Shown: one piece after another, positions 1 to 64,000 of the stretch
How the letters are laid out: each line of letters opens with the position of its first letter
How positions within the stretch are numbered: position 1 is the stretch's first letter
Virus record (IMG/VR): IMGVR_UViG_3300043465_001479
Span: 45,967 to 109,966 of that record
Direction: 5' to 3' (one strand)
DNA length: 64,000 nucleotides
Source: a virus
Notes under the pieces: generated by a model
What the model saw: the letters and a program-made list of their open reading frames with translations, nothing else
Database searches by the model: none
Told to the model about the DNA's origin: nothing
Program-made: the position numbers and the translations under genes

Positions 1-160
1 CGAGCACTGTGACGGTGCCAAGGGCGTTCTGCACTCGGAACGCAGTGGTGCTGTTCGTCTTCGCGAGCACGGCACCGCCGATCTCCAGCGAGTCTCCCGC
101 GACGGAAGGAAACTGGGCCGTGGTACCGCTGCCGATGACGAGAGGCTTCTGTGTGGCCAT
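1..160 (-). CDS. Phage structural protein, N-terminal fragment (runs off window start)
   Basis: The gene starts at ATG 160 (minus) with AGGA 11 nt upstream and stays open to the window edge, so only the first 53 residues are visible. The sequence (MATQKPLVIGSG..., then ...LEIGGAVLAKT...) is rich in Gly/Ser/Thr/Val, like beta-rich phage fibre or tail proteins. Assignment as structural is inference from composition and from the structural genes elsewhere in the window; no domain is recognised. Confidence 0.6.
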   Translation of the reverse strand, partial: MATQKPLVIGSGTTAQFPSVAGDSLEIGGAVLAKTNSTTAFRVQNALGTVTVL

Positions 161-249
161 GTGGTTTTATCCTGGGCAAAAGCGGTGTCCCTATCGATAC
201 CACGGCGTCAGAGCGCGGTCATCCTCCTGCGGAGGCTTCAGAGCGGGCT

Positions 250-272
250 GTGAACCGTGTTACACCCCGTAA
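250..272 (+). promoter_or_regulatory. Putative extended -10 promoter element
   Basis: GTGAACCGTGTTACA at 250-264 is identical over 15 bp to the -10 region of the minus-strand promoter at 11974-11988. TGTTAC (258-263) lies 9 nt before an ATG at 273 that opens a 17-codon ORF (273-326) overlapping the front of the HNH gene. No good -35 is visible. It may drive the HNH gene, with the short ORF as a leader; that is inference. Confidence 0.35.
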
Positions 273-346
273 ATGCAACGGACTTTTGTCATCGGATGGG
301 AGGAAAGACTACCGTTGTCGGTGTGACGCCTGTAGACTATGCAGCC

Positions 347-940
347 ATGATGACTACCAAAGAAAAGCAGGCAGCCGGGATGCGGAACTACTGGTCCGAG
401 CTGAAAGCAGGGAACCGACCCACACGAAGGTTCACGCCAAGAAAGCCTGCTCCTTTCTGGTCGCGGGTCAAGAAAAGCGCCGGAAGAAACAGCTGCTGGC
501 TGTGGGTCGGAGCCTTGAGCGGGGACGGTTACGGCAGTGTGCGGACGCAGGGCTGCACGCGCGGCGCGCATCGGGTTGCGTGGGAAGAAGCTCATGGCCC
601 CGTTCCTAGAGGTTGCTCAGTGCTACATAAATGCGACGTCCCTCAGTGTGTGAGGCTCAGTCATCTATTCCTTGGAACACAGACCGACAACATGGCGGAC
701 GCATCTCGAAAGGGTCGCTTGGCAGGTAGGAAGTCAGCCTCCGGCGAACATCACGGATCGCACACACACCCCGAAAGTGTTCGCCGTGGGGCGCGAAACG
801 GAGCTGCAGTGTTGACTGAACAGCAAGTGGCCGCAATCCGCGCGGCCTATCCGATGAAAACGCAAAAGAAGCTGGCGCAAGAGTATAGCGTTGACCAAGT
901 CACGATCTCACGAATCGTTAGAAGGGTGACTTACAAATGA
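347..940 (+). CDS. HNH homing-type endonuclease with C-terminal HTH
   Basis: The middle of the protein carries the phage HNH pattern: CWLWVGA...GYGSV, AHRVAWE, then LHKCDVPQCVRLSHLFLG and TDNMADASRKGR, which supply the HNH and zinc ligands. The C-terminus (LTEQQVAAIRAAYP...KLAQEYSVDQVTISRI) reads as a helix-turn-helix for target binding. This architecture is typical of free-standing homing endonucleases that nick or cut phage DNA. The start is uncertain: the frame is open from GTG 257 and also has ATG 296 and 380, and none has a clear Shine-Dalgarno. The stop overlaps the next start (ATGA). Confidence 0.85.
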   Translation: MMTTKEKQAAGMRNYWSELKAGNRPTRRFTPRKPAPFWSRVKKSAGRNSCWLWVGALSGDGYGSVRTQGCTRGAHRVAWEEAHGPVPRGCSVLHKCDVPQCVRLSHLFLGTQTDNMADASRKGRLAGRKSASGEHHGSHTHPESVRRGARNGAAVLTEQQVAAIRAAYPMKTQKKLAQEYSVDQVTISRIVRRVTYK

Positions 941-1740
941 CGTCAGGCAGAACGCTAGTGTGTGGCGATGTCCACGGATGTCTCCAAGAACTGAAGATGC
1001 TACTCTCGCGTGCAGGCTTCAGGCAGGGCTCCGATCGGCTGGTTCTGGTCGGCGACTTGGTTGACCGAGGTGACGACTCTGTTGGAGTGGTCCGCTTCGC
1101 CATGGAGACCGGCGCGGACTGCGTGCTGGGGAACCACGAGGAGAAGCACCTTCGGTACCGCAGGCACGCGTTGAAGGCGTCTTTCGACAAGACCTACAAG
1201 AACCCGATGCAGATGCCGCACCCCGAGGTCCATAAGACGATCACAGGCGCCGAGTGGGCTTGGATGGGTGCCCTCCCCCTCACGATCTGGCTCCGGCCCG
1301 ACCTCGTGGTCGTTCACGGAGGCTTCTCAACGGACTCTCCTCCGGAAGCCCCGCATCTGAATTCTTGTCGCATCCGGTACGTCGAGAAGGACACCGGGGA
1401 GTCGAAGGGATCTGCGGACGGCATGTCCCAGCCCCCACAAACCGTTTTCTGGCCCGAACGGTACACGGGCGGAGCAACGGGGCGGGTCTCGGTCCTTTAC
1501 GGACACCAGCCGTTCAGAGCCGTCCGGCACGACCGAGGGTTGGGACCATACGGTGCCGCCCGAACGATCGGCCTCGACACCAGCTGCTGCTACGGTGGCG
1601 TGCTGACCGGGTACTGGGTTGAGGAGGAGCGCTTCGTTCAATCGAAGTCGCTCCAGCGGTTCTGGTCAGCAGGCGTGGACTCTTCCCGGGAGGACTGGAT
1701 GTCCGCGTGGACGGCCCGCCCCTCGAAGACGGTTCAGTAG
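937..1740 (+). CDS. Calcineurin-like metallophosphatase (lambda phosphatase / ApaH type)
   Basis: All metallophosphoesterase motifs are present: GDVHGC (residues 10-15), GDLVDRG (39-45), GNHEEKH (65-71), VVHGGF (about 125-130) and a late GHQPF. These ligands bind two metal ions. The 267-aa length fits the PPP/lambda-phosphatase and diadenosine-tetraphosphatase group; substrate (phosphoprotein or dinucleotide) cannot be told from sequence. It is translationally coupled to the HNH gene by ATGA and overlaps the convergent zinc-ribbon gene by 7 bp. Confidence 0.9.
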   Translation: MTSGRTLVCGDVHGCLQELKMLLSRAGFRQGSDRLVLVGDLVDRGDDSVGVVRFAMETGADCVLGNHEEKHLRYRRHALKASFDKTYKNPMQMPHPEVHKTITGAEWAWMGALPLTIWLRPDLVVVHGGFSTDSPPEAPHLNSCRIRYVEKDTGESKGSADGMSQPPQTVFWPERYTGGATGRVSVLYGHQPFRAVRHDRGLGPYGAARTIGLDTSCCYGGVLTGYWVEEERFVQSKSLQRFWSAGVDSSREDWMSAWTARPSKTVQ

Positions 1741-1955
1741 CCGTCCTTCGCCCAGCCCTTGCCCTTCAGGACGAACGACGTTGACGTCGAGAGCACCTGC
1801 TCGTAGCGACCTTCACACTGTCGGCCCCCGATGGGCTCTCGGTTCTCGTCGAGCACGATGTAGAAGCCCATGCACTGCTTCGGAGGGGACTCCTTCGGAG
1901 AGAAAACTTCGATGCGCGTCTTGCACCCGGTGCATTCATAGTCGTGGATCGGCAC
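1734..1955 (-). CDS. FmdB-like zinc-ribbon protein
   Basis: 73 aa beginning with GTG 1955 (AAGGAG just upstream). The start MPIHDYECTGCKTRIE and the end SFVLKGKGWAKDGY are hallmarks of the FmdB/CxxC putative regulatory family. The second cysteine pair is spread out (C at 'QCMGF' and 'RQCEG') with an insertion naming no known domain. Function of the family is unclear. It follows the dNMP kinase by 3 bp in the same transcript. Confidence 0.75.
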   Translation of the reverse strand: MPIHDYECTGCKTRIEVFSPKESPPKQCMGFYIVLDENREPIGGRQCEGRYEQVLSTSTSFVLKGKGWAKDGY

Positions 1956-1958
1956 AGG

Positions 1959-2516
1959 TCACTCCTTCGAGGAAACGTCCATAGCCCACAGCAGCACATC
2001 CACCTGATTGTGGAGGTCCGCGATGGAGCCGTTGTTCACGAGTTCACGGTCCACGACGTAGTCGTCCATGCTCGTCTCAGAGGCGTGCAGGTCTGTGCGC
2101 TCCCCGAGGGCAGGTCGGACGACGCGCCAGATCTCGCCACCCAAGGCTTTGACGACATCCGCCTCGTTGGGGAAGCGGACGTCGGTGATGACGAAGGAGA
2201 ACGGCCCGCCCGGTCCCGTCTGGAAGCTCTCAAGCCTGCGCTGGAGTGACTTCACCCAGATGTTCTGGTCAAGTTGACGACCTATCTCGGTCCCGAAGGT
2301 CTGGAGCACAGCCCGGGGCGTGGTCTGCCAGTACGGGTCGACGACCTCCTTCAAACTACCATCGAGGTGCTCGTGGCCCCAGCCGTAGATGTAGCGCACA
2401 GCCTCCTTGAGAGGCTTGGCGAAGCTCTCTTGCGCGAAGTCGTGCTTCATCCGCAGGTACGCGCCGACGGTGTCTTTGCCGCTGCGCTTCCGCCCCGTCA
2501 TTCCGATCAGCCGCAT
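1959..2516 (-). CDS. Deoxynucleoside monophosphate kinase
   Basis: The P-loop GRKRSGKDT lies at residues 8-16, followed by the family-typical segments FAKPLKEA, PRAVLQTFGTEIGR and VITDVRFPNEA with a late R/VxRP. This matches phage T4 gp1-like and related dNMP kinases, which phosphorylate dNMPs to feed phage DNA synthesis. 185 aa is a usual length. Its stop is 3 bp before the FmdB-like gene and its start overlaps the upstream ORF. Confidence 0.88.
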   Translation of the reverse strand: MRLIGMTGRKRSGKDTVGAYLRMKHDFAQESFAKPLKEAVRYIYGWGHEHLDGSLKEVVDPYWQTTPRAVLQTFGTEIGRQLDQNIWVKSLQRRLESFQTGPGGPFSFVITDVRFPNEADVVKALGGEIWRVVRPALGERTDLHASETSMDDYVVDRELVNNGSIADLHNQVDVLLWAMDVSSKE

Positions 2517-2722
2517 CCGTGCCTCGTCATTGAAGTTTGATCATGCATCTTCTCAGTGTCGCGGAGCCGCGTGGTGAGGTCCAAGACTTCAGATTCCAGC
2601 GCAGCATTTTTAGCGTTCAAACGATCGACCTCATTGGCGAGGTCCGTGTACGCCGTTGGCGAGTCGGATGGGAACACAATCCGTGCTCGTCGGTCGACTT
2701 GGATGACGTGGTTGTGGGTCAA
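2507..2722 (-). CDS. Small coiled-coil protein, unknown
   Basis: 71 aa from TTG 2722, which overlaps the stop of the upstream gene (TTGA) and is preceded by GGGGAG. Residues about 25-60 (NEVDRLNAKNAALESEVLD...) form an obvious heptad coiled coil. It overlaps the dNMP kinase start by 10 bp. No function can be given. Confidence 0.6.
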   Translation of the reverse strand: MTHNHVIQVDRRARIVFPSDSPTAYTDLANEVDRLNAKNAALESEVLDLTTRLRDTEKMHDQTSMTRHGCG

Positions 2723-3243
2723 ACGGTCTCCCCACCAGCCGCAAGCTCACCCAGCATGTCGAGCATGCGCCCGGTCATCGCGGTCCCCGGGAGACGCTCG
2801 AACGGGCCGACCTTGCGGGTGCCCAGACCCCCTTCGACGCCAATCATTGCTGACACGACCATCGGAGGCTTCCCGCGCCGTTCGATGGACACGATGAGCG
2901 CTTCCTGCCGCAGCACACCAGACGTTCGCATGAGGGTGATCTCTTCGTCGGTGGGGATCCTCTTGCCCGCAGGGAGGACCGTCAGCCACGCCTCGTGGAT
3001 GAACACGCTGGTGTGTGCCTTCATGGCGGCGGCGATGCGCTGGATGCCCGCGACGAACATGTCCTTCTCTTCGTCGTCTTTGTACTGACCCGCGACCGGG
3101 CAGACGTCGTTGTCGCCAACGAGGAGCACGATGGGGGCGTGCTCACGTTCCGCAGCGATCTTGAGAGCGGTCGCGAGCACCTTGTTCTTCCCACCGATCG
3201 TCACTTCAGCGTCGATGATGGCAGCGATGTCGTTGACGGTCAT
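2719..3243 (-). CDS. Conserved hypothetical protein
   Basis: 174 aa, not recognised. The central part (HAPIVLLVGDNDVCPVAG...FVAGIQRIAAAM) alternates strands and helices like an alpha/beta fold; there is no P-loop or metal motif. It is coupled at both ends (ATGA with the upstream gene, TTGA with the downstream gene), so it belongs to the nucleotide-metabolism operon led from the 3.7-kb promoter. Confidence 0.65.
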   Translation of the reverse strand: MTVNDIAAIIDAEVTIGGKNKVLATALKIAAEREHAPIVLLVGDNDVCPVAGQYKDDEEKDMFVAGIQRIAAAMKAHTSVFIHEAWLTVLPAGKRIPTDEEITLMRTSGVLRQEALIVSIERRGKPPMVVSAMIGVEGGLGTRKVGPFERLPGTAMTGRMLDMLGELAAGGETV

Positions 3244-3665
3244 GTCGCAGTCCTATTGGAACGGAGGTAGTCGATGGTTTCGTCGCAGCTGTCTCGTCCG
3301 GAGACGACCTTCACAGCCTGTCGAATCTCTTTCTCGGTGTAACAGGGCCCCGGAGACGTTCCTGCATCCGCCAGAGCGCGCTTCGCCTGAGCCGTTGCCT
3401 GTTCGCAGCCCAGCGATGGGTCTTCGCTGTTGGGCCAAGCCAGCATCGCCTCCAACGCAGCGCACAGCTGCTCGTGCGTGCGAGGACCGTTCGTGAGGGC
3501 ACCCAGCGCGTCGGTCCGTTCCTTTTGGAGCGAGTCGATGACGCCGCCGAGGGTGTCGATGATGTGGAGGTAGCTAATCACGCGGTCATGAACGACGCCA
3601 GAACGGTCCGACAGCGTTTCAGTGACCCATCGGCGCTCCGACTGCGTGTTGAGAATCGCGCTCAT
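3240..3665 (-). CDS. Hypothetical protein, first gene of the 3.7-kb operon
   Basis: 141 aa, mainly helical, no recognisable domain. The ATG at 3665 has no Shine-Dalgarno; instead TGTTAC ends 9 nt upstream, with TTGACA 17 nt before that, so the message probably begins at or next to the start codon. It leads a coupled run to the FmdB-like gene at 1734. Confidence 0.65.
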   Translation of the reverse strand: MSAILNTQSERRWVTETLSDRSGVVHDRVISYLHIIDTLGGVIDSLQKERTDALGALTNGPRTHEQLCAALEAMLAWPNSEDPSLGCEQATAQAKRALADAGTSPGPCYTEKEIRQAVKVVSGRDSCDETIDYLRSNRTAT

Positions 3666-3671
3666 GGACCG

Positions 3672-3703
3672 ACAGTAACATAGCGCGCACCGTTTTTTGT
3701 CAA
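3672..3703 (-). promoter_or_regulatory. sigma70-like promoter for operon 3665-1734
   Basis: On the minus strand: perfect -35 TTGACA (3703-3698), 17-bp spacer, then TGTTAC (3680-3675). TATGTT with a 15-bp spacer, or TACTGT, are alternative -10 boxes. ATG follows 9 nt after TGTTAC. Confidence 0.6.
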
Positions 3704-3793
3704 CTCCGTTGCTGAGAACCCCTCAGTGTTCAGGGGCTGCAGGGGGCCTCCTCATGTAGGGCCGATCGCCGAAGCGGAGAAGCAGAAAACTAA

Positions 3794-3834
3794 GGACGTG
3801 TTCACGCCATGAACACGTCCGACCGACGTGTTCA
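3794..3834. repeat. Perfect hairpin plus third copy of GACGTGTTCA
   Basis: GGACGTGTTCA (3794-3804) and its exact complement TGAACACGTCC (3810-3820) form an 11-bp stem with a 5-nt loop; a third copy GACGTGTTCA follows at 3825-3834. On the minus strand the hairpin lies downstream of the secreted-protein gene and is followed by TTAGTTTTCT, so it could terminate transcription. Three spaced copies would also suit an operator. Confidence 0.55.
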
Positions 3835-3885
3835 TTTCAGAGTGGTTTTTGCACACGTCATGACGCAGGCGCCGGAAGGATCATC

Positions 3886-4536
3886 TCACTTAGGAACCTT
3901 GATCGAGAGCACTCCGGCGCGGAACGTGCCTTCACAGTCGTCGAGGCTGCCGCCGGAGCGGATCTTGGCGATGTTGCATTGGATGATGCCTGCCGCCCGC
4001 TCCAGCTCAGGGAGGTCGAGTGCAGGCGATGGTGGCGATGGGGCTGGTGCCTCTCCTGCCGGAACCAGCGAAACGAACTTCTTCGCACTGTCGACGACGG
4101 CGCGAGGCATCACGAACTCATCGGTACAGACTTTCAGTTCGACTGAACGCTGCGCATCCGCGATCTTCCGAGCCAAGTCAGTAGAGGTCATGACCTTCAG
4201 GTACTCAATCACATATCCCCTGCCGATGGTGCCGTCGTGCTCGAACTCAGGCAGGGCAACCGGCGCCCCGTCGATCAGCATCGAGACATTGGAACACTTC
4301 AGATACTCCCAGCTGTCAGAGACAAACGACAACGACAGCAGCATGCGCTGTGCCGTGCCGTCTTTCTTCAAGACGGTGAGGAACGTGATCGAGGGCCTGC
4401 TTGAGCGTTTGGCCTTGCCGAACTCCTCCTCCAAGAAGACGCTCGTCTTACCACTGAATCGGTCTTCAGTGCGTTCGACGGACGCCGACGCAGACAAGCT
4501 GAAAGCTGACAGAAAAAAAGCAATAACGGTCTTCAT
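3886..4536 (-). CDS. Secreted/periplasmic protein of unknown function
   Basis: The N-terminus MKTVIAFFLSAFSLSASASVERT is a classical Sec signal peptide with likely cleavage after ASAS. The remaining roughly 195 residues hold three cysteines and a Pro-rich stretch (APAPSPPSP) but no known domain. GGAGG lies 6 nt before ATG 4536. Export into the periplasm suggests a role in the envelope of an infected Gram-negative cell, for example exclusion or stress; this is inference. Confidence 0.7.
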   Translation of the reverse strand: MKTVIAFFLSAFSLSASASVERTEDRFSGKTSVFLEEEFGKAKRSSRPSITFLTVLKKDGTAQRMLLSLSFVSDSWEYLKCSNVSMLIDGAPVALPEFEHDGTIGRGYVIEYLKVMTSTDLARKIADAQRSVELKVCTDEFVMPRAVVDSAKKFVSLVPAGEAPAPSPPSPALDLPELERAAGIIQCNIAKIRSGGSLDDCEGTFRAGVLSIKVPK

Positions 4537-4557
4537 ATAACCTCCGGTACGTTGTCA

Positions 4558-4869
4558 TCATCTGTCTTGATAGCGTGAGCCGCAGCTGGTCGTGTTCCGC
4601 GAACGGGCGTGTCGAGCCAAGACGTCTTTGGCGTAGCTGTTGAGCGGTTGCTGGGCGCGTAGCTGTTCGGCCAGTGCGTCAGCGAGGATGCGTTCCGGCA
4701 ACACCTGCTCCTCGACTTGGTCCATCAGCCAAGCGTTGAGGAAGCCCGCAGCGTGGCTGACAAGGCCATCCCACTCCTTGTCTTCCATCTGCTCACGCAG
4801 ACTGCCGAAGCCATCAGGGTCGCTGTCGGCGAGACGGTTGAGGACTTCCTTGAGGTCTTTTGACTTCAC
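4558..4869 (-). CDS. Hypothetical helical protein
   Basis: 103 aa from GTG 4869, coupled (GTGA) to the SWIM-type gene upstream. Almost entirely predicted helix (KDLKEVLNRLADSD..., AEQLRAQQ). No recognised family. Confidence 0.6.
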   Translation of the reverse strand: MKSKDLKEVLNRLADSDPDGFGSLREQMEDKEWDGLVSHAAGFLNAWLMDQVEEQVLPERILADALAEQLRAQQPLNSYAKDVLARHARSRNTTSCGSRYQDR

Positions 4870-5189
4870 ACAGCCACCTTTTCAAAGACGAGGGGGCCCC
4901 CGCAGTCAGGGCACTTGTGGTCCGCCGGAATTGCGTATGGCTCCATGTGCGAGTTCCAGCGGCAGCGGTCCTTGCGGACAGCGTTGATGTGCTTGCAGTA
5001 GTTCTTGCCGCCGTTCTTGACGTAGGCGGGGCATGTGCAGGAGTAGTCCCGCTGCACTCCTCGCGGATTGAACGTCTCTCCGTACTCGACCCGGTAGGTA
5101 GTTCCGGGGAGGGAGTCGGACGGGACCATACGGACCCACTCGCGGACCGATTGGCAGGTAGGGGCAGTCAGGACCGTGAAGTCGGGCAT
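4866..5189 (-). CDS. SWIM-type zinc-finger protein
   Basis: 107 aa. YSCTCPAYVKNGGKNYCKHI (about residues 49-68) matches the SWIM signature CxC...CxH used in DNA- or protein-binding domains; a CPDCGG half-ribbon follows near residue 93. It has no Shine-Dalgarno, but GGTTAC lies 9 nt before ATG 5189, the same spacing as in other operon-leading genes here. Probable nucleic-acid-binding accessory protein. Confidence 0.75.
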   Translation of the reverse strand: MPDFTVLTAPTCQSVREWVRMVPSDSLPGTTYRVEYGETFNPRGVQRDYSCTCPAYVKNGGKNYCKHINAVRKDRCRWNSHMEPYAIPADHKCPDCGGPLVFEKVAV

Positions 5190-5205
5190 GTCTGGGGAGT
5201 AACCG

Positions 5206-5646
5206 CTACCGAAGCTGGATCTTTATGTCTGAGTCCACCGGATCAACGTCAGGACTGAACGCGCGGAGCTGAAGCCACTGCGTGTATCGCTGGTCGTCAG
5301 ACATCTGGGGATACGGAAACATTATTGCCGACGGGGCCCATGCTTTTGCCACAGGGAGCCAGAAGGACGTCGCCGGTGAGTGTTCAGTGCTGTTGGCCTC
5401 TACCTTCGTTCCCGCAGCAGCCCGAGCCCCTACCCGGGCGATGCCGAGCGCCGTCAGACCGGGCCAATCGAAGTGGTTGGAAAACTTGGCCCCTTCCTTC
5501 CGGCGACCCCAGAAGGCTTGGGCGATCGGCTTGTTCCGGTCGTCATCTTTGAAGTTCAGCCAGCAGAGACGGCACTCCTCGGCAGGACGCCAGAGCGGGC
5601 CCTTGCAGGACGCACAAAGGGGGCGGGTGGTGATCGGCACAACCAT
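5206..5646 (-). CDS. Zinc-ribbon hypothetical protein
   Basis: 146 aa. N-terminal CASCKGPLWRPAEECRLC (residues about 11-28) has two CxxC pairs of a zinc ribbon; the rest is unrecognised. ATG 5646 overlaps the upstream stop (TGATG); a TTG one codon earlier is less likely. One of several Cys-pair proteins in this region. Confidence 0.65.
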   Translation of the reverse strand: MVVPITTRPLCASCKGPLWRPAEECRLCWLNFKDDDRNKPIAQAFWGRRKEGAKFSNHFDWPGLTALGIARVGARAAAGTKVEANSTEHSPATSFWLPVAKAWAPSAIMFPYPQMSDDQRYTQWLQLRAFSPDVDPVDSDIKIQLR

Positions 5647-5906
5647 CAAGCACCAGTCTTCTTGCCGTCCGGGGCAGGCTTCAGCGCCTTCAGCGCTTTC
5701 GATCGCCGATAAGCCCCCTTGTCAAAGAATTTCGTCTCCAACGTGCGCCCCGAGCAGAGCTTACAAGGGCGAAGGTCTTCGTCGACACAAGGTGACCCAG
5801 CGTCGGCTCCGCAGTCTTCACAGCGGGCGTAGGCACTGACTGGCGTTCGAGGGACAGGAACGCGGACGGGGTCCGCCTTTGTCTTGGCGCTGTGGTGGAG
5901 TCTCAT
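5646..5906 (-). CDS. Small zinc-ribbon protein
   Basis: 86 aa starting at ATG 5906, with GGAGGGGGAG upstream and ATGA overlap with the preceding gene. Two close cysteine pairs (CEDCGADAGSPC and CKLCSGR) in the middle suggest a single zinc site; the tail is basic (KALKALKPAPDGKK), consistent with nucleic-acid binding. Function unknown. Confidence 0.65.
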   Translation of the reverse strand: MRLHHSAKTKADPVRVPVPRTPVSAYARCEDCGADAGSPCVDEDLRPCKLCSGRTLETKFFDKGAYRRSKALKALKPAPDGKKTGA

Positions 5907-6835
5907 GACTCCCCCTCCGCCTTCTCCGCACGGGCCTTCAACTCGGCACACTCGCGCAGCACGCGGGTGAAGTCGTCGCCGAGAGCACGGGCAGCGGCGT
6001 CGGACGTCTCTGCGCGGGCAATGGCGGCGTCACGCTGGGCGTGCATCTGGGCACAAGCCGCCTCCGACTGGCGCCACAGAATCCGAGCGGCTGCGGCGTC
6101 GTCGACGTACATCTCGACCATGCCTGCGGACTTGTCGAGTTCCTGCCCGTAGTTGTCTCGCTCGTTTGTCCGCTCCCTCGCCAGCGCCTCCGCTGCGTCT
6201 CGCTGGATGGTGAGGGAGGCGATGGCGGCGTCACGCTCGTCAAGGGCCGCGTTCAACTGGCGCGACGTCTCGGACCTGATCTCTTCGAGTCCCTGAAAGT
6301 CGGCTGCGCTCCTCCACCTCCCCCGCTCGGCGATGACGTCGGGGCGGGAGAGGATGGCGCGGGCGTTGTCGGCGGCATCAAGGAGAAACGGCGGCGCCGT
6401 CTCGCCGACGTCGCTACACCCATGACGGACCGCGTCGATCAGATCGGCCAACGCCTCCCCCATCGCCGCCACGGTGCGGCTGAGGTCGTCGGTGCGGGTC
6501 TCAATGGCGACGAGCCGCCATGCCTCGGCGACTGCAGCGTCGCGTTCCGCCTTGAGCCCACCACTCGGAAGGAGGGGGCTGTCGGGAAAACTCCACCTCC
6601 GAGCGGTGGTAGGTCGTCCCATGTCTCTATCGGGGTCGACGTTCTCCACCAGAGACGAATCAGGGAACGCGCGCGGGCTTTGGAGGCGAGCGGCTTCCTG
6701 ATCTGCCTCTGACAATGTCTCGAAGATGGCGTCGGCCTCCTCAAGGAGGACGCGGTCCTCTTCGGGCCTCCATCCCGGTCTTGCCCGTTGCTCCCTGAGC
6801 TTGTCCAAGAGGCGGCTGTAGTCGGTCATGGTCAT
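5903..6835 (-). CDS. Long coiled-coil protein
   Basis: 310 aa. ATG 6835 is chosen for the AAGGAG 7 nt upstream; an upstream in-frame ATG would run into the small ORF before it. The C-terminal half (about residues 180-310) is an Ala/Arg/Glu-rich coiled coil (RDAAIARAETSDAAARAL..., ELKARAEKAEGES). Possibly a scaffolding or filamentous accessory protein; not recognised. Confidence 0.7.
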   Translation of the reverse strand: MTMTDYSRLLDKLREQRARPGWRPEEDRVLLEEADAIFETLSEADQEAARLQSPRAFPDSSLVENVDPDRDMGRPTTARRWSFPDSPLLPSGGLKAERDAAVAEAWRLVAIETRTDDLSRTVAAMGEALADLIDAVRHGCSDVGETAPPFLLDAADNARAILSRPDVIAERGRWRSAADFQGLEEIRSETSRQLNAALDERDAAIASLTIQRDAAEALARERTNERDNYGQELDKSAGMVEMYVDDAAAARILWRQSEAACAQMHAQRDAAIARAETSDAAARALGDDFTRVLRECAELKARAEKAEGES

Positions 6836-6849
6836 GAGGCGCTCCTTCC

Positions 6850-6897
6850 CTAGTTCGTCAGCCACTGAACGCGCTGACACTTGATGCACACGATCAT
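6850..6897 (-). CDS. Possible 15-residue minigene with CxxC
   Basis: ATG 6897 follows GGAGGTGAACC, one of the best ribosome sites in the region, and encodes MIVCIKCQRVQWLTN before TAG. It fits exactly between the genes ending at 6901 and starting at 6835. Either a real micropeptide or a ribosome-loading relay for the coiled-coil gene. Confidence 0.4.
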   Translation of the reverse strand: MIVCIKCQRVQWLTN

Positions 6898-6900
6898 GGT

Positions 6901-7185
6901 TCACCTCCACGTCTGCAGCGTGCGGAGAAGTTCCTCGACGGAGACTTTGGAGAGTTGGAGCAACGCCGCGCGCCGGATTTCAGCTGCGGTGAACGTCTCT
7001 TCGGACGCCGTCGTCTTGGGAGAGACGCCCGCCTTGGTGATGGTGACCTCGTCGTCGAGGCCGGGGTTCGTCTTGTTGCGAACGAACTTGATCAGCTCGT
7101 CGCGGTCGTCGCACGAGATCAAGATTCGCGGTTCGCCTTCAGGCTCGTCGCGCAGGGCAATGTCACCGACCGCTAGGATTCTCAT
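6901..7185 (-). CDS. Hypothetical protein
   Basis: 94 aa from ATG 7185 (GGAGGG upstream; ATGA overlap with the upstream gene). The first half forms strands (RILAVGDIALRD..., PRILISCDDRDELIKFV) and the end is helical. No family recognised. Confidence 0.6.
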   Translation of the reverse strand: MRILAVGDIALRDEPEGEPRILISCDDRDELIKFVRNKTNPGLDDEVTITKAGVSPKTTASEETFTAAEIRRAALLQLSKVSVEELLRTLQTWR

Positions 7186-7640
7186 GCTCCCTCCGTAACA
7201 GGGTCCGTATGGTCCTCTTCGTTCCAGACCAGCTCCCCTGCGGCATTGGTTCCGATCCCCGCTCCTCGCCAAGCATCGAGCCCGGTCGGGAAGACGCGGA
7301 TCAGCATACCGAAGTTCGGGGTCCGCACGAGCACGAGCGGCTCCCAATGGGAAGTCGCCCGGGTCTCCAGCACGGAGTTGCAGTGGTCCAGAAAACTCGG
7401 GTCTTCCCGAAGGTGGTCGAGGGCCATCCAGTGCTCCACCGCGTTGATGCTCTCGCCCTCCGCGTCGTACCCTCGATCTTCGTCGTCGGACCACCGGACT
7501 TGCTGGGAGGTCATACCGACCAAGTCGCAGATGGTGCAGCGAGGATCGCTGAACTCGGCGGTCACGTTGTGCGGTCTGTTGAGCGACAGCACGCCTCGCT
7601 CAGGCATCCTGCAGACAGGGCAAAGGGTCCGATTGCTCAT
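7182..7640 (-). CDS. Hypothetical protein with zinc-ribbon N-terminus
   Basis: 152 aa. CPVC near residue 7 and CTIC near residue 35 form a probable zinc ribbon. The rest (VEHWMALDHLREDPSFLDHC..., WEPLVLVRTPNFGMLIRVF) is not recognised. Coupled downstream by ATGA. Confidence 0.65.
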   Translation of the reverse strand: MSNRTLCPVCRMPERGVLSLNRPHNVTAEFSDPRCTICDLVGMTSQQVRWSDDEDRGYDAEGESINAVEHWMALDHLREDPSFLDHCNSVLETRATSHWEPLVLVRTPNFGMLIRVFPTGLDAWRGAGIGTNAAGELVWNEEDHTDPVTEGA

Positions 7641-7653
7641 AGGGTCACCGCTT

Positions 7654-7929
7654 TCAAGGCGTCGTCTTCTTCACGACGATGGCGACGTCCGGTGCATTGT
7701 TCAGTTCGATGTGGTCGATCGCTCTCGACACGATCCACTTGCTGGACCTCACCCCACAGAGGAAGGCGCTGCTCAAAGCCGGGAGCATGGCCCTCGCAGT
7801 GGGCTCGTCGACATCCTTCAAAGGGGTGCCGACCTCCTCACCGTTCTTCCGCCGGATGACCACCCGGAAGGAGGGGTTGTTGAGAAAACTTGACTGCGGG
7901 TCCGGTTCGACATGGATCTTGTGCTTCAC
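7654..7929 (-). CDS. Hypothetical protein
   Basis: 91 aa from GTG 7929 with GAGG 8 nt upstream. Alternating strand/helix pattern (FRVVIRRKNGEEVGTPL) without known motif. The AGTTTTC heptamer sits in the codons for SSFL. Confidence 0.55.
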   Translation of the reverse strand: MKHKIHVEPDPQSSFLNNPSFRVVIRRKNGEEVGTPLKDVDEPTARAMLPALSSAFLCGVRSSKWIVSRAIDHIELNNAPDVAIVVKKTTP

Positions 7930-7998
7930 GTGTTCCTCACTTTGACCGCGCCAGCAGACACAGCAACCGGATATCCTGCGGATGCGCTTCCGAGGCGG

Positions 7999-8277
7999 TC
8001 ACGATTGGACTCGTGCCTTCCTGAGAGCGGCGCGGGCATTGGCGGTCACGAGTTCACCGGCAGTGACAGACTCCAAGGCGATGCAAAGTTCCTCCAGCGC
8101 CTTCACCAAGTCAGGCGCAGCGGCCATGACAGCGGCGTTGGCTTCGGCCTCTTCAGCGGAGCACGTTCGGGGGTCGGCTTCGACGCGAACGTAGAAGTGG
8201 TTCACGCCCCTGTCAGACAGCGTGTAGACGGTGCGCCCCTCTCGGAGCCACGGACCAGAGGTGTGTTTCAGCGGCAT
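7999..8277 (-). CDS. Phage hypothetical of the 'SGPW...AAAPDL' family
   Basis: 92 aa. The start HTSGPWLREG and the segment EAEANAAVMAAAPDLVKALEEL are characteristic of a very common small phage accessory family of unknown function. ATG 8277 has AGGA 8 nt upstream and overlaps the upstream gene by 10 bp. Confidence 0.7.
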   Translation of the reverse strand: MPLKHTSGPWLREGRTVYTLSDRGVNHFYVRVEADPRTCSAEEAEANAAVMAAAPDLVKALEELCIALESVTAGELVTANARAALRKARVQS

Positions 8278-8480
8278 TCCAGATCCTGTGCTTTCGTGAT
8301 GGCGTTCTCGACAAGGGCGATGGACCGGGTCCACTCCTCGTCTCCCCACGCTGCGGTGGTGAGCGAGTGAGGCAGAAGTGGCCTGATGGTCAGGAGAGCC
8401 TCCAGCATCAGGTCGAACGCCTCTTGCTTGGCAAGACGCTGCGTTGCGTCAAAGTCTCGGCGGCTCTCCCAATCGCTCAT
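8268..8480 (-). CDS. Hypothetical helical protein
   Basis: 70 aa, ATG 8480 coupled by ATGA to the upstream gene. Helical throughout (DATQRLAKQEAFDLMLEALLTIRPLL). No function inferred. Confidence 0.6.
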   Translation of the reverse strand: MSDWESRRDFDATQRLAKQEAFDLMLEALLTIRPLLPHSLTTAAWGDEEWTRSIALVENAITKAQDLECR

Positions 8481-8869
8481 GGTTGCTCCTTCGGCTTCTC
8501 AGGCATCAGGAGCGTAACCGGGGCGTCGCCGTTCTTCTCGGCGAGGGCCGTCAACCCCGCCCGCTGGATGGTCGCCGTCGCAACGAGGGCCTGAACCCTG
8601 TGCCCAGTGAGGTGCGCTGCGAGCGTAGCGCTGAGCAGGGTGGGGTCACCCGCAGGCACCACTTCCAAGACGTCTTTGGCTTCCACCATTCCGTGGACGG
8701 TGCAGTAGACCTTGCCGCTCGGGCCGAAGGGCTGGAAGAGGTGCGCCTGCTCCTCCGTACTCGCCCAGTCGTCGTGCGCGTTCTCCACCGTCACGACCGT
8801 GAGCACAGGGGCAATGTGCGGGCGGGTTTCCCGCAGGTAGTGGATAAAGTCTCCGAGCTTCGCGTGCAT
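8477..8869 (-). CDS. Hypothetical protein
   Basis: 130 aa from ATG 8869 (CGGAGCGACCC upstream); the frame also has GTG 8911. It is an alpha/beta protein without known motif and is the first gene after the 370-bp G-rich gap. Its promoter is probably the TTGACA at 8941-8946 (minus). Confidence 0.6.
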   Translation of the reverse strand: MHAKLGDFIHYLRETRPHIAPVLTVVTVENAHDDWASTEEQAHLFQPFGPSGKVYCTVHGMVEAKDVLEVVPAGDPTLLSATLAAHLTGHRVQALVATATIQRAGLTALAEKNGDAPVTLLMPEKPKEQP

Positions 8870-9242
8870 GGGTCGCTCCGGGGGGTTCGTGTTCTCACGG
8901 AAGTAACTCACCCCACGGATTTCTTTTTTCTGAAAACCGCTTTGTCAACTCCACTGGAAAACTGGCCTCGGTGATCAGAGGGGGCAAAGGGGGGTCTGGT
9001 TTCCCGAAAAATCCTCGAAGCGGAGAAGAAAAAAAGTTTCGGCAAACTAGGGGCCCTCTTCCGTTCCCATGGTCCGCCGGGCGTCCACCCCCCTCCCGGG
9101 GTCCGGGTCGGAAAATTAGACCGGGAGGGGGAAGTGGGGAGGCAGACAAACGGTGGGGAACTTTCCCTACGGGGTTCTGAAGAGTCTTTCTTCGGGTGAT
9201 GACAAATCATGCGCTTCGACAGATTAGATCCATTTGAACAAG
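8870..9242. other. 373-bp gene-free region with G-rich tracts and promoter elements
   Basis: No convincing ORF. It holds TTGACA on the minus strand (8941-8946), an AGTTTTCC heptamer just upstream of it, G-runs (for example AGGGGGCAAAGGGGGG at about 8976 and GGGAGGGGGAAGTGGGG at about 9123), a CCCGGGG-type palindromic cluster near 9090-9110, and a GATCC-ATTTGAAC half operator at about 9226. CGAAGCGGAGAAG (about 9014) also occurs in the other gap at about 3772. Likely control region, possibly with a structured RNA. Confidence 0.45.
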
Positions 9243-9641
9243 TCAGCGCAGTCCCCTCATGATGTCTTCGAGTCGGTCCTCCCCTAGAGCGAGGAGCTGT
9301 CTCTCGGCTGCGACTACAAGGACGGCGCGTTCTTGGTGAGCCCTCAATGGAAGGGTGCAGCTCAGGATGCTCACGATTGCCTGAGGAGACAGCTCGGCGA
9401 TTCGTTCTGCGGCTTCCCTCATGAAGTCGAAGACCTCAGCCACCTCCGGCGTTTGGTGGGCCGACAAGCCTGCGTCCTTCCCGGCCTGCTCCCATGGCTT
9501 GGTGAAGATGGTCGTGGCTGCGTCCGCGCCTGCAGATGCCAGACGGACGTCGATCCACTCCAGCACCTCCCGGGCAGTGCGGCGAGGTGCATTGGACGAA
9601 GGCAGAGACGTCAGATGGTCGACGAAGGCTTTGGCGTTCAC
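9243..9641 (-). CDS. Hypothetical helical protein
   Basis: 132 aa from GTG 9641, chosen because it overlaps the upstream stop (GTGA) behind CGAGGGG. Helical (AREVLEWIDVRLASAG, EVAEVFDFMREAAERIAEL). No recognised family. Confidence 0.6.
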   Translation of the reverse strand: MNAKAFVDHLTSLPSSNAPRRTAREVLEWIDVRLASAGADAATTIFTKPWEQAGKDAGLSAHQTPEVAEVFDFMREAAERIAELSPQAIVSILSCTLPLRAHQERAVLVVAAERQLLALGEDRLEDIMRGLR

Positions 9642-9829
9642 TTGGTCCCCTCGAAGGGTGGAACGTAGGCGCTGTCGCGCGAGCACTCGCTGTCGGCCTC
9701 ACAGCCAGCTTCCCCGCACTCCCAGCACATGCCGGGGGCCTGCACGTCGTCGCTCACTGCGATGTCGAAGCAGTCGCGGCACGCGCAGCTCGTGTACCCG
9801 CTGCCTCCGGTCTTGGTGGGCTTGCTCAT
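9638..9829 (-). CDS. Cysteine-rich small protein
   Basis: 63 aa with eight cysteines (SCACRDC, MCWECGEAGC, SECS), clearly metal binding. ATG 9829 lacks a Shine-Dalgarno and sits 9 nt after TGTTAC, the window's recurrent operon-head arrangement. Function unknown. Confidence 0.65.
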   Translation of the reverse strand: MSKPTKTGGSGYTSCACRDCFDIAVSDDVQAPGMCWECGEAGCEADSECSRDSAYVPPFEGTK

Positions 9830-10082
9830 GTCAGGGATGTAACAGGCTGGCGACCTATCAGGTGGAGGTTGACTGCCGACTAGGGGAAAGCACTGAACAG
9901 AAAACTAGCACCCGGGGTTTCTCGGGAGGTTTTGAGAGGTTTCTAGTGGGTTTTCAGAGAGGTTTTCTTCAAGGACCACATGGTCCGTCTAATCCACGTT
10001 CACTTGAACGTAGTTGTTGACTTCTACGCGCATGGTGTTACCGTGGGATCACGGCATGGTTGCCGCCACCAAGGAGCGCCAG
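9830..10082. promoter_or_regulatory. Divergent control region
   Basis: Contains the minus TGTTAC (9839-9844), GAAAACT (9900-9906), a run of GAGGTTTT/GGTTTC repeats (about 9915-9965), the palindrome GGACCACATGGTCC (9973-9986), the inverted repeat ACGTTCA-CT-TGAACGT (about 9998-10013) and a plus-strand TTGACT at about 10018 with TGTTAC at 10034. It serves the minus gene at 9829 and the plus pair at 10083. Confidence 0.55.
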
Positions 10083-10262
10083 ATGAGCTACCGCAGCTAC
10101 TACATCCCGACGGACCGCGAAGAGGACGCCATGCGCGCGAGCGACGAGCGCAACGAGGCCCGCCGCGAGCTGGAAGCGATCCACCCCGATGACCGCACCG
10201 ACGAGGACTACCGCAACGCGGGGATCCGTCGGGGCTACAGCGCCCACCGAGAGGAGCGCTGA
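10083..10262 (+). CDS. Small charged protein
   Basis: 59 aa, ATG 10083 with AAGGAG upstream; two in-frame ATGs upstream are less favoured. Very rich in Arg/Glu/Asp (DREEDAMRASDERNEARREL). No function; first of a two-gene plus-strand unit. Confidence 0.6.
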   Translation: MSYRSYYIPTDREEDAMRASDERNEARRELEAIHPDDRTDEDYRNAGIRRGYSAHREER

Positions 10263-10263
10263 G

Positions 10264-10503
10264 ATGCTCGCCATGCTCATCCCCTCGAAGATCGCAGTCG
10301 GCGACAAGCTGATGGTGGAAGGAACGCTCCACGAGGTGACCCGCATCGACGTGAAGCGCGACCCACGAACCTCCAAGCGGAAGAACGGGTCGCCCCGACT
10401 CGGGACCGTGCGGAAGGTGACTCTCCACTTTGATGGCCGGAAGCGCACGCTGTCCCGCCTGCAACGGGTACTGGTTCAGCGAAGCGAACCTGCGCTCACT
10501 TGA
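10264..10503 (+). CDS. Small basic beta-rich protein
   Basis: 79 aa, ATG 10264 with GAGGAG upstream, 1 bp after the preceding gene. Strand-rich (KIAVGDKLMVEGTLHEVTRIDVKRD) with a basic surface (TSKRKNGS, DGRKRTLSRLQR), resembling an SH3/OB-like nucleic-acid-binding fold; this is inference. Overlaps the convergent gene by 8 bp. Confidence 0.6.
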   Translation: MLAMLIPSKIAVGDKLMVEGTLHEVTRIDVKRDPRTSKRKNGSPRLGTVRKVTLHFDGRKRTLSRLQRVLVQRSEPALT

Positions 10504-10945
10504 GCGTGTAGAGTTCGCGCATTGCTTCATCGAACTGTTTCTGGTCAGCGACGCTGGTGCTCAGGGCCACAGCGACGCGGCCCTCTCGCCATTGCTTGAC
10601 AGCTTCCGAGAGCAGCTTGCTGTCGACCTTCGAGGTCAGGACGTGCGCGGGCTTCTCGATCACCCACCCGGCGTAGTTGGTGGCGTCTGGGTCTCGCAGG
10701 GTGATGTCCCCGCCTGCATGAACGAGCTGCAGGGCTGGCTGCCACGTAGGGCGGCGGTAAAGCGCGACGTAGGTGCTGCCGTTCCAGCGAGTCTCGTCGC
10801 TCTTCTCAGCCTCTTCAGCACCGGCCTTGCAGGACTCCCAGCCGATCTGCGTCCGCGTCTCCACGAGCTTCCAGTCGTCGGGATGAGCGGCGAGGCTCGC
10901 GATGATGTGCGCGCAGAACGGATCGGGCTTTGAGAACGGCCACAT
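10496..10945 (-). CDS. Hypothetical protein
   Basis: 149 aa, unrecognised. ATG 10945 has no Shine-Dalgarno; TGTTAC lies 10 nt upstream and AGTTTTC sits in the presumed promoter spacer (10970-10976) behind TTGAGG. It stands alone between a terminator and a convergent pair. Confidence 0.6.
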   Translation of the reverse strand: MWPFSKPDPFCAHIIASLAAHPDDWKLVETRTQIGWESCKAGAEEAEKSDETRWNGSTYVALYRRPTWQPALQLVHAGGDITLRDPDATNYAGWVIEKPAHVLTSKVDSKLLSEAVKQWREGRVAVALSTSVADQKQFDEAMRELYTLK

Positions 10946-11378
10946 GACCCGGGCAGTAACAGAGCTTCAGAAAACTGGTCCTCAAACGAAAAAAGCACCG
11001 GATTGCTCCAGTGCCTTCTTCCCGTTCTCTTCTGCCTGTCGCGAAACAGGCTTCATCGGACGAGCGCGTCGTTCCGCGCGGTCCCGACCTTCCGCTGTCA
11101 CCGCTCAGGCTTTCACCTGCGAGGCGCGGTCTCTGTCCTTGGCCCGGGTGAGGGGTTCAGGTCGGAGGCCGTTGTGGGGCTTGGTCGGAGCCCTGTGTCC
11201 CGGTCAGCGATTCGGCTGGCTTTCGGTGAGGACCAATCAGGCTTGCGCCGTCTCGAACCATGCCGTCGTCCAGTCCCAGCAGCGACCCTCTTGCGAGGAA
11301 AACTACCGGGCGACGAGTGCTTTCTCTCATGGGTCCAAGAGAGCGTCAACACTTTTTTTCAGATGGGCCCGTGCTCCT
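10946..11378. other. 433-bp intergenic region with minus-strand terminator
   Basis: Apart from the promoter of the gene at 10945 and the terminator below, I see no gene I can support: open frames on both strands here have unnatural Arg/Ser/Pro-rich composition. It contains a GAAAACT heptamer at 11298 and TTGACG at about 11343-11348 (minus). Confidence 0.4.
10985..11012 (-). terminator. Rho-independent terminator
   Basis: Minus strand: GCACTGGA-GCAA-TCCGGTGC hairpin followed directly by TTTTTTC. It would stop transcription of the genes at 11379-11914 before the promoter of the gene at 10945. Confidence 0.75.
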
Positions 11379-11660
11379 TCAGCAGTTCGGGTCGCACTCG
11401 GCGCAGCCGTGGCCGTTGCACACGCCGCAGGGCTCGGGAAGGTTGACGCAGAAGAGCCAGCCCGCGTTCGGGACGAAGACGTAGTCGCCAAGGGTGAGGG
11501 CCTTCACGGCGCGAACCATATGGTCCGTCGCATGTGGCGGGCACAGCGCCTTGACAGTGGCGATCGTCTCGTCGAGGAGGTGTAGCTGCAGGCGCTTGCG
11601 CGGCGCTACCTTGTCGAGGTCGCCTGCGAAGTGGAAGCGCCGTGCGTTCGGGTTGTTCAT
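11379..11660 (-). CDS. Small protein with C-terminal cysteine cluster
   Basis: 93 aa, ATG 11660 coupled (ATGA) to the upstream gene. The end CGVCNGHGCAECDPNC is a compact metal site reminiscent of DnaJ-type CxxCxGxG zinc repeats, though only about one and a half copies. GRACCATATGGTCC lies inside (11513-11526), encoding TDHMVR. Confidence 0.6.
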   Translation of the reverse strand: MNNPNARRFHFAGDLDKVAPRKRLQLHLLDETIATVKALCPPHATDHMVRAVKALTLGDYVFVPNAGWLFCVNLPEPCGVCNGHGCAECDPNC

Positions 11661-11914
11661 GCCCAGCCCCCTTCGTGGGCGGCTTGGTAGCTGGCGCGTT
11701 CGGCTTCCCGTTCCATGTAGCGCTCCTCGCAGGCGTCGTGGTCGACGCAAGTGACGGCGAGCACCTCGCGCCGGTCGAGGTCGTACTCCCAGAGCACGTC
11801 GTGCTTGCGGGTGCCGCAGCACATGCAGGGGTACTGGATGCCCTTGCACACTTCGGTGGCGATGCGCGGGTTGCGGACGATCTTGTGGGTGTTGCGGTCG
11901 AAGGGTGCGTTCAC
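11657..11914 (-). CDS. Small cysteine-containing protein
   Basis: 85 aa from GTG 11914 with CGGAG upstream. CMCCGTRKHD near residue 30 and later cysteines (CVDHDAC) suggest zinc binding. Its leader of about 50 nt starts at the TTGACA/TACAGT promoter at 12000-11972. Confidence 0.6.
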   Translation of the reverse strand: MNAPFDRNTHKIVRNPRIATEVCKGIQYPCMCCGTRKHDVLWEYDLDRREVLAVTCVDHDACEERYMEREAERASYQAAHEGGWA

Positions 11915-11971
11915 TTGAGGCTCCGTTGGGCATCCATGCCCGTTGGGTCTCGGCTCGGTTGCCGTGATCTG

Positions 11972-12000
11972 ACTGTAACACGGTTCACGGACACTGTCAA
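11972..12000 (-). promoter_or_regulatory. Strong sigma70-like promoter with extended -10
   Basis: Minus strand: TTGACA (12000-11995), exactly 17 bp, TACAGT (11977-11972) preceded by TGT. Transcription should start near 11965, towards the gene at 11914. A GATC-flanked palindrome is centred about 60 bp upstream of that start. Confidence 0.75.
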
Positions 12001-12010
12001 CACAAGAGCA

Positions 12011-12038
12011 CAGATCTAGTTCAATCGAACTAGATCTG
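12011..12038. promoter_or_regulatory. 28-bp operator palindrome
   Basis: CAGATCTAGTTC (12011-12022), AATC, GAACTAGATCTG (12027-12038): a perfect 12-bp inverted repeat. It is the best copy of a motif GTTC-N4-GAAC flanked by AGATC, seen in several gaps (12834, 14376, 16474, 10000). Its position near -60 suggests an activator site. Confidence 0.7.
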
Positions 12039-12146
12039 CGGGCACGAGGATCTCGGCGGGGCCGCGTGGGCTGTCGGAAAACTGTGTCGGGCCCTCCAAC
12101 GGAGCACGAGGCTCCGGGGTGAGGGAGGTTCGGAGGCAGGACTCGC

Positions 12147-12752
12147 TCAGTCGCTGCTGTCGACCTCGCTGTGGACCGTGGCGGTCAGGTCGCCGGGGTT
12201 GCCTGTGACGACGTGGACTTGGCCTCGGGGGTATGCCTTCAGCGCGGCGATGTCGTCTGCCGTCAGGGGGGCGTCGTCGCAGCGGACCACCACGTCGGTG
12301 TAGACGTAGTAGCAGTTCCCGGCCTGCCCTCCCTTGCTCTGGATCGTTCGGAAGTTGCAGGCGACGTAGCGGCGGTCCTTCGGGTCGGTGATGCCCGTGG
12401 GGCGGGTCTCGATCACTTCGCCGAGGACGTAGGCGTGGGGTTCGCTCAGGGCGAGGGTCCGTCGCGCCTTGTAAGCCGCCCACGCTGCGTTCTTCCCCGT
12501 GATCTGCTTGGGGAGGGCCAGCATCGTTTGGATGCTCTGGAAGGAGGCGCTCCGCTGGTGCCGTTCCTCGGTCAGCTGGTAGGTAGCCGTCGTGCCGATC
12601 TGGGTCAGCGCGATCACGCGGCGGTCCATCAAGGCGTTCGGCGCCGAGAGCGAGACCGTGAAGGTCACCCGGTTTTCGCTCGCGTCCTTGTGGTGGACGT
12701 TGCGGACGGCGGGGGTCTTGAGGGCGGGGGTCTTGGCGGTGTGCGTGGTCAT
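12147..12752 (-). CDS. Hypothetical protein
   Basis: 201 aa from ATG 12752 (GGAGGA upstream); upstream in-frame ATGs lie beyond the predicted transcription start near 12781 and are rejected. The protein mixes a basic N-terminus (TTHTAKTPALKTPAVRNVHHK) with a strand-rich body. Not recognised. It is a single-gene unit with its own promoter. Confidence 0.65.
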   Translation of the reverse strand: MTTHTAKTPALKTPAVRNVHHKDASENRVTFTVSLSAPNALMDRRVIALTQIGTTATYQLTEERHQRSASFQSIQTMLALPKQITGKNAAWAAYKARRTLALSEPHAYVLGEVIETRPTGITDPKDRRYVACNFRTIQSKGGQAGNCYYVYTDVVVRCDDAPLTADDIAALKAYPRGQVHVVTGNPGDLTATVHSEVDSSD

Positions 12753-12787
12753 GCGATCCTCCGGGGCGGCATCCGTGCCGTGATCAC

Positions 12788-12815
12788 AGCATAACACCGC
12801 TAGCGCGGCTGTCAA
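12788..12815 (-). promoter_or_regulatory. sigma70-like promoter
   Basis: Minus strand TTGACA (12815-12810), 16 bp, TATGCT (12793-12788), preceded 18 bp upstream by the operator GTTCATATGAGC (12834-12845) with GATC on both sides. The operator-to-minus-35 distance of 18 bp is identical to that at 12000. Confidence 0.7.
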
Positions 12816-12833
12816 CAAGCAACCACGGATCTT

Positions 12834-12845
12834 GTTCATATGAGC
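12834..12845. promoter_or_regulatory. Operator, imperfect GTTC-N4-GAAC palindrome
   Basis: GTTCATATGAGC with GGATC 5 bp to the left and GGATC 1 bp to the right; second member of the operator class found at 12011. Just upstream (12909-12947) are a GAAAACT heptamer and the palindrome GAACCATATGGTCC, so three of the window's repeated signals lie within about 115 bp. Confidence 0.55.
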
Positions 12846-12956
12846 GGATCTGGCCGGATCTGACCGTCCGGCAGGCGACTCGCCCAAGCGGCTTCCGGGC
12901 CGGTTTCGGAAAACTGGTCCCGGGCCCCCGGGCGAACCATATGGTCCTCGCCCCCA

Positions 12957-13283
12957 TCAGCTCGGGCGAGAGAGGCCCTTACAGGCAACGATGGTGCCTG
13001 CAGCGTCGCGCACGACTTCACCGGGAACGAGTAGGTCTTTCCGCTCAGGGAGCGCCTGCGCGACCATCAACGAGACGATGAGGAAGACCCCGGGCTCTGC
13101 GGGAGGCATGTCGACGACGCCACCATAGATGACGCGGTCGACCGGGATGCCATCGACGATGGAGAACTGCATGCGGGTTGACGCTGTTCTCGGCGTCGGA
13201 AAGGTCGGCTCGATTGTCCGGATGGCCTCCTCACCCACGAGGATGCGGACGACGTGAGGGGTGCGGTTGACGAGGGTGGGCAT
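12957..13283 (-). CDS. Conserved small phage/bacterial protein (N-terminal NRTPH motif)
   Basis: 108 aa. MPTLVNRTPHVVRI at the start, FPTPRTASTR, and PPAEPGVFLIVSLMVAQALPERKDLLVPGEVVRD.. match a widespread short family of phage and bacterial proteins without known function. First gene of a four-gene block whose order and spacing are tight; its own promoter is not obvious. Confidence 0.65.
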   Translation of the reverse strand: MPTLVNRTPHVVRILVGEEAIRTIEPTFPTPRTASTRMQFSIVDGIPVDRVIYGGVVDMPPAEPGVFLIVSLMVAQALPERKDLLVPGEVVRDAAGTIVACKGLSRPS

Positions 13284-13286
13284 TGG

Positions 13287-13520
13287 TCATCCTATCGGCG
13301 TGAAATCGAAGTACCGACGTGGCGAGTGAGTGAACATCATCACGCCCTTCACGCCGTCGGCCTTGCGGATGACCGAGACGAAGGGTGCGAGGAACCCTTG
13401 GACTGTGAAGTGCTCTTGCAGTTGCTGGGTGTCGTAGGACACATCCGCGTCAGCCAGCCGCTGCGTGGGGACGTCGCTGTCGATCAGGAAGCGGCGCGTG
13501 GTCTCGGTTGAGTCGGTCAT
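13287..13520 (-). CDS. Hypothetical protein
   Basis: 77 aa, ATG 13520 with AAGGAG upstream and ATGA overlap with the upstream gene. No family recognised. Confidence 0.6.
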   Translation of the reverse strand: MTDSTETTRRFLIDSDVPTQRLADADVSYDTQQLQEHFTVQGFLAPFVSVIRKADGVKGVMMFTHSPRRYFDFTPIG

Positions 13521-13900
13521 GAGTTCTCCTTGAGTCCTGCGAGGGCCCGACGACACATCGTCGCCACCTCGTCCGTGTCTTTGTTCCCGCTGATGCCGTC
13601 CCGCTGCCACCAGTCGGCGACGGCCTGACACGCCTCCCGTAACGCCTCACGCTCGGCTTTCACCCGTTCGACGTAGGTCTTTCCCCGATCGAGGACGTCG
13701 AGCATGGCTTGGGCGTCAGGGGCGCTCCCGGCGCGGGCGATGGTCGAGAGACGCATCAGCAGGGAGGCGGTGACCTGCGCCCACTCCAGCTCGGGGAGAG
13801 TCTGGATGCGGGCCAGCTCGGCGCGGGCCTCGCGCAGCTCCGCAAGGGCTGCGTCGAGGGTGGTCGGCTCTGGTCGAGGACGCTGTTCGTCGATTCTCAT
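13517..13900 (-). CDS. Helical protein, coiled-coil N-terminus
   Basis: 127 aa; LDAALAELREARAELARIQ and ERVKAEREALREACQAVADWW give two helical segments, the second typical of small phage helper proteins. Coupled at both ends by ATGA. Function unknown. Confidence 0.6.
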   Translation of the reverse strand: MRIDEQRPRPEPTTLDAALAELREARAELARIQTLPELEWAQVTASLLMRLSTIARAGSAPDAQAMLDVLDRGKTYVERVKAEREALREACQAVADWWQRDGISGNKDTDEVATMCRRALAGLKENS

Positions 13901-14295
13901 GGGCTGTCCGCTGGGGTTTCGGGGTGGACTGTTTGTTCGGCCTTCGCCGCTTTCGCAGCGTCGGCGTCTTCGGTCCGGATGGCGCGCACCGCGCGTTCAC
14001 GCATGAGCTTCGTGAGCTTCTTCGCGAACTGCGCGTCCGTGGTGTCGCTGACGTTGGTGCTCAAACCGACGTGGGCCCTCACCACCTCCGCGCTGATGTT
14101 GGTCGGGCCTGCGATCATCTCGTACTGGCGAAGTCGCACGATAAAGTCCTCGACATTCTTCGGGGTGATCCCGCCGAGGTCGAGAGCCATCGTCAGCCAG
14201 ATGAGCGCGTCGGTGGCGACCCGGATCTCCCCTTCAGGCGTGAAGCACACCGTCTCGTTGTTTTTGACCTTGGTGAAGTCGAAGTGCAGGGCCAT
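13897..14295 (-). CDS. Hypothetical protein
   Basis: 132 aa from ATG 14295 (GGAGAG upstream). Helical with an Ala/Glu-rich tail (DADAAKAAKAEQ). Head of the block 14295-12957; AGTTAC lies about 40 nt upstream at the edge of the divergent operator region. Confidence 0.6.
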   Translation of the reverse strand: MALHFDFTKVKNNETVCFTPEGEIRVATDALIWLTMALDLGGITPKNVEDFIVRLRQYEMIAGPTNISAEVVRAHVGLSTNVSDTTDAQFAKKLTKLMRERAVRAIRTEDADAAKAAKAEQTVHPETPADSP

Positions 14296-14429
14296 GAGGA
14301 CTCTCCGGGTTGTCGACAGCATCCGTGCTGCACCCCTCCCGTAACTGGCTTGCGCTCCGTTTCGCAGATCCGTTCAAGTGAACAACATTTTACGACTGAT
14401 GGATCTGCGGATCGAGTTACTGCTGGGGC
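14296..14429. promoter_or_regulatory. Divergent control region with GTTCAAGTGAAC operator
   Basis: GTTCAAGTGAAC (about 14374-14385), preceded by CAGATCC, lies between a minus-strand AGTTAC (about 14335-14340) and a plus-strand AGTTAC (14415-14420). The plus element is exactly 9 nt before ATG 14430. Operator in the middle of two outward promoters suggests joint control. Confidence 0.55.
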
Positions 14430-14942
14430 ATGAAGACCCTCGACCCGAACACCTACTCTCCCGAACAGCTTCGAGACATGCTGGCGAAGATGGAGGCGGT
14501 GACGGCTGCTTTTTATCCTGCCGCTGCCAGCACTGGAGTGCATACCTTCATCGAGTTCACGGGCCTGATGCACGAGTTCATCAAGATCTGCAGACAGTCC
14601 GCAGCACAGGACGTCGACTTCGCGTCGGCGAGCACGCACACGGGAAAGCCTCTCGTGGTCTACTCCTACAACGCCGACTACATCGTCGAGAAGCTCGACT
14701 GCATCTTCGGGCCCGCCATCAAGTCCAGCCCTGAGGTCCGAGCGGCGTTCGCGAAGCTCCTCGGCGACCCCGAACAGGACCGCCTCGAACAAGAAGCCCT
14801 TGAGCTTCCCTTGCTCTTCCACAGCGGCGGTGCTTGGGACGAGGATAAGCGCACTCGTTGGAAGGCCATCACAGGCAGCGACGAGGCGACGACGAAGGCT
14901 ATGTGTGACCACATCCGGAAGACGCTGGGGCGTGACTCTTGA
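14430..14942 (+). CDS. Hypothetical protein
   Basis: 170 aa, helical, not recognised (SPEQLRDMLAKMEAVTAAF..., FAKLLGDPEQDRLEQEALELPLLF). No Shine-Dalgarno before ATG 14430; AGTTAC-N9-ATG suggests a leaderless transcript. Convergent with the RlpA-like gene. Confidence 0.65.
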   Translation: MKTLDPNTYSPEQLRDMLAKMEAVTAAFYPAAASTGVHTFIEFTGLMHEFIKICRQSAAQDVDFASASTHTGKPLVVYSYNADYIVEKLDCIFGPAIKSSPEVRAAFAKLLGDPEQDRLEQEALELPLLFHSGGAWDEDKRTRWKAITGSDEATTKAMCDHIRKTLGRDS

Positions 14943-14957
14943 AGTACCCGCTCCCGA

Positions 14958-15347
14958 TCAGAGGCTGGCCTCTTTCACGAAGAGGGCGACGCGGGTGAGC
15001 CCCTTGTCCGTCATCCCCAGTTTTGCTGCCGACCCTTGCGATAGGTCGATGACTCGGTCTCCGGCGTAGGGCCCCCGGTCGTTGATGACCACCTCGACCG
15101 ACCGACCGCTGTCGAGGTCGTGTACCACCACGATGGTACCGAACGGCAGCGTCCGGTGGGCAGCCGTGGCTCCGGCGGCACGGAAAACTGCTCCAGAGGC
15201 CGTCAGCCGCCCGTCGAAGCCCGGCCCGTACCAAGAGGCAACCCCGGTGGAGAACGGGACTGGGTCCGATGAGGCGACCGGGTCCATATGGTCCGAGGCG
15301 AGAGGCGCCGCGAAAAGCAGCGCGAGCGAGGCAACGGTTTTTCGCAT
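14958..15347 (-). CDS. RlpA-like double-psi beta-barrel protein, exported
   Basis: 129 aa with a short signal peptide (MRKTVASLALLFAAPLAS). The DPBB domain is unmistakable: GVASWYGPGFDGRLTASG, TAAHRTLPFGTIVVV, VVINDRGPYAGDRVIDLSQG, AAKLGM. RlpA proteins are septal lytic transglycosylases cleaving naked peptidoglycan glycans. The His of TAAH is kept, but the Asp normally 8 residues before it (in YDM/FDM) is Arg here, so enzymatic activity is doubtful. No SPOR domain. It could help lysis or envelope remodelling. Confidence 0.88.
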   Translation of the reverse strand: MRKTVASLALLFAAPLASDHMDPVASSDPVPFSTGVASWYGPGFDGRLTASGAVFRAAGATAAHRTLPFGTIVVVHDLDSGRSVEVVINDRGPYAGDRVIDLSQGSAAKLGMTDKGLTRVALFVKEASL

Positions 15348-15377
15348 GGGCGGATCGTGCTCCGACGACGTCAGGAG

Positions 15378-15827
15378 TCAACACGGCTCGGCGTTGAAGT
15401 ACTGGTCGGTGAGGTCTTCGCACTCCTTGCTGCAGTGATTCGCAGAATGGCTGGTGGGGAAACAAGGCTTCCCGCAGTCCATGCACTTGCCGATCGGGAT
15501 GCGGTCTTTCGTGGAGGCCGCGTTCAGGTCGACCTCTTTGTAGCGAGGCTTGGTGAGGCTGGAGGCGAACTGCTCTGCCGTCGGGTCGATGATGACCCCG
15601 TCAGGGGACACGCACCACCAGTGCTGGTCCTCGATGTCCCTACTCGGGATGGACCAGTGAACGAACCCACACGCTCGACGCAGCTCGGGGAAGTCGGCGA
15701 TCATGAGGTCGACCGCCTGCTTGCACTTGCCGCGCACGAACCTGTGGGGTTGCGCGTGAACGTATCGCTCGATCCATGCGATCCACTGGCTCGCCGACGA
15801 GGCTACCACCGAGGTGTGGCGGGTCAT
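15378..15827 (-). CDS. Putative cysteine-peptidase-like protein with zinc ribbon
   Basis: 149 aa. An early GKCKQAVDL, then HWWCVSPDGVIIDPTAEQF, gives a Cys...His...Asp order as in papain/transglutaminase-like folds; the C-terminus has CMDCGKPC...CSKEC, a zinc ribbon. The gene two places upstream (16475) has the same Cys-His-Asp layout. Catalytic function is inference. Coupled by ATGA. Confidence 0.5.
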   Translation of the reverse strand: MTRHTSVVASSASQWIAWIERYVHAQPHRFVRGKCKQAVDLMIADFPELRRACGFVHWSIPSRDIEDQHWWCVSPDGVIIDPTAEQFASSLTKPRYKEVDLNAASTKDRIPIGKCMDCGKPCFPTSHSANHCSKECEDLTDQYFNAEPC

Positions 15828-16435
15828 TCGGCAGCGACCGCAGCCGGGGTGTCCGCCGCGATGATGCCGTCGCGCTTCAGTCCTTCGAGGATGTAGAGCG
15901 CCGCCTGTGCCGAGAGGCTCCGCAGGTTCCCCGTCGCTGCCTTCGCGAGCGCGGCCTTGAGCGGTACCTTCATCGACACCACCGCCGTCGTGCTGTTCGG
16001 CCCGCGCGAGGGTTGACCGGCCACCTCCTTGAGAGGCTTCAGCACCTTTGGAGGCTTCACCTTGGGAGGCTTCGGCTCCTTCGGCTTTCCGTGGTTCGGG
16101 TTCTTCGGAATCCACAAGCCGCTCTCAGGGTCGAGGTGGGGCGTGATCTCGACAGCAGGGCTCTTCGTGACGGCAGGGAGCGTAGCGATCTCCACGTTCG
16201 CGGCAGGCTCCGGCTTCTTGTCCTCCTTGAGTGCCTTCACTGCCTTCTTCTTCGGGCTGGCCACAGGGTCCGTCGTCAGGTTGTCCTTGACTACAAGCGT
16301 AGCCTTGGCGGCGACGTCTGCCTTCACGGTCGCGATGGCGTTGTTGATGGCGTCGTCGAGAGCGTCTGGAGCGTTCGAGGCTTCCGGGGTCGTCGTCGGA
16401 GGCGTGAATTCAGGGCTGCGGGTGTGCTTTGGCAT
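15824..16435 (-). CDS. Lys/Pro-rich linker protein
   Basis: 203 aa from ATG 16435 (AAGGAGA upstream). Residues about 70-150 are low-complexity (KKKAVKALKEDKKPEP; KPKEPKPPKVKPPKVLKPL), followed by a small folded C-terminus (LRSLSAQAALYILEGLKRDGII) that looks like a helical or wHTH-like unit. DNA binding is plausible from charge. Confidence 0.6.
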   Translation of the reverse strand: MPKHTRSPEFTPPTTTPEASNAPDALDDAINNAIATVKADVAAKATLVVKDNLTTDPVASPKKKAVKALKEDKKPEPAANVEIATLPAVTKSPAVEITPHLDPESGLWIPKNPNHGKPKEPKPPKVKPPKVLKPLKEVAGQPSRGPNSTTAVVSMKVPLKAALAKAATGNLRSLSAQAALYILEGLKRDGIIAADTPAAVAAE

Positions 16436-16445
16436 GTTGGTCTCC

Positions 16446-16490
16446 TTCCGAGGAAGTAACTGCACTTTTGCAGTTCAAACGAACGAGATC
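16446..16490 (-). promoter_or_regulatory. Operator and AGTTAC element upstream of 16435
   Basis: On the minus strand CAGATCTC-GTTCGTTTGAAC is followed 11 nt later by AGTTAC and then the leader of the gene at 16435. The GTTC-N4-GAAC palindrome (about 16472-16483) belongs to the class at 12011, here with a GATC flank on one side only. Confidence 0.5.
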
Positions 16491-16957
16491 TGATGGTCGA
16501 TGTTCGTCAACTTTCGCCAGATCTCTGCCTGTGTCTGCTGGAACCACTCTGGGTTGATGGGGCCGAACACGCGGGTCTGGCAGATCCCGACGCGGACCTC
16601 AGTGGGAGTGTATTCGCGGTGAGCGAGCACAACAGGGTTGCGATCGGGCGAGAGCGTGATGTCGCGGGTGACGCCATGCTCGTCCTTCAGCCAAGCGTGC
16701 TCGATGGGGAACGGGACGTGGTGCGTCGAGACAAACCCCTCGCAGTAGGTGAGGGGGACATCCTTCTGCTGAAGGACAAGTCGGATGCAGTTCTCGAAGC
16801 ACGCCTTCATCTTCGGGCGCATGTGCGCCTCTCGGATGGCGAGACGAATGTGCGGCGGGTGGTGCGCGTAGGGGACCGGAGCCCAGCCGTTCCGCATGTA
16901 CTGCCGGATGCGGCGGTCTGTTTCGTCTTCGTCGGTGTGCAGCGGCTTCTTGGGCAT
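16475..16957 (-). CDS. Putative cysteine-peptidase-like phage protein
   Basis: 160 aa. KACFENCIRL, YCEGFV, PIEHAWLKDEHGVTRDIT gives Cys, His and Asp in the order of papain-like enzymes, a layout seen in many uncharacterised phage proteins. ATG 16957 follows AGTTAC by 10 nt. Substrate and activity unknown. Confidence 0.55.
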   Translation of the reverse strand: MPKKPLHTDEDETDRRIRQYMRNGWAPVPYAHHPPHIRLAIREAHMRPKMKACFENCIRLVLQQKDVPLTYCEGFVSTHHVPFPIEHAWLKDEHGVTRDITLSPDRNPVVLAHREYTPTEVRVGICQTRVFGPINPEWFQQTQAEIWRKLTNIDHQISFV

Positions 16958-16996
16958 GCCTCTGACAGTAACTCCGGATGAACGATCTGCTCGTTC

Positions 16997-17119
16997 TCAG
17001 CGCCCAAACACCGACGCGGTGAACTTCTGGAGCAGCCATTGTCCTGCGACCACTGTGAAGGCGAGCCCGACCCAAGCCCCCAACAAGATTGCGGCCCGTA
17101 GAACCTTCAGCCGGGTCAC
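16997..17119 (-). CDS. Single-span membrane protein, 40 aa
   Basis: GTG 17119 overlaps the upstream stop (GTGA). The product starts MTRLKVLRAAILLGAWVG and has one hydrophobic helix (about residues 8-29) with a basic N-terminus and a short polar tail ending FGR. Size and topology would suit a small holin-like or envelope-targeted peptide; function is not proven. Confidence 0.55.
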   Translation of the reverse strand: MTRLKVLRAAILLGAWVGLAFTVVAGQWLLQKFTASVFGR

Positions 17120-17496
17120 AGCGGCCCCCGCGAGTAGTCGCTGGCCGACGGGATGGCCGTGAGGATTCCGGGGATGAAGTCGGACCGCTTGGCCCGGGAA
17201 ACTACGATCTCCGGCATCTTGAAAGCCGCGTAGTAGTCATCCTTGCCCAGCCCGACGATGAAGGAGAGCAGATCCACCCGGTCTTCCCCGTCGAGAGGGA
17301 ACACGACGTTGTGCTCCATCTCCCATTCGTTCACGACACGGTCCAGCTCCTGCATCTTGCGACGGAAGGTCCACCAGAGCCCTTCGGCTTGGAGTGGTTT
17401 CAGTATTACAAGTAGGGACGCTCTGACCGCAGCCCAATCAGGCGGAGTGGTCCACTTGATCCATGAAACGATCGACCAGAACTCGGCATCAGACAT
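17116..17496 (-). CDS. Hypothetical protein
   Basis: 126 aa, ATG 17496 with GAGG upstream. Trp-rich N-terminus (FWSIVSWIKWTTPPDW) then helical. Shares a transcript with the 40-aa membrane protein. Not recognised. Confidence 0.6.
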   Translation of the reverse strand: MSDAEFWSIVSWIKWTTPPDWAAVRASLLVILKPLQAEGLWWTFRRKMQELDRVVNEWEMEHNVVFPLDGEDRVDLLSFIVGLGKDDYYAAFKMPEIVVSRAKRSDFIPGILTAIPSASDYSRGPL

Positions 17497-17643
17497 GGAA
17501 CGCCTCGTAGGTAGGTGTATGTCCGTCCGTCATTCCGGCGTGAGTCGTCCCGCCGATAGTACCCCGGCTTTCCAGAGAGCGCATCTGACGCCTCTGACGC
17601 ATCTGACGACTTCAAAATAATACTAGATGACCCAGTAAAGCTG
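17497..17643. repeat. Short gap with 9-bp direct repeats and AT-rich promoter-like DNA
   Basis: GCATCTGAC-GCCTCTGAC-GCATCTGAC (about 17580-17606) are three contiguous 9-mers, followed by the AT-rich TTCAAAATAATACTAG, giving TATTAT on the minus strand. This may be the promoter of the gene at 17496 with repeated regulator sites downstream. Confidence 0.4.
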
Positions 17644-18105
17644 TCACCGAGAGCGGAAGCGCAACAGGGTCAGCGACGTCGGATCATCCACGAAGGGATC
17701 GACCTTCGCTCGCCGAACCATCTTGAGCTTCCCGGGGCCTTCGACATTGGCCTGCAGCAGCGAGAGAATCTCAGCCTCGGCTTGTCGCTCGACGCCTGCC
17801 CACTCTTCAGCGGATGCCTTGCCGTCGTAGGTCACGACGAGAGGCACGACGTAGTCCACGGCATCCTTGCGGCGATGCACCAAGGGGCGCTTCGTCTTGG
17901 CGATGGACAGGGTGGCACCGCGAGGAGTCGAGAAGCCTCGGCCTCGCAGCGAGCGCAGCGCGGTCGAAGCTCTGGCGGCGAACGCCTGCTCCGGCGACCC
18001 GTCGTCAGCCTTGCTGAAAACTGGCTCCGCCGGGGCCCCCTCAGCCTCTTCGGCCATGGGAACTCCGAACAGATCGGCGACGTCGGAGAGGGGACCGCGC
18101 ATCAT
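17644..18105 (-). CDS. Hypothetical protein
   Basis: 153 aa, coupled (ATGA) to the upstream gene. The C-terminal half (VDYVVPLVVTYDGKASAEEW...LKMVRRAKVDPF) is strand-rich. Last gene of the run 24.5-17.6 kb. Not recognised. Confidence 0.6.
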   Translation of the reverse strand: MMRGPLSDVADLFGVPMAEEAEGAPAEPVFSKADDGSPEQAFAARASTALRSLRGRGFSTPRGATLSIAKTKRPLVHRRKDAVDYVVPLVVTYDGKASAEEWAGVERQAEAEILSLLQANVEGPGKLKMVRRAKVDPFVDDPTSLTLLRFRSR

Positions 18106-19133
18106 GGTGACCTGTAGGGATTGATCATCTTGCGGATGTACTCCCGCTCGGACTCTTTGTCGGACTCGTCCGCCAGCTCCTCAGCGTTGCTGCGGAAGAT
18201 CCGCCAGTCCTGATCGTCTTTGAAGACTTTCAGGGACGTGAAAACCTTGGGGTACTTGAGCCCTGAAGGACGGCTGGAAGCCATTGTGCTGGCTTCCAAA
18301 GCGTTTTTCGGCAACTTGTTCATCCACTCGATCGCAGCCTTTGCCAGATCGGGGGTCGCGAAGTTGAACGTCGCCAGCATGGATCCGGAGTCGTCCAGAC
18401 TCCGCACGTAGACCGGAACCGCTTTGGCAATAGGGGCAGATTCGACTGCCTTGAGCCATTTCGCGCGGATCTTCGGGTAGGCGTAGTGCCCGTCGCCTTT
18501 CGGCTTGGGGTAGATGCCCTTCTTGGCCAGCAGTGCGGCTTGCTTCTCAGCTGCTGCCTTCCCGATGTCGATGTAGTGCTGCGCAGGCTTCGACACCACA
18601 ATCTTCCACCCGGCGCCCGTCTTCCCCTTCACGGCGGTGACGGTAACCTTCGGAGGGTTGGACTCGATGGCTTTGTTCATCGCCTCGTCGTCTGCCTGTG
18701 TGAGGGCCATGCCCCACTCGCCGTCGCCGAACATCTCCGGGCCATCGGCGTAGATTTCACCGTCGTTCGAGTCGAAGCCGAACATCGAGACACGCGAGAC
18801 GCCATCAAGGCGTTTATTCGCGAGCTTCTCGATCTGCTGCTGGTTCAACTTCCCGTTGGGGTCGCGGATGAACGTCTCAGTGGAGGTTGGCTTGCGGAGC
18901 AGCAAACTCAGCGCCTCGCCGACGGCTTCGTCTGGCTGCATCTTGAGCGGGCTGTCGTTGCCCATGTCCACGAAGCCTTGCTTCAGATGGTGGTTCGAGA
19001 CCTCCTGTCCGACGTACTGCCCCTTCTTCTGCTTCGCGACGATATCGGAGAGGCCCTCGACAAGACCACGATCCCATGGAGCGAAGTCGCTGTGGTCGAG
19101 GCCAGAGAATCGGCGGAAGTCATCGAGGTTCAA
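18102..19133 (-). CDS. Conserved hypothetical, possible virion protein
   Basis: 343 aa. It starts MNLDDFRRFSGLDH, the same 'FxRFxGL' style of start as the plus-strand gene at 39450 and others. Later parts alternate basic helices (GKAAAEKQAALLAKKGIYPKPKG) with strands. No known domain. Four downstream/upstream neighbours overlap it or abut it. Confidence 0.65.
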   Translation of the reverse strand: MNLDDFRRFSGLDHSDFAPWDRGLVEGLSDIVAKQKKGQYVGQEVSNHHLKQGFVDMGNDSPLKMQPDEAVGEALSLLLRKPTSTETFIRDPNGKLNQQQIEKLANKRLDGVSRVSMFGFDSNDGEIYADGPEMFGDGEWGMALTQADDEAMNKAIESNPPKVTVTAVKGKTGAGWKIVVSKPAQHYIDIGKAAAEKQAALLAKKGIYPKPKGDGHYAYPKIRAKWLKAVESAPIAKAVPVYVRSLDDSGSMLATFNFATPDLAKAAIEWMNKLPKNALEASTMASSRPSGLKYPKVFTSLKVFKDDQDWRIFRSNAEELADESDKESEREYIRKMINPYRSP

Positions 19134-19136
19134 GGG

Positions 19137-19364
19137 TCAGCTCCTGAAACGCAGTGCGGCGAGTTGCTCGTGTAATTTTGAGAGGAAGTCCGCCGCTGCG
19201 TTGAGTGCTTCCTTATCAGGGCCTTTGGCGGAATCCATGCGCTTCCAGTACCCTTCGATCTGATCGTTGACCTCCATCCGCAGCTTCTTCACGAAGTCGT
19301 TCACCTCGCGGTCGCTGAAGTCGGAAGACTCCGTGATGCGTCGCATACGCTCTTGAAGGGTCAT
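19137..19364 (-). CDS. Small helical protein
   Basis: 75 aa from ATG 19364, coupled by ATGA. MTLQERMRRITES at the front resembles the 'LRRLAGIES' starts of other genes. Entirely helical. Unknown. Confidence 0.6.
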   Translation of the reverse strand: MTLQERMRRITESSDFSDREVNDFVKKLRMEVNDQIEGYWKRMDSAKGPDKEALNAAADFLSKLHEQLAALRFRS

Positions 19365-19684
19365 GCGCCGTATCGCTTGTGGTGGCTCTGGAGACGACCA
19401 ATGTCTTCGTCGTCCTTGAAGGCTTCCAAGGAATCGATGTGCTGAAAAACATGCATGACGTCGCCGTCGCCGAAGTTCTTTGGGTTGTCCACCGCTTGGA
19501 GGTAGGTTGGCCCAACCAGACCCACGATCCACTTCAGACACTGGTCTCGCAGCTTCTTGTCGTCGAAGGCGTACTCAAGGGTGTAGTCCTTGTAGCCGCC
19601 TTGGATGCCGTAAGGCACCTTCTGGTTGGACGAGAGGCCCTCGATAAGGCGGGCGAGCACAGGAAAGTTCCGAAGACGGTTCAT
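19361..19684 (-). CDS. Hypothetical protein
   Basis: 107 aa, coupled at both ends by ATGA. The end (VMHVFQHIDSLEAFKDDEDIGRLQSHHKRYG) is notably His-rich. Not recognised. Confidence 0.6.
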   Translation of the reverse strand: MNRLRNFPVLARLIEGLSSNQKVPYGIQGGYKDYTLEYAFDDKKLRDQCLKWIVGLVGPTYLQAVDNPKNFGDGDVMHVFQHIDSLEAFKDDEDIGRLQSHHKRYGA

Positions 19685-19884
19685 TGCTGATCTGTACTGG
19701 AGGGAGCAGGGATGGTCAAAGACCGAGAGTCGTTCTCAACCAACGCAGGACGAACGGGAACCTGAATCGAGTAGGTCACTTCGTTCCGATGGATCGGACG
19801 ACCCTCCTCAGGGAGCATCTCAAGGTCTGGCCACGTGTTGTTCATCAAGGCCAGCGCAAACCCCAAATCCATCCGCATCCACAT
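19681..19884 (-). CDS. Hypothetical protein
   Basis: 67 aa, ATG 19884 with GGGAG upstream. Begins MWMRMDLGFALALMNN; no domain. Follows the MT-A70 gene by 27 bp. Confidence 0.55.
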   Translation of the reverse strand: MWMRMDLGFALALMNNTWPDLEMLPEEGRPIHRNEVTYSIQVPVRPALVENDSRSLTIPAPSSTDQQ

Positions 19885-19911
19885 GATCGCTCCCGTTTTG
19901 AGGTCCGCACC

Positions 19912-20532
19912 TTACGCTGAGTCGGGGTCGGAAGTCAGCGACGCAGAAGTGAGAATCTGAGGGGGAGCCTGCAGTCCCCAAGTTGTCCATCCCGGCTCTT
20001 GTGTACGAGCGAACAACTCTACTCGGGGTCTGTCGCCGAGCAGCTCCAAGATCCGCCGGTGAACCTCCGGTGGCTTCGCCGAGTGCTTCTCTCCGGGGCG
20101 CGACGCAAGAAGCACCTGCCCCATCGCCTCCGTGAGCAGCGGCAGAGGTCGGCCCGTCTTGCAGGTGGTTCCTGCCAGCACGAATTCCGTCGTCGGCTTC
20201 ACCAGCGTTGGGCGCACGCCTTGGCCGTTGATGATTTTTCCGGCCTTGTTGGTTTTGATCCAAACGAACGCCACCCCCCTGAAATGGAAATTCCAAGCCT
20301 CCATGACCTTGATTGCCTCGGGAAGCTTTGGCCCGGTCGCCCAGAGGAAGAGGACCGCGTTCTTGGCGCAGAATGACCGAACGGGGAGGGCGCAGATCTC
20401 CTCCGTTGGCATCAGCGTGTAGTGCTTGCCCGCCGCTTGAGGCTTCAAAGGGTCGCCGAAGTAGGCCCACGGGGGGTCAGCGACGACGATCTCGTAGTCC
20501 CGGCGGGGGAGCTGCAACGGAAAACTGGTCAT
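19912..20532 (-). CDS. MT-A70-family adenine N6-methyltransferase
   Basis: 206 aa. DPPW at residues 19-22 and the sequence around it (YEIVVADPPWAYFG), FLWATGPKLPEAI, VWIKTNK and ASRPGEKHSAKP are the standard MT-A70 signature. In phages these proteins methylate adenine in DNA, often to evade host restriction. ATG overlaps the stop of the second methyltransferase, so both are co-translated. AGTTTTC occupies codons 3-5. Confidence 0.9.
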   Translation of the reverse strand: MTSFPLQLPRRDYEIVVADPPWAYFGDPLKPQAAGKHYTLMPTEEICALPVRSFCAKNAVLFLWATGPKLPEAIKVMEAWNFHFRGVAFVWIKTNKAGKIINGQGVRPTLVKPTTEFVLAGTTCKTGRPLPLLTEAMGQVLLASRPGEKHSAKPPEVHRRILELLGDRPRVELFARTQEPGWTTWGLQAPPQILTSASLTSDPDSA

Positions 20533-21989
20533 CGCTTCAGGCTCTTCGCGACCAACCGCTTGAAGTCCTTGGATGCCAGTCCACCGGGTTTCCTCTCAAC
20601 CTTGATCTCGTCCGTCAGGTCGAACGCCTTCCGGAGCGCCTCGCTGTCGGGGAGCGGAACGACCTCGGTGCGCTCGCGCTCCTTGGGAGCCAGCTTGACC
20701 GGAGGCAGACCCGTCGACTCTTTCTCGGCATGTATCAGTCGCCCGGTTGAGATTTCGACGAACCGTTCTTCGCGTTCGCAGCCGACGTACCGAGCCCCTT
20801 CGTGAAGGGCAGCGACACCAGTCGTCCCAGACCCGTTGAAGGGATCGAGAACGATGGAGCCCGGTGGGGCGACGAGGCGGACCAACCAACGCATGACGTC
20901 GACGGGCTTCACAGTCGGGTGATTGTTCCAGACGTCTTCAGCGGTCCGACCGGCTCCGGCACGAGGAGACTCCATGCCTTTGCTGCCTTTCTTGCGCTTG
21001 ACCGCCTCGGCACCCGTCACACGCTCCGCGTCCTCGGGGGCCCCGGTTTCCCGCTCCGCACGAGACGCCTTCGGTGAGTAGTAAAACTGTGGGAAGAACC
21101 TCGTGACGTCGCTCCCGGTCTGAGCCTTGAGCTGTTCCGCCATGCACTCTTGATGGCAGACGCCGTCCTCGACACACTCCGGGTGGTGGGTCATCAAGAC
21201 GTTTGGGGGCCAACGTCCAGTTGCGAAGGTGCCAGCCCCCACACCTTGGTGTGTGGGGTTGTTGAACCGCTCCTCCGTCCCCACCCTGCAGCCATCGATG
21301 TTCAGGGCTCCTGTCCCCCCAGACAGCAGGGCTTCTGCGGTGGTGCCGACCAGAGGCTTCCTTGCGAGCAAGACCGGCTCGAATGCAGGCTTGAGAGCGG
21401 ATCCCCAGCCCTGCCACTGCTGTGCCTCCGGGGTGGCGGGGATGTCCCGACGTTCACCGGACCACGCCAGATTGTCCGTGTAGCCCGACGCCCCTGTTTT
21501 GAATGCAGGTCTTTCGATCGAACCGGAGACGACTCGTTCCGCTCCGAGGGCTTCGTCAACCGCCTTGCTCGCATCGAGGGATTTCGGAAAGCCCTGCGAG
21601 TACAGCCACGCCATGAGGGTTTCGCGCATCTCGAAGCCTGCGAACCGAATCGAGAAGCCCATCAGGTCCATCGTCCGCGACCCGGTGAACGCCAGCAGGT
21701 GGGCCCCGGGCTTCATCACCCGGTAGACCTCTTTCCACACTTCAGGACCGGGGACGAAGGAGTCCCACTCGGCTCCCATGAACCCAGCCTTGTCGTGCTT
21801 GTAGCTGTTCCCCATGAACCACTGACGGATGACCTTGCGGATGTCGACGTCAGCGCTGAGGCCATACGGAGGGTCGCAGACCACAGCATCGAAGTAGTTG
21901 TCGGGTACCGCCTTGAGGGTGACGAGACAATCACCGCGCAGGAGATTCCAGCGCTGACCCTCTTCCAAGGGTTCCTTCTTCTCCGTCAT
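20529..21989 (-). CDS. Site-specific DNA methyltransferase (beta-type, DPPY)
   Basis: 486 aa from ATG 21989 (GGAG upstream); a longer frame upstream would overlap the SET gene and is rejected. DPPY at residues 39-42 comes first, and the SAM motif DPFNGSGTTG comes late, the beta order of N6-A/N4-C methyltransferases. NHPTVKP precedes the SAM motif. The large central part contains a cysteine-bearing segment (HHPECVEDGVCHQECM) that may bind zinc and take part in target recognition. No restriction partner is visible. Confidence 0.9.
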   Translation of the reverse strand: MTEKKEPLEEGQRWNLLRGDCLVTLKAVPDNYFDAVVCDPPYGLSADVDIRKVIRQWFMGNSYKHDKAGFMGAEWDSFVPGPEVWKEVYRVMKPGAHLLAFTGSRTMDLMGFSIRFAGFEMRETLMAWLYSQGFPKSLDASKAVDEALGAERVVSGSIERPAFKTGASGYTDNLAWSGERRDIPATPEAQQWQGWGSALKPAFEPVLLARKPLVGTTAEALLSGGTGALNIDGCRVGTEERFNNPTHQGVGAGTFATGRWPPNVLMTHHPECVEDGVCHQECMAEQLKAQTGSDVTRFFPQFYYSPKASRAERETGAPEDAERVTGAEAVKRKKGSKGMESPRAGAGRTAEDVWNNHPTVKPVDVMRWLVRLVAPPGSIVLDPFNGSGTTGVAALHEGARYVGCEREERFVEISTGRLIHAEKESTGLPPVKLAPKERERTEVVPLPDSEALRKAFDLTDEIKVERKPGGLASKDFKRLVAKSLKR

Positions 21990-22050
21990 GCAGTCTCCGG
22001 CGTCTGGTTCGAGCGAGTCGGTCCATCTCCGATAGGGAGTATGGTTTTCA

Positions 22051-22593
22051 CTACGTGATGCGTTGGCGGAACTTGGGGGACGGCTGCTCCACGCCCATGC
22101 GCCTGTTGATGAATGGCTGAAAGTAGCCTCGGTAGCGCTGTTGAAGCTCGGGTAGGCGCCAGTCACGCCCCGTCACTCGACCTCGACACAGCGCCGTGCC
22201 GCAACCACAGATTTCAGCGTACAGGTAGTCCTCGTCGCACCACAGAGCGAAGTCGGTCGTGATTTCCTCGTCGATCTCGATGTTCCTCTTGGCGATAACC
22301 TTGCGCTCGGAAGCCATCCAAGTGTTCGGGTCGCAGGAATGGTTCAGGAATTCGTCGACAGAGTCCGGCGCTCCCAGCGGGAGCGTCAAGCAGTAGGTCT
22401 CGTCGAAGGCTGTCGTTGCGCGGGCCTTGTGCTTTGCCTCGTCATACTTGTCGTAAGGGACGAGGACGCCACCCCAGACGAGGACTTTTTCCCCTTCTCT
22501 GATGGGCTGTGACGTGAAGAGGCCACCGCCGTTGATGCCTGATTCCTTGGAGTACAGGGAAGGGTGGCTCCACGCCGGAAAGATAAACTCCAC
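22051..22593 (-). CDS. SET-domain protein lysine methyltransferase
   Basis: 180 aa from GTG 22593. SET motifs in order: GINGGGLFTSQPIREGEKV (N-terminal G..GLF...I..GE), FLNHSCDPNTWM (NHSCxPN, SAM and pseudoknot), EEITTDFALW, then the post-SET-like CGCGTALCRG zinc cluster. SET enzymes methylate lysines, classically on histones. In a phage the target could be host ribosomal, nucleoid or phage proteins. The usual YDY tyrosines are replaced (TDF), so specificity may differ. Confidence 0.88.
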   Translation of the reverse strand: MEFIFPAWSHPSLYSKESGINGGGLFTSQPIREGEKVLVWGGVLVPYDKYDEAKHKARATTAFDETYCLTLPLGAPDSVDEFLNHSCDPNTWMASERKVIAKRNIEIDEEITTDFALWCDEDYLYAEICGCGTALCRGRVTGRDWRLPELQQRYRGYFQPFINRRMGVEQPSPKFRQRIT

Positions 22594-22609
22594 GATTGCT
22601 CCGTCTGGT

Positions 22610-23218
22610 TCAGTAGAGAGCGTCAGGTCGGGGCCGCGAGGCTCCGTGGTCCTCGGTGAGGAGGGCGGTTCCTTCTAACACGAAGGTCACATCTGTCACG
22701 TCCCCAAAGAAAACTCGAAGCCCGAGCCGCCGGATGTCGGTGGTGAATTCTCGAAGAGATGTCTTGAGGGCGAAGGGAAGGACGATGCCTGTGGGCCGGT
22801 CGCCGTGCTGCTTCTGCCACGACGCCACCATGTCAGGGAGCATCGCCCCCACGAGCGTGGTGACAGGCGGATTGATCGTCGGCGGTGCTGGGTCTGGGTA
22901 GGGAGCAGGGAACGGCTCCGTGAGCAGTTGAGGGCCCCGGACGAGCGGGTCGAGGCCCGGGTGCATCTGGGAGGCAACTTCGACCTGTGGTGGTGGTGGT
23001 GGGGTAGGCACGACCGGCATCCGGAAGATCTGGTTGCCGCTGCCTCCGAGGATCGTCTCGATCTTCATACCGAAGGTGTTGACCAATGTTCGGACTGCGA
23101 TTTGCCAGTGTGGTCCTGCAGCGTCCTTCAGTTCACGCGAAGTGACGGAAACACCGTTCGCTTCAAGGAGCACTTTGTAGACCGCGCGAAGAGTCGGGTC
23201 GTCGATCGGAATCTGCAT
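22610..23218 (-). CDS. Hypothetical with probable winged-helix and polyproline linker
   Basis: 202 aa from ATG 23218. Residues 5-50 (LRAVYKVLLEANGVSVTSRELKDAA...TLVNTFGMKIE) fit a winged-helix; a polyproline run (PTPPPPPQ) follows; the C-terminal domain (GIVLPFALKTSLREFTTDIRRLGLRVFF) is alpha/beta. Function unknown, possibly DNA binding. AGTTTTC codes VFF. Confidence 0.55.
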   Translation of the reverse strand: MQIPIDDPTLRAVYKVLLEANGVSVTSRELKDAAGPHWQIAVRTLVNTFGMKIETILGGSGNQIFRMPVVPTPPPPPQVEVASQMHPGLDPLVRGPQLLTEPFPAPYPDPAPPTINPPVTTLVGAMLPDMVASWQKQHGDRPTGIVLPFALKTSLREFTTDIRRLGLRVFFGDVTDVTFVLEGTALLTEDHGASRPRPDALY

Positions 23219-23229
23219 CAGGGTCGCTC

Positions 23230-23739
23230 TCAGTGGATGTTGATGTCGGACATCTTCGGCAGGAAGCCTGTCAGTCCCGGGAGGTAGATAGATGACACGG
23301 GGCGCCACGGACCGAGACGAGGACGAGGGTTGAAGCGGTCAATCTCGCTCAGCGTCACCGAAAACTGGTTCGCGGTCTCGACGTGGACCACGATCGCTTC
23401 TCGCCGCAGGTTCCTCAAAGGAGGGTGAATGCTGGACGAGAGGCGGCTCTCCACTTGAAACCAGACCTCGGCAATGATGATGACGGACGACACGGTCGAC
23501 TGCGCGACCACCTCATCGACCGCCTGTCGGAAGATAGATCGAGCCTCTTCCTCTCCGTCCTCGCACGAGGAAGACGGAACCGTCAGCGTGATCAAGTCTT
23601 GGTCTGTCTCAATCAGCGCCGTCGCGTTGACGTGTTCTGACTCGAAGAAGGTCGCTTCGGCGAACCGCTGTCCGCGCGTCACTAGGTTCTGCATCCAGCC
23701 TCTCATACCAGTGATTGCGCGCTGCGTCTCGACTGGCAC
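23230..23739 (-). CDS. Hypothetical protein
   Basis: 169 aa if GTG 23739 is used; ATG 23706 is an alternative. Alternating strands and helices (SVIIIAEVWFQVES, REAIVVHVETANQF). Abuts the DUF3846 gene. Not recognised. Confidence 0.55.
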   Translation of the reverse strand: MPVETQRAITGMRGWMQNLVTRGQRFAEATFFESEHVNATALIETDQDLITLTVPSSSCEDGEEEARSIFRQAVDEVVAQSTVSSVIIIAEVWFQVESRLSSSIHPPLRNLRREAIVVHVETANQFSVTLSEIDRFNPRPRLGPWRPVSSIYLPGLTGFLPKMSDINIH

Positions 23740-24048
23740 CTAGACAACGATCTTCATGATGCGGTCGACTTGCTTGTCGTCGAGGCCGATCGTGTTCCCC
23801 TCCAAGTCAGAGGAGACAATGATGGCGGTGCCGACGACCGGGCGGGGACCATATGGGGTCACGAAGTAGCGGTTGAAGGGAAGATTCTTCATCAGGCCCT
23901 CCTCGTTGACCATCGCATCGATCCCACCACCGAGGCCCAGAGCCTCGATCCAGCCGCCGACTTCAGCCTGCAGAGCATCGAGGGTGTCCTCGATTTCGAC
24001 CACTTCAGGGAGAGCCCCCGGACAAACACGGACAGCGCGGATTTTCAT
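23740..24048 (-). CDS. DUF3846-family protein
   Basis: 102 aa. AVRVCPGALPEVVEIED, LDALQAEVGGWIEAL, VNEEGLMKNLPFNRYF and VVGTAIIVSSD follow the DUF3846 pattern of small phage/plasmid proteins, some of which resemble antirestriction ArdA-like domains. TGTTAC lies about 25 nt upstream. The palindrome GGACCATATGG is inside (23846-23856), encoding TPYGP. Confidence 0.8.
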   Translation of the reverse strand: MKIRAVRVCPGALPEVVEIEDTLDALQAEVGGWIEALGLGGGIDAMVNEEGLMKNLPFNRYFVTPYGPRPVVGTAIIVSSDLEGNTIGLDDKQVDRIMKIVV

Positions 24049-24080
24049 GGTTTGCTCCTATGAGCAGGGTCGTAACAGAG

Positions 24081-24479
24081 TCACTGCTCTTCCTCAGCGA
24101 CGAACCGGATCGCCGATGCGACGTCTTTGCATCCCCTGTACGCGAAGGAGTCGGGGCGTCCATCGACAGGTTCGTGAACAAGGATCTCGCCGTTGTCATA
24201 GATGCTGGCGGCATACTCTCGCCCTGCATCTAAGCCCAAGCTGTAGTCCAGCACGCCTCCGCCTCCGCTGCCGTCGATGCACTCAAGATACTCGCAGCAC
24301 ACAGCCTCATCCCCACCGGACTCGCCCCACGTCGTCGGCTCTGGAACGGCCAGCGGTGTGTAGGCGGGGATCAGTGGCGAAAGGCATGGGTAGTCGCCCC
24401 AGCACTCGCGGACGTGGTGAACCCGGTCGGGCCACGTGACGTTGGTTGATTGGCAGTAGTACCCGTCGGGCTTGCTCAT
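24081..24479 (-). CDS. Cysteine-containing hypothetical protein
   Basis: 132 aa with scattered cysteines (CQS, ECWGDYPC, CCEYLEC) and a Gly run. ATG 24479 follows TGTTAC by 9 nt with no Shine-Dalgarno. It is the first gene below the strong terminator that ends the fibre region. Confidence 0.6.
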   Translation of the reverse strand: MSKPDGYYCQSTNVTWPDRVHHVRECWGDYPCLSPLIPAYTPLAVPEPTTWGESGGDEAVCCEYLECIDGSGGGGVLDYSLGLDAGREYAASIYDNGEILVHEPVDGRPDSFAYRGCKDVASAIRFVAEEEQ

Positions 24480-24509
24480 GGAGCATCAGTAACAGGACTT
24501 CTGCTCTTG

Positions 24510-24548
24510 AAAAAACCCCTCGCACAGCGGGGGGAGCTGTACGAGGGG
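24510..24548 (-). terminator. Rho-independent terminator after the fibre module
   Basis: Minus strand: CCCCTCGTACAGC / GCTGTGCGAGGGG stem (24548-24516, one mismatch) followed by six Ts (24515-24510). A second hairpin ATGCCGG...CCGGCAT lies just ahead (24581-24558). This marks the end of the transcription unit of the adhesion genes. Confidence 0.85.
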
Positions 24549-24620
24549 CGCTGCTCAATGCCGGAGGAATAAAACCGGCATCGCGCATCTGCACTGTAAC
24601 ACCGTCTCAGCGCTTTTCAA

Positions 24621-25286
24621 TCAAGGCGCCGTAGAGACCGAGAAGCGCACCATGTCGAGATAGGCGCTGCCCGCTTGGCCCCAAGGGCCAGCCGTCGACA
24701 GCCCGCACCTGCTGGCTCCACCCCACGGGGCGTAAGTTGGCAGGGCGCTGGACACGAAGTACCCGTCGTCGGGCAAGCCGCCATTGATGCCGATGTTGAC
24801 GTAGACCCCGCTGCCGGGGCTCGTTTCCTGAGACACGACGATCTGGTCGCCCGTTGTGCTCAGGGGAAACACGTCCATGCGAAACGACAGCCAAGTCGTC
24901 ATGATGTTTCCCGTGTGGGCGAGGGACACCGACGTACCATTGTTGAGGTACAGGGCAGCCGCTTGAGGGTTCGCGTCGTAGGCGATGCCGTAACCGCTGG
25001 CAAAAGGGCCAGAAGCAGAAGTCCACTTCACGAAGAACCCGCCCGCAAAGGTGCCGACGTTGTTGGCGCGGCGGATGTATCCTTCTGCGCGGATGGCTTT
25101 TGTGATCGGGATGCCGACGAGCGCGCCTCCAGAGACAGCCGCCGACACCATCAGCGTCGCAAAGCCGTTATCCGCACCAAGCTGGCGGCAGAACGAACCT
25201 GCGCTCCCCGGCAAGGGGCTAGACAGTGAACTGTTCAGGATGGCCAAGTTCGTGCCTGTGATCGTATCCCAATCAGCGTAAGCCAT
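24621..25286 (-). CDS. Virion surface protein, paralogue of 25549 gene
   Basis: 221 aa beta-rich protein (ITKAIRAEGYIRRANNVG, WLSFRMDVFPLSTTGD) ending RCGLSTAG...SAYLDMVRFSV. The order 'ITKA...R', 'W..R.D', 'RCG', 'SxYxD' is shared with the protein at 25549, so the two are duplicates. The pattern resembles a LamG/jelly-roll-like adhesin domain, by inference. Confidence 0.7.
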   Translation of the reverse strand: MAYADWDTITGTNLAILNSSLSSPLPGSAGSFCRQLGADNGFATLMVSAAVSGGALVGIPITKAIRAEGYIRRANNVGTFAGGFFVKWTSASGPFASGYGIAYDANPQAAALYLNNGTSVSLAHTGNIMTTWLSFRMDVFPLSTTGDQIVVSQETSPGSGVYVNIGINGGLPDDGYFVSSALPTYAPWGGASRCGLSTAGPWGQAGSAYLDMVRFSVSTAP

Positions 25287-25313
25287 GCGCGCTCCAATTG
25301 CTCAAGAGAAAAG

Positions 25314-25508
25314 TCAGGTTCCCGGCCATCCGCCAGCGCTCTCAAACGACTCGTCAAAAGCCGCCGATGGTGTGGCGAACCCGGTGTACGTCCGCCAGTA
25401 GTCGGCTGGGTAGGTACCCGGCCATCCACCAGAAAACTCAAACGACTCCACGAATGGAGGCGCAGGGTCACGAGACGGTGTAAAACTGTTGATGAAGCCT
25501 GGGCGCAT
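25314..25508 (-). CDS. Small repeat protein, partner of 24621
   Basis: 64 aa. Two imperfect repeats built on ESFEFSGGWPGT and ESFESAGGWPGT, about 33 residues apart, with the same MRPGxINSF start as the protein at 26328. It precedes the 24621 adhesin exactly as 26328 precedes 25549, so the pair was duplicated as a unit. Confidence 0.6.
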   Translation of the reverse strand: MRPGFINSFTPSRDPAPPFVESFEFSGGWPGTYPADYWRTYTGFATPSAAFDESFESAGGWPGT

Positions 25509-25548
25509 AGGTCGTCCTCTTAGTCGGGTACACCAAAACTGACAGGGA

Positions 25549-26328
25549 TCACTGCGCGTCTACGACGAGGGCCTCAAAAGCATCGATGTAGCTCGAAGCA
25601 GGGTTGCTGGTGTCTGAGGATCCGTTCGTGTTTGACGCCCACGCCGTGAAGCCACAGCGCGTTGTTCCCGTAGGCGGGTTGTAGACGGGGTCGGTGACCA
25701 GCACGTCGACGGTATGCACGAGTGTCCAAGTGACGACGCCGAACCCGTCCGCCACCCCGGTGTACACGTCCAAGCGGTCTTTCGCGGATCCGACCGGCAC
25801 GATGTCCAACCGGATGGCGTACCAGATGTCCTCGACGAACGTGCCTGATATGACGGTGTCTGGGAAACTGCCGTTTACGGCACCGGCTGGTGTTCGCTTG
25901 CACAGGCGCAATCCGACGGCGGCAGCGCTGCCGCCTCCAGCTCCATCCCACGATGTCGCTCGACCAAGCACAAGATGGTAGCCGCCGGAGGTCACGCTGG
26001 CAGGTGTACGCCCGCTGACCCCGATCACAGACAGCGTCACAGCAGCGCCGGGGACGACCGATGGTTTGACCCGGACCCACGCGCGAAGCGAGACGGCCTT
26101 CGTCAGTGGAGTCCCGACGAATGCTCCCGATGAAGTTGCGGCGTTGATGCGCCCGACCCAACACTTTCCGGTTGCTCCGCTTCCTGATGGAAGCATCCGG
26201 TACTCGCGCCCGTAGGCTCCGTGAAACGTGAGCGGGTTCGACAGGCTCACATGCGTGATGGGGACACCGTCGGTGCCCCCGATGGGCAGCGAACCAAAGC
26301 TGAAGAAGTCGAAGTCAGCCTGAGCCAT
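25549..26328 (-). CDS. Virion surface protein, adhesin-like
   Basis: 259 aa from ATG 26328 (TGATG with upstream stop). Beta-rich, with LTKAVSLRAWVRVK, DIWYAIRLDIVPVGS and the end RCGFTAWASNTN...SSYIDAFEALV, paralogous to 24621. Predicted external virion component. Confidence 0.7.
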   Translation of the reverse strand: MAQADFDFFSFGSLPIGGTDGVPITHVSLSNPLTFHGAYGREYRMLPSGSGATGKCWVGRINAATSSGAFVGTPLTKAVSLRAWVRVKPSVVPGAAVTLSVIGVSGRTPASVTSGGYHLVLGRATSWDGAGGGSAAAVGLRLCKRTPAGAVNGSFPDTVISGTFVEDIWYAIRLDIVPVGSAKDRLDVYTGVADGFGVVTWTLVHTVDVLVTDPVYNPPTGTTRCGFTAWASNTNGSSDTSNPASSYIDAFEALVVDAQ

Positions 26329-26606
26329 CAGACACCATCCCATCCAGAGTCAAACTCTTCGAGAAAAGAAGCAGAAGGAGCAGCGAAGTTGGGCGTGGGA
26401 ACGGTGTTGGCAACAGTGCCTTCCCATCCGCCAGCGAACTCGTACTCCTCAGGAAAAGAGGCTGAAGGAGCATCGAAGTTCGGCGTGGGGACGGTGTTGG
26501 CGACCGTCCCTTCCCACAAGCCAGAAAACTCGAACTCCTCAAGCAGAGAGGGCGCGTCGCGAGCGCGACGAGACGTCTGGAAGCTATTGATGCATCCGGG
26601 GCGCAT
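26328..26606 (-). CDS. Small protein with 30-residue tandem repeats
   Basis: 92 aa: after MRPGCINSF, a 30-residue unit (EEFEFSGLWEGTVANTVPTP, then NFDAPSASFP) is present about 2.4 times; the 90-bp DNA repeat spans about 26331-26560. The acidic/aromatic core EFxGxWEGT recurs. Probably a structural connector or adhesin subunit. Confidence 0.6.
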   Translation of the reverse strand: MRPGCINSFQTSRRARDAPSLLEEFEFSGLWEGTVANTVPTPNFDAPSASFPEEYEFAGGWEGTVANTVPTPNFAAPSASFLEEFDSGWDGV

Positions 26607-26624
26607 GGTGCTCCTGAAGTTGGT

Positions 26625-26852
26625 TCAAGGTGACGACGTGAACGCTTGCGTCACGGGCGCTGCTGTGATCGTGTTCTTCACCTTGACGTTGTACGGAATC
26701 AGCGCAGAGTTGCTGTACGCAAGCTGGCCGTAGACCAAGAACGTGTTGGCAACGCCGTTGATTGCGTACCCTGTCCCCGTGCCTGCTGTCGCACCGCCTG
26801 AAGCGACGGAAAGGGAGGCGTTGCTGCCCCCCCCCCGATAACGCGCCAGCAA
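26625..26852 (-). CDS. Small structural protein with G10 tract at its start
   Basis: 75 aa if TTG 26852 is the start. Codons 6-9 contain a run of ten G (C10 on plus, 26827-26836), so slippage by one base would shift the frame. The rest (SLSVASGGATAGTGTGYAING..., LVYGQLAYSNS) is beta-rich and fibre-like. Confidence 0.45.
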   Translation of the reverse strand: MLARYRGGGSNASLSVASGGATAGTGTGYAINGVANTFLVYGQLAYSNSALIPYNVKVKNTITAAPVTQAFTSSP

Positions 26853-26861
26853 TGAACCTAG

Positions 26862-29800
26862 TCAAACAATGCTCCCGGAAGCGTTGACCCACGCGGAGCC
26901 GCTCCACCAGATCGGGAGCCCGAGCGTCGTATCAAAATACGTTCGTCCGACGTCTCCTGCCACCAGTCCAGCAGGCCGCGAACCCGCTGCGCCCGCCAGC
27001 ACTCCGATAGACGCGAGCGTGATGGTCCCGGCACCGTTTGTGACGCTGATACCAGTACCCGCCGTGAGCACCGCAGGCGTGAAGTTGGTGCCATTACCAA
27101 TCGGGATCGCGCCGTTCGCGGGTGCCGCCGCGAGCAGGCCGAGCGCGCCGACCTTGTCGAGCGCCGAACCGACCGTGGAGGGATCAGGGTCGAGCCAGTT
27201 TGCACCCGTCGTCGGCGTGTACGCGAGCGAGCGCGAGTCGTCGAGCAAGTCGTAGGCGACGAGCGCGGTGACGGTGTACGTCGTCCCGGCAGCGGGGTTC
27301 GCGGTGATGGTGTACGTCGTTCCGGCAGCCGGATTCGTCGTCCACGCAGCAGACACCGTGATGGTGTTCGCGGTGTTGGACAAGACGGTACGAGTCTGCC
27401 CCGACCCCGTACCGCCTGTCAGCGTGATGGTGCAGCCAGCCCATTGATTGACCGTCCACGCAGCAGCAGAGTTCGTGAGCGTCGTTGGCCCGCCCGCCGT
27501 TGCTGTGCCCGAACTCGTCGTCCACGCAGGCGTCACCGTGATGGCAGTCGCGGTGTTGGAGACGACCGTGCGCGTCTGCCCCACTCCGGTTCCCCCCGTC
27601 AACGTGATCGTGCCGCCCGCCCATTGGTTGGTCGTGAACGCCTTGCTGGTGTCCGTGATCGTCGTAGCTGCGCCCGACGTTGCCGTCCCCGAGCTTGTCG
27701 GGATGTTCAGTGTGCGCGCAGTGAGCACGCCCGATGTGTTTCGGCTGAACGCGAGCGTCGTGTACGACGTCGAGTCCATCTTGTAGCGAGCGCCGCCCGA
27801 AGAAGAGCCGATCTGGTACTGCGAAGCCGGGATTCCCGTACCCGAATACACGCGGAACTGGTCGACGACCATTCCGAGGTAGGACGTAGACGTCGATCCG
27901 GTGACAGCGCCGTTGTCGACGGTGCCGAGCATCGTTCGATCAATGTCGTAGATGCGGCAACCGTCAATCTCACCGATGGTCAAACGCGGGCCGAGGGCCG
28001 CGCCAAGGGTCGAGTTGTGCGTCTTGAGCGTGATCACGCCTGTGGGTGTTTTGTTCGTTGTACCGATCAGCGAGTAGATGGTGCTGTTGGCAACCGGCGT
28101 CGTCGCCCACGGTGCCGAGATCGTCAGCGCGGTCGCCGTGTTGGAGACGACCGTGGCGGTCTGACCCGCACCCGTACCTGCGGTCAACGTGACCGTAGCA
28201 CCCGCGTACTGGTTGACCGTCCACGCCTTCGTCGTGTCCTGCAACGTCGTGCTGCTTTGCGTGCCTGTGGCTTGTCCGGTGCCGAGGTTCCACGTCGACG
28301 GCGTGGAGACATAGGCGTAAGGCACGGCGCCGAGATAGGTACGAGCGGTGCTCGCCGACTCGCCGATGGTGCAGCCGTCGATCTCGATGACGCACGTCGG
28401 AAGGCCGTTCGTCGTCGGGATTGTGTAGGCGGTCGCGATAACCTGACCACCGATCAAGTTGGCCCGGTTCGCGTAGAAGTTGAACTGCCCGTAGTTGGCA
28501 TCCCAGTTTTGTCCGAGGTTCGATCCGGGGAAAGTCGGTTCGTTGAACAAGAGAGTGCTCAGGCCCGTGACCAACAGCGGATCTGAGGTCGCGTCGGCCT
28601 CGACACCGCCCCCGACAGCCCCTGTGATCTCAAACGTCGTCAGCGCGCCCGCATTAGTCCACGGCGCAGGGAACAGAGCCTTCAACGCTTCCATGTTGGA
28701 AGAAGGGAAGTCTGCGCGCACGGCGGCGAGCGTTACGTTGCCGATGATCTGAACACCGTTGCCGATAAGCTGCACTCGCGCCCGCTTGAAGCCGAGTGTC
28801 ACGTCACCGACGTAGCGCCCCGTCGCAAGCTGGAAGATCAGCTTCTCGGTGACGAACTGATTTACTTGCCCGACTTCATACGTCGTGCTGCCTGAAACAG
28901 GGGTCGTCGTCCACGCAGACGAAATCGTCAGCGTGTTCGCAGTATTAGACACGACCGTAGCGGTCTGACCGGAACCTGTACCGCCAGTCAGTCGAACGGT
29001 GCCGCCTGCCCATTGATTGATCGTCCATGAAGCCGACGTATTCTGAAGCGTCGTGCTGCTCTGCGTACCAAGCGCGGTCCCAGACACATAGGGCAGCGAC
29101 GTGACCTGCGAATAGGCGTAGTTGATGCTCGCATAGGGCTTGCCGAGCGTTCCACCTGCGGGGGTATCAGTGCCGTTGGTGGGATCGACGTAGACGGTAA
29201 GCGCCCCGGCGAAAACTGCGCCACCCGACGGCGCCGCCGACGTCCAGCCGCCCGCACCGTCTGATGTCAGGACGTTTCCAAGCGACCCGGGCGCGGTAAT
29301 GCCTGTGCCGCCGCTGCCGACGGGGAGCGTGCCCGAGACGTCCGTCGCGAGTGCCACGGAACCCCACGCCGGGGCTGAACCCGTCGAGCGCAGGACAGTG
29401 TTCGCTGCGCCGACGCCGAGGCTCACATTATCAGTGCCGTCGAAGTAGATCGTATCGCCCGCAACGCTCGTTGGAGCGAGTGCGTCGAACGCTTCTGTCT
29501 TTGTCGTCTGTCCCGTGCCACCGCTGGCTATGGCGACGGTGCCCGTCACGTTCGCCGCGTTGCCGCTGATATTGCCGCTGACGTCAGCACCGGGGATCGT
29601 GGCCGACGCCGTGAAGGCGCTGGCCCCGCTGCCCTTGACGTATCCGGTCAGCGTCGTGGCACCCGTACCACCGTTGGCGACACCGACGGTGCCGAGGCTG
29701 ATAGCTGGTGTGGCGCCACCGCTCGAAGACAACGGCAACGAGGCGGTCACCGAGGTGACGCCACCACCTCCTCCTCCTCCGATTCCAACCCAGACAGTGC

Positions 29801-30134
29801 CATTCCAAGCAAACTGCTGAAGGATGTCGATGACGAGGCGAGTGTCGCCGAGACGGTTGTTCAGCAGCGGAAGAGCGACAGTTGTTGGCACTGCGGGACG
29901 CCCGTTGAGACCAAGAGGCCAGACCGGCACCAGTTCCCCTGACGACTCGTAGGCTTCGAGGTCAATGTCGACGGCGACTTTTCCTTGGGCAAGGTACTCT
30001 TGCAGCCCAACCATGTCCCCCATCTCGGCAGGAGTGCGCTTGATGGTCGCGGTTTCACCCGGGGACAGCTCTGTGTAGAGGTCACGCATCCAGAGATTCC
30101 CCGAAGAGACGTTGGTGATGCGCAGAATGGACAT
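26862..30134 (-). CDS. Large tail-fibre protein, type A N-terminus
   Basis: 1090 aa. Residues 1-125 (MSILRITNVSSGNLWMRDLY..., WVGIGGGGGG) form the attachment domain shared with genes 38325 and 41884. The middle has fibre repeats, and four about 65-residue units of the 'TSASWTINQWAGGTVRLTGG' / 'GSGQTATVVSNTANTLTI' type, common in phage fibres. The C-terminus ends in a short WWSGSAWVNASG segment. Likely trimeric receptor-binding fibre. Confidence 0.85.
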   Translation of the reverse strand: MSILRITNVSSGNLWMRDLYTELSPGETATIKRTPAEMGDMVGLQEYLAQGKVAVDIDLEAYESSGELVPVWPLGLNGRPAVPTTVALPLLNNRLGDTRLVIDILQQFAWNGTVWVGIGGGGGGGVTSVTASLPLSSSGGATPAISLGTVGVANGGTGATTLTGYVKGSGASAFTASATIPGADVSGNISGNAANVTGTVAIASGGTGQTTKTEAFDALAPTSVAGDTIYFDGTDNVSLGVGAANTVLRSTGSAPAWGSVALATDVSGTLPVGSGGTGITAPGSLGNVLTSDGAGGWTSAAPSGGAVFAGALTVYVDPTNGTDTPAGGTLGKPYASINYAYSQVTSLPYVSGTALGTQSSTTLQNTSASWTINQWAGGTVRLTGGTGSGQTATVVSNTANTLTISSAWTTTPVSGSTTYEVGQVNQFVTEKLIFQLATGRYVGDVTLGFKRARVQLIGNGVQIIGNVTLAAVRADFPSSNMEALKALFPAPWTNAGALTTFEITGAVGGGVEADATSDPLLVTGLSTLLFNEPTFPGSNLGQNWDANYGQFNFYANRANLIGGQVIATAYTIPTTNGLPTCVIEIDGCTIGESASTARTYLGAVPYAYVSTPSTWNLGTGQATGTQSSTTLQDTTKAWTVNQYAGATVTLTAGTGAGQTATVVSNTATALTISAPWATTPVANSTIYSLIGTTNKTPTGVITLKTHNSTLGAALGPRLTIGEIDGCRIYDIDRTMLGTVDNGAVTGSTSTSYLGMVVDQFRVYSGTGIPASQYQIGSSSGGARYKMDSTSYTTLAFSRNTSGVLTARTLNIPTSSGTATSGAATTITDTSKAFTTNQWAGGTITLTGGTGVGQTRTVVSNTATAITVTPAWTTSSGTATAGGPTTLTNSAAAWTVNQWAGCTITLTGGTGSGQTRTVLSNTANTITVSAAWTTNPAAGTTYTITANPAAGTTYTVTALVAYDLLDDSRSLAYTPTTGANWLDPDPSTVGSALDKVGALGLLAAAPANGAIPIGNGTNFTPAVLTAGTGISVTNGAGTITLASIGVLAGAAGSRPAGLVAGDVGRTYFDTTLGLPIWWSGSAWVNASGSIV

Positions 30135-30196
30135 GCGTGCCTCAGTTCAAAGTTTGAGCAGGTGAGCAGGTGTCAGACGTCTTCGCGGTGTGCAAG

Positions 30197-30388
30197 TCAA
30201 CCGAGAGGTGGCCAGAGACCCGCGTCGATGTTCGACTGAGCATTCTCTTCAGCCCACGCTTGCGCTTCGTCCTTCGACGACCAAAGCGCCCCGCTGTTGG
30301 GATTGTACGGTTGCCAGACGACAGCCGCACCGTTGACATAGATGCGGACGGCGAAGGGAGAGGAATCTTCGACTTGAATGAAGGTCAT
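30197..30388 (-). CDS. Small fibre-associated protein
   Basis: 63 aa from ATG 30388. TFIQVEDSSPFAVRIYVNG...WSSKDEAQAWAEENAQ resembles small phage proteins found beside fibre genes, possibly chaperone-like. No proof of function. Confidence 0.55.
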   Translation of the reverse strand: MTFIQVEDSSPFAVRIYVNGAAVVWQPYNPNSGALWSSKDEAQAWAEENAQSNIDAGLWPPLG

Positions 30389-30390
30389 TT

Positions 30391-30732
30391 TCAGCCCCAA
30401 AAGAAGGTGAGTTGCGCGCTGGGCGAAGGAGGCGTGACTGTGTTGGACTGCTTCACCATGGCGGTCGCTGTGACTGGCAGGATATTCCGGCCCGCAAAGT
30501 TGCCCCCCGACACCGTCGAGAATGCTACGGCAGACTCAGGTGCCACGACAAGGGGGACCGGCGTGTTTGAAAACGCGATCCCCACAGCAACGAGTCCCCA
30601 CGACACCAGCGACGACGCCGACGTCGTTGCGACGACAGGAGTCACGGGGGCGACCCCGTCGACGTAGGCGGATGCGACGACCGCCGACGTCTGCGTCAGA
30701 GCGGCGACGTAGGTGGTCACCGCCACGGTCAT
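30391..30732 (-). CDS. Hydrophobic beta-rich structural protein
   Basis: 113 aa of Val/Thr/Ala-rich strands (VAVTTYVAALTQTSAVVASAYV) ending LTFFWG. No signal peptide or charged loops, so a capsid/fibre-surface subunit is more likely than a membrane protein. Coupled by ATGA. Confidence 0.55.
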   Translation of the reverse strand: MTVAVTTYVAALTQTSAVVASAYVDGVAPVTPVVATTSASSLVSWGLVAVGIAFSNTPVPLVVAPESAVAFSTVSGGNFAGRNILPVTATAMVKQSNTVTPPSPSAQLTFFWG

Positions 30733-32684
30733 GTGGGCACCGCGAGGACGGACAGGAGGCCGGTGCCGAAGACGCTGATCGGAACGAGCGTGTCAGCACT
30801 GGTGCTCGTCGTGATCACTGTCGAGGGACTGCCCGAGAAGTCGAAGTTGGTCGTGTCTCGCGTCAGCGTCACGCTGAGAGCGACGCGAGCCCCCGCCGTG
30901 TCGTAGGCGTTGACGACGACACTCGACGAGATCGTGGCGCCCGTGTAGGTATAGGCCGAGGACAGGAAGCTGACGGTGATGTTCGTCGCCGCGCCCGACG
31001 GCTCGTAGACGTAGAGGCTCTGCGACAGGTACCCAGTGGGGTAGCCGGGGGCATACGAGCCGATGTCGGTCGCCCACACGCGCCCCTGCGTGTCAACGCC
31101 GACGTCCTGCGTCTGAAGCGACTGATTGCTCTGGAACGTCCAGTTCGTCGACGAGTTCCAAGCGTAGAACGTGATCTTGTCGTCGTAGACCACGGCGAGG
31201 CGCTTCTGCGTCGAGTCCACTGGCATGAACGAGCGCACGCGGCCAGCGACGCCGAGTTCCAGCTTCTGCAAGAAGGTCGCTACCGTCTTACTGTCGAGGC
31301 GCCAGAGGTACAGGTTGATGGCCGTCGTTGGAACCGACGATGTGGTTCCCGGCTCGTACACACCCACACAGAGATAGTTCGTGCCGCTGTCGACAAACGT
31401 CCATGCACGCACGTTTCGGTTTGTAGTCCCCGGTGGTGCGACACCGACGACTGCGCTGGTGTCGAGGTTCAGCGTCTGGTACGCGGTCATCGTCTGCGTG
31501 CCCGCGCCTGTCGTCGTCAGGTCGATGTATGTACCGGCGACGGCGTTGGCGTAGGACGTGGCGATGCGCGACGTCGAAGCCGTTATGCGGATCGTCCAGT
31601 AGTTCGTGGCCAGCGCGAGCGGCGCAGGCAGGGCACTCGACGTCGTGAAGCGGACACGCGAGAAGTTTGGCACGTCGGCTGACGTCGTCACCCAGTCGTT
31701 CACCGTGTCCACGCCAGCGGGGGACGTGATCGTGTACGCGGTGGAGGATGCTCCGATGGTCGGTGTGCTGGCGAGGTTGCTCACCGAACCGATCCACACG
31801 TTGAGCCCAGTCGCGGACAGCGTTGGGTAGTAGAAGTAGAAGGACGATCCCGGCGTCTCCACGATTGCGTTTGACGGGTAGCAAAGCGCCAAGTTGAGGA
31901 AGCTGCTCTCAATCGCTGGCGGCGTGAAGGACGAAATCCAGTTTGCAGCCAACGTCGTCAGCACGCCCGTGTTCCGGTTCGTAATGTACGCAGAGACGGA
32001 ACTGTTTGTGTCAACAGTGCTGGCTGTGTCAAATGGCGTACCAGCGACCATGACCCAATCGGTGCCGATATACGGCATCGTCGGGTAGCGATTCATGTTG
32101 CCACTGGCCGTCCACACGCCCGCCTCGGTCAGCGTGCCCCAGATGGCTGCCGCCGATGTCAGGCGTACAAAATATGACGCCGCGTTCATCGTGATCCATC
32201 GCGAGTTTTGCGACGGCAGGAACAGGTAACCCGGCATGGTGAGATTGGCGTTGATGGCTGCCGTCGTGCTGATGCCGCCCGCGTCTATGACGCGAAAGTT
32301 GTTGTCAAATGAAGACAGGGTTCCTTGCCCGTTGGAGCCAGAGACTCCGTAGTAGCGGGCCTGCGACGCCGAGTAGACGAAGCTGGTGCTCTCGATGTCT
32401 TGGCCGCAAGCAATCTTCGTCGAGTCGAACTGGCCTCCTGCGCCGTTAGCCGGATAGATGCCCGCGCTGGCCCGCACATAGGTTCGTGGCAGACAAAGCT
32501 GACCCACTGCCTGTAGCCCGTAGGCGGTCGGTGACCCCACGGACCCCCAGACCGTCGGGCCTTGCGAGAACGCAATCGGCGCGAGGTTCGTCGGCGTGAA
32601 CTCGACGCCCTCGATGAACAGTTTTCCGCCCACCTCGATCACGTTGTTGGCGGAGCTGGAACGGATGTCGCAAAGGTAAGGCAT
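30729..32684 (-). CDS. Tail-fibre / receptor-binding protein
   Basis: 651 aa. MPYLCDIRSSSANNVIEVGG then long beta-rich sequence with WDxS-like and SATGLNVWIGSVSNLAS segments, suggesting a propeller or beta-helix, and a C-terminal Ig-like part (VSFLSSAYTYTGATISSSVV...). It is coupled to the 874-aa fibre gene by TAATG. No enzymatic motif noticed. Confidence 0.7.
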   Translation of the reverse strand: MPYLCDIRSSSANNVIEVGGKLFIEGVEFTPTNLAPIAFSQGPTVWGSVGSPTAYGLQAVGQLCLPRTYVRASAGIYPANGAGGQFDSTKIACGQDIESTSFVYSASQARYYGVSGSNGQGTLSSFDNNFRVIDAGGISTTAAINANLTMPGYLFLPSQNSRWITMNAASYFVRLTSAAAIWGTLTEAGVWTASGNMNRYPTMPYIGTDWVMVAGTPFDTASTVDTNSSVSAYITNRNTGVLTTLAANWISSFTPPAIESSFLNLALCYPSNAIVETPGSSFYFYYPTLSATGLNVWIGSVSNLASTPTIGASSTAYTITSPAGVDTVNDWVTTSADVPNFSRVRFTTSSALPAPLALATNYWTIRITASTSRIATSYANAVAGTYIDLTTTGAGTQTMTAYQTLNLDTSAVVGVAPPGTTNRNVRAWTFVDSGTNYLCVGVYEPGTTSSVPTTAINLYLWRLDSKTVATFLQKLELGVAGRVRSFMPVDSTQKRLAVVYDDKITFYAWNSSTNWTFQSNQSLQTQDVGVDTQGRVWATDIGSYAPGYPTGYLSQSLYVYEPSGAATNITVSFLSSAYTYTGATISSSVVVNAYDTAGARVALSVTLTRDTTNFDFSGSPSTVITTSTSADTLVPISVFGTGLLSVLAVPT

Positions 32685-35308
32685 TACTCGTACTCCACGA
32701 AGACGACGGCGTTACTACCGCCGTTTGCGGTGATGAGGGAGATCGTGAGGTGGTCAGCGGTCAGGACTGACACCGACGGTACAGCGACGTCAAGGGAACG
32801 ATACTGACCTGTCGCGATACTGACAGGGGCGGGCAAGATGCTCACACCGTTTTTGAGCACATCGAACTCGGTGACGCCATCGGCGTGCTCTCCGAGAGAG
32901 GCCCAAGCCCGAGTGACCGTCGACGGACTTGGGGGGTACCAGCGTGCATTTGCTGCAAGCGGGGCATCCAGCACACCGACGAAGTTCCCCACCAGAGTCT
33001 TTGAAGCACCTGCCGCAGCCGCACCCACAATCGTCGAGCCGACACGCTTGAGGTACTGACCGATGGCAATGCTGCCAATCGTGAGGTCGGTGCTGTCGGT
33101 GCGCAGCTTGTGGTCGTGATCACTGCGCGCGAACGTCGAGGCAGAACCCAAGCTGTTGTCTGCGCCGATGCCTTGGATGGGCGCTGCGGTGCCAAGAGCG
33201 TCCGGCCCTGTCGCTGCGTGACGGGCAGCGTGTGTTTCGACAGTGACCCCGTTGTAGGTGCCACCTGTGACGTTGCCGACGTTGAGCGTACCTGCGGTGA
33301 CGATGTTGCCCGAGCCATCAATCGTGACGGCTGAGTTCTTGATCAGTTTTCCGGTGGTATCGCTGTACAGGGCCACGGCATTGAGCGTCGAGCTGGCGGG
33401 GCCAAGTACGTTGCCCCCCGAGTCCGTTGGCGCCCACGCCGTGCCGTTCCAGATCAAGGCTTGATTCAGCGTCGGAGCCGTCGCCGTGACCGGGCGTCCT
33501 TGGATGCCATCCACGACGGCGCTGGTGATAGGCCCCACCAAGTCGCCGCCGACGGTGACGGATGCGTTGCCTATCGTTCCTGTGAGTTGCCCTCCGACGG
33601 CGTTGGCACTGACGTTGATGGCTTGGCTACTGGCCGAGGTGATGCGGCCCTTCGCATCCACCGCGATCTGCGGGATGGTCGTCGTCGAGCCGTAGGTGTT
33701 GGCCGCGACACCACTCGTCGCCAGTCCGAGGGTGACGTTTCCGCCCGCGCCGCCATCGGTCTGCGTGAGTTCGCCCACGGCAGGGGTCAGCACGCGCTCC
33801 CCAGTGAGAGTCGGGTTCGTCGAGAGGACGACGTACTGCGCATCGACAGGAGCCGCGCTGCCTTGTGACGTCGGCAGCCATTGCGCGCCGTCCCAAGAAA
33901 GAACCTGACCGCTCGATGGAGCAGTGGCTGAGAGTGGACGACCTTGCAGGCCATCGACCGTTGCCGATGCGATGGGGCCGACCAAGTCGCCACCCACGGT
34001 GACACCGCTGGCGTCTATCGCCGCTGTCGTCACACCTGTCGTTCGTCCGTACTGATCGACAGTGACGACTGGAATTGCCGTCGATGAGCCGTAGGTGCTG
34101 GCCGGGTCTGGTACCAAAGGAAGCAGCGCGGGGACCGTTGTGGGCGTCCACGCCAGTCCATCCCATGCGAGCGCCTGTCCCGTGACCGGCAAGGTGGCTG
34201 CGACGGGTCTGCTTTGCAGCCCCGCAACGGTTGACGCCGTCGTCGTGCCCGTCACGTCGCCTGCCAAAGACGGCGTCGCGGTTGTCACGCCCGTCACGCG
34301 ACCAAACTGGTCCACTGTCGGCACTGATATTGAGGTGGCGCTACCGTAGGTTCCAGACGGATCGGGTGCCAGCGGAGAGAGCGCCACGACCGTCAGCGGG
34401 GACCAAGCCAGACCGTCCCATGCGAGCACTTGACCGCTTGAGGGGGCGGTGGCTGCCAGCGGGCGCCCTTGCAGCCCGTCTACTGTCGCTGTTGCGATTG
34501 GACCGACCAAGTCACCACCAACGGTGATCGTGGTCGCCCCGATAGTCCCGCCCACCTCTCCACCGACAGCGTTGCCGCTGACGTTGAGGGATGCAGTGGT
34601 CACCCCGGTCACTCGACCGTAGAGGTCCACAGTCGGCACAGGAATAGCCGTCGTGCTGCCGTAAGTACCTGCTGGATTGGGTGCGAGAGGGACCAGCTCG
34701 GCGACGGTGGTTGGTGCCCAAGCTGAACCGCTCCACACAAGGGCTTGGCCCGCCGTCGGGGCTGTGGCAGCGACTGCACGGGTCTGGATCTTGGTGACCG
34801 TGGCCCCGGTGATGGGTCCGGTGAGATCGCCGCCGACCGTGACCGAGGCATTCCCGATCGTACCCGTGAGCTGCCCACCGACAGAATTGGCGCTGACGTT
34901 GATCGAAGTGGTCGAGGCGAGCGTGAGCTGGCCCTTGGTGTTGACAGAGATGACAGGGATAGCGGTGCTGCTGCCGTAGCTGCCTGCGACGACGCCCGTG
35001 GAGTCCAGCTTCGCCGACGTAACCGCGCCGTCGTCGATGGCGGACGTACCAACGGCGTTGGGCGCGATGGTTGGATTCGGGTACGTCCCGGTGAGGGAGC
35101 CTCCCATCGCCGTTGCGATACTGATCGTCGGCGTTACTCCCCCGGACGAATGCAGAGGTTCCGACACTGCGACGGAAGTGACGGCTTCGGTCCCAACGAT
35201 GCTGTTGAGAGACCGGGCTAGAAATTTACCATCGGCAATTGTGCCGATATCAAGCAGCTGTGTGCCTGTGACGTTGATTATCTTCTTAGCAGCAGGTTGG
35301 AATGTCAT
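32684..35308 (-). CDS. Tail fibre with repeated 'GLQGRP' modules
   Basis: 874 aa. The start MTFQPAAKKIINVTGTQLLD is related to the 963-aa gene. Residues about 60-570 repeat a module: GDLVGPIxxATVDGLQGRPL, ATAPSSGQVLxWDGxxW, then GxYGSxTxIPxxTVDxxGRxTxVTT, a widespread phage fibre repeat. The last about 100 residues (WYPPSPSTVTRAW..., NAVVFVEYE) look like a jelly-roll tip. Confidence 0.82.
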   Translation of the reverse strand: MTFQPAAKKIINVTGTQLLDIGTIADGKFLARSLNSIVGTEAVTSVAVSEPLHSSGGVTPTISIATAMGGSLTGTYPNPTIAPNAVGTSAIDDGAVTSAKLDSTGVVAGSYGSSTAIPVISVNTKGQLTLASTTSINVSANSVGGQLTGTIGNASVTVGGDLTGPITGATVTKIQTRAVAATAPTAGQALVWSGSAWAPTTVAELVPLAPNPAGTYGSTTAIPVPTVDLYGRVTGVTTASLNVSGNAVGGEVGGTIGATTITVGGDLVGPIATATVDGLQGRPLAATAPSSGQVLAWDGLAWSPLTVVALSPLAPDPSGTYGSATSISVPTVDQFGRVTGVTTATPSLAGDVTGTTTASTVAGLQSRPVAATLPVTGQALAWDGLAWTPTTVPALLPLVPDPASTYGSSTAIPVVTVDQYGRTTGVTTAAIDASGVTVGGDLVGPIASATVDGLQGRPLSATAPSSGQVLSWDGAQWLPTSQGSAAPVDAQYVVLSTNPTLTGERVLTPAVGELTQTDGGAGGNVTLGLATSGVAANTYGSTTTIPQIAVDAKGRITSASSQAINVSANAVGGQLTGTIGNASVTVGGDLVGPITSAVVDGIQGRPVTATAPTLNQALIWNGTAWAPTDSGGNVLGPASSTLNAVALYSDTTGKLIKNSAVTIDGSGNIVTAGTLNVGNVTGGTYNGVTVETHAARHAATGPDALGTAAPIQGIGADNSLGSASTFARSDHDHKLRTDSTDLTIGSIAIGQYLKRVGSTIVGAAAAGASKTLVGNFVGVLDAPLAANARWYPPSPSTVTRAWASLGEHADGVTEFDVLKNGVSILPAPVSIATGQYRSLDVAVPSVSVLTADHLTISLITANGGSNAVVFVEYE

Positions 35309-35329
35309 CGGTATTCCATGAAGTGAAAC

Positions 35330-35356
35330 AAGGGTGGCCTCCCAGCAGCCACCCTT
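35330..35356 (-). terminator. Perfect 9-bp hairpin between fibre genes
   Basis: AAGGGTGGC (35330-35338) and GCCACCCTT (35348-35356) form a stem with a 9-nt loop. On the minus strand only TTGTTTC follows, so termination would be partial, perhaps setting relative fibre levels. Confidence 0.45.
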
Positions 35357-35377
35357 GTCTGCTTGCTAACAGTTTTC

Positions 35378-38269
35378 TCAGACGACGAACCAGTTGGACC
35401 CGTCGCTGATCACGGTCGCAGAGTCGAACTGCACGAGCAGCGCGTAGCTGGCCGAGCCATCGATCGTCTGGCCCGACGCGGCTGCGACGGAGCAGGCGTT
35501 GGCCGAGTCGTCAGTGCGCTTGACGAGGATCTTGCGACCCCGGTTCATCGCGGCCTGCGGCAGAGTGATCACCGCAGCCGAAGCCGCAGCACTCACAAGC
35601 ACGACGTCAGATGCGAGGCTGACCGACGCGCTGGCCGACGCAATCTGCACGGGCGAGAGGCGGCTGGAGATCATGAGGGCGCTTTCCTGACGGAAAGACG
35701 AACTCACGAAGCCAGTCGCTTCGACCACGAACGACACGGTGTTGGCCGTGGTCTGCGAGCTGCCGCAAGAGACGGTGTAGACCGCTTCCGAGGACAGCAG
35801 CGAACCAAGCTGGTTGCCGGGGACCGCCGACGTGGTCATCGGGATACGACGAGCCGACGGAACCTCTGGATGCGCGCCCGAGTCGGTGCCGAAGTAGAAG
35901 ACGTACTTCAAGCCCGCAGTGAGCACGGTGGATGGGTTGGTGACCAACACGCGACGGCTTTTCGCGAAGCCGGGGAGGGCGTCGCCAGTGCCAGTCGGCA
36001 TCGTGTAGATGCTGAAGAACGGGCGCTGAGCGCTCGCCGTCGAGTCCATCGTCACGACCGCGTAGCCGCTCAGACCACCCAGCGTCGCTGGGGTACGGGT
36101 ACCGTCGAAAAGGTACCAGTTGATTTTGCTGGCAGCGACGGCGTTCTTGAAGTACCAGCCCGAACGATTCGAGGGGTCGAGCGTGCCGGGTTCACCGTCG
36201 GCGTACACGCCAGCGGTGTTCTCAAACACCGGCACCGTGTCGACGTAGGTTTCGAGAGCGAAGGCCCGAGCCGCGAGCGCGACGTAGCCAGCTTCCCGTG
36301 ACGCAGTTTCAGCCGCGAGACTGAAAGTCAGGGCTGCGTCTCCGTCCTGCCGCGCGACGGCTTCGTCGTCGATGCGAACACCGAGCGCGACGTCGGCCAG
36401 CAGCCGAGCGTTGGCCTCACCGTCGATGCGACCGCCGAGCGCAGTGTCAGCAGCGGCGCGGGCGCCCGCTTCGCTGGTGACACGGGTGTCGAGGGCGCTG
36501 TCCGCAGAAGCGCGGGCAGAAGCCTCGGAGGTCACGCGGGTATCGAGGGCGCTGTCCGCAGCGACGCGGGCAGTTTCCTCGGACGCGATGCTGGTCTGCA
36601 ACAGGCCATCGGCAGACGAACGGGTCGTCGCTTCGCTGTCGATGGCGGTTTGCAGAGCAACGTCGGCAGACGAGCGAGCCAAGACTTCGCCGTCGATGCG
36701 GGCATCGAGAGCAAGGTCAGCGGTCGAACGAGCGGAGGACTCGGTGTCAACCGCAGTTTGCAGAGCGGCATCACCAGCGATGCGCGCAGCGACTTCGTTG
36801 TCGACGAGAACACCAAGGGCGGTGTCAGCGGCCAGACGGGCAGCGGCTTCAGCAACGTCAGCGGCCAGACGAGCGGCGGTTTCCACTGCGAGATCAGCCG
36901 AGGCCGAGGAGGCCAAGGACGAGATCGCGCCGTTGATGGTGCCGTCGGCAGCTTGGAACGCGGCAACAATCTCCGTCAGCGAGTCAATCGCAGTCGGGTC
37001 AAGGTTGCTCAGGACGTTGTCGATCCGAACGCCCAAGGCGTTGTCGGCAGCCAGACGGGCAGCGGCTTCGCCACTGACCGCAGACACCCGAGCAGCGGCT
37101 TCAGCATCGACCGCAGCTTGCAGAGCGATGTCGGCAGAAGCACGCGAGGCGGCTTCGGAGTCGACCGCAGCTTGCAGGCCAGCGTCACCAGCGACGCGCA
37201 GGGTGATTTCACCGTCGACGCGCAGGCCGAGGGCAACGTCACCAGCAGCGCGAGCAGCGACTTCGTCGGCGATGGCCGAGTTGATCGCAATGTCGGCGGC
37301 TTCACGGGCGCTGACTTCGTCGTCGATGCGAACACCGAGGGCAGAGTCAGCCGCGCCACGAGCAGAAGCCTCAGTGTCGATCCGACCACCGAGAATAACG
37401 TCAGACGAGGCGCGCGAGGCGGACTCGGTGTCGATTCGGCTGTTGATCGAGACGTCAGCAGCCTGACGTTCGTTGACTTCGGTCGTGATCTGGTTGCCGA
37501 GGGCAACGTCAGCAGCCAACCGAGCGGCAGCTTCGGCTGTCACGGCAACGTCACGGGCGCTGATCTCGTCGTCGATACGGATACCAAGGGCGGTATCGGC
37601 GCCAGCACGAGAGACAGCCTCGGAATCGAGGTTGCTCTGCAGCAGGGCGTCGGCAGCGATGCGCGCCGTGGCTTCGCCGTCGAGCGAGAGGCTCAGGGCG
37701 TCGTCAGCCGCGATGCGGGCATTCGACTCCGCAAGGATCTCGTTCGCACGAGCGGTGGCTTCCGCCATGATCGCCGCGATGCGGTCGCTGATTTCTTGGT
37801 TCAGGTCGGTACGCAGGGCGTCGTCGCCTTGGGTACGGGCCAGAATCTCAGCGGTCAGGTCGACGCTGGCGGCGTTCGACAGGGCCGTGATGGCGCCCTG
37901 AAGATTGCTGTCGGCGTTCTGGAAAGCCAACACCAGCTCGGCCAGCGAGTTGAGCGCCGTACCGTCGGTGTTGCTCAGCAGGTTGTTGATCTGGCTCTGG
38001 AGGCCAGCGATGTCACCGCTGATGATCGATGAGACGGCGTCGTCGACGTATTTCTTGGTCGAGGCTTGGCTGTCGGACGTCGGGGTGACGAGCGAGAGCT
38101 TGGACTGGGTGATCACGCCGTCGGACAGTTGGCCGTTGCCAATCTGAGCGGCCTTGATCACGTTGCCCATACGCTGAAGGACGAGACCTTCAGGCAGGGT
38201 GCTGATGTTGAGAACTTCGGTGGCGTTGTCAGCTGCCTTGAGCTTTGCAACGTATGGCTTGAACGTCAT
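35378..38269 (-). CDS. Long coiled-coil tail fibre
   Basis: 963 aa. Residues about 130-640 are roughly 20-residue repeats of 'ARLAADxALGxRIDxEVxAR' type, a long trimeric coiled coil. A globular part follows, and the last 100 residues (ITLPQAAMNRGRKILVKRTD..., LLVQFDSATVISDGSNWFVV) match the tip of gene 38325. Its N-terminus (MTFKPYVAKLKAADNATEVL) is related to 32684. A short clean fibre rod ending in a shared tip domain is inferred. Confidence 0.85.
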   Translation of the reverse strand: MTFKPYVAKLKAADNATEVLNISTLPEGLVLQRMGNVIKAAQIGNGQLSDGVITQSKLSLVTPTSDSQASTKKYVDDAVSSIISGDIAGLQSQINNLLSNTDGTALNSLAELVLAFQNADSNLQGAITALSNAASVDLTAEILARTQGDDALRTDLNQEISDRIAAIMAEATARANEILAESNARIAADDALSLSLDGEATARIAADALLQSNLDSEAVSRAGADTALGIRIDDEISARDVAVTAEAAARLAADVALGNQITTEVNERQAADVSINSRIDTESASRASSDVILGGRIDTEASARGAADSALGVRIDDEVSAREAADIAINSAIADEVAARAAGDVALGLRVDGEITLRVAGDAGLQAAVDSEAASRASADIALQAAVDAEAAARVSAVSGEAAARLAADNALGVRIDNVLSNLDPTAIDSLTEIVAAFQAADGTINGAISSLASSASADLAVETAARLAADVAEAAARLAADTALGVLVDNEVAARIAGDAALQTAVDTESSARSTADLALDARIDGEVLARSSADVALQTAIDSEATTRSSADGLLQTSIASEETARVAADSALDTRVTSEASARASADSALDTRVTSEAGARAAADTALGGRIDGEANARLLADVALGVRIDDEAVARQDGDAALTFSLAAETASREAGYVALAARAFALETYVDTVPVFENTAGVYADGEPGTLDPSNRSGWYFKNAVAASKINWYLFDGTRTPATLGGLSGYAVVTMDSTASAQRPFFSIYTMPTGTGDALPGFAKSRRVLVTNPSTVLTAGLKYVFYFGTDSGAHPEVPSARRIPMTTSAVPGNQLGSLLSSEAVYTVSCGSSQTTANTVSFVVEATGFVSSSFRQESALMISSRLSPVQIASASASVSLASDVVLVSAAASAAVITLPQAAMNRGRKILVKRTDDSANACSVAAASGQTIDGSASYALLVQFDSATVISDGSNWFVV

Positions 38270-38324
38270 TTTATACTCCTAGACCGATGGTTGAGTGACA
38301 GGGGCTGACTATTGAATGACAGGC

Positions 38325-39341
38325 TCAGATGATGAACCAGTCCCCGCTATCCTTTTGAACGGTGGCGCTTTCCCACTGAACAATAAGTTTTATCGAGGCT
38401 TTCGCATCAACTGTTCCAACTGAAGGAACCAAAACTACATGGTTTGGCGACGTATCAACCTTCTTTACGTTGAAGATTGATCCGATGCTCCCGTCCAAAG
38501 TGACTGTTATTTCCCCAGCCGAGGCGTCCACTAGAATTGTAAAGTCGCTTGGAAGAGTCGTCGTGTCCGTAGCGACGCTACGGATGGCGTTTGACCCTCC
38601 CCCAGAAGGGATTGCGGTCGAAACGCTGGTGATACGACCCTTGTTGTCGACGGTGATGACAGGTATGGCCGACGATCCTCCATAGGATCCAGCAGCCACC
38701 CCTGAGGTGACCAAAGTCGGGCTTGGATAGGTGCCTGTGAGGTCGCCGCCTGCCGGGCCCGATGGAGGAGCGCCACCGACCGCGACAGTGCTCGCCGCTG
38801 TGACCCGTCCATCGACGTCGATGGTGACGACCGGAATCTGCGTAGCGGAACCATATGGTCCTGCCACAACGCCAGTGGACTGGAGCTGTGTCGGACCGAC
38901 AGTGTTGGCTGCGATGGTCGGGTTCGGATACGTCCCCGCGAGGGAGCCCCCCGCTGGTCCAGTAGGAGAGCCTCCGCCTCCACCGCCGAGTGGCAACCAA
39001 TCCGCCCCATCCCATACATACATGACGAGCGGGGAGCGAGTGACGCGGGTGTCGCCCAGCTGGTTGCCAACGGACGGAAGGTCAGACGCTTGATAGACCG
39101 TCGGACGCCAGTTCTGACCCAGCGGCCACGCCGGAACCAGCTCGTTGAGAAGCTCGCCGGGTGAGGGGATGATCTCGACGGTCAGTTTTCCAGCCGCCAA
39201 CATCTGCTGGAGGCCCATCATGTTCCCCATCTCGACAGGAGAACGGGACACGGAAATTGGTCGTCCAGATCGCAACGTCACGTAGAGATCCCTGAGCCAG
39301 AGATCCTCTGTCGAGATGTTCGTGATGCGGAGCTGAGACAT
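38325..39341 (-). CDS. Short tail-fibre paralogue, type A N-terminus
   Basis: 338 aa. N-terminus [20 protein letters not shown] and [12 protein letters not shown] match genes 26862 and 41884. The C-terminus ([18 protein letters not shown]..., [21 protein letters not shown]) matches the tip of the 963-aa fibre. Between them are two [11 protein letters not shown]-type repeats. It contains GGAACCATATGGTCC (38847-38861), encoding AGPYGS. Confidence 0.8.
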
Positions 39342-39449
39342 TATGCGGGTGTCCTCAGTTGAAGTATCTGGGGCTTCTACTACGATCGCAACTTTGCTGT
39401 GCTACCGTTTCTGAGCCCGGTGCGGTACTGGGAAGCAACTAGGGACACC
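39342..39449. promoter_or_regulatory. Divergent gap with plus-strand promoter
   Basis: TTGAAG (39359-39364), 16 bp, TACGAT (39381-39386) on the plus strand should drive the block 39450-42777 with a leader of about 60 nt. The minus fibre gene starts at 39341. Confidence 0.6.
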
Positions 39450-40583
39450 ATGAGCTACAAAGCCGATTTCTCACGCTTCGCTGGTTTGTCCACACTCCCC
39501 GGTCTCGACGAGGGTGTAAAGGACGAGGCATACCGAGAGGGTCTCGCTGCAGGTGATGCAGTTGTGAAGGCTCTGACCCTCGGTTGGGCCAAGACTCCCA
39601 AGGAGAACACCAAGAAGGCGTGGGCACCCATCGTCGCCAAGTATGCAGGCGATCAGGAGTTCATGAACGACTCTCAGTGGGCCAAAGGCTTCGGGTCCGC
39701 GCTCACCGGCCACTACGGCAAGGAGATGAAGCTCGAATTCATCGCGCCGCTCGTGCGAGGCGCGATTGCGGTCGCGAAGTCTCCTGCTGGGCGCGCAGCG
39801 GCTTCGGCGGTCGGCCAGTATGCGGCGAAGGCGATCGGTCGCGCTGTCGTTCAGAAGGTCGACGCTGCGCAGCTCTCTCCGGGCAAGTACCACGACGAGC
39901 ACGGCAAGTGTCCTCCCGGGTATCGCCGCAACAAGGCTGACACAAAGTGCGTGCCTGCTGGAAAGACCGAGTCCTCCAGCCTCCTCGCCCTCGCTGCTCG
40001 CGTTCGGATGTCCAAGACCGAGGCTGAAGAAGACGTTGCTGCGACCATCTTGAAGCAGATGGGTGGCTTCGGTCGGCTGAAGGCGATGATCGGCGCCAAG
40101 AATTTCTCGAAAACTGCCGACAGCCTCACGTTCCAGTGGCCGAGCAAGCAGCGGTCGACGGGCAACGCCCTCAAGGTCACGCTGAAGGGCGACGACACCT
40201 ATGATATGGAGTTCTTCAACGGTCCCAAGTCCGTGAAGAAGTACGACGGGGTCTACAACGACCAGCTCAAGAGCATCTTTGAGAAGCAGACCGGGCTCTA
40301 CCTCACCATGAGCGCGACGAACGAAGGGGAGCCTCTTGAAGAGGCCTCTGAGGTCGAGAGCAAGGACGACCTTCCGGCCTACGCGCAGCACAACGTGAAG
40401 CGCGTCGAGAAGATGTTCGGTGTGAAGTACAGCACGGCGTGGGCGGGTGGCAACGGCATCATCCTCGTGTTCGACCTCCAGAACCCCCCTCGGATTGTGA
40501 AGGAGACGCTGAAGTCGCTGGCCGACTTGGCGGACTTCCGCTGGGTGGAATTCAACAAAGACGACATCTCCATCGGCTGCTGA
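39450..40583 (+). CDS. Conserved phage protein, possible virion component
   Basis: 377 aa from ATG 39450 (AGGG upstream), start SYKADFSRFAGLSTLPG. Early helical part, a SPGKYHDEHGKCPPGYRRNK segment, then a domain known from many phage proteins: ILKQMGGFGRLKAMIGAKNF...SLTFQWPSKQ...NALKVTLKGDDTYDMEFF. Its function is not established. A GAAAACT heptamer is in the codons for SKTA. Confidence 0.7.
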   Translation: MSYKADFSRFAGLSTLPGLDEGVKDEAYREGLAAGDAVVKALTLGWAKTPKENTKKAWAPIVAKYAGDQEFMNDSQWAKGFGSALTGHYGKEMKLEFIAPLVRGAIAVAKSPAGRAAASAVGQYAAKAIGRAVVQKVDAAQLSPGKYHDEHGKCPPGYRRNKADTKCVPAGKTESSSLLALAARVRMSKTEAEEDVAATILKQMGGFGRLKAMIGAKNFSKTADSLTFQWPSKQRSTGNALKVTLKGDDTYDMEFFNGPKSVKKYDGVYNDQLKSIFEKQTGLYLTMSATNEGEPLEEASEVESKDDLPAYAQHNVKRVEKMFGVKYSTAWAGGNGIILVFDLQNPPRIVKETLKSLADLADFRWVEFNKDDISIGC

Positions 40584-40618
40584 CTTGAGTTCGACCCCTT
40601 TCCCATCCGAGGTACATT

Positions 40619-41356
40619 GTGAGCGTCTCCAGCAAAATGCACTATCTACTCGACAAGGCACCGCTGCTTGCTGAGTCGAAGGAAGACGACGACAAGAAGG
40701 TGATCGTCAAGACGCTCCTCGCTGCCTTCAAGAAAGGGGGCTACGACGAGATGATGACGGCTGCCTACACGCTCGAAGGTCATGGCATCTCGAAGCAGAT
40801 GCTGTCGAGTCTCCTGCTTGGGATGACCCGTACTGGCGAGTTGGGAGGCGTGTCCGTCCGGTTGACGGTCGACGAGAAGTGGTTGATCGACCAGTACGCC
40901 TACGACATCCGTGAGTCGAAGGGCTTCCACCACGGCACCGTCCGCCAGTGGCAGAACGGTCGCCACATGAAGAACGGCACCGGCTGGGAGCGCATCAAGA
41001 CCGGGCGCTCGCAGGGTCACGCATCGAAAATGCCTACCATCTTCGACGTCGTTCAAGGGAACGTCAGTCCCGAAGCTCTCGGTCCTCCCATCGCGTCCAT
41101 GCCCTCCATCGGCGTCGTCGGTGCGTCGGTGCCTGAGATGTCCGTCAGCGAGGCGACCTTGATCCTTCAGGCCCAACTTGAAGGTGAGGAGTCCTTCGAC
41201 GAGGACATCATGAAGATGGTGTTCGGCGTCTTGCGAAAGGTGACCGGGCGGAAGAAGCCGATGACGACCAAGGCCGTGACGCCATCCAACGTCACCCCCG
41301 TCAACGTCTACCAGCAGTTTCGGAAGTCCAATCGCACCCGCATGGCAGAGCGTTGA
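40619..41356 (+). CDS. Hypothetical protein
   Basis: 245 aa from GTG 40619 with CGAGG upstream. Central helical region (LTVDEKWLIDQYAYDIRESKGF...) and a basic end (RKVTGRKKPMTTKAV...QFRKSNRTRMAER). Not recognised. Second gene of the plus block. Confidence 0.65.
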   Translation: MSVSSKMHYLLDKAPLLAESKEDDDKKVIVKTLLAAFKKGGYDEMMTAAYTLEGHGISKQMLSSLLLGMTRTGELGGVSVRLTVDEKWLIDQYAYDIRESKGFHHGTVRQWQNGRHMKNGTGWERIKTGRSQGHASKMPTIFDVVQGNVSPEALGPPIASMPSIGVVGASVPEMSVSEATLILQAQLEGEESFDEDIMKMVFGVLRKVTGRKKPMTTKAVTPSNVTPVNVYQQFRKSNRTRMAER

Positions 41357-41358
41357 AC

Positions 41359-41877
41359 ATGAAGACCATCACTACCCCCAGCGCCAAGGTTCTCACTTCA
41401 AGTGGTGTGGTCGTTGTTGACATCCTCGATGAAAAGTCGGCGAAGAGCGACCAAGGAGACCAGCCTCCGTCGGACATGACGATTTCCAACCTCAAGCAGG
41501 TCATCCGAGACGCCGAGGCGATCCTCGCGAACATCGACCCCGACACAGAGCTGATGGGGTGGGCGGAAGACAAGATCACGCAAGCCAAGGTCGCCGTCAG
41601 CAGCGTCATGAACTACGTCCTGAACGACTTCGTTGAGGAGGCACGCATCGACGAGAAGATTCAGCCTCCCACGTCTCCGAAGGGTCGCGCGGCCTTCAGC
41701 GCGAGCCTCAACGGATGGTCCAAGGCAGCCTCGAAGGTTGCGGGCTCCTATAAAGAGAAGCTGATGCAGGCGAACCCGAAAGAGATCGAGGACCAAGCGC
41801 TCCTCAGTGCTGATCTCGCTCAGGTCTCAAAGCTGCTCGCACTGGTTGCGGACCGGGCCGAGCGGATCAGGAAGTAG
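41359..41877 (+). CDS. Conserved phage hypothetical (MGWAEDKI motif)
   Basis: 172 aa, ATG 41359, just past the preceding stop. NIDPDTELMGWAEDKITQAKVAVSSVMNYVL matches a motif ('LPxWVxDKIxxAxDYxxxVxDYL') common in small phage virion-associated proteins of unknown role. Helical throughout. Confidence 0.65.
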   Translation: MKTITTPSAKVLTSSGVVVVDILDEKSAKSDQGDQPPSDMTISNLKQVIRDAEAILANIDPDTELMGWAEDKITQAKVAVSSVMNYVLNDFVEEARIDEKIQPPTSPKGRAAFSASLNGWSKAASKVAGSYKEKLMQANPKEIEDQALLSADLAQVSKLLALVADRAERIRK

Positions 41878-41883
41878 GATCCC

Positions 41884-42777
41884 ATGTCCATTCTTCGCAT
41901 CACCAACGTCTCTCCGGGAAAACTGTGGCTGCGCGACCTCTACGCCGAGCTGACTCCGGGGGAGACGGCGACCATAAAACGCACCCCCGCTGAGATGAGC
42001 GACATGGTCGGCCTGCAGGAGTATCTGGCCGAGGGCAAGGTCGTCGTCGATATCGACCTCGACCCTTATGAGCCGCCGGGTGAACTTGTTGCCATCTGGC
42101 CGCTTGGACTCAACTGGCGACCCACGGTCCTTGCCACAGTGAATCTGCCGCTTCTGAAGAACAGGTTGGGTGACACTCGGCTTGTCATCAACCTCCTCCA
42201 GCTGTTCGTCTGGGATGGGACGAATTGGGTGGGTATCGGTGGTGGTGGTGGCGTAGCAGGTGTCACGGGCACCGCCCCGATCAACGTCACGGCAGGCGCG
42301 AATCCCGTCGTGAGCCACAACGCGAGCGGCGCCGCTGCAGGCACCTACGGCGACGCTTCCAACGTCCCGCAGGTCACGGTCGATGCGAAGGGACACGTCA
42401 CATCGGCGACCACGGTTCCGATCTCGATCACGACCCCCATCGGGTCGTTCGTCCTCGGCACCGGCCCGATTCAAACGATCAGCGCCAACACCGACCAGAT
42501 CACACCCGTCGCCCCGCTGCATCGCATCCAAGTCAGTGGCGGAAACAAAGCCTTGACGTCGACACCGCAGATCAACCTCCCCGGCGCGGTGCTCGGTCAA
42601 GTGGTCTTCATTCAAAATGTTGGAGCCTCGTTCCACGTCGACCTTGCACGCGGAATCGCCGAGGATTTGTCGCTGTCGAACGCCAACATGCGGCTCGACC
42701 CCGGCGGTACATTCATGTTCGTTTACAACGGCTCATTGTGGGTCGAAGTCGTTCACACGCAGGGCACAACCACATGA
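41884..42777 (+). CDS. Tail-fibre paralogue on the opposite strand, type A N-terminus
   Basis: 297 aa. The first 125 residues (MSILRITNVSPGKLWLRDLY..., NWVGIGGGGG) are very similar to the 1090-aa fibre at 30134, and the first 35 bases of the two genes differ at only about two positions. The C-terminus (GSFVLGTGPIQTISANTDQI..., MRLDPGGTFMFVYNGSLWVEV) is a tip domain. It may be an alternative or minor fibre. Confidence 0.82.
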   Translation: MSILRITNVSPGKLWLRDLYAELTPGETATIKRTPAEMSDMVGLQEYLAEGKVVVDIDLDPYEPPGELVAIWPLGLNWRPTVLATVNLPLLKNRLGDTRLVINLLQLFVWDGTNWVGIGGGGGVAGVTGTAPINVTAGANPVVSHNASGAAAGTYGDASNVPQVTVDAKGHVTSATTVPISITTPIGSFVLGTGPIQTISANTDQITPVAPLHRIQVSGGNKALTSTPQINLPGAVLGQVVFIQNVGASFHVDLARGIAEDLSLSNANMRLDPGGTFMFVYNGSLWVEVVHTQGTTT

Positions 42778-42780
42778 TCG

Positions 42781-42804
42781 ACGTGAGTTTCTAACCGCTC
42801 ACGT
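42781..42804. terminator. Inverted repeat between convergent genes
   Basis: ACGTGAG (42781-42787) and CTCACGT (42798-42804) form a 7-bp hairpin between the stops of the fibre gene (+) and the HTH gene (-). No T-tract, so a weak bidirectional terminator at best. Confidence 0.35.
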
Positions 42805-43284
42805 GACAGGCTCCGAGGTTGAGTTTTCTTTGGCCTTGGACTTTCGCTTTTTCTTCTCGGGCTTGTCGGGGACCGCAGACTCAGCGGGCTCCTTCAAGCC
42901 CGTTGTCAGGCCGAAGTGATACAGACGCCCCCACAGGTGCCATCCGCTGGAGAAGCCCGCCTTCTCGGCGGCAGCCGCATAGGAACCGCCTGTGCGAAGA
43001 ACTCCAAGCGCCACGTTCACTCGGAGCATCGCGTTCTCGTAGCGCTCTTTGTGCAGACACTCGCGAGAGCAAAACTGCGCTCGCAAGGTCTGACAGATCT
43101 TCCCGCACGTGAGACATGCCGAGCGGTCAGCGGCCCCGCGTCCTCGTCCTCGTGTTGGAACTCCCGCAACAGCCAGTGTCTTGCGGACCCACTCGTGTGA
43201 ACGATTGAGCGCCCCTGCGACTTCGCGGAGATCCTTCCCGAGACCGTACAGCGTGACCGCCTGTTCTTGGATCGGAGTGAGCAT
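42799..43284 (-). CDS. DNA-binding regulator with two HTH units and a zinc ribbon
   Basis: 161 aa. N-terminal HTH (EQAVTLYGLGKDLREVAGAL, then NRSHEWVRKTLAVAGV), a CLTCGKICQTLRAQFCSREC zinc finger, a second HTH-like unit (GVLRTGGSYAAAAEKAGFSS) and a Lys-rich tail (KPEKKKRKSKAKEN). This is the clearest regulator in the window and sits beside a palindromic divergent promoter at 43296-43320. Candidate reader of one of the repeated operator classes; inference. Confidence 0.75.
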   Translation of the reverse strand: MLTPIQEQAVTLYGLGKDLREVAGALNRSHEWVRKTLAVAGVPTRGRGRGAADRSACLTCGKICQTLRAQFCSRECLHKERYENAMLRVNVALGVLRTGGSYAAAAEKAGFSSGWHLWGRLYHFGLTTGLKEPAESAVPDKPEKKKRKSKAKENSTSEPVT

Positions 43285-43294
43285 CTCTTCCTGT

Positions 43295-43320
43295 AGCTGT
43301 TACCAGTCCGTTGTGTAACA
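43295..43320. promoter_or_regulatory. Divergent promoter with CTGTTAC / GTAACAG inverted repeat
   Basis: CTGTTAC and its exact complement GTAACAG, about 11 bp apart, face opposite ways between the HTH gene (-) and the gene at 43323 (+). Each arm is the window's TGTTAC promoter element, and the minus arm has TTGACT upstream. Confidence 0.55.
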
Positions 43321-43322
43321 GT

Positions 43323-43511
43323 ATGAGCACGCAGTCAACTGCGGAGGTGCGCGTGAACACATCCTCGAACCAACTCGTGCTGACGAGTAGGCCCAGCGGC
43401 GGCGAGCTGCTCTGGGAAGCGTGGCGGATGTCAGTTGAGGGCTTCAGGCGTGTCGCTGCTGGTCTGGACATTGCGCAGGTGTTGAGAGAAGCCCGAATGG
43501 AGAAGAGATGA
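43323..43511 (+). CDS. Small hypothetical protein
   Basis: 62 aa from ATG 43323 (a TTG four codons earlier is an alternative). Helical end (AWRMSVEGFRRVAAGLDIAQ). No function. Overlaps the next gene by ATGA. Confidence 0.55.
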   Translation: MSTQSTAEVRVNTSSNQLVLTSRPSGGELLWEAWRMSVEGFRRVAAGLDIAQVLREARMEKR

Positions 43512-43717
43512 ATGCAAGCGAGTCAGGTGCAGCCCTGCTGCGGGGACGACGGATGCAGACGGGCAAGTGCCCGGACCACGGGATCGTTCTCGTCACGAAG
43601 GGCGACATGATCGAAGGAGATCAAGTCGTCGGTCGGGTCTACAAGTGCCCGAAGGACGAGTGCCAGTTCGAGGTGGTCGCTCGCAGCGGGTCTCGGATGA
43701 TGAAGCTGCTGCGCTAG
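43508..43717 (+). CDS. Small zinc-ribbon protein
   Basis: 69 aa, ATG 43508 behind GGAGAAGAG. CPDHGIVLVTKGDMI...YKCPKDECQFE is a compact zinc ribbon. ATG 43553 is a possible internal start. Function unknown. Confidence 0.6.
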   Translation: MNASESGAALLRGRRMQTGKCPDHGIVLVTKGDMIEGDQVVGRVYKCPKDECQFEVVARSGSRMMKLLR

Positions 43718-43956
43718 GCGGCGCGGATGACTTCGGAGCAGGACAACTCAGCGACGCGGACTCGGTGCTTGCGCTTCATGTCGAGCGCTCGCTCAAGCTC
43801 TTGCATGGCGAGGTCGAGGGATGTCTGGACGCGGCGCTCGTCGCTGGGCGGGGCTGAAGCAGCGACAGTCGGATTGATTGGGCGAGCGACACTGACTTGG
43901 GGAACAGCAGTCTCAGCAGAGTCGGTGCTGAAGTTCCAGCGGGTCGCTACGTCCAT
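43714..43956 (-). CDS. Hypothetical protein
   Basis: 80 aa, ATG 43956 with AGAGG upstream, convergent 4-bp overlap with the zinc-ribbon gene. Unstructured Pro/Ser-rich front, helical C-terminus (TSLDLAMQELERALDMKRKH). Unknown. Confidence 0.55.
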   Translation of the reverse strand: MDVATRWNFSTDSAETAVPQVSVARPINPTVAASAPPSDERRVQTSLDLAMQELERALDMKRKHRVRVAELSCSEVIRAA

Positions 43957-44029
43957 GTTGCACCTCTTCAGGTCGAGTCTTCAAGAATTGCGCGACGGTT
44001 GCAACCGTCTCGACACTTCTTCGCCCGTG

Positions 44030-44371
44030 TCAAGATCGACCCTTGCCGTTGGTCAAAGCGTGACGCTCCAGTTTGTCAACACTGCTGACCAGTCGCTCCA
44101 ACAGGGAATTTGATTCCGACCCCAAAGCGGTCTGCTCCTTGACCACCAAGAGCAGCTTCTCTGCCATGCGTTCGGTGTCGGCGACTCTCTTGCTCTGGTC
44201 GTCCCCGCGTGCCTTCTCAGCAGCGGCGACAAGAGCTGCCTGAGCAACGACCTGCGTGTGCAGGTCGTTGTTGTTCTTCCACAGGAAGACGACAGCGATC
44301 ATCGGGGCCACGATGAGGAGGCCCGCAATGCCGTAGGTCTTCATGATCAGAGCGAGCAATTCCTCAGGCAT
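44030..44371 (-). CDS. Membrane-anchored coiled-coil protein
   Basis: 113 aa, AGGAGG upstream. One transmembrane helix near residues 12-32 (YGIAGLLIVAPMIAVVFLW) followed by a long helix (AAEKARGDDQSKRVADTERM...LERLVSSVDKLERH). This layout fits an inner-membrane spanin or holin-like lysis protein or an exclusion protein; context does not decide. Confidence 0.6.
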   Translation of the reverse strand: MPEELLALIMKTYGIAGLLIVAPMIAVVFLWKNNNDLHTQVVAQAALVAAAEKARGDDQSKRVADTERMAEKLLLVVKEQTALGSESNSLLERLVSSVDKLERHALTNGKGRS

Positions 44372-44409
44372 CGGCGATCCTCCTGACCGAACAAGACTAG
44401 CGAACGGGA

Positions 44410-44745
44410 TCAGGAACGCGAATCTGTTGTGCTGGAGGGCGAAAGGTGTCTCTCCGACTTCATGGAATTCAGATGACGCTGGAGCCGTTCAGCCTTGACC
44501 GCGAAGCCGCTGACGGCGTTGCAAGCGTCTTCAAGGTAGAGAGTAGATATTTCGTGCAGGATCTTCGCGGTCTTTTCATCCAGTTGAACATTCTCAAAGC
44601 GAGAGTGATCTGGAAAATCGTTGAAGACTGCCTGCAACACGCGCAACCACTCGTGCAGGTCGTCGTTCCAAGCCTCCAACGGAGTCTTCGGCTTCGTTGA
44701 CGGCCTCAAGAACTTCCAGAAATTGGCGATCCACTGAAACATCAT
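44410..44745 (-). CDS. Hypothetical helical protein
   Basis: 111 aa. ATG 44745 follows TGTTAC by 9 nt; an AGGAA overlaps that spacer. Aromatic N-terminus (MMFQWIANFWKFL) then helical. Coupled with the HNH gene upstream by ATGA. Unknown. Confidence 0.6.
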   Translation of the reverse strand: MMFQWIANFWKFLRPSTKPKTPLEAWNDDLHEWLRVLQAVFNDFPDHSRFENVQLDEKTAKILHEISTLYLEDACNAVSGFAVKAERLQRHLNSMKSERHLSPSSTTDSRS

Positions 44746-45230
44746 GTTCCTGAAGTAACAGGCCGAGTCTTTCTTTCAGAGGAACTTTTGCGGATGTGGC
44801 ACGGCACACACAAGGTCTGAAAAGAATCCACTCCACCCGATGACTCTCCGACGTCGACACCGCCGCCTTGGGAGACCGGCACCATATGGTCCGCCTCCCA
44901 CAGAGCGAGGTGCCTTGACTGGTGAGCCGGGAATCCCTTCTCCATACCGACTCGCTCCCGCTCCTCCAAGGGAAGATCGTACAGGCGCCGACGGAGGGCG
45001 AGCGTGTCGAGATGGCAGCACGCGCAGAAGCCCTTGTCTCGCAGGAAGACTTGAGACCGCAGGTACGCTGTGTCGCTCCGTAGCCGCCACTCGTGGACAC
45101 AGTTCGGACCACAGTAGGTGCGATGCGGCGGGAAGACTTCTCCGGCACACCAGCGGCACAGACGCCCGCCGTGGGCTCCTCGTTTCGAGGGCTTGGCTTC
45201 AGCGGAAGTCAGGCGCCGCTTTGTGCTCAA
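44742..45230 (-). CDS. HNH endonuclease with N-terminal zinc cluster
   Basis: About 162 aa; start uncertain (TTG 45230 overlapping the upstream stop, or GTG 45248). CRWCAGEVF...YCGPNCVHEWR is a zinc cluster; the HNH core is RDKGFCACC, LWEADHMVPVSQGGG, QTLCVPCHIRKSS. The 'DHMVPV...TLCxxCHxxK' form is that of the HNH domain also fused to the helicase ZRANB3. The palindrome ACCATATGGT lies in the codons for DHM. Likely structure- or site-specific nuclease. Confidence 0.78.
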   Translation of the reverse strand: MSTKRRLTSAEAKPSKRGAHGGRLCRWCAGEVFPPHRTYCGPNCVHEWRLRSDTAYLRSQVFLRDKGFCACCHLDTLALRRRLYDLPLEERERVGMEKGFPAHQSRHLALWEADHMVPVSQGGGVDVGESSGGVDSFQTLCVPCHIRKSSSERKTRPVTSGT

Positions 45231-45592
45231 GGACGTCTTCCGCAGCACAAGCAGATGACCCCAGTGACGCTGGTCGTCCAAGGGCCCGAACAGCGGAGGC
45301 ATCGGCGCGGGCGGACTGCTGGGGGCGTAGGATGGGCAAGTGACCAGAAGACCGGCCCAGCGGCAGTTCGCTCCCTCACGATAAGGCCCTGCAGGTCCAT
45401 CCACGAGAGGCTGTTGCTCAGAACAGCAAGGGAAAACTCGGGAACATGCGTCCGCAACTCTCGCACCGTCATCGGGCGCTTGAGGACTGAGGTGATGCGC
45501 TCCGCCCACACCGGCCAGCGCGGGTCGTCTGACGAGGGAATGTGTTCCTCCGCCAATCGGAATGGGTGCGCTTTTTTCCGTTCCTTGACCAT
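45227..45592 (-). CDS. Winged-helix protein with zinc ribbon
   Basis: 121 aa. MTVRELRTHVPEFSLAVLSN...LQGLIVRERTAAGPVFWSL is a wHTH, and CLRCSG...CLCCGRRP at the end is a zinc ribbon. An inverted repeat TGTAGAA-N4-TTCTACA starts inside its ATG, suggesting autoregulation. Probable DNA-binding regulator. Confidence 0.6.
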   Translation of the reverse strand: MVKERKKAHPFRLAEEHIPSSDDPRWPVWAERITSVLKRPMTVRELRTHVPEFSLAVLSNSLSWMDLQGLIVRERTAAGPVFWSLAHPTPPAVRPRRCLRCSGPWTTSVTGVICLCCGRRP

Positions 45593-45609
45593 GTAGAAAA
45601 GGTTCTACA
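45592..45609. promoter_or_regulatory. Inverted repeat overlapping a start codon
   Basis: TGTAGAA (45592-45598) AAGG TTCTACA (45603-45609) takes in the T of the start codon ATG of the winged-helix gene. A dimer bound here would block transcription or translation of that gene. Confidence 0.5.
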
Positions 45610-45659
45610 CAGACTGAAGGTCTGCGAACAGCAATGTCCGTTCGCAAATCCTCGGAAAT

Positions 45660-46367
45660 TCAGGTTTGTGGAACGTCGATCGTCACCAGCCCAGCAGGGA
45701 CTTCGGACGGAGGCATCTCCTCCTCACCAAGCGAGTCCATGATGTGCATCGTCCATGAGCGGATGTCGGCCATCCCTTGTGGGGGAGCTTCGGCGAGCGT
45801 CTTGATGAACCCAGCCTCCCCTTCCGTGACGAGCCTGATGGCCCACAGGACCGCAACAGGGATTGGGGCAATGAGCGGCGGGTACCCACGCTGCTTCGAG
45901 AGCCGGAGGGCCTCTTCGATCGCTTCAAGGTCGAACGCCTGCGTGTTGATCCGCGTGACGGTCTTCTCACCTCCCTCTGAGGAGCAGTTCGAGGGCTGGG
46001 AGACCACGAAGTACGTCCGGCACGGCGTGGGGCGGACGGTGTAGATGGAACACGACCGCTGGGCGTCGAGGAAGACGCACGGGGTGTTCGTGTTGAAGTG
46101 CGCGGTCCGGTCGTACTGGAGCTTCTGGGTCGCGTTGAAGAGGTTCCGCGAGATCGCGCCAAGGGCCTGCGGCGGGAGTTGCAGCAGGGTCTCAGCGATG
46201 GCGATGGCTTCGGGGAGGCTGATGTAGATCATCAGGTTGCAGCAGTGCGAGCACCCCTTGCGGCAGGTGGCGCCGTTCTCAGCCGCCAGCTTCTGAATCG
46301 CCGGTTCCTGATCCTCGTACATCTTGAGCATCCGGTGGCCCAGTCTCTTCGCGTCCTTGTCCTGCAT
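45660..46367 (-). CDS. YkgJ-family cysteine-cluster protein
   Basis: 235 aa from ATG 46367 (AGGAGA upstream). CRKGCSHCCNL near residue 35 and CVFLDAQRSCSIYTVRPTPC follow the CxxxCxxCC / CPFLD..CxIYxxRPxxCR pattern of the YkgJ zinc/iron-chelating family. Enzymatic role unknown. Its start lies 89 bp inside the upstream methyltransferase gene. Confidence 0.8.
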   Translation of the reverse strand: MQDKDAKRLGHRMLKMYEDQEPAIQKLAAENGATCRKGCSHCCNLMIYISLPEAIAIAETLLQLPPQALGAISRNLFNATQKLQYDRTAHFNTNTPCVFLDAQRSCSIYTVRPTPCRTYFVVSQPSNCSSEGGEKTVTRINTQAFDLEAIEEALRLSKQRGYPPLIAPIPVAVLWAIRLVTEGEAGFIKTLAEAPPQGMADIRSWTMHIMDSLGEEEMPPSEVPAGLVTIDVPQT

Positions 46368-47034
46368 CTGTGTCTCCTGTCGTTGCCGCTTTCGGCGTCT
46401 TTGGTTTGCGAGGTCGCTTCTCTGTCGACTTCGGATTTCGCACTTCACTCGGGGTGGATGCAAGCACTTCCACGCGGCCTGATGCACGCTTGCCGAGGTG
46501 GTAGCCGTGCCACACCATCCACGCGTAGGACGTGCTGTCCGTCTGCCCGTCCGGCGTGAAGGAAGGTCTGTCGGGGATGACGTAGACATCCGGGCAGTCG
46601 GCAGTGAGCCACAAGCTGCGCTCGGCGCCAGACAAGTAGTTCAAGCGAAGCAGGAAGCAGACGTTGGTCGCATGCTGACGAGCGACGTGCAGGAATTCAG
46701 TCGCCAGCGAGAATGGCGGGTTGGAGATGACGACGTCGAAGGGAGTCGTCGGAAGGGGCGTCGTGCAGAAGTTCCCGATGAGAGGAGTGCGACCCGTCAG
46801 GAGATGCAGAGTCGACGCGTGTTCGGCGTTCACCTCAGATGCCGTCCAGCGGACCTTGGGGCCATAGGCTGGGTGAGCGCTGGTGGCTTCAATGAGAGCG
46901 CCCGCTCCAGCTCCCGCATCAAGCCAATTCCCCACCGGGAGGACTTGCTTGTCGAGGAGCCGGGCGAGCACCCAATGCGGGGTCGGATAGGACTCGTGGG
47001 GCGATCGGGCCCCGCCACGCTTCGTGCTGCTCAT
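46279..47034 (-). CDS. DNA adenine methyltransferase-like protein (NPPF)
   Basis: 251 aa. SAM motif LDAGAGAGALIEA (38-50) comes first, NPPF at 105-108 follows, the gamma order of N6-adenine methyltransferases. The last about 50 residues are Lys/Pro/Gly-rich and overlap the YkgJ gene. ATG 47034 has no Shine-Dalgarno; TGTTAC lies 9 nt upstream and GAAAACT at 47059. Third methyltransferase in the window. Confidence 0.8.
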   Translation of the reverse strand: MSSTKRGGARSPHESYPTPHWVLARLLDKQVLPVGNWLDAGAGAGALIEATSAHPAYGPKVRWTASEVNAEHASTLHLLTGRTPLIGNFCTTPLPTTPFDVVISNPPFSLATEFLHVARQHATNVCFLLRLNYLSGAERSLWLTADCPDVYVIPDRPSFTPDGQTDSTSYAWMVWHGYHLGKRASGRVEVLASTPSEVRNPKSTEKRPRKPKTPKAATTGDTDAGQGREETGPPDAQDVRGSGTGDSEAGG

Positions 47035-47064
47035 GGCGGGGTCGTAACACGCTTCTTGGAAAAC

Positions 47065-47325
47065 TCAGCCGAGAGCGAGCCGAACGAGCCGAGCCTTATT
47101 GAAAGCGGCCTCTGCCTCCTCCAGTGCGTCAGCGACCTTCTCCCAGTTCGGCTTCTCGGCGTCGGAGGCGCTCGTCATGCGCTCCCGAGCATCGTTTCCG
47201 AGTTGCTGCACATCACGTGAGATGGAGAGCATCTTCTGACAAACCGCCTTCGCGTCTTGGGAATCTCTCATCTCAGCCAGCGCCTTCATGGCCTCCAGCT
47301 TCTCGTAGTATTCAGGAGTACGCAT
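47065..47325 (-). CDS. Small coiled-coil protein
   Basis: 86 aa, ATG 47325 with GAGG upstream, helical (KALAEMRDSQDAKAVCQKML, ALEEAEAAFNKARL). Its first codons are part of the 49-bp direct repeat. Unknown; probably virion- or packaging-associated from context. Confidence 0.6.
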   Translation of the reverse strand: MRTPEYYEKLEAMKALAEMRDSQDAKAVCQKMLSISRDVQQLGNDARERMTSASDAEKPNWEKVADALEEAEAAFNKARLVRLALG

Positions 47326-47364
47326 CAGCGACCTCAGTTCCGTCCCATCCGGGCGACAATCTCG
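47316..47364 (-). repeat. 49-bp direct repeat, copy 1
   Basis: One mismatch from copy 2 at 48046-48094. Here it spans the end of the 221-aa gene (EIVARMGRN-stop) and the start of the 86-aa gene. Confidence 0.9.
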
Positions 47365-47999
47365 TCGAGGCGGGCTTCGAGGTCACCCAGTTCGGCGCTT
47401 GCAGCAAGGGGTTTGACCAAGCGGAGCTTGGGCTGCTTCTTCTTCCCGCTGCCCATGACCTGCGTCCAAGAGCCGTCCTTGTCCTTCTGCCAGACTGAGC
47501 CGTCCTTGCGGGTGGACCTGTCGCCGACTTTGGCCCCTCGGTTTTTGGCCTTGAAGGACTGCTGCTGGGCCTGCTGCTTCCAACCCTTGGGGCGGGTGCC
47601 CTTCGGAGTGTTCTTCACGGTCTGGTCCGTGGCCGTCGACTTGTAGCCTCGGTCGTAGCCGCCTTGGTTGGCTGCAGCCACAGAGTTCTTGAACGCGCTC
47701 CAGCGGTCCTTCACTCCTTTGACTTTCCCCTGCGCCGTCCCGATCTTGTAGGCGAGCTTCCGCGTCAGCTTCCCGACCTTACCGAAGAAGTCCTTCTCGT
47801 CGAGCGAGAGACCCTCTTCCGCCTCTGCCAACGCGAGGAGCGTCTCACCGTAGGAGAAGAAGTCGTCGTCGACGATCTCCAGTCCATGCTCCGCGAGAAG
47901 CTGCTCAACCTTCACCAAGTCTTCGCGCATACCTTCGAGGGCTGCGGCGAAGTCGGAGTCTTCGACGAGGGTCTTCAGGTGGGAGAAAGTGTGGAGCAT
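47334..47999 (-). CDS. Linker-rich phage protein with DGSxWxKDxDGSW motif
   Basis: 221 aa. Acidic helical N-terminal half, basic centre (KAKNRGAKVGDRSTRKDGS), the motif RKDGSVWQKDKDGSWTQV, and the end LEARLDEIVARMGRN. The 'RKDGxxxxKxxDGSW' motif also closes the 48107 protein and appears in the 50952 protein. Probably virion-associated. Confidence 0.65.
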   Translation of the reverse strand: MLHTFSHLKTLVEDSDFAAALEGMREDLVKVEQLLAEHGLEIVDDDFFSYGETLLALAEAEEGLSLDEKDFFGKVGKLTRKLAYKIGTAQGKVKGVKDRWSAFKNSVAAANQGGYDRGYKSTATDQTVKNTPKGTRPKGWKQQAQQQSFKAKNRGAKVGDRSTRKDGSVWQKDKDGSWTQVMGSGKKKQPKLRLVKPLAASAELGDLEARLDEIVARMGRN

Positions 48000-48045
48000 C
48001 TCAATCCTTCTTTCGTGCAGCAGCGCGTCAGCGACTCAGCTTCGA

Positions 48046-48094
48046 GAGTACGCATCAGCGACCTCAGTTCCTTCCCATCCGGGCGACAATCTCG
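48046..48094 (-). repeat. 49-bp direct repeat, copy 2 (gene fossil)
   Basis: Lies in the gap between genes 48107 and 47999. In the same frame as copy 1 it would still read EIVARMGRN-stop followed by ATGCGTACTC, so it looks like the remains of a duplicated gene end plus the start of a 26-codon remnant ORF. Confidence 0.85.
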
Positions 48095-48106
48095 GACGAG
48101 ATCGAG

Positions 48107-48544
48107 CTACGGAATCTTCTTCCAAGAGCCGTCTCGCTCTTTGCGGTACTTGCCGTCTTTTCGCCGCGAGATGGTGCCCGCTGCAGCCCCGACAGCTCCA
48201 GCCAATACCGACCCGATCGCCTTGGCCGGTACCGCTGCCGCCCGTTTCGCCGCCACCTTCGCTGAAAAGGCTTTCGCCGCAGCAAGCCCAGCCTTCATCG
48301 CAGGAAGCGCAGCTTTCGCAGCTCCCGCAGCCGTGGCAGCCATCGTACCGACAGTTCCCCAATCGACCTCAGTGATGACGATCGACTCGTACAGACCCAA
48401 AGCGCAGCCCTCGCAGAGGGACTCACCCTCCTCACCCTCGACGAGCACGTCTTCGTCCAGCTCACAACCGCACTCATCGCAAGACTCGATAGTTTCGAGG
48501 CGACGGCGAATCGTGTCGAGTTGGGCGGCGATTGAGCGGTTCAT
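48107..48544 (-). CDS. Zinc-ribbon protein, paralogue of 48608, Ala-rich C-terminus
   Basis: 145 aa from ATG 48544 (AAGGAG upstream). IRRRLETIESCDECGCELDE...ESLCEGCA parallels the 48608 protein. Then an Ala-rich hydrophobic region (MAATAAGAAKAALPAMKAGL) and the RKDGKYRKERDGSWKK end. It seems to have lost the EIVARMGRN tail, which survives out of frame 13 bp downstream. Confidence 0.65.
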   Translation of the reverse strand: MNRSIAAQLDTIRRRLETIESCDECGCELDEDVLVEGEEGESLCEGCALGLYESIVITEVDWGTVGTMAATAAGAAKAALPAMKAGLAAAKAFSAKVAAKRAAAVPAKAIGSVLAGAVGAAAGTISRRKDGKYRKERDGSWKKIP

Positions 48545-48607
48545 GAGACTCCTTGATGTCATTGGTGACTTCAGCTTGCAGGACGCTGTCCGCGCCACAA
48601 TAACAGC

Positions 48608-49000
48608 TCAGTCCTTCTTGCGGGCCTTGACGGCCATCTTCTGGAGCTTCATGCGGCCCTTCGCGACGTCGCCCTTGCCCATCTTCTTCGCGCCGATCCA
48701 AGCCGCGAGACCTTCGGGGCTGGTGGCGCCCTTCTTCTTGAGCTGGCCGACGAGCTTCTTGAACTTGCTCATTGCCTTCTCGGACAGGTCAGCTTCAGTG
48801 ACCTCGTCTTGGCAGGCGCACTCTTCGATCGACTCGACGCTCTCGTACATCTCGTCAGCGCACGCTTCGCAGAGCAGCTCACCATCTTCACCTTCGATGA
48901 TGTCCTCTTCTTCCAGCTCGCAGCCGCAGTTTCCGCACATGTCCATGCCTTCGAGACGGAGGCGCATGACTTCGAGGTTGTGAGCAATTCCGGGCAGCAT
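48608..49000 (-). CDS. Zinc-ribbon protein with 'GLAAWIG' motif
   Basis: 130 aa (AGGAG upstream). CGNCGCELEEEDIIEGEDGE, then LCEACADEMYES, shares 30 or so aligned positions with 48107. The C-terminus KKKGATSPEGLAAWIGAKKMGK is the basic motif recurring in many phage proteins and in gene 49028. Possibly scaffolding or DNA-condensing. Confidence 0.68.
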   Translation of the reverse strand: MLPGIAHNLEVMRLRLEGMDMCGNCGCELEEEDIIEGEDGELLCEACADEMYESVESIEECACQDEVTEADLSEKAMSKFKKLVGQLKKKGATSPEGLAAWIGAKKMGKGDVAKGRMKLQKMAVKARKKD

Positions 49001-49027
49001 TGAGGACTCCTGTGGTGATGTGAGTGG

Positions 49028-50098
49028 TCAGGTGGAGAGCAGGTCACGCATGCGATCGGAGATCGAGGACTTCTCCTCGGTCTTACTCCCTGCAGCGCGA
49101 AGACCGATCCAGAACGCGAGCCGCTGAGGGTCGCGCACACCGGGCTTCTTCGCCAGCGTCTTGGCGAGCTTGTCGCGCTCTGGTGTTCTGGCAGTCGAAA
49201 AGGGGCCAACCTTCTTTGGAGGAGGCATCTTCGACTTCTTGACAGCTTTCACCTCAGAGATGCGCTTGTCGTTGCCCCGCACGCTGCCGTCGACACCGGC
49301 CATGCGGCGCATCTCAGCCGCGAACCAAGAACCGGGCTCCTTGGTCTCTTGCTTCAGTGCGGGAATCTGGGTGGAGACAACGACAAAGCCGCCTGCATCC
49401 ATCTCAGCGGTGAAGGCTTCGGGACCATACAGTCCATCGAGAGTCTTCTGCACCGCCGAGAGCACCGGGTCAGCGTAGTCACGCAGCCAGTCGTCGGTCG
49501 ACTTCGGAGCCACGCCTGCCCTGTCGCCTGCACCTGCGACGGGGAAACGCGTGCCGCTGACGACGAAGTCATCGTGAGAGCGCCGACCTTCGGGATCGAG
49601 CACGACGACCATGATGCCGTCCTCGTCTTGGCTCGTTGCCTCAACGACGCCTGCGGGGGTCTTCAGACCGTCAAGAGCTTTGACCATACCGTCGAGCGAC
49701 GGAGCCTCATCGTGAGATTCACCCATCGACACCGACTGGTCGAGCCAGTCGAAGATGCGGGCCGGGTCACCAAGCATCTCGTCGTCGAAGCCCATGCGGG
49801 GGCTGCTCTTGTAGAGCAGCTTGCCGTCCCGCCTGAACTCGCCGGTCACCGTGTAGAGACCCATCGCAGGGTTGAACTCAATGAACAGCTGAATGACCGG
49901 ACCATTCTCTTCGCCAGATGCCGCCTTCTCAGGGACGAAGCGAGCAAGGAGACGAACAGTCCCCTTGATCTCGACAGGGTCCGCCAGACGCCACTCACGA
50001 CCAAACACGTTGGAGAGGTACGACTCGTAGTCGGGAGCGTAGCGCGCCACGAGCCGCGCAGTGCCCAACTTTTCCAGAGTGTGTTGGTCGATGTACAT
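49028..50098 (-). CDS. Hypothetical protein with basic C-terminal motif
   Basis: 356 aa. Two alpha/beta halves, then a basic tail KKSKMPPPKKVGPFS and KPGVRDPQRLAFWIGLRAAG, the 'GVxxPxxLAxWIG' motif also present in 48608. ATG 50098 is weakly served (GAGGG) and has GTTCAGACGACTGAAC upstream. GGACCATACAGTCC lies at 49422. Function unknown. Confidence 0.65.
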   Translation of the reverse strand: MYIDQHTLEKLGTARLVARYAPDYESYLSNVFGREWRLADPVEIKGTVRLLARFVPEKAASGEENGPVIQLFIEFNPAMGLYTVTGEFRRDGKLLYKSSPRMGFDDEMLGDPARIFDWLDQSVSMGESHDEAPSLDGMVKALDGLKTPAGVVEATSQDEDGIMVVVLDPEGRRSHDDFVVSGTRFPVAGAGDRAGVAPKSTDDWLRDYADPVLSAVQKTLDGLYGPEAFTAEMDAGGFVVVSTQIPALKQETKEPGSWFAAEMRRMAGVDGSVRGNDKRISEVKAVKKSKMPPPKKVGPFSTARTPERDKLAKTLAKKPGVRDPQRLAFWIGLRAAGSKTEEKSSISDRMRDLLST

Positions 50099-50109
50099 CC
50101 AGCCCTCAT

Positions 50110-50135
50110 CTGCAGTTCAGACGACTGAACCTAGC
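50110..50135. promoter_or_regulatory. GTTCA-N6-TGAAC inverted repeat
   Basis: AGTTCAGACGACTGAACCTAG at about 50115-50135 has the GTTC/GAAC arms of the operator class but a longer centre (GTTCA, 6 nt, TGAAC). It lies about 20 bp upstream of the gene at 50098. Confidence 0.4.
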
Positions 50136-50165
50136 AGATTTTCACGAGCCGTCACGCGGAACGCG

Positions 50166-50570
50166 TCAATCGCCCGCCTGCTCCACAAACGGGGCGATGG
50201 TTTCGGCATCTGCAATCCCGATGATCTCGTCCGCTGCAATCCAGCCCACGAGGCTCTTGTCCTTCAGCTTGTAGGTCCAGCCGAAAGGCAGGCGGAAGAA
50301 CAGGATGCGGTCCCCTTCTTTCAAAGGCGTCTTCGCGAGGGGCCCGACCGAGAGCACCGTGCCTGTGACAAGCACCTGCGAGCCGAGCCGCTGCCCGTAG
50401 GCGAAAGCGTGGTCAGGCGGGAGGTAGATGCCGCTCGCAGTCCGGTCAGGAAGCACGTCGGTACGCAGGAAAACTCGGGTGCCGATGGCGACGACACGGT
50501 GGCCCACCTCGTCCCAAGTCGCTTTGATGAATTCGGCAGTCGAGGTCGGGGCAGGCATCGTCTCAGTCAT
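50166..50570 (-). CDS. GroES-like co-chaperonin
   Basis: 134 aa from ATG 50570 (GAGGAGA upstream). RVFLRTDVLPDRTASGIYLP, GSQVLVTGTVLSVGPLA, LKEGDRILFFRLPFG, VGWIAADEIIGIAD match Cpn10 in order. Instead of the ordinary mobile loop it has 'PDHAFAYGQRLGS' , so length here is near standard. Phage co-chaperonins (T4 gp31 type) adapt host GroEL to fold large capsid proteins. It sits among virion-type genes. Confidence 0.82.
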   Translation of the reverse strand: MTETMPAPTSTAEFIKATWDEVGHRVVAIGTRVFLRTDVLPDRTASGIYLPPDHAFAYGQRLGSQVLVTGTVLSVGPLAKTPLKEGDRILFFRLPFGWTYKLKDKSLVGWIAADEIIGIADAETIAPFVEQAGD

Positions 50571-50578
50571 GTGTCTCC

Positions 50579-50911
50579 TCAAGTGGCCCGAGGGCCGTCC
50601 GTTTTCGTACCAGTAGCCCATCTATTGTCAGATCGGTAGGCATCTGCGCGAGCGGTCAGCGCGTCCATCGCAGCCTCGATCGTGATCAGCAGATCCTTGT
50701 TCCCCGGGAGTCCGGCGAGAAGGCGCTTCTGAGCCACGAGCAGGTCTGCCTGCGAGTTGTAGAAGGCCACCGGAGTCGTCAGGTGCCTCATGACTGAGGA
50801 AGCTGCATCGAAAACCGCGAAGGCGTTCCCCTTCAAGGCAACTGAGTCGACGCCGTCTGCGGGCACCTTCGCTGGAGGTGTCGATGTGCTCTTGAGGGCT
50901 TTCTTGGCCAC
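50579..50911 (-). CDS. Hypothetical helical protein
   Basis: 110 aa, AGGAGG upstream of ATG 50911, TGTTAC 22 nt upstream. Basic Pro-rich start (AKKALKSTSTPPAK) then helices. Overlap-free neighbour of the GroES-like gene. Unknown. Confidence 0.6.
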   Translation of the reverse strand: MAKKALKSTSTPPAKVPADGVDSVALKGNAFAVFDAASSVMRHLTTPVAFYNSQADLLVAQKRLLAGLPGNKDLLITIEAAMDALTARADAYRSDNRWATGTKTDGPRAT

Positions 50912-50951
50912 GCGGCCTCCTGTTGGAAGCTCAGTAACAGATCCCCCGCCT

Positions 50952-51794
50952 CTATTTCAGCTCGACGTCGATTTCGACGTAGTTCTTGTCGCCGACGCTT
51001 GCCCAGATCGTGGAGATGCTGTCCATGTGCCCTGCGAGCGCAGCCGTGACCTTCGCCCGCGCGTTCTTCAGCTCCTCGGAGACCTTCTCCTCGTAGTCGT
51101 AGTAGTTCATCCCGTCGTCGCCGTCCCCTTCGTCGTCGTAGTCGCTGGGATCCGACGGATGGTCTTTGGGGAGGTTCCACGTCCGGTAAGACGCCGTCAT
51201 CGAGTTCCCGTGGATCTCAACGTCGTCGTCGCTGCCGCCATCACCGAGAGACTTGAGCGCCTTCAGGAGAAGGGGCTTGATCTTCGCAGCCACTGCGGCG
51301 CGCTTCGCTTCAGGATCTTCAGCGGGAGCCGCGACTGCGACCTTGGCCGGAGCCGGGACGGCCTGCTTCGCGGGAGGCGCAGGCAGGGCAGGCTTCGGAG
51401 CAGGCATGGCCAGCATGTGGCCGACCGACACCTTCGCGTCGGGGTGCTTGTCGAACACCGAGGCGGTCTTCTTGAGAGCAGCCTTCGCCCTCGCAGTGGC
51501 CGTCATCGCACTTGCAGGGGCTGGGATGGGCGCTGGCGGCGTTGCAAGGACCGAGGCCCCCTGCGGGGCGGTAGAGGGATTCTTCGGCCTTGCCGTGGGC
51601 TTCCCCGCCGGGACAGTCCCGAGCGTCGCCTTCAGATCCTTGGTGATCCGAACCCAGCCCTTCTCGGTCTTGATCCAGTCCCCGTCCTTACGGGAGTTGA
51701 CCGTCCCCACAGGCTGAATCGCGTCGAGAACGACGTCGGGATATCGGGAGGACACCCCCGCGAGCGCAAGCAGCTTTTCGAGATCGGTCGACAT
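50952..51794 (-). CDS. Modular virion-associated protein with Ala/Pro linker
   Basis: 280 aa. Start DLEKLLALAGVSSRYP, then SRKDGDWIKTEKGWVRI, a long Ala/Pro linker (PAPIPAPASAMTATARAKAA..., KPALPAPPAKQAVPAPAKVA) and a folded C-terminal domain (KALKSLGDGG...VTAALAGHMDSISTIW). The linker is like phage scaffolds or decoration proteins. Function unknown. Confidence 0.65.
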   Translation of the reverse strand: MSTDLEKLLALAGVSSRYPDVVLDAIQPVGTVNSRKDGDWIKTEKGWVRITKDLKATLGTVPAGKPTARPKNPSTAPQGASVLATPPAPIPAPASAMTATARAKAALKKTASVFDKHPDAKVSVGHMLAMPAPKPALPAPPAKQAVPAPAKVAVAAPAEDPEAKRAAVAAKIKPLLLKALKSLGDGGSDDDVEIHGNSMTASYRTWNLPKDHPSDPSDYDDEGDGDDGMNYYDYEEKVSEELKNARAKVTAALAGHMDSISTIWASVGDKNYVEIDVELK

Positions 51795-51797
51795 GGT

Positions 51798-52076
51798 TCA
51801 GCCCTTCTTGGCAGCAGCCATACCGGCAGCGTAGGCGTCTTGGAGGGCGGACTCAATGCTCCACACAGCGACCTCTTTGAAGTCGAGGCGGTCGGACTTG
51901 CGGGTGGCGAGAGTCTCGACGTCGAAGTGCTTCTGGGCGATCTTGAGGAGGAGGGCAGGCGGGGCCATCGCTTCGGAGATCGCAGGCCCCTCGGACTGCA
52001 GCTTCTCTTGTGTCCACCCGTCACGGACGGACTCAATTCCAGCGAGGCGGCGAAGGGTGGTCATGCGGTCGGTCAT
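51798..52076 (-). CDS. Small protein with LRRLAGI start
   Basis: 92 aa, MTDRMTTLRRLAGIESVRDG; helical. The 'RRLAGI' tag recurs in several genes of this half of the window and may be a common assembly or propeptide signal (inference). Confidence 0.6.
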   Translation of the reverse strand: MTDRMTTLRRLAGIESVRDGWTQEKLQSEGPAISEAMAPPALLLKIAQKHFDVETLATRKSDRLDFKEVAVWSIESALQDAYAAGMAAAKKG

Positions 52077-52083
52077 GGGAACC

Positions 52084-52347
52084 TCAGTGGGACGGAAGGG
52101 TCGTAACCCAGATGCGAAGCTTGTTCGGGATCTCTTTGGGCTTCAAGTCGTGGATCGGGAAAGCGTCTTTGCCTGACCAACCGTGTCTGTTCACATGAAC
52201 GAGTCCGCCGGACACTGAGAAAACTACACCGACCAAGGTGGGGTTGGCCCGGTCGACCACCTTGTCCCCGGGTCGGGGGACGTCGTCCGAGAGGAACACG
52301 CGGGCCGGGGGAACTGCCGATGTTCGACGTCGGCAGTTGCAGCCCAT
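52084..52347 (-). CDS. Small beta-rich protein
   Basis: 87 aa. MGCNCRRR start and an SH3/KOW-like core (PRPGDKVVDRANPTLVGVVF, then SVSGGLVHVNRHG). AGTTTTC sits in the codons for VVFSV. Unknown, possibly nucleic-acid binding. Confidence 0.55.
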   Translation of the reverse strand: MGCNCRRRTSAVPPARVFLSDDVPRPGDKVVDRANPTLVGVVFSVSGGLVHVNRHGWSGKDAFPIHDLKPKEIPNKLRIWVTTLPSH

Positions 52348-52348
52348 G

Positions 52349-53026
52349 TCAGCCCTTGGTGGCTTTCTGCAGGAAGGCCATCACGGCTTCCAGCTCCGTC
52401 GCCGACTCGGACATCATTTCGAGGATGCGGCTGGCGTTGTCGCAGGCAGCCTTGACCTTGCGGTCGAGCGTCTTGTCCTCCGCGAACCCGGCAAACTTCT
52501 CGCTGGCTTCATCCGCTCGCTGCGACAAGGACGTGGTGAAGGCGACGACCTCGCGGGACCACTGGAAGACTTTGGGTGAGACGGGGTCGAGAGCAGTCTC
52601 GCGGAGCTTGGTTCCTGTGTGCGAGATACCAGCAAGGCGACGCATCTTGTCCATCGAGGATTCGTCGACGGTCGAGTGGCGACGGCGAAGCCCGTCTGGG
52701 GCGTCTTCGAGACCGGACTTCGCCTCAGGCCGGACGAGCTTCTCGTAGAAGAACGGATCCCAATCGACCTTTGACTCGTCCTTGCGGGCAGCCTTCAGGA
52801 TCTTCTCGTAGGAGGCGAGCTTCTTCTTGGCGTCAGGTTCCGCCTCGTGCTCCTTCTCCTTCGCCCTGCCTGCGGCGGTGAGCTTCATCGTGCCGGGTTC
52901 GAGGTATCCGTTCTTCTGGAGCTGCGAAACGCAAATGGCGAACGCCCTCTCCGTGTCGCCATCCTTTGCAGCAACAGCGGCGACACAGTGACGAACAAGG
53001 TCGGGGGTTCCACGGTCCATCGGCAC
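52349..53026 (-). CDS. Hypothetical protein with internal RRLAGI motif
   Basis: 225 aa from GTG 53026 (AGGAG upstream). The N-terminal AFAICVSQLQKNGYL...TMKLTAAGRAKEKEHE follows a motif common in phage proteins ('xFxIChxqLxKxG...KxTxKGR'). MDKMRRLAGISHTG is in the middle, followed by a helical domain. It may be two fused small proteins. Confidence 0.62.
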   Translation of the reverse strand: MPMDRGTPDLVRHCVAAVAAKDGDTERAFAICVSQLQKNGYLEPGTMKLTAAGRAKEKEHEAEPDAKKKLASYEKILKAARKDESKVDWDPFFYEKLVRPEAKSGLEDAPDGLRRRHSTVDESSMDKMRRLAGISHTGTKLRETALDPVSPKVFQWSREVVAFTTSLSQRADEASEKFAGFAEDKTLDRKVKAACDNASRILEMMSESATELEAVMAFLQKATKG

Positions 53027-53035
53027 AGCAGGCTC

Positions 53036-53311
53036 CTACTTGAGATGTTCGATCAGGTTGTCGAGCTGCTCGACGAGGTAGTCGAGGTCGCCCGGGTAGC
53101 CGAAGCTGAGAGGCTTCTTGGCCTGCTCCAGCGCGTGCTTGCCGAGGAGAGCTTCAATCTCCCGCAGACGCTTATCGACGACGATCCGCTTCGCAGCGTA
53201 GGCGTCCGAGGCAGACATCTTGCCCTTTGGGACGGGGCTCGGAGTGACGCTCTTTGCGATGGCGCTGCCGCTGGCTTCAAGCACCTTGTTCATACGGTCG
53301 GCGACAGACAC
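53036..53311 (-). CDS. Small helical protein
   Basis: 91 aa from GTG 53311 (GAGG upstream; ATG 53293 alternative). VADRMNKVLEASGS start; LREIEALLGKHALEQ and LDYLVEQLDNLIEHL helices. Unknown. Confidence 0.58.
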   Translation of the reverse strand: MSVADRMNKVLEASGSAIAKSVTPSPVPKGKMSASDAYAAKRIVVDKRLREIEALLGKHALEQAKKPLSFGYPGDLDYLVEQLDNLIEHLK

Positions 53312-53383
53312 AGAGAACCTCGTGAGGGTAGCCTAGCTGGTTTTTGCAGGACTCAAAATATAAACAGGACCATATGGGCCCAG

Positions 53384-53563
53384 TCAGTCCTCCAACAAGC
53401 AGTCGGTCCTCGTGCAAGTGACTGAGTCAGGTGGTTTTTGCACATCGATGGTGAGAAAAGTGTCCATCGTCGGGGTACGGACGATCTCGTAAATGATGTC
53501 GACGGACCCTGTCGTCGACACCTCAGGCTGTATGTAGAGGTCGGACTTCGTGGATGACTTCAC
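53384..53563 (-). CDS. Hypothetical protein, 59 aa
   Basis: GTG 53563 overlaps the stop of the Nudix gene (GTGA), giving MKSSTKSDLYIQPEVST... through VDIIYEIVRTPTMDTFLTID to DCLLED. Strand-rich with two cysteines near the end. The tight coupling supports it being real. GGACCATATGGGCC lies just beyond its stop. Confidence 0.5.
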   Translation of the reverse strand: MKSSTKSDLYIQPEVSTTGSVDIIYEIVRTPTMDTFLTIDVQKPPDSVTCTRTDCLLED

Positions 53564-54264
53564 AGCCAGCCCTTCTCGTCACCTGACGCGAGGCGCTTCC
53601 GTTTGATCTTCTCAACGAGGTCCATCGCCTTCGTGAGAATCTTGATGTCGCGACTGTTTCCGCCCTTGGCGAACTTGTGGATCGCCTCGGTGTACGTCGC
53701 GAGCAGAACTTTCTCGGTCTCTTCGTCGTGCCGCTTCAGGTCACGGACGGCCACCATCAGGTAGTAGTGCGTGTGCGACATGGATCCTTCGGCGAGACCG
53801 AGGTAGCCGCCGGGGATGATCCTCGCGACGATGCCGATCTCCTCTTCAACCTCACGGCGAGCCGCCTGCTCCTGTGTCTCGCCTTTGTCGATTCGACCCT
53901 TGGCGAAAGCCCAAGGACCAAAGTTCCCGCTCGGCTTGCGGATGTAGACGTGGTCGAGGTCGTCTGTTCCGCCGAGGACCACGCCTCCAGCCGAGATCCA
54001 CTTCTCAGGCTTCTTGTATTCGGGCTTTTCAGGCTTCAGTCCGGAAGACCCGTCCGGTCCGACGCCCTTGGAGGAGTCACCGTCCTTGGAGGACTTCTGG
54101 CCGGACCAGCTCGACTTGGAGGACTTCCCTGCCGGGACGCCGAACCACGACTTCGCAGGCTTGTCGGACGTCGGCTTGTCGAGGTCGGAACTCTTGACGA
54201 CCTTGCCGTCAGGCCCGACCTTGAAGATCGCCTCCAGCCGTTCCAGATCGTCTTTGAACGTCAT
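53560..54264 (-). CDS. Nudix hydrolase with Ser/Lys-rich N-terminal extension
   Basis: 234 aa from ATG 54264 (TAATG with upstream stop). The Nudix box begins at residue 123 (GRIDKGETQEQAARREVEEE) and is complete: Gx5Ex7REVEEExG. Residues 28-80 are a low-complexity Ser/Lys/Gly linker. Nudix enzymes hydrolyse nucleoside diphosphate-X compounds; the substrate (ADP-ribose, NTP, mRNA cap) is not determined. Location among virion genes and the extension hint that it could be carried in the virion. Confidence 0.88.
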   Translation of the reverse strand: MTFKDDLERLEAIFKVGPDGKVVKSSDLDKPTSDKPAKSWFGVPAGKSSKSSWSGQKSSKDGDSSKGVGPDGSSGLKPEKPEYKKPEKWISAGGVVLGGTDDLDHVYIRKPSGNFGPWAFAKGRIDKGETQEQAARREVEEEIGIVARIIPGGYLGLAEGSMSHTHYYLMVAVRDLKRHDEETEKVLLATYTEAIHKFAKGGNSRDIKILTKAMDLVEKIKRKRLASGDEKGWL

Positions 54265-54683
54265 TACCAAGCCTCCACACGAAACGCCGCTCCTGCGCCG
54301 CGCACAGCAATACCAGCCTCGTAACGGTTCCGGTACGTGAATGACTCGCTCGCAAGGATCCGCCCATGCACGTTCGTTCCATCGAACGAGTATTCCAGAG
54401 TGGCTCCGCCGTCGTTGCAGATACGGATGTTCCCCGACCAAAGCATCGGATGCACGATGGGAGGCGTGGTGGTTCCGGTCCCTGTGGGGGTCAGCGGATT
54501 GACCACAGGAGCGTTGCTCCCGTAGGGCACGTTCGGCGCCGGGATGATGGGGTTTGCGCCTGCGCCGTCGAGGAACATGAAGGCGTTGGCGTCGAACGCT
54601 GCAGCCGCAACGCCGCTGGCGAAGAAGCGGATTGATCGGATGCCGCTGGGGACGCGAGGGGGCCAAGATGCGGGGAACGGCAT
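54264..54683 (-). CDS. Small virion structural protein
   Basis: 139 aa, Gly/Pro/Asn-rich beta protein (NIRICNDGGATLEYSFDGTN, RNRYEAGIAVRGAGAAFRVE) in the style of phage baseplate or head decoration subunits. TAATG junction with the Nudix gene. Confidence 0.6.
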   Translation of the reverse strand: MPFPASWPPRVPSGIRSIRFFASGVAAAAFDANAFMFLDGAGANPIIPAPNVPYGSNAPVVNPLTPTGTGTTTPPIVHPMLWSGNIRICNDGGATLEYSFDGTNVHGRILASESFTYRNRYEAGIAVRGAGAAFRVEAW

Positions 54684-54686
54684 GGA

Positions 54687-54890
54687 CTACTCCTGCGAAG
54701 ACTTCAAGACGACGCCGATGGCTTGGGCAAGAAGTTGTGCGACGTTCATACCACGTTCAGCGGCTTCTGCGTTCAGTGCAATGAAGGTGACTTCAGGGAT
54801 GGCGATGAACACCACGTTGCCCGTCGGCTCCCCTCCAGTCAGAGGGCTCTCTTGAGGCTTCACGTAGCTGATTGCTCGGGGTGAAGTCAT
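54687..54890 (-). CDS. Small protein, possible ribbon-helix-helix
   Basis: 67 aa. PEVTFIALNAEAAERGMNVA followed by QLLAQAIGVVL reads as a beta strand with two helices as in RHH regulators, although the strand lacks typical polar residues. Uncertain. Confidence 0.45.
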   Translation of the reverse strand: MTSPRAISYVKPQESPLTGGEPTGNVVFIAIPEVTFIALNAEAAERGMNVAQLLAQAIGVVLKSSQE

Positions 54891-55229
54891 TCAGCGCTCC
54901 TCCTGCGTTTTGAGCATCTGGTTCGCCGTCATGGCTTGGGGGCGGAGGCTGGGGGATGATCCTCCAGTTTTCTTCTTGTGGGGCAGGACGGTGTACTTCC
55001 ACCGCGCGGCCAGCCCCAAAATGTTGAAGTCCTCTGGCGTCAGCTCACCACCGGGAATCCCAGTCTCCGCAAAAGCGGAACGGATGGCGGTGTCCGGCGA
55101 GACGTCAGGGTTTTCCTCGAAGAACGCTTCGGTCGCCATCCAGACCTGTCGGGCCGACTTCGTGCGCCACGGCCAGCTGGGGCCGGAGGGCCCGCCGAGG
55201 TCGCGCAGCATTTCAGGAAGAGTGCTCAT
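54891..55229 (-). CDS. Hypothetical helical protein
   Basis: 112 aa, ATG 55229 coupled to the tube-protein gene. MSTLPEMLRDLGGPSG...QVWMATEAFFEENPDVSPD. In contractile systems small helical proteins next to the tube protein are often assembly factors; inference from position only. Confidence 0.55.
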   Translation of the reverse strand: MSTLPEMLRDLGGPSGPSWPWRTKSARQVWMATEAFFEENPDVSPDTAIRSAFAETGIPGGELTPEDFNILGLAARWKYTVLPHKKKTGGSSPSLRPQAMTANQMLKTQEER

Positions 55230-56008
55230 CTTGCGGTTGGTGGCTTTCTGAAGAAACTTCTGTAGCCGAAGAAGACCGTGTTCGCGATCGTTTTCCCGCC
55301 CAGAGTCGCCTCCTTCATCGAGTCCGTTCGGCTCGGGAAAGACACGACTTGGTCGAACTGAGGGATCTGCGCGAACGCGAGGCTGACGCTCGCCAAACGA
55401 GGGTTTCCTGACGGGAAAAACTTCTCCCAAGTGATGTCGCACGAGGTCATTACACACAGGATCGAGTCTGCGTCCTGAGATGTAAAGTTGTTCTCGCCGC
55501 CAGCCAGACCGATGCCACTCTTGGGGAGCAGCAGCTTCAGCTTCGCTGGCGGGATGGTCCTCTGCTTCACGGAGTCGTACTTGGGCAGCATGTACTGCCT
55601 CAACCACGCGACAGCGGAGCGAACGTCGACGTTGCGCTCCCCTTGCCCTGAGCTTTTCAGGCGCTCCTTGGCCGCGTTCGCAGCGATCGTATTCGTGGAA
55701 ACATTGCTTTCCGAATCTGTCGTCAAGAGCAGCGCGAGGTCGATGTCTGCCGAAAACTGAGCGGTGAACGAGATGGTTCGCTCACCGGACGCAACCCACT
55801 GGTAGACGGGGAGACTCCCACCGGGAATCTCCTTGCTCTGCCAGTTGACCGCTTTGTTGTCGGAGATGGTCTCAGGGAAGTACTGGAACGCCTGCGCCGT
55901 GTCCGGTTGGTCGGTGTCTGGCATCAACGAGATGAGTGTGGCCATGCTGCGCTTCTCAGAGAGCAGCCCGGGCCCGAGGGCCGTCGCAAGTCCGACCAGT
56001 CCGGCCAC
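55226..56008 (-). CDS. Contractile-injection-system tube/baseplate hub-type protein
   Basis: 260 aa from GTG 56008 (GAGG upstream). FPETISDNKAVNWQSKEIPG, then GSLPVYQWVASGERTISFTA and QFSADIDLALL, matches the start of CIS tube proteins found at the junction of tail tube and hub, where tail length and lysozyme attach. This supports a contractile tail. AGTTTTC lies in the codons for QFSAD. Confidence 0.7.
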   Translation of the reverse strand: MAGLVGLATALGPGLLSEKRSMATLISLMPDTDQPDTAQAFQYFPETISDNKAVNWQSKEIPGGSLPVYQWVASGERTISFTAQFSADIDLALLLTTDSESNVSTNTIAANAAKERLKSSGQGERNVDVRSAVAWLRQYMLPKYDSVKQRTIPPAKLKLLLPKSGIGLAGGENNFTSQDADSILCVMTSCDITWEKFFPSGNPRLASVSLAFAQIPQFDQVVSFPSRTDSMKEATLGGKTIANTVFFGYRSFFRKPPTAR

Positions 56009-56027
56009 GCCTCACCTCGTCGTTGCT

Positions 56028-57200
56028 TCAGCCGTCAGAGACGTCAGAGCCAGTCGGGATGTAGTGCGGGTGCTTCACGGGCGCCTTCGCGCCGTTCGGC
56101 AGGCGGTACTTCCCGCTCTTGCGGCCCTTCTCGTACTTCTTCGTGTACGCGGCCTTGCCCTTCCACATCGTGACGATCTTCTTCTGGCCCTTCGTGATGC
56201 CCTGCGAGGGAACATCCTTCAGCGCAGTGCAGACCTGCTCCGCCTCGGTGCCAGTACAGGTCCAGATGCCCTTGGCTGAACGCGTCTTCTTCGACGGAGA
56301 GTTCTGGCCGATCTTGGCGTAGTTGTAGAACGGGCTGGTCTTCTTCTTGCCGGGGCCACCGCCGCCGGTGACAGGCTTCTTCCCGTCTTCCCTCTTCGCT
56401 GCTGCTTTCTTCATCAGCGCTGCTTTAGCTTGGGCCTTGGCCTTCTCGGAAGCCTCGTAGATGGGGCGTGGGGTGATCATCTCGCGGAGTTCGGACACGA
56501 GTTCGCTGAACGACTTGCTCTCGTCCATGTCTTCCTCGTCGTCCTCCTCTTCCTCTTCCTCGCCTTCGTTCTCGCCTTCCTCTTCCTCTTCCTCGTCCGC
56601 GTCAGTCTCTTCCTGACCTTGATCGTCGGTCGCGGCCTTGGCGACCTTCTTCTCGACGATGCCGACGACTTTGCCGAGAGAGACCCAACCCTTGTCGAGG
56701 GTCTTGATCTGGCAGTCGTCGGTGAGCTGTTGGTCCGAGCGCAGGAAGGACTCGTGAACGCCGTTGCTCCACTGCAACGTGACCCACGGCATCGAGACCT
56801 TCTTGATCTTCCCGGTCTTGCCGTCGATGCGGCGGATGTCGGCCCCGGCGAGTACGTTCACGTCAATCATCTGAGTCACTCCTTCGTTCCGCTCGAACTG
56901 GCCGAGCATTTTCTGAGCCCATGTGCGACCGGGGTCTCCGCCCCAAAGTCCCCACGCGATTCTTCCGGCACTCGGGTACCCCTCGTCACCGACGTAGAAG
57001 CCTGTTCCTTGTTTGTCGACCTCATGGCGAGCGAAAAAACTCACCATGCGCTTTACGGTCGATGGACTCAGGGACTTCCGGTTTGCGAGGTCTCTGGCGC
57101 GAGCAACGCCGATGGATGTTCCGCCCCTCTTGAACTCACGACGCAATTCAAGCGCCTGAGCAGCTTCTTTTGCGACGGGAGCAGGGGGCGTGAGGTCCAT
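56028..57200 (-). CDS. Conserved phage protein with acidic central tract
   Basis: 390 aa. Residues about 10-95 (KRGGTSIGVARARDLANRKS, MVSFFARHEVDKQG, PSAGRIAWGLWGGDPG) are a domain common in large phages, of unknown role. A middle domain follows, then a run of about 30 Glu/Asp, then a basic C-terminus with CTGTEAEQVCTAL. The acidic run may mimic DNA or act as a scaffold. Confidence 0.7.
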   Translation of the reverse strand: MDLTPPAPVAKEAAQALELRREFKRGGTSIGVARARDLANRKSLSPSTVKRMVSFFARHEVDKQGTGFYVGDEGYPSAGRIAWGLWGGDPGRTWAQKMLGQFERNEGVTQMIDVNVLAGADIRRIDGKTGKIKKVSMPWVTLQWSNGVHESFLRSDQQLTDDCQIKTLDKGWVSLGKVVGIVEKKVAKAATDDQGQEETDADEEEEEEGENEGEEEEEEDDEEDMDESKSFSELVSELREMITPRPIYEASEKAKAQAKAALMKKAAAKREDGKKPVTGGGGPGKKKTSPFYNYAKIGQNSPSKKTRSAKGIWTCTGTEAEQVCTALKDVPSQGITKGQKKIVTMWKGKAAYTKKYEKGRKSGKYRLPNGAKAPVKHPHYIPTGSDVSDG

Positions 57201-57212
57201 GACAAAGCCACT

Positions 57213-57569
57213 CTATGGGAGATATTTTGGTTCTACCACCCCAGCATCCCACGAAACAGAGTCAAAACGAAAAGCGCCGACCACTCGACGCTCGAAGCTG
57301 GAGTCTCGCACCAGCACCCCTCGGATGTCCCCACTCATGTCTGGGTTCCGCAGCAAGACGTTCGAGACGACGCCGGATGGCTGAAGAACGAGAACTGCGT
57401 AGGTGTTGGGGGCAGCGGCTTTGCGCAGGTTGGCCTTGGCGAGCAAGGCGCCAGACGGGGCCAGCAGCGCACACAGCGCAGGCCACGTGAGCGAGAGAGG
57501 CTCAGCGTCCTTCTTCGGGACCAACCAACCATCTCGAATTTTGCAAGGCGTGAGCAGAAAACTGGCCAC
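57213..57569 (-). CDS. Hypothetical structural protein
   Basis: 118 aa from GTG 57569, chosen for GAGGAGGACC directly upstream; an in-frame GTG at 57635 is less likely. It begins MASFLLTPCKIRDGWLV and is beta-rich. AGTTTTC occupies codons 3-5, exactly as in the MT-A70 gene. Confidence 0.6.
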   Translation of the reverse strand: MASFLLTPCKIRDGWLVPKKDAEPLSLTWPALCALLAPSGALLAKANLRKAAAPNTYAVLVLQPSGVVSNVLLRNPDMSGDIRGVLVRDSSFERRVVGAFRFDSVSWDAGVVEPKYLP

Positions 57570-57591
57570 GGTCCTCCTCAGAGACTGAAAA

Positions 57592-57620
57592 TCCGGGCCG
57601 AACCACTTGGTCCGCCCGGA
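57592..57620. repeat. Nested inverted repeats around a GAACCACTTGGTCC palindrome
   Basis: CCGGGC and GCCCGG flank the palindrome GAACCACTTGGTCC (57600-57613) in the gap upstream of the gene at 57569, producing a long hairpin. Together with GAAAACT at 57557 it puts two repeated signals next to one start. Confidence 0.5.
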
Positions 57621-57649
57621 ATTCCGTCGGGACACCTACCCGTCAGCGC

Positions 57650-57976
57650 TCAGAGAGAGGCGCCAAGTTCGTCTTCGGCGTCGGTGCTCTCGGCGTCGGC
57701 GACGAAGGCGAGGCTGATCTCACCGGCTTGGACCATACGGGCCCATTCGTCGGCGGGGATCATGGGCTGCTGCATCTGCACGCGGACATTGAAGTCGCGG
57801 GCATGGACGGCGAGGGTGCGCGAGGCGGCAACAGCGAGGGGGCCGTTCGCCTCGAAGGGGTGCGGGAGACCGTCGATGAGGTCGCCGCCGACGGCATCGG
57901 GGGACACGCCACCGCCGCCAACGACGGGGCGGTTCAGGATCTTGGTCGAGAGATTCGCGACAGTGAGCAAAGCCAT
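57650..57976 (-). CDS. Hypothetical protein
   Basis: 108 aa from ATG 57976 (GGAGG upstream). GGGGVSPDAVGGDLIDGLPH then ASRTLAVHARDFNVRVQMQQ. Unknown, virion-type composition. GGACCATACGGGCC at 57730 is inside, coding ARMVQ. Confidence 0.58.
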   Translation of the reverse strand: MALLTVANLSTKILNRPVVGGGGVSPDAVGGDLIDGLPHPFEANGPLAVAASRTLAVHARDFNVRVQMQQPMIPADEWARMVQAGEISLAFVADAESTDAEDELGASL

Positions 57977-58064
57977 TGATGCCTCCAGTTGAACAGGTGC
58001 GGGCCCGGAAGCCCCTAGCCTAGATGGCAGGAGCATCGGGCGTCAAACAGGTTCCCGCAAGGGC

Positions 58065-58469
58065 TCAGTCCCCGGCGGTTGCGATCACGATGTCCACGTC
58101 CACCGCCGCCGGGTCCGTGTTGATGATCTGCAAGCTCGTCAGCGACTTCGCCGACATCAGGAACGTCGACTCGGCAGCGGATCCCACCGGAGCCACGTCC
58201 AGCGCGGTTCCGCCGTTCAGGGCGACCCCCACAGACGTCAGGGTCAGGGTCGGGTCGGACGGGATGATGCGGAGCATCAAGAACACCGCCGCCGCGATGG
58301 AGTCCAGGGGCAGGGTGACGGTGGCCCCCGCCAGCACCCGAGTTTTCCAGACGCCGCCCTCGTTGGGCTCGTCCGACGTGACCGAGAGGCACACGTTCCC
58401 CAGGTCTTTCGAGTCGGCAGGGCTCGACGAGATGGAGACGGTGATGTTGTAGCGAAGACGAATGGACAT
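58065..58469 (-). CDS. Small beta-rich virion protein
   Basis: 134 aa, TAGGAG upstream of ATG 58469. Strand-rich (RLRYNITVSISSSPADSKDL, TLTLTSVGVALNGGTALDV) and Val/Ile-rich to the end. Likely baseplate or tail subunit beside two giant tail genes. Confidence 0.6.
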   Translation of the reverse strand: MSIRLRYNITVSISSSPADSKDLGNVCLSVTSDEPNEGGVWKTRVLAGATVTLPLDSIAAAVFLMLRIIPSDPTLTLTSVGVALNGGTALDVAPVGSAAESTFLMSAKSLTSLQIINTDPAAVDVDIVIATAGD

Positions 58470-58517
58470 GGCGGGCTCCTAGAGAGGAATCTTATCGCTC
58501 GAACTGAGAAGTGTCCG

Positions 58518-61283
58518 TCAGGCAACGTCGCCAAACACGACTACATTGAGGTCGATCTGGGGAGAGCCAGCGGCCATGGTGAAATCAGTATTCTGAAAAA
58601 TTTTCGAGCCTGACGACCAGTCGTCAATCACGATATCAAAGAACAAGGTCGTCCGCTGGGTAACTCGACCGATGCATGGAGCATTATTCGAGCTTCCTGC
58701 CGATATGATGACGATGTAGTCGTCGTTCGCCATCGGGTAAATGAATGTGTAGCGAAGACCAATACCGCCGCCAACGACTGCGGGATCGTTTGTCGCGAAG
58801 TTGTGGACACGCAGCGAATGCGCGCTGATATATGCCGTGTTTATAGGCTTGACTACCAATCCCCATGCAACGGCGACGCCCTGTTGCAGCACACTCGTCC
58901 CTGCAGAGGACACGGTCTGCTTTGCGACAGGAACGGCGCTCGGTACACGAGGCTGGTTCGCAAACGTCCACGGCTTGCTTGCGAGGACCGCCGCACTGCT
59001 GACATCTATGGCGTTCCCGGCGACAGCGACGATGACGTTCGACACTGCTTGCAGAAGGAGGTCGTCGGTGCCCGGGGTCGGAGGTGCGCCGCCTGCGAAG
59101 ATGCTGACTCCGCCTGCGTTCAAAAAGGTTCCAATCAGGACGTCCCCTGCTGCTGGAACAGGTACGGCTCCGCCAACGAAGATCGACATGCCTCCGAGGA
59201 AAGTCCCCACGGCTATGTCTCCACCGATGGAGAAGACGGCGATCTGGCCGCTCGTGCTTCCGATAGTAACAGTGCCAGAGTTCGACGAGAAACCTGCGGT
59301 TCCCGTTCCCGTGGCTCGCACAAGCATGGTGCCCGCACTGTCAGCCTGAATGATGACGTTCCCTGCAGTCGGGGCAGGGGGCGTGCCTGTTGCCACGACA
59401 ATGCCCCCCGACGCCGACCGGAGCAGCGCGTCTCCTGTGGAGGCAGCGATATCGATGTCGATGGCTTCGACGACCGCTGCAGGCAGTATAGCGGACCCGA
59501 TGTTGACGGTGGTGAGGGCTGAGATCAAGAGCGCGTTCATCGGCGCGTTTGGTGGCTGCCCACCGGCGAAGATGCTGACCCCGCCCACGCCGAGTTCGCT
59601 GCCGATCATCATGTCCCCTGTGAACACAGGCGGCAAAGCGGTGCCCGACCAAACAAGCGCTCCAGTAGCGCCGATCAGAGATGCACTGTTGCTGAAGGAC
59701 TGAATCGTGATCGGTCCGGTGTCGGTGATCACCTCGACGTACCCTGTCGTCGCCGCTTCAATAGTGACGTCACCCGACGACGTCTGCATGTAGAGCGGGG
59801 AGACGCCTGCATTGAGGGAGATTCTTCCTCCGGTCTGATACAATCCGCCGTCGATGCTCACCTTGGCGCTGAAAGGATTGAGCACCGTGTTGACGAGAAG
59901 GGTGTCGACGACGCGGACGTTCTTCGTGGCACGGCCCAGCGTCACCTCGGTGGCGTTCACGGGACCAATTGCGATGGGCCCTGAGTTCACAGGGGCAGGG
60001 GCGTCGAGGCTGCTCGCGAAGACGATGCCGATGTTCGTTGACCCGAGGACCGTCAAGTCCTGCTCGACGATCTCGTTTCCCTCCACGCGGAAGGTGTGGC
60101 CTGCTCCCGGCACCGAAGAGGAGAGCACCGTCTCCCCTGAGCCGTAGGTCAGATCCGCGTACTCAGCGCCGGGGAACGCGTCCTCGTAGAGCCGGACCTT
60201 CGTGTGGTGGGACTCGCCGGAAATCTCAGGGATGGCGTCCGTGGCTGGGCCGTGCTGCTCCAGTTGCAGGTCGACGTCCGCGATGTCGAAGATCGGCGCG
60301 TTGACCCCGACCGTCGTGTACGACACCGCCGAACACTGGACGAAGACCTCCTTGACGACGGCTGCGGTGGTGGTGACGGCAGGGAGCTGGACGATCGTGG
60401 AGTAGGTCTCCCACACACCGACAACCGCCGAGTCCAGCTGCAGAGTCACGGTTGTGATCGTCACCCCAGCAGCATCCGTGATGGTCGCCGACAAGACGGG
60501 GTTCCCCACGCTCGGAACGACGGTGGGTCGGAACGCGACGGTCAGGCGCAGGCGCCGGTTGGTGGGGATCGGGAGGCCAATCTTCTGACTCAGGATGCCG
60601 CTGACGTTTCCAAGGCCAGCCGCGTTCTTTCGAGCCCGGAAGGACAGGTTGAACCCAGACGGAGCCAGCACCGCGTTCGAGGCGATGTAGGTCATCGCGG
60701 TGAGGGAGGCGGAGTCCCAGAAGTCAGGGAGGCCGACAAGGTCGTGCGTGAGGTACGGGGCGCCGTTGCGGACCACGGACACCATAGGAGTCGCGTCGCG
60801 TCCCCGAGCCAAGAACGGAAAACTGCGGTCGTCGAGGCTGATGTTCGCCGCCGGAATGAGGCCCGCCGCCGGAACCACCACCTTCGCCAACACACACGAC
60901 GTTGCGGGAATGGCCTCGGTCCCGAGATCGTAGACGTTGATCGTCCCCGTCGTGTCGGCAGGGAAGGCGTAGGAAAGGTCGATGCAGACCGCGACGGTCT
61001 TGGAGGCGTAGGCGCTCAGATCCAGGTCAACGACTCCCGTGAGGTGGACGCTGACGCTGGTGGTCGTGTTGAGGTCACTGACAGAGACAGCCGAGCTTCG
61101 GCCTGAGGGGTCCGTCGCAAGATCGATGTGCAGCGGGGTGCCGGACACCTGAGGGTTGAAGCCCTCGTAGACGCCTGCGGGCACGATCCCCCGGAACTGC
61201 TGGTTCAGGGACTCCGAAATGTACGGCGCGCGGAAGCGAACCGTGATTTCCTGATTGGTGAAGACGTACCCAGAAGTTGGCAT
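58518..61283 (-). CDS. Large fibre/baseplate protein
   Basis: 921 aa. N-terminus MPTSGYVFTNQEITVRFRAP and GIVPAGVYEGFNPQVSGTP recall phage baseplate-attached structural proteins. Residues about 500-850 carry repeats such as GGVSIFAGGAPPTP and GDVLIGTFLNAGGVSIFAGG, a likely beta-helix shaft. The end (IGRVTQRTTLFFDIVIDDWS) suggests a tip. Probably a spike or fibre. Confidence 0.75.
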   Translation of the reverse strand: MPTSGYVFTNQEITVRFRAPYISESLNQQFRGIVPAGVYEGFNPQVSGTPLHIDLATDPSGRSSAVSVSDLNTTTSVSVHLTGVVDLDLSAYASKTVAVCIDLSYAFPADTTGTINVYDLGTEAIPATSCVLAKVVVPAAGLIPAANISLDDRSFPFLARGRDATPMVSVVRNGAPYLTHDLVGLPDFWDSASLTAMTYIASNAVLAPSGFNLSFRARKNAAGLGNVSGILSQKIGLPIPTNRRLRLTVAFRPTVVPSVGNPVLSATITDAAGVTITTVTLQLDSAVVGVWETYSTIVQLPAVTTTAAVVKEVFVQCSAVSYTTVGVNAPIFDIADVDLQLEQHGPATDAIPEISGESHHTKVRLYEDAFPGAEYADLTYGSGETVLSSSVPGAGHTFRVEGNEIVEQDLTVLGSTNIGIVFASSLDAPAPVNSGPIAIGPVNATEVTLGRATKNVRVVDTLLVNTVLNPFSAKVSIDGGLYQTGGRISLNAGVSPLYMQTSSGDVTIEAATTGYVEVITDTGPITIQSFSNSASLIGATGALVWSGTALPPVFTGDMMIGSELGVGGVSIFAGGQPPNAPMNALLISALTTVNIGSAILPAAVVEAIDIDIAASTGDALLRSASGGIVVATGTPPAPTAGNVIIQADSAGTMLVRATGTGTAGFSSNSGTVTIGSTSGQIAVFSIGGDIAVGTFLGGMSIFVGGAVPVPAAGDVLIGTFLNAGGVSIFAGGAPPTPGTDDLLLQAVSNVIVAVAGNAIDVSSAAVLASKPWTFANQPRVPSAVPVAKQTVSSAGTSVLQQGVAVAWGLVVKPINTAYISAHSLRVHNFATNDPAVVGGGIGLRYTFIYPMANDDYIVIISAGSSNNAPCIGRVTQRTTLFFDIVIDDWSSGSKIFQNTDFTMAAGSPQIDLNVVVFGDVA

Positions 61284-61319
61284 GGCGTACTCGTACCTTG
61301 GGAGACCAAGGAGGGAAAG

Positions 61320-64000
61320 TCACGGGAGGAGGACGTAGATGGGTTCGGCGTTGACAGGCAGGGTGTCGTCGATGAGGCGCTGCACGCGCTCGAAGGCTTG
61401 GTCGTTCGCCAAAGCTCCTTCCGAGATCAGCTTGGCAGTCTTGGTCAGCTCGATGAGCACGCGGTAGGTCGCGCAGATGTTGCAGTCGAGAATGATGTTG
61501 CAGATGTAGGTGAACGCGACCGGCCCCACGACTGGAGGAACGGTGGACTGCGTCGTGACTGTGTAGACGGCGTTCGGGTAGGTCGTCGCAATCTGCGGGA
61601 CTGCGTCCAAATCGACATAGGGGACCAGCACAGGCGCCCCGAGGGAGACGAGTGTGGGTGGAGCGTCGAGGAAACGGATGTTCCCCGCGCTGTCAGTGAA
61701 CTGCCAATCCCCTCCGGTGTAGACCGAGATGTCGTCACCCGTGATGGTCAAAGTGTGAGTGTTGAGCACTGAGGAGATGGCCGTGATGGTTGAGCCGCTT
61801 GCCGAGGATGAAAGTGCGTCTGGGTCCACCAAAGTCGATCCGACGATGATGGGTTCAACGTCACACATGACGTCGATGCCGGGTCGGTTGAAAGCTGTAC
61901 GACCTTGGATGTCGGCCATGACCGCGACATAATCGAGGTCGACGTCGTCCATCCGAGGGAAGGTCGGAACGACAGTCGTGAAGAGCTGTCCGATGGACGA
62001 GGTCAGCAGCCCGTTGTTGGGCTCGACGTAGTTCCAGTTCTCGATCGGCCCAAGATTGGCCCCTATGGACGGCTGGAGGAGGCGGACCACCGTGGGCGAG
62101 ATGATCGATCCGATGACCCAGAAATTGTTGTTCACTGGAGCGACAGAGGCAGAGTTCCCTGTGTTGAGCACGCGCCCGACGTCCGAGGCGACGAAGCTCT
62201 GGGTGGGGTCGCTGAATTCGGCGAAGCCAGCGTTGTTCGTGATGGTGCCCGTGAGCCGACTGCGACCCGGGTCAGCGATGTAGATGTAGTTGAATCCTGC
62301 CGATGTTGATGTCCCCGGAGCTGCGACCACCGTGAAGAGAGGCAGCACGTTGGCACTGAAGCCGGACAGGTGAGCGACGTCGATGACTGATTGGGCGGTG
62401 CCTTTCACCGCAATCCACTGCGAGACCTGCCTCACCCAAGCACGCTGACGGTCGTCGACCTGTTGAGTGTCCACCTCGACGCCGAAGTCCCGCGCAAAGA
62501 TATCGAGCAGCGCCTGTGCGTGAGCCTGCACCTCGCAGTCGAGTGGGTTCAAACGAGTTGGATCGGGACGGATGATGGGGGCGGAGCGGATCTCCCAGTA
62601 GCAGACCGACGGGTCCGCCCGGAGGAAGGCTTTCACAAAGGCCCGGTCACCGGCAGAGTTCACCCCCATGATCTCGTAGCAGCCGTCGTTGCCGAGGACA
62701 GAACCGTGGATCGACAGGAGCTTCCCGATGTCCGTGGGCTCGAACGACGCAGACGGGGAGAAAACTCGGGTGGTCGTCGGCGTCGGATGCAGCGGGTCAG
62801 GGCCCGAGTTCGGCAAGACTTCGAGGTCGAAGTTCTCATTGCTGACCACCCCGAGAGGCAGTCCACCCCTCAGCGTGATGCGAGCGAACGGACGGACGGC
62901 CCAGAAGAACGGCCCCGCCGTCTCTGGGAGGCGAAGTCCTTTGATGGGGGCCCGGTCGAACGCTGCGACAGTAGTCTCCACGCCGGGAGTGACGGTGCGG
63001 TACACCTCGACGTACTTCGTGATGGTCGGGTTCAGCCCGATCGCCGTGACGATGTCAGAGGGGATCGTCGTGATGTTCGATCCTGCATCCGTCGCCAGCC
63101 GCACCGTGATGTCGAAGCGCTCTTGGGAGATGGCGTCCGACTGGAACGAGACGACGAGTGGGAGGTTCGGAAGCGCCTCGTAGGAGTGCAGGATGGTGAC
63201 TGGTCGGTCGGCGGTGGTGCGATAGGCGTAGGTGATCTTCCCGAAGGGGTCTTTGAGCGTTCCGGGCACGACAAGGCGTCCGACAACCGCTCGCCCCGCC
63301 TCCACGTCCCCAATCTCCGTGAGAACCGACGCTCCGTCCGACAGGGGCCCGAGGAAGATCAGCTTCCCGATGTCTGTCTGCGTGAACGTGTAGGAGGGTG
63401 AACCGACGGTACCTGCCGCGTCGACCTCCCCGTCCTTGAACTCGCGTTCGTTGAGCTGCTGGTTGTTGAGGACGGACTGGTAGTACATCTGGCGCGTCAG
63501 CACAGTGAACTGCTTCGCACCGTCGAACACCTGCCAGCCAATCTCCACGAGACGAGGGTCACCTCCCCGAAGCTCAACCTCGACTTCATCGACGGGGATC
63601 TCAACCGCTGGGCGCAGCTCCCATCGCATCGGGCCAGCGTCCACAGCGATCAGAGGGTCGGTGAAGACCTCCTTCTCGTTGATGAATCCCGAGATGGTGA
63701 ATGTCTGCTGGTTGTTCGTCTGAACTGACGACCGGCGGATGATGATCTGTTTTCCGATATCCGCTGGGGAGAACCGAGTGGTCCGGTCCTGCGCCGTGAA
63801 GGTGCCGGACGAATACACCCGGGCCTGCGCGCCTGTTTGCTCGATCGCCCCTGTGGGGATGATCTGCTTCCCGAGCGTCAGGAAGTCAAACTCTGACCAT
63901 GCAGTCCGAACAAGGAAAGGGTCGCGGAGGTCACCGTACTGGCGGATGTGCTCGCGAAGGTTGTCGAAGGACGGGAACAGGCCCTCTTGCAGGCGCTCCA
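61320..64000 (-). CDS. Large baseplate/tail protein (runs off window end)
   Basis: The frame remains open to base 64000, so at least 893 residues; a GTG at 63818 is internal. It repeats a module with F(S/T)PxDIGKxIxI (ADIGKQIIIRRS, TDIGKLIFLG, TDIGKLLSIHG, SDVGRVLNTG). The part QVDDRQRAWVRQVSQWIAVK, then GTAQSVIDVAHLSGF, resembles the tail-protein-I region of baseplate wedges. The end is a VLIELTKTAKLISEGALAND helix. Confidence 0.78.
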   Translation of the reverse strand, partial: ERLQEGLFPSFDNLREHIRQYGDLRDPFLVRTAWSEFDFLTLGKQIIPTGAIEQTGAQARVYSSGTFTAQDRTTRFSPADIGKQIIIRRSSVQTNNQQTFTISGFINEKEVFTDPLIAVDAGPMRWELRPAVEIPVDEVEVELRGGDPRLVEIGWQVFDGAKQFTVLTRQMYYQSVLNNQQLNEREFKDGEVDAAGTVGSPSYTFTQTDIGKLIFLGPLSDGASVLTEIGDVEAGRAVVGRLVVPGTLKDPFGKITYAYRTTADRPVTILHSYEALPNLPLVVSFQSDAISQERFDITVRLATDAGSNITTIPSDIVTAIGLNPTITKYVEVYRTVTPGVETTVAAFDRAPIKGLRLPETAGPFFWAVRPFARITLRGGLPLGVVSNENFDLEVLPNSGPDPLHPTPTTTRVFSPSASFEPTDIGKLLSIHGSVLGNDGCYEIMGVNSAGDRAFVKAFLRADPSVCYWEIRSAPIIRPDPTRLNPLDCEVQAHAQALLDIFARDFGVEVDTQQVDDRQRAWVRQVSQWIAVKGTAQSVIDVAHLSGFSANVLPLFTVVAAPGTSTSAGFNYIYIADPGRSRLTGTITNNAGFAEFSDPTQSFVASDVGRVLNTGNSASVAPVNNNFWVIGSIISPTVVRLLQPSIGANLGPIENWNYVEPNNGLLTSSIGQLFTTVVPTFPRMDDVDLDYVAVMADIQGRTAFNRPGIDVMCDVEPIIVGSTLVDPDALSSSASGSTITAISSVLNTHTLTITGDDISVYTGGDWQFTDSAGNIRFLDAPPTLVSLGAPVLVPYVDLDAVPQIATTYPNAVYTVTTQSTVPPVVGPVAFTYICNIILDCNICATYRVLIELTKTAKLISEGALANDQAFERVQRLIDDTLPVNAEPIYVLLP

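Follow-up and report, generated by a model that had tools for sequence, protein, structure and literature searches.

The window analysed here, a stretch of 64,000 bases with a GC content of 61.8% taken from a phage record of 109,966 bp, carries the heptamer GAAAACT 30 times on the plus strand and 7 times on the minus strand. This exact count agrees with the first-pass annotation, which had reported at least 30 plus-strand and 7 reversed copies between positions 1912 and 62766. The last copy indeed ends this span, at 62760-62766, but the first one is found at 1902. Five of the 7 minus-strand copies fall at 32.6-42.8 kb, where they had been said to cluster. The flanking letters that had been pointed out, an extra G before the word and CTGG after it, are real but weak preferences in this clade (17/37 and 8/37 copies, respectively). 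The HTH protein encoded at 42799 matches Pfam HTH_58 barely above the cut-off, and no tie between this protein and GAAAACT was established. Upstream of the window, the record contains on its minus strand a gene for a DnaG-type primase with a CHC2 zinc ribbon and a TOPRIM domain (record 11410-12468), which adjoins that of a DnaB-type helicase (12894-14192). The copies lie as follows in the window.

1902-1908, plus, GAAAACT copy
3785-3791, plus, GAAAACT copy outside called CDS
5480-5486, plus, GAAAACT copy outside called CDS
6586-6592, plus, GAAAACT copy
7391-7397, plus, GAAAACT copy
7884-7890, plus, GAAAACT copy
8957-8963, plus, GAAAACT copy outside called CDS
9900-9906, plus, GAAAACT copy outside called CDS
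10970-10976, plus, GAAAACT copy outside called CDS
11298-11304, plus, GAAAACT copy outside called CDS
12077-12083, plus, GAAAACT copy outside called CDS
12909-12915, plus, GAAAACT copy outside called CDS
15183-15189, plus, GAAAACT copy
18016-18022, plus, GAAAACT copy
20520-20526, plus, GAAAACT copy
22709-22715, plus, GAAAACT copy
23360-23366, plus, GAAAACT copy
25432-25438, plus, GAAAACT copy
26524-26530, plus, GAAAACT copy
29211-29217, plus, GAAAACT copy, end of a 23-copy plus-strand run starting at record 42045 (window -3921)
32620-32626, minus, GAAAACT copy
33345-33351, minus, GAAAACT copy
35371-35377, minus, GAAAACT copy outside called CDS
39184-39190, minus, GAAAACT copy
40109-40115, plus, GAAAACT copy
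41918-41924, plus, GAAAACT copy
42822-42828, minus, GAAAACT copy
45432-45438, plus, GAAAACT copy outside called CDS
47059-47065, plus, GAAAACT copy outside called CDS
50469-50475, plus, GAAAACT copy
52219-52225, plus, GAAAACT copy
54966-54972, minus, GAAAACT copy
55752-55758, plus, GAAAACT copy
57557-57563, plus, GAAAACT copy
58341-58347, minus, GAAAACT copy
60818-60824, plus, GAAAACT copy
62760-62766, plus, GAAAACT copy, altered in both aligned relatives (G017, G019)

Over the whole record, the word occurs 60 times (41 plus, 19 minus), that is 0.55 per kb or about once per 1,800 letters. An order-2 Markov model, in which it is the top over-represented 7-mer, predicts 5.4 copies on both strands of 110 kb, and the word read backwards, used as a control, is found 9 times on the plus and 4 times on the minus strand. 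Under a maximal-order model, GAAAACT does not stand out, because shorter parts such as AAAACT already account for the excess. According to gene calls from a custom script, which is not a standard gene finder, 39 of the 60 copies lie inside CDS (15 sense, 24 antisense) and 21 outside, called genes making up 86% of the record. Shuffling codons over the whole record gave about 9 (per-gene) or 6 (pooled) in-CDS copies against the 39 seen, the most extreme of 500 shuffles reaching 18 and 13, respectively. In the CDS of the window, 26 copies are seen vs 4.5 expected (20 vs 2.7 on the plus strand, 6 vs 1.8 on the minus strand); the maximum in 1,000 shuffles was 11, and the background of at least 20 copies named beforehand as the refuting level was never reached. 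As had been stated, the word is read in all frames (2/9/4 in sense, 8/8/8 in antisense over the whole record), and it therefore does not stem from one protein motif.

In a relative at 87% identity, 20 of the 22 aligned copies are intact vs 45% for all 7-mers, a conservation that ranks first of 2,432 words, and the first six bases are kept in all 22. At 73% identity, 1 of 12 positions is kept and the word occurs mostly in new places. In this phage, and in much of its family, GAAAACT is a signal word at the level of DNA, with selection holding its seven bases; it is spread evenly across genes and gaps, and moves between positions over longer times. The earlier view that selection acts on the DNA and not on the protein is supported by three lines of evidence, namely codon shuffling, seven-base conservation and even spacing. 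Since it is evenly placed and selected whatever the genes say, the word looks like a signal read by a protein.

Spacing and orientation were analysed on a circular map of about 153 kb, which is a composite of two phages (the present one, G000, and G017) overlapping at both ends and not one closed genome. On this composite map, 78 sites are separated by gaps of 225 to 6,117 bp with a mean of about 2 kb, both orientations counted, a spacing compatible with Okazaki fragments and more even than chance (CV 0.65 vs 0.98, p 5e-5). Combined over 14 contigs, evenness gives p 2e-4, and p 0.023 without G000 and G017. The orientation forms two arcs (39 plus/10 minus and 8 plus/21 minus, permutation p 0.001) whose switches are about half a map apart. 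The polarity first described along one strand thus holds as two large arcs of the composite map but not as a simple one-strand rule, and the relatives are mixed: in run tests, the orientation switches more often in G068 and G055 than chance predicts (both fall in the upper permutation tail), and no clear departure from random orientation is seen in the other relatives tested. A one-strand replication bias was rejected as a family rule, the arcs being seen only in the composite map. In minus-strand genes, the difference in third-position GC skew is largest with arcs placed at most 2 kb from the places defined by the word. This agreement is weak. Of 103 rotations, counting the actual placement itself, 3 give a difference at least as large. 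Where the arcs switch (record 31-39 kb), neither an iteron array nor an A+T-rich dip is clearly visible. Gene direction was also rejected as an explanation, with 15 sense/24 antisense copies in G000 vs 22/14 in G017, as was, for the main cause of the out-of-gene copies, a ribosome-binding site (the reverse complement AGTTTTC after GGAG), with only 4 of the 21 out-of-gene copies of G000 at most 25 bp upstream of the nearest start.

GAAAACT or variants of it (for example GMAADCTC and GAAAGCT) recur in much of a T4-like family whose replication module is collinear, the G058-type phages being enriched for the looser word GMAADCTC. Of the 20 contigs with a DnaG-type primase, 14 are enriched at least 2-fold, with z of at least 3, for one or more of four variants, a best-of-four rule that was chosen after the variant words had been seen; the pairs G000/G017 and G058/G052 overlap or are almost identical, and their members are not independent. 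Among the DnaG-type contigs, clear enrichment is absent from G067 (2.6-fold, z 2.6), from G071 in its CDS, and from G075, G077 and G078, and G070 carries a different strong word, GYCCGAGA. None of the three phages G035, G063 and G064, in which the helicase of the family has a PrimPol as its neighbour and a DnaG-type primase was not found, is enriched for GAAAACT, GCAAACT or GAAAGCT. As they form one clade, the association between primase and word counts as one event, and the Fisher p of 0.03, computed for 15/20, takes no account of kinship and is based on whichever of the four variants scores best. Nor is a z of 3 a strict threshold, because the pooled pattern GMAADCTC reaches it in the PrimPol phage G035 (1.6-fold, z 3.3) and the reversed control pattern does so in G055 (2.3-fold, z 4.5) and G078 (2.0-fold, z 3.7). 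A second scan, with a PrimPol alignment, returned only the same three PrimPol phages. A fourth and more distant PrimPol record of 17.5 kb, G065, was left out of the counts; it has 0 copies of GAAAACT and 0 of the reversed word, and the family helicase was not found in this stretch. A 371-kb record retrieved via a structural protein, G002, is not enriched (39 vs 90 reversed). Other genes of G000 likewise have no match in any of the three PrimPol phages, namely those of the small protein at 12489-12884, a 128-aa protein at 33200-33586 and ThyX at 21566-22387; the reader could be one of their products, or all these absences could be due to chance.

We tentatively propose that the phage's own primase starts Okazaki fragments at GAAAACT, which would be a long priming site. 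This step from signal word to primase site is one that we infer, and the link rests on a single evolutionary replacement. By domain content and predicted fold, the enzyme is assigned to the DnaG type: Toprim_2, Toprim_4, Toprim and DNAG_N match above the Pfam cut-offs, Zn_ribbon_DnaG matches under its cut-off (E 9e-4, 19.5 bits for 24.9), C30, H39, C62 and C65 are invariant in 10 sequences, and the best PDB match is the Aquifex primase 2au3 (profile E 3e-26, Foldseek E 4e-15). Its domain arrangement is uncertain because the whole-chain TM is only 0.45 and the mean pLDDT 77. In the proposed mechanism, 5'-GAAAACT(C/G)-3' would be the lagging-strand template, whose CT(C/G) trinucleotide would be read by the zinc domain, like CTG or CTA by cellular DnaG enzymes, and, owing to the upstream GAAA tract, such sites would be rare as well as strong. 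The primer would begin with pppAG, and E. coli primers also begin in this way. Okazaki fragments would start from marked sites some 1-3 kb apart, and the two orientation arcs may correspond to two replication arms, with an origin near record 35 kb and a terminus near 112-116 kb. Candidate template words are GAAAACTC and GAAAACTG for this phage's primase, and GCAAACTC and GAAAGCTC for that of G058. It is somewhat more doubtful that this family of large T4-like phages possesses such a map of Okazaki start points, made of evenly placed sites of 7-8 bases that are read by a DnaG-type primase, co-evolve with it and were lost on its replacement by a PrimPol. The drift of the word between clades is expected of a protein-read site and counts in favour of a primase site. 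Against it, even spacing in G000 is a property of the two orientations pooled and not of one strand, T/A skew at third positions is out of step with the orientation arcs (rank 0.39), and the word is not evenly spaced in the G058 clade (CV up to 1.33), where arcs are not seen. Moreover, the primases known to us read 3-5 bases and not 7-8.

Among the candidates named at first pass, a replication mark is the best fit and a Chi-like word is possible, whereas asymmetric stoperators fit poorly because the orientation of the word does not follow transcription and 39 of its 60 copies lie inside genes. It is rather unlikely that an end-processing helicase-nuclease of the host or the phage recognises GAAAACT, its many copies stopping degradation and promoting recombination. 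Although a different word, GAAAACT is Chi-like in being short, asymmetric, over-represented and orientation-biased, and drifting words would track different hosts. The phage encodes its own RecA/UvsX-type recombinase, an objection that is not strictly decisive because recombinase-bearing phages without an inhibitor can keep Chi: according to PMC3784561, Chi is over-represented in lambdoid phages lacking a RecBCD inhibitor, even in those with a recombinase, and over-representation extends to virulent T5. The same paper gives 0.2 Chi per kb for recombinase-lacking phages and their host, below the density of GAAAACT. The word is also not enriched in the collinear PrimPol sister phages. A scan of genome contigs returned 3 loci, one of which, in a Phycisphaerae MAG with an MCP match, gives a weak hint of the host phylum; 0 of 119 genomes of this phylum match the phage in density and in excess over the reversed word, and the MAG itself, one of the 119, has 358 GAAAACT vs 327 reversed, unlike the phage. 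We give a similarly low chance to another phage protein that would organise, partition or package the genome, for example the product of record 1455-2264, in which a ParB_N domain was found, or the small protein beside the primase (record 12489-12884). Spacing that is even regardless of orientation in G000 would suit a protein spread along DNA. However, ParB sites are palindromic and GAAAACT is not, and the PrimPol phages, which show no enrichment of the word, have kept the ParB_N protein to the same degree. As for the small protein, it is found in 12 of the 17 DnaG-type relatives tabulated and in 0 of 3 PrimPol phages, but neither in the word-positive G046 and G068 nor in G067, G071 and G074.

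Site-specific single-strand nicks, as in phages T5, tf and the phiKMV-like ones, are an improbable cause. Like GAAAACT, the nick consensus of tf and its relatives is short, genome-wide and drifting between related phages, but it is found on one strand only (PMC3517423), whereas both strands are used here and in each relative examined, and no nickase gene was found among the proteins searched. Transcription control, as by the stoperators of cluster A mycobacteriophages, is about as improbable. These are also asymmetric and present in more than 20 copies over the phage genome, and 21 of our 60 copies are outside called genes. Yet stoperators lie in promoters and short intergenic spaces and are oriented with transcription, as described in PMC9283540, neither of which holds for GAAAACT, given the reversal of the sense/antisense ratio between G000 and G017 and the lack of a fixed distance between out-of-gene copies and gene starts. 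Finally, it is hardly credible that the excess is artefactual and reflects composition, codon usage or a recurrent protein motif. Some other enriched words of these phages are only 2- to 3-fold and may reflect codon context, but for GAAAACT this explanation was refuted at the pre-set level, the shuffles of the window staying below 20 copies, and it is further contradicted by the spread over frames, the out-of-gene excess, the sharpness of the conservation and the evenness of the spacing.

The primase site that we favour can be compared with known ones. According to PMC12839067, T7 primase recognises 5'-(G/T)2GTC-3', five bases present in 177 copies in the lagging region, most of them thought to be unused, with about 26 candidate active sites and Okazaki fragments of 1-6 kb. 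The spacing of GAAAACT is similar to that thought to separate active T7 sites, which are read on the lagging-strand template. As our control, (G/T)2GTC was found enriched over codon shuffle in T7, with z 5.1 on the lagging template vs 2.2 on the other strand, so that DNA-level enrichment in coding sequence is common to both; this control is mixed, since for [GT]GGTC the wrong strand has the higher enrichment (z 5.6 vs 3.2). Unlike the T7 site, the candidate site GAAAACT is a rare word of 7-8 bases. The phage enzyme belongs to the same family as T4 gp61 and cellular DnaG by Pfam, PDB profile and fold, and its predicted word has the pyrimidine-led trinucleotide CT(C/G) at its end. The sites of those enzymes are GTT/GCT for gp61 and CTG, CTA and CCC for cellular DnaG (PMC10359460 and PMC5204125). 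Unlike the present word, those sites are trinucleotides.

Among open-access papers searched for the word itself, for primase recognition sites, for Chi in phage genomes and for motifs over-represented in phages, no title or abstract describing a GAAAACT phage word was found. Should it be a priming site, lagging-strand synthesis would follow a written map instead of starting opportunistically at trinucleotides, and the old question of how primases choose their sites would become testable by sequence comparison and primase swaps. Even with another reader, an evenly spaced and drifting genome-wide word offers a handle on a genome-scale process in uncultured phages.

The heptamer GAAAACT is a real and unusual signal carried at the level of the DNA. 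The window holds 30 copies on the plus strand and 7 on the minus strand, in agreement with the first-pass annotation, which had counted at least 30 and 7. Across the whole record (G000, 109,966 bp, of which the window is positions 45,967-109,966) no other 7-mer exceeds its order-2 Markov expectation as strongly: 60 copies were counted for 5.4 expected. The excess also survived codon shuffling, which preserves each protein and its codon use: the genes of the window contain 26 copies (maximum 11 in 1,000 shuffles) and those of G000, as called by us, 39 (maximum 18 in 500 shuffles per scheme). That the copies fall in all frames, as had been claimed, was borne out for G000 (sense 2/9/4, antisense 8/8/8). 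The other 21 of the 60 copies lie outside called genes, in 14% of the record.

Selection acts on the seven bases themselves. The related record G017 is 87% identical to G000 across 45.6 kb and keeps 20 of 22 aligned copies intact; the intact share is 45% for aligned 7-mers overall (binomial p 9e-6) and 42% for those of matching A+T content (p 2e-6). Identity is 1.00 at the first six bases and 0.91 at the seventh, so that both changed copies differ in the last base only; at the flanking positions it ranges from 0.68 to 1.00. Of the 2,432 words that have 8 or more aligned copies, GAAAACT comes first in conservation. For a second related record, G019, 12 of 15 copies are intact (rank 12 of 1,090, binomial p 0.015). 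Between G017 and G024 (73% identity) a single position out of 12 is retained and both contigs are enriched, which indicates that the density is kept while the places turn over.

We regard the phage as belonging to a group of T4-like myoviruses with no close relative among named phages, since all capsid matches to the latter are below 60% identical (35-38% for the best of those listed). A search of 50,697 phage records with the first 25 kb of the window returned nothing at the DNA level. The genes of G000 include a RecA/UvsX-type recombinase, a DnaB-type helicase, an IstB-like loader, a DnaG-type primase, RuvC, ThyX and an N6/N4 DNA methyltransferase; G017 further encodes a major capsid protein matching T4-like gp23, a DNA polymerase that matches polymerase I, a portal and a tail sheath. 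Individual genes are as follows.

Record 1455-2264, minus (L001): ParB_N-domain protein, with matches in 20 of 25 tabulated contigs, including the phages with a Prim-Pol primase
Record 11410-12468, minus: DnaG-type primase
Window 20529-21989, minus: N6/N4 DNA methyltransferase, 486 aa; a GAAAACT copy at 20520 lies just past the 3' end of the gene
L003:103-897, minus: phage-encoded patatin-like phospholipase

Copies of the word were tallied in a further 93 virus records, with GAAAACT read backwards (reversed word) as a control. Enrichment is frequent where the replication module is shared.

GAAAACT and reversed word in other virus records (copies of each; enrichment)
G017: 41, 13; enriched
G019: 27, 3; enriched
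G058: 69, 5; enriched
G055: 29, 1; enriched
G068: 39, 9; enriched
G066: 16, 0; enriched
G047: 16, 0; enriched
G035: 5, 4; not enriched
G064: 0, 3; not enriched
G070: 3, 15; not enriched
G074: 1, 2; not enriched
G075: 1, 0; not enriched
G002 (more distant): 39, 90; not enriched
G081 (more distant): 33, 60; not enriched
G088 (more distant): 30, 60; not enriched

The form of the word varies by clade: GAAAACT, usually with G or C next, in the clade of G000, GAAAACTC(C) in G066 and G068, GMAADCTC in G058 and its clade (for G058, 170 in-gene copies vs 39 expected), GAAAGCT in G041 (16 vs 3.7) and G074 (12 vs 4.8), and GCAAACT in G030 (5 vs 0.6). G070, from the same family, has a different strong DNA-level word, GYCCGAGA, whose 125 copies are unevenly spaced.

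The two ends of G000 and G017 overlap each other, which let us combine their coordinates into one composite circle of about 153.4 kb. The 78 sites on it are spaced more evenly than chance would give (CV 0.65 vs 0.98 ± 0.11, p 5e-5): gaps shorter than 225 bp are absent (8 expected), and the longest gap is 6.1 kb vs 9.7 expected. Orientation divides the map into two arcs (39 plus/10 minus and 8 plus/21 minus), whose switch points lie about half a map apart (permutation p 0.001; run test in G000 alone, p 0.026). For minus-strand genes, the difference in third-position GC skew peaks when the arcs are set no more than 2 kb from their word-defined positions. It is small (0.135 vs 0.109), and 3 of 103 rotations, counting the observed one, reach the observed value; in the same comparison the T/A skew does not track the arcs. 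Evenness combined over 14 contigs gave p 2e-4, and 0.023 without G000 and G017. Sites of the G058 clade are not evenly spaced (CV up to 1.33), and no orientation arcs were seen in the relatives. In G068 each strand is even by itself (CV 0.75 plus, 0.47 minus).

A replication role for GAAAACT is plausible but unproven, and the DnaG-type primase, beside the DnaB-type helicase, would be the candidate reader. The G000 primase is of DnaG type by Pfam, PDB profile and fold, its zinc-ribbon match lying under the Pfam cut-off. The replication module is collinear throughout the family, and in a table of those G000 and G017 genes that have matches in four or more relatives, every contig matching the helicase has a DnaG-type primase except G035, G063 and G064. 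In G035, a Prim-Pol/PriCT_2 primase replaces it between the same neighbours; in G063 and G064, relatives of that primase directly adjoin the family helicase. These three phages form one clade in the tree, and the replacement thus counts as one event. None of them is enriched for GAAAACT, GCAAACT or GAAAGCT; G063 has 2 GAAATCT vs 0.9, and the pooled pattern GMAADCTC reaches 1.6-fold (z 3.3) in G035. Among the 20 DnaG-type contigs, with enrichment set at 2-fold or more and z of at least 3, GAAAACT itself is enriched in 12 and at least one of four variants in 14, or 15 counting G070 (GAAAGCT 1.99-fold); Fisher's p of 0.03 for primase type against enrichment was computed for 15/20 and ignores kinship. 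The reversed control pattern also exceeds these thresholds in G055 (2.3-fold, z 4.5) and reaches 2.0-fold (z 3.7) in G078. The three phages also gave no match to the small primase-adjoining protein (12489-12884), the 128-aa protein (33200-33586) or ThyX (21566-22387), and the same holds for several other contigs of the table. The DnaB-type helicase of G035 (L155:16260-18680) is interrupted by a LAGLIDADG-containing intein, and G064 carries CTGGAGC in 111 in-gene copies vs 40 by codon shuffle, spread over the frames.

A parallel can be drawn with known primases. Cellular DnaG sites are described as pyrimidine-led trinucleotides, e.g. CTG, CTA and CCC, strand-skewed in C. difficile (PMC5204125), and GAAAACT(C/G) likewise ends in such a trinucleotide; the tract upstream of it would be read as part of the priming site. 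T4 gp61 is reported to use GTT or GCT sites and to give pentamer products (PMC10359460). T7 primase is described as requiring (G/T)2GTC, about 26 of 177 such sites being proposed as active, at intervals of mostly 1-6 kb (PMC12839067). Among the T7 genes to the right of position 6 kb, we found 147 (G/T)2GTC on the lagging template vs 106.7 by codon shuffle (z 5.1) and 172 on the other strand vs 154.4 (z 2.2). T7 is nevertheless a mixed yardstick, because [GT]GGTC is enriched on both strands (z 3.2 template, 5.6 other).

One would also wonder whether another DNA-binding protein of the phage, such as the ParB_N protein or one of the small proteins unmatched in the three Prim-Pol phages, could recognize the word. 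This is a real rival to a primase site, since the evenness in G000 holds for both orientations together. GAAAACT could also be a Chi-like word, with lower probability than a primase site; the phage carries its own recombinase, and the sole weak hint of a host yielded nothing. Nick sites and stoperators were also considered, and the word lacks a defining feature of each.

Two further elements of G000 deserve mention. CCTGTTAC (reverse complement GTAACAGG) has 12 exact copies record-wide, 9 of them outside called genes (e.g. window 7195, 9839 and 24489); several precede a called start codon by 17-20 nt and are oriented towards it, an arrangement that resembles a phage promoter element. A near-palindrome around CC(A/G)TATGGTCC (e.g. 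window 11516, 12937, 15284, 38851 and 44882) appears operator-like; TATGGTCC itself has 21 copies record-wide, 11 outside called genes, and is enriched in G017 and G019 too.
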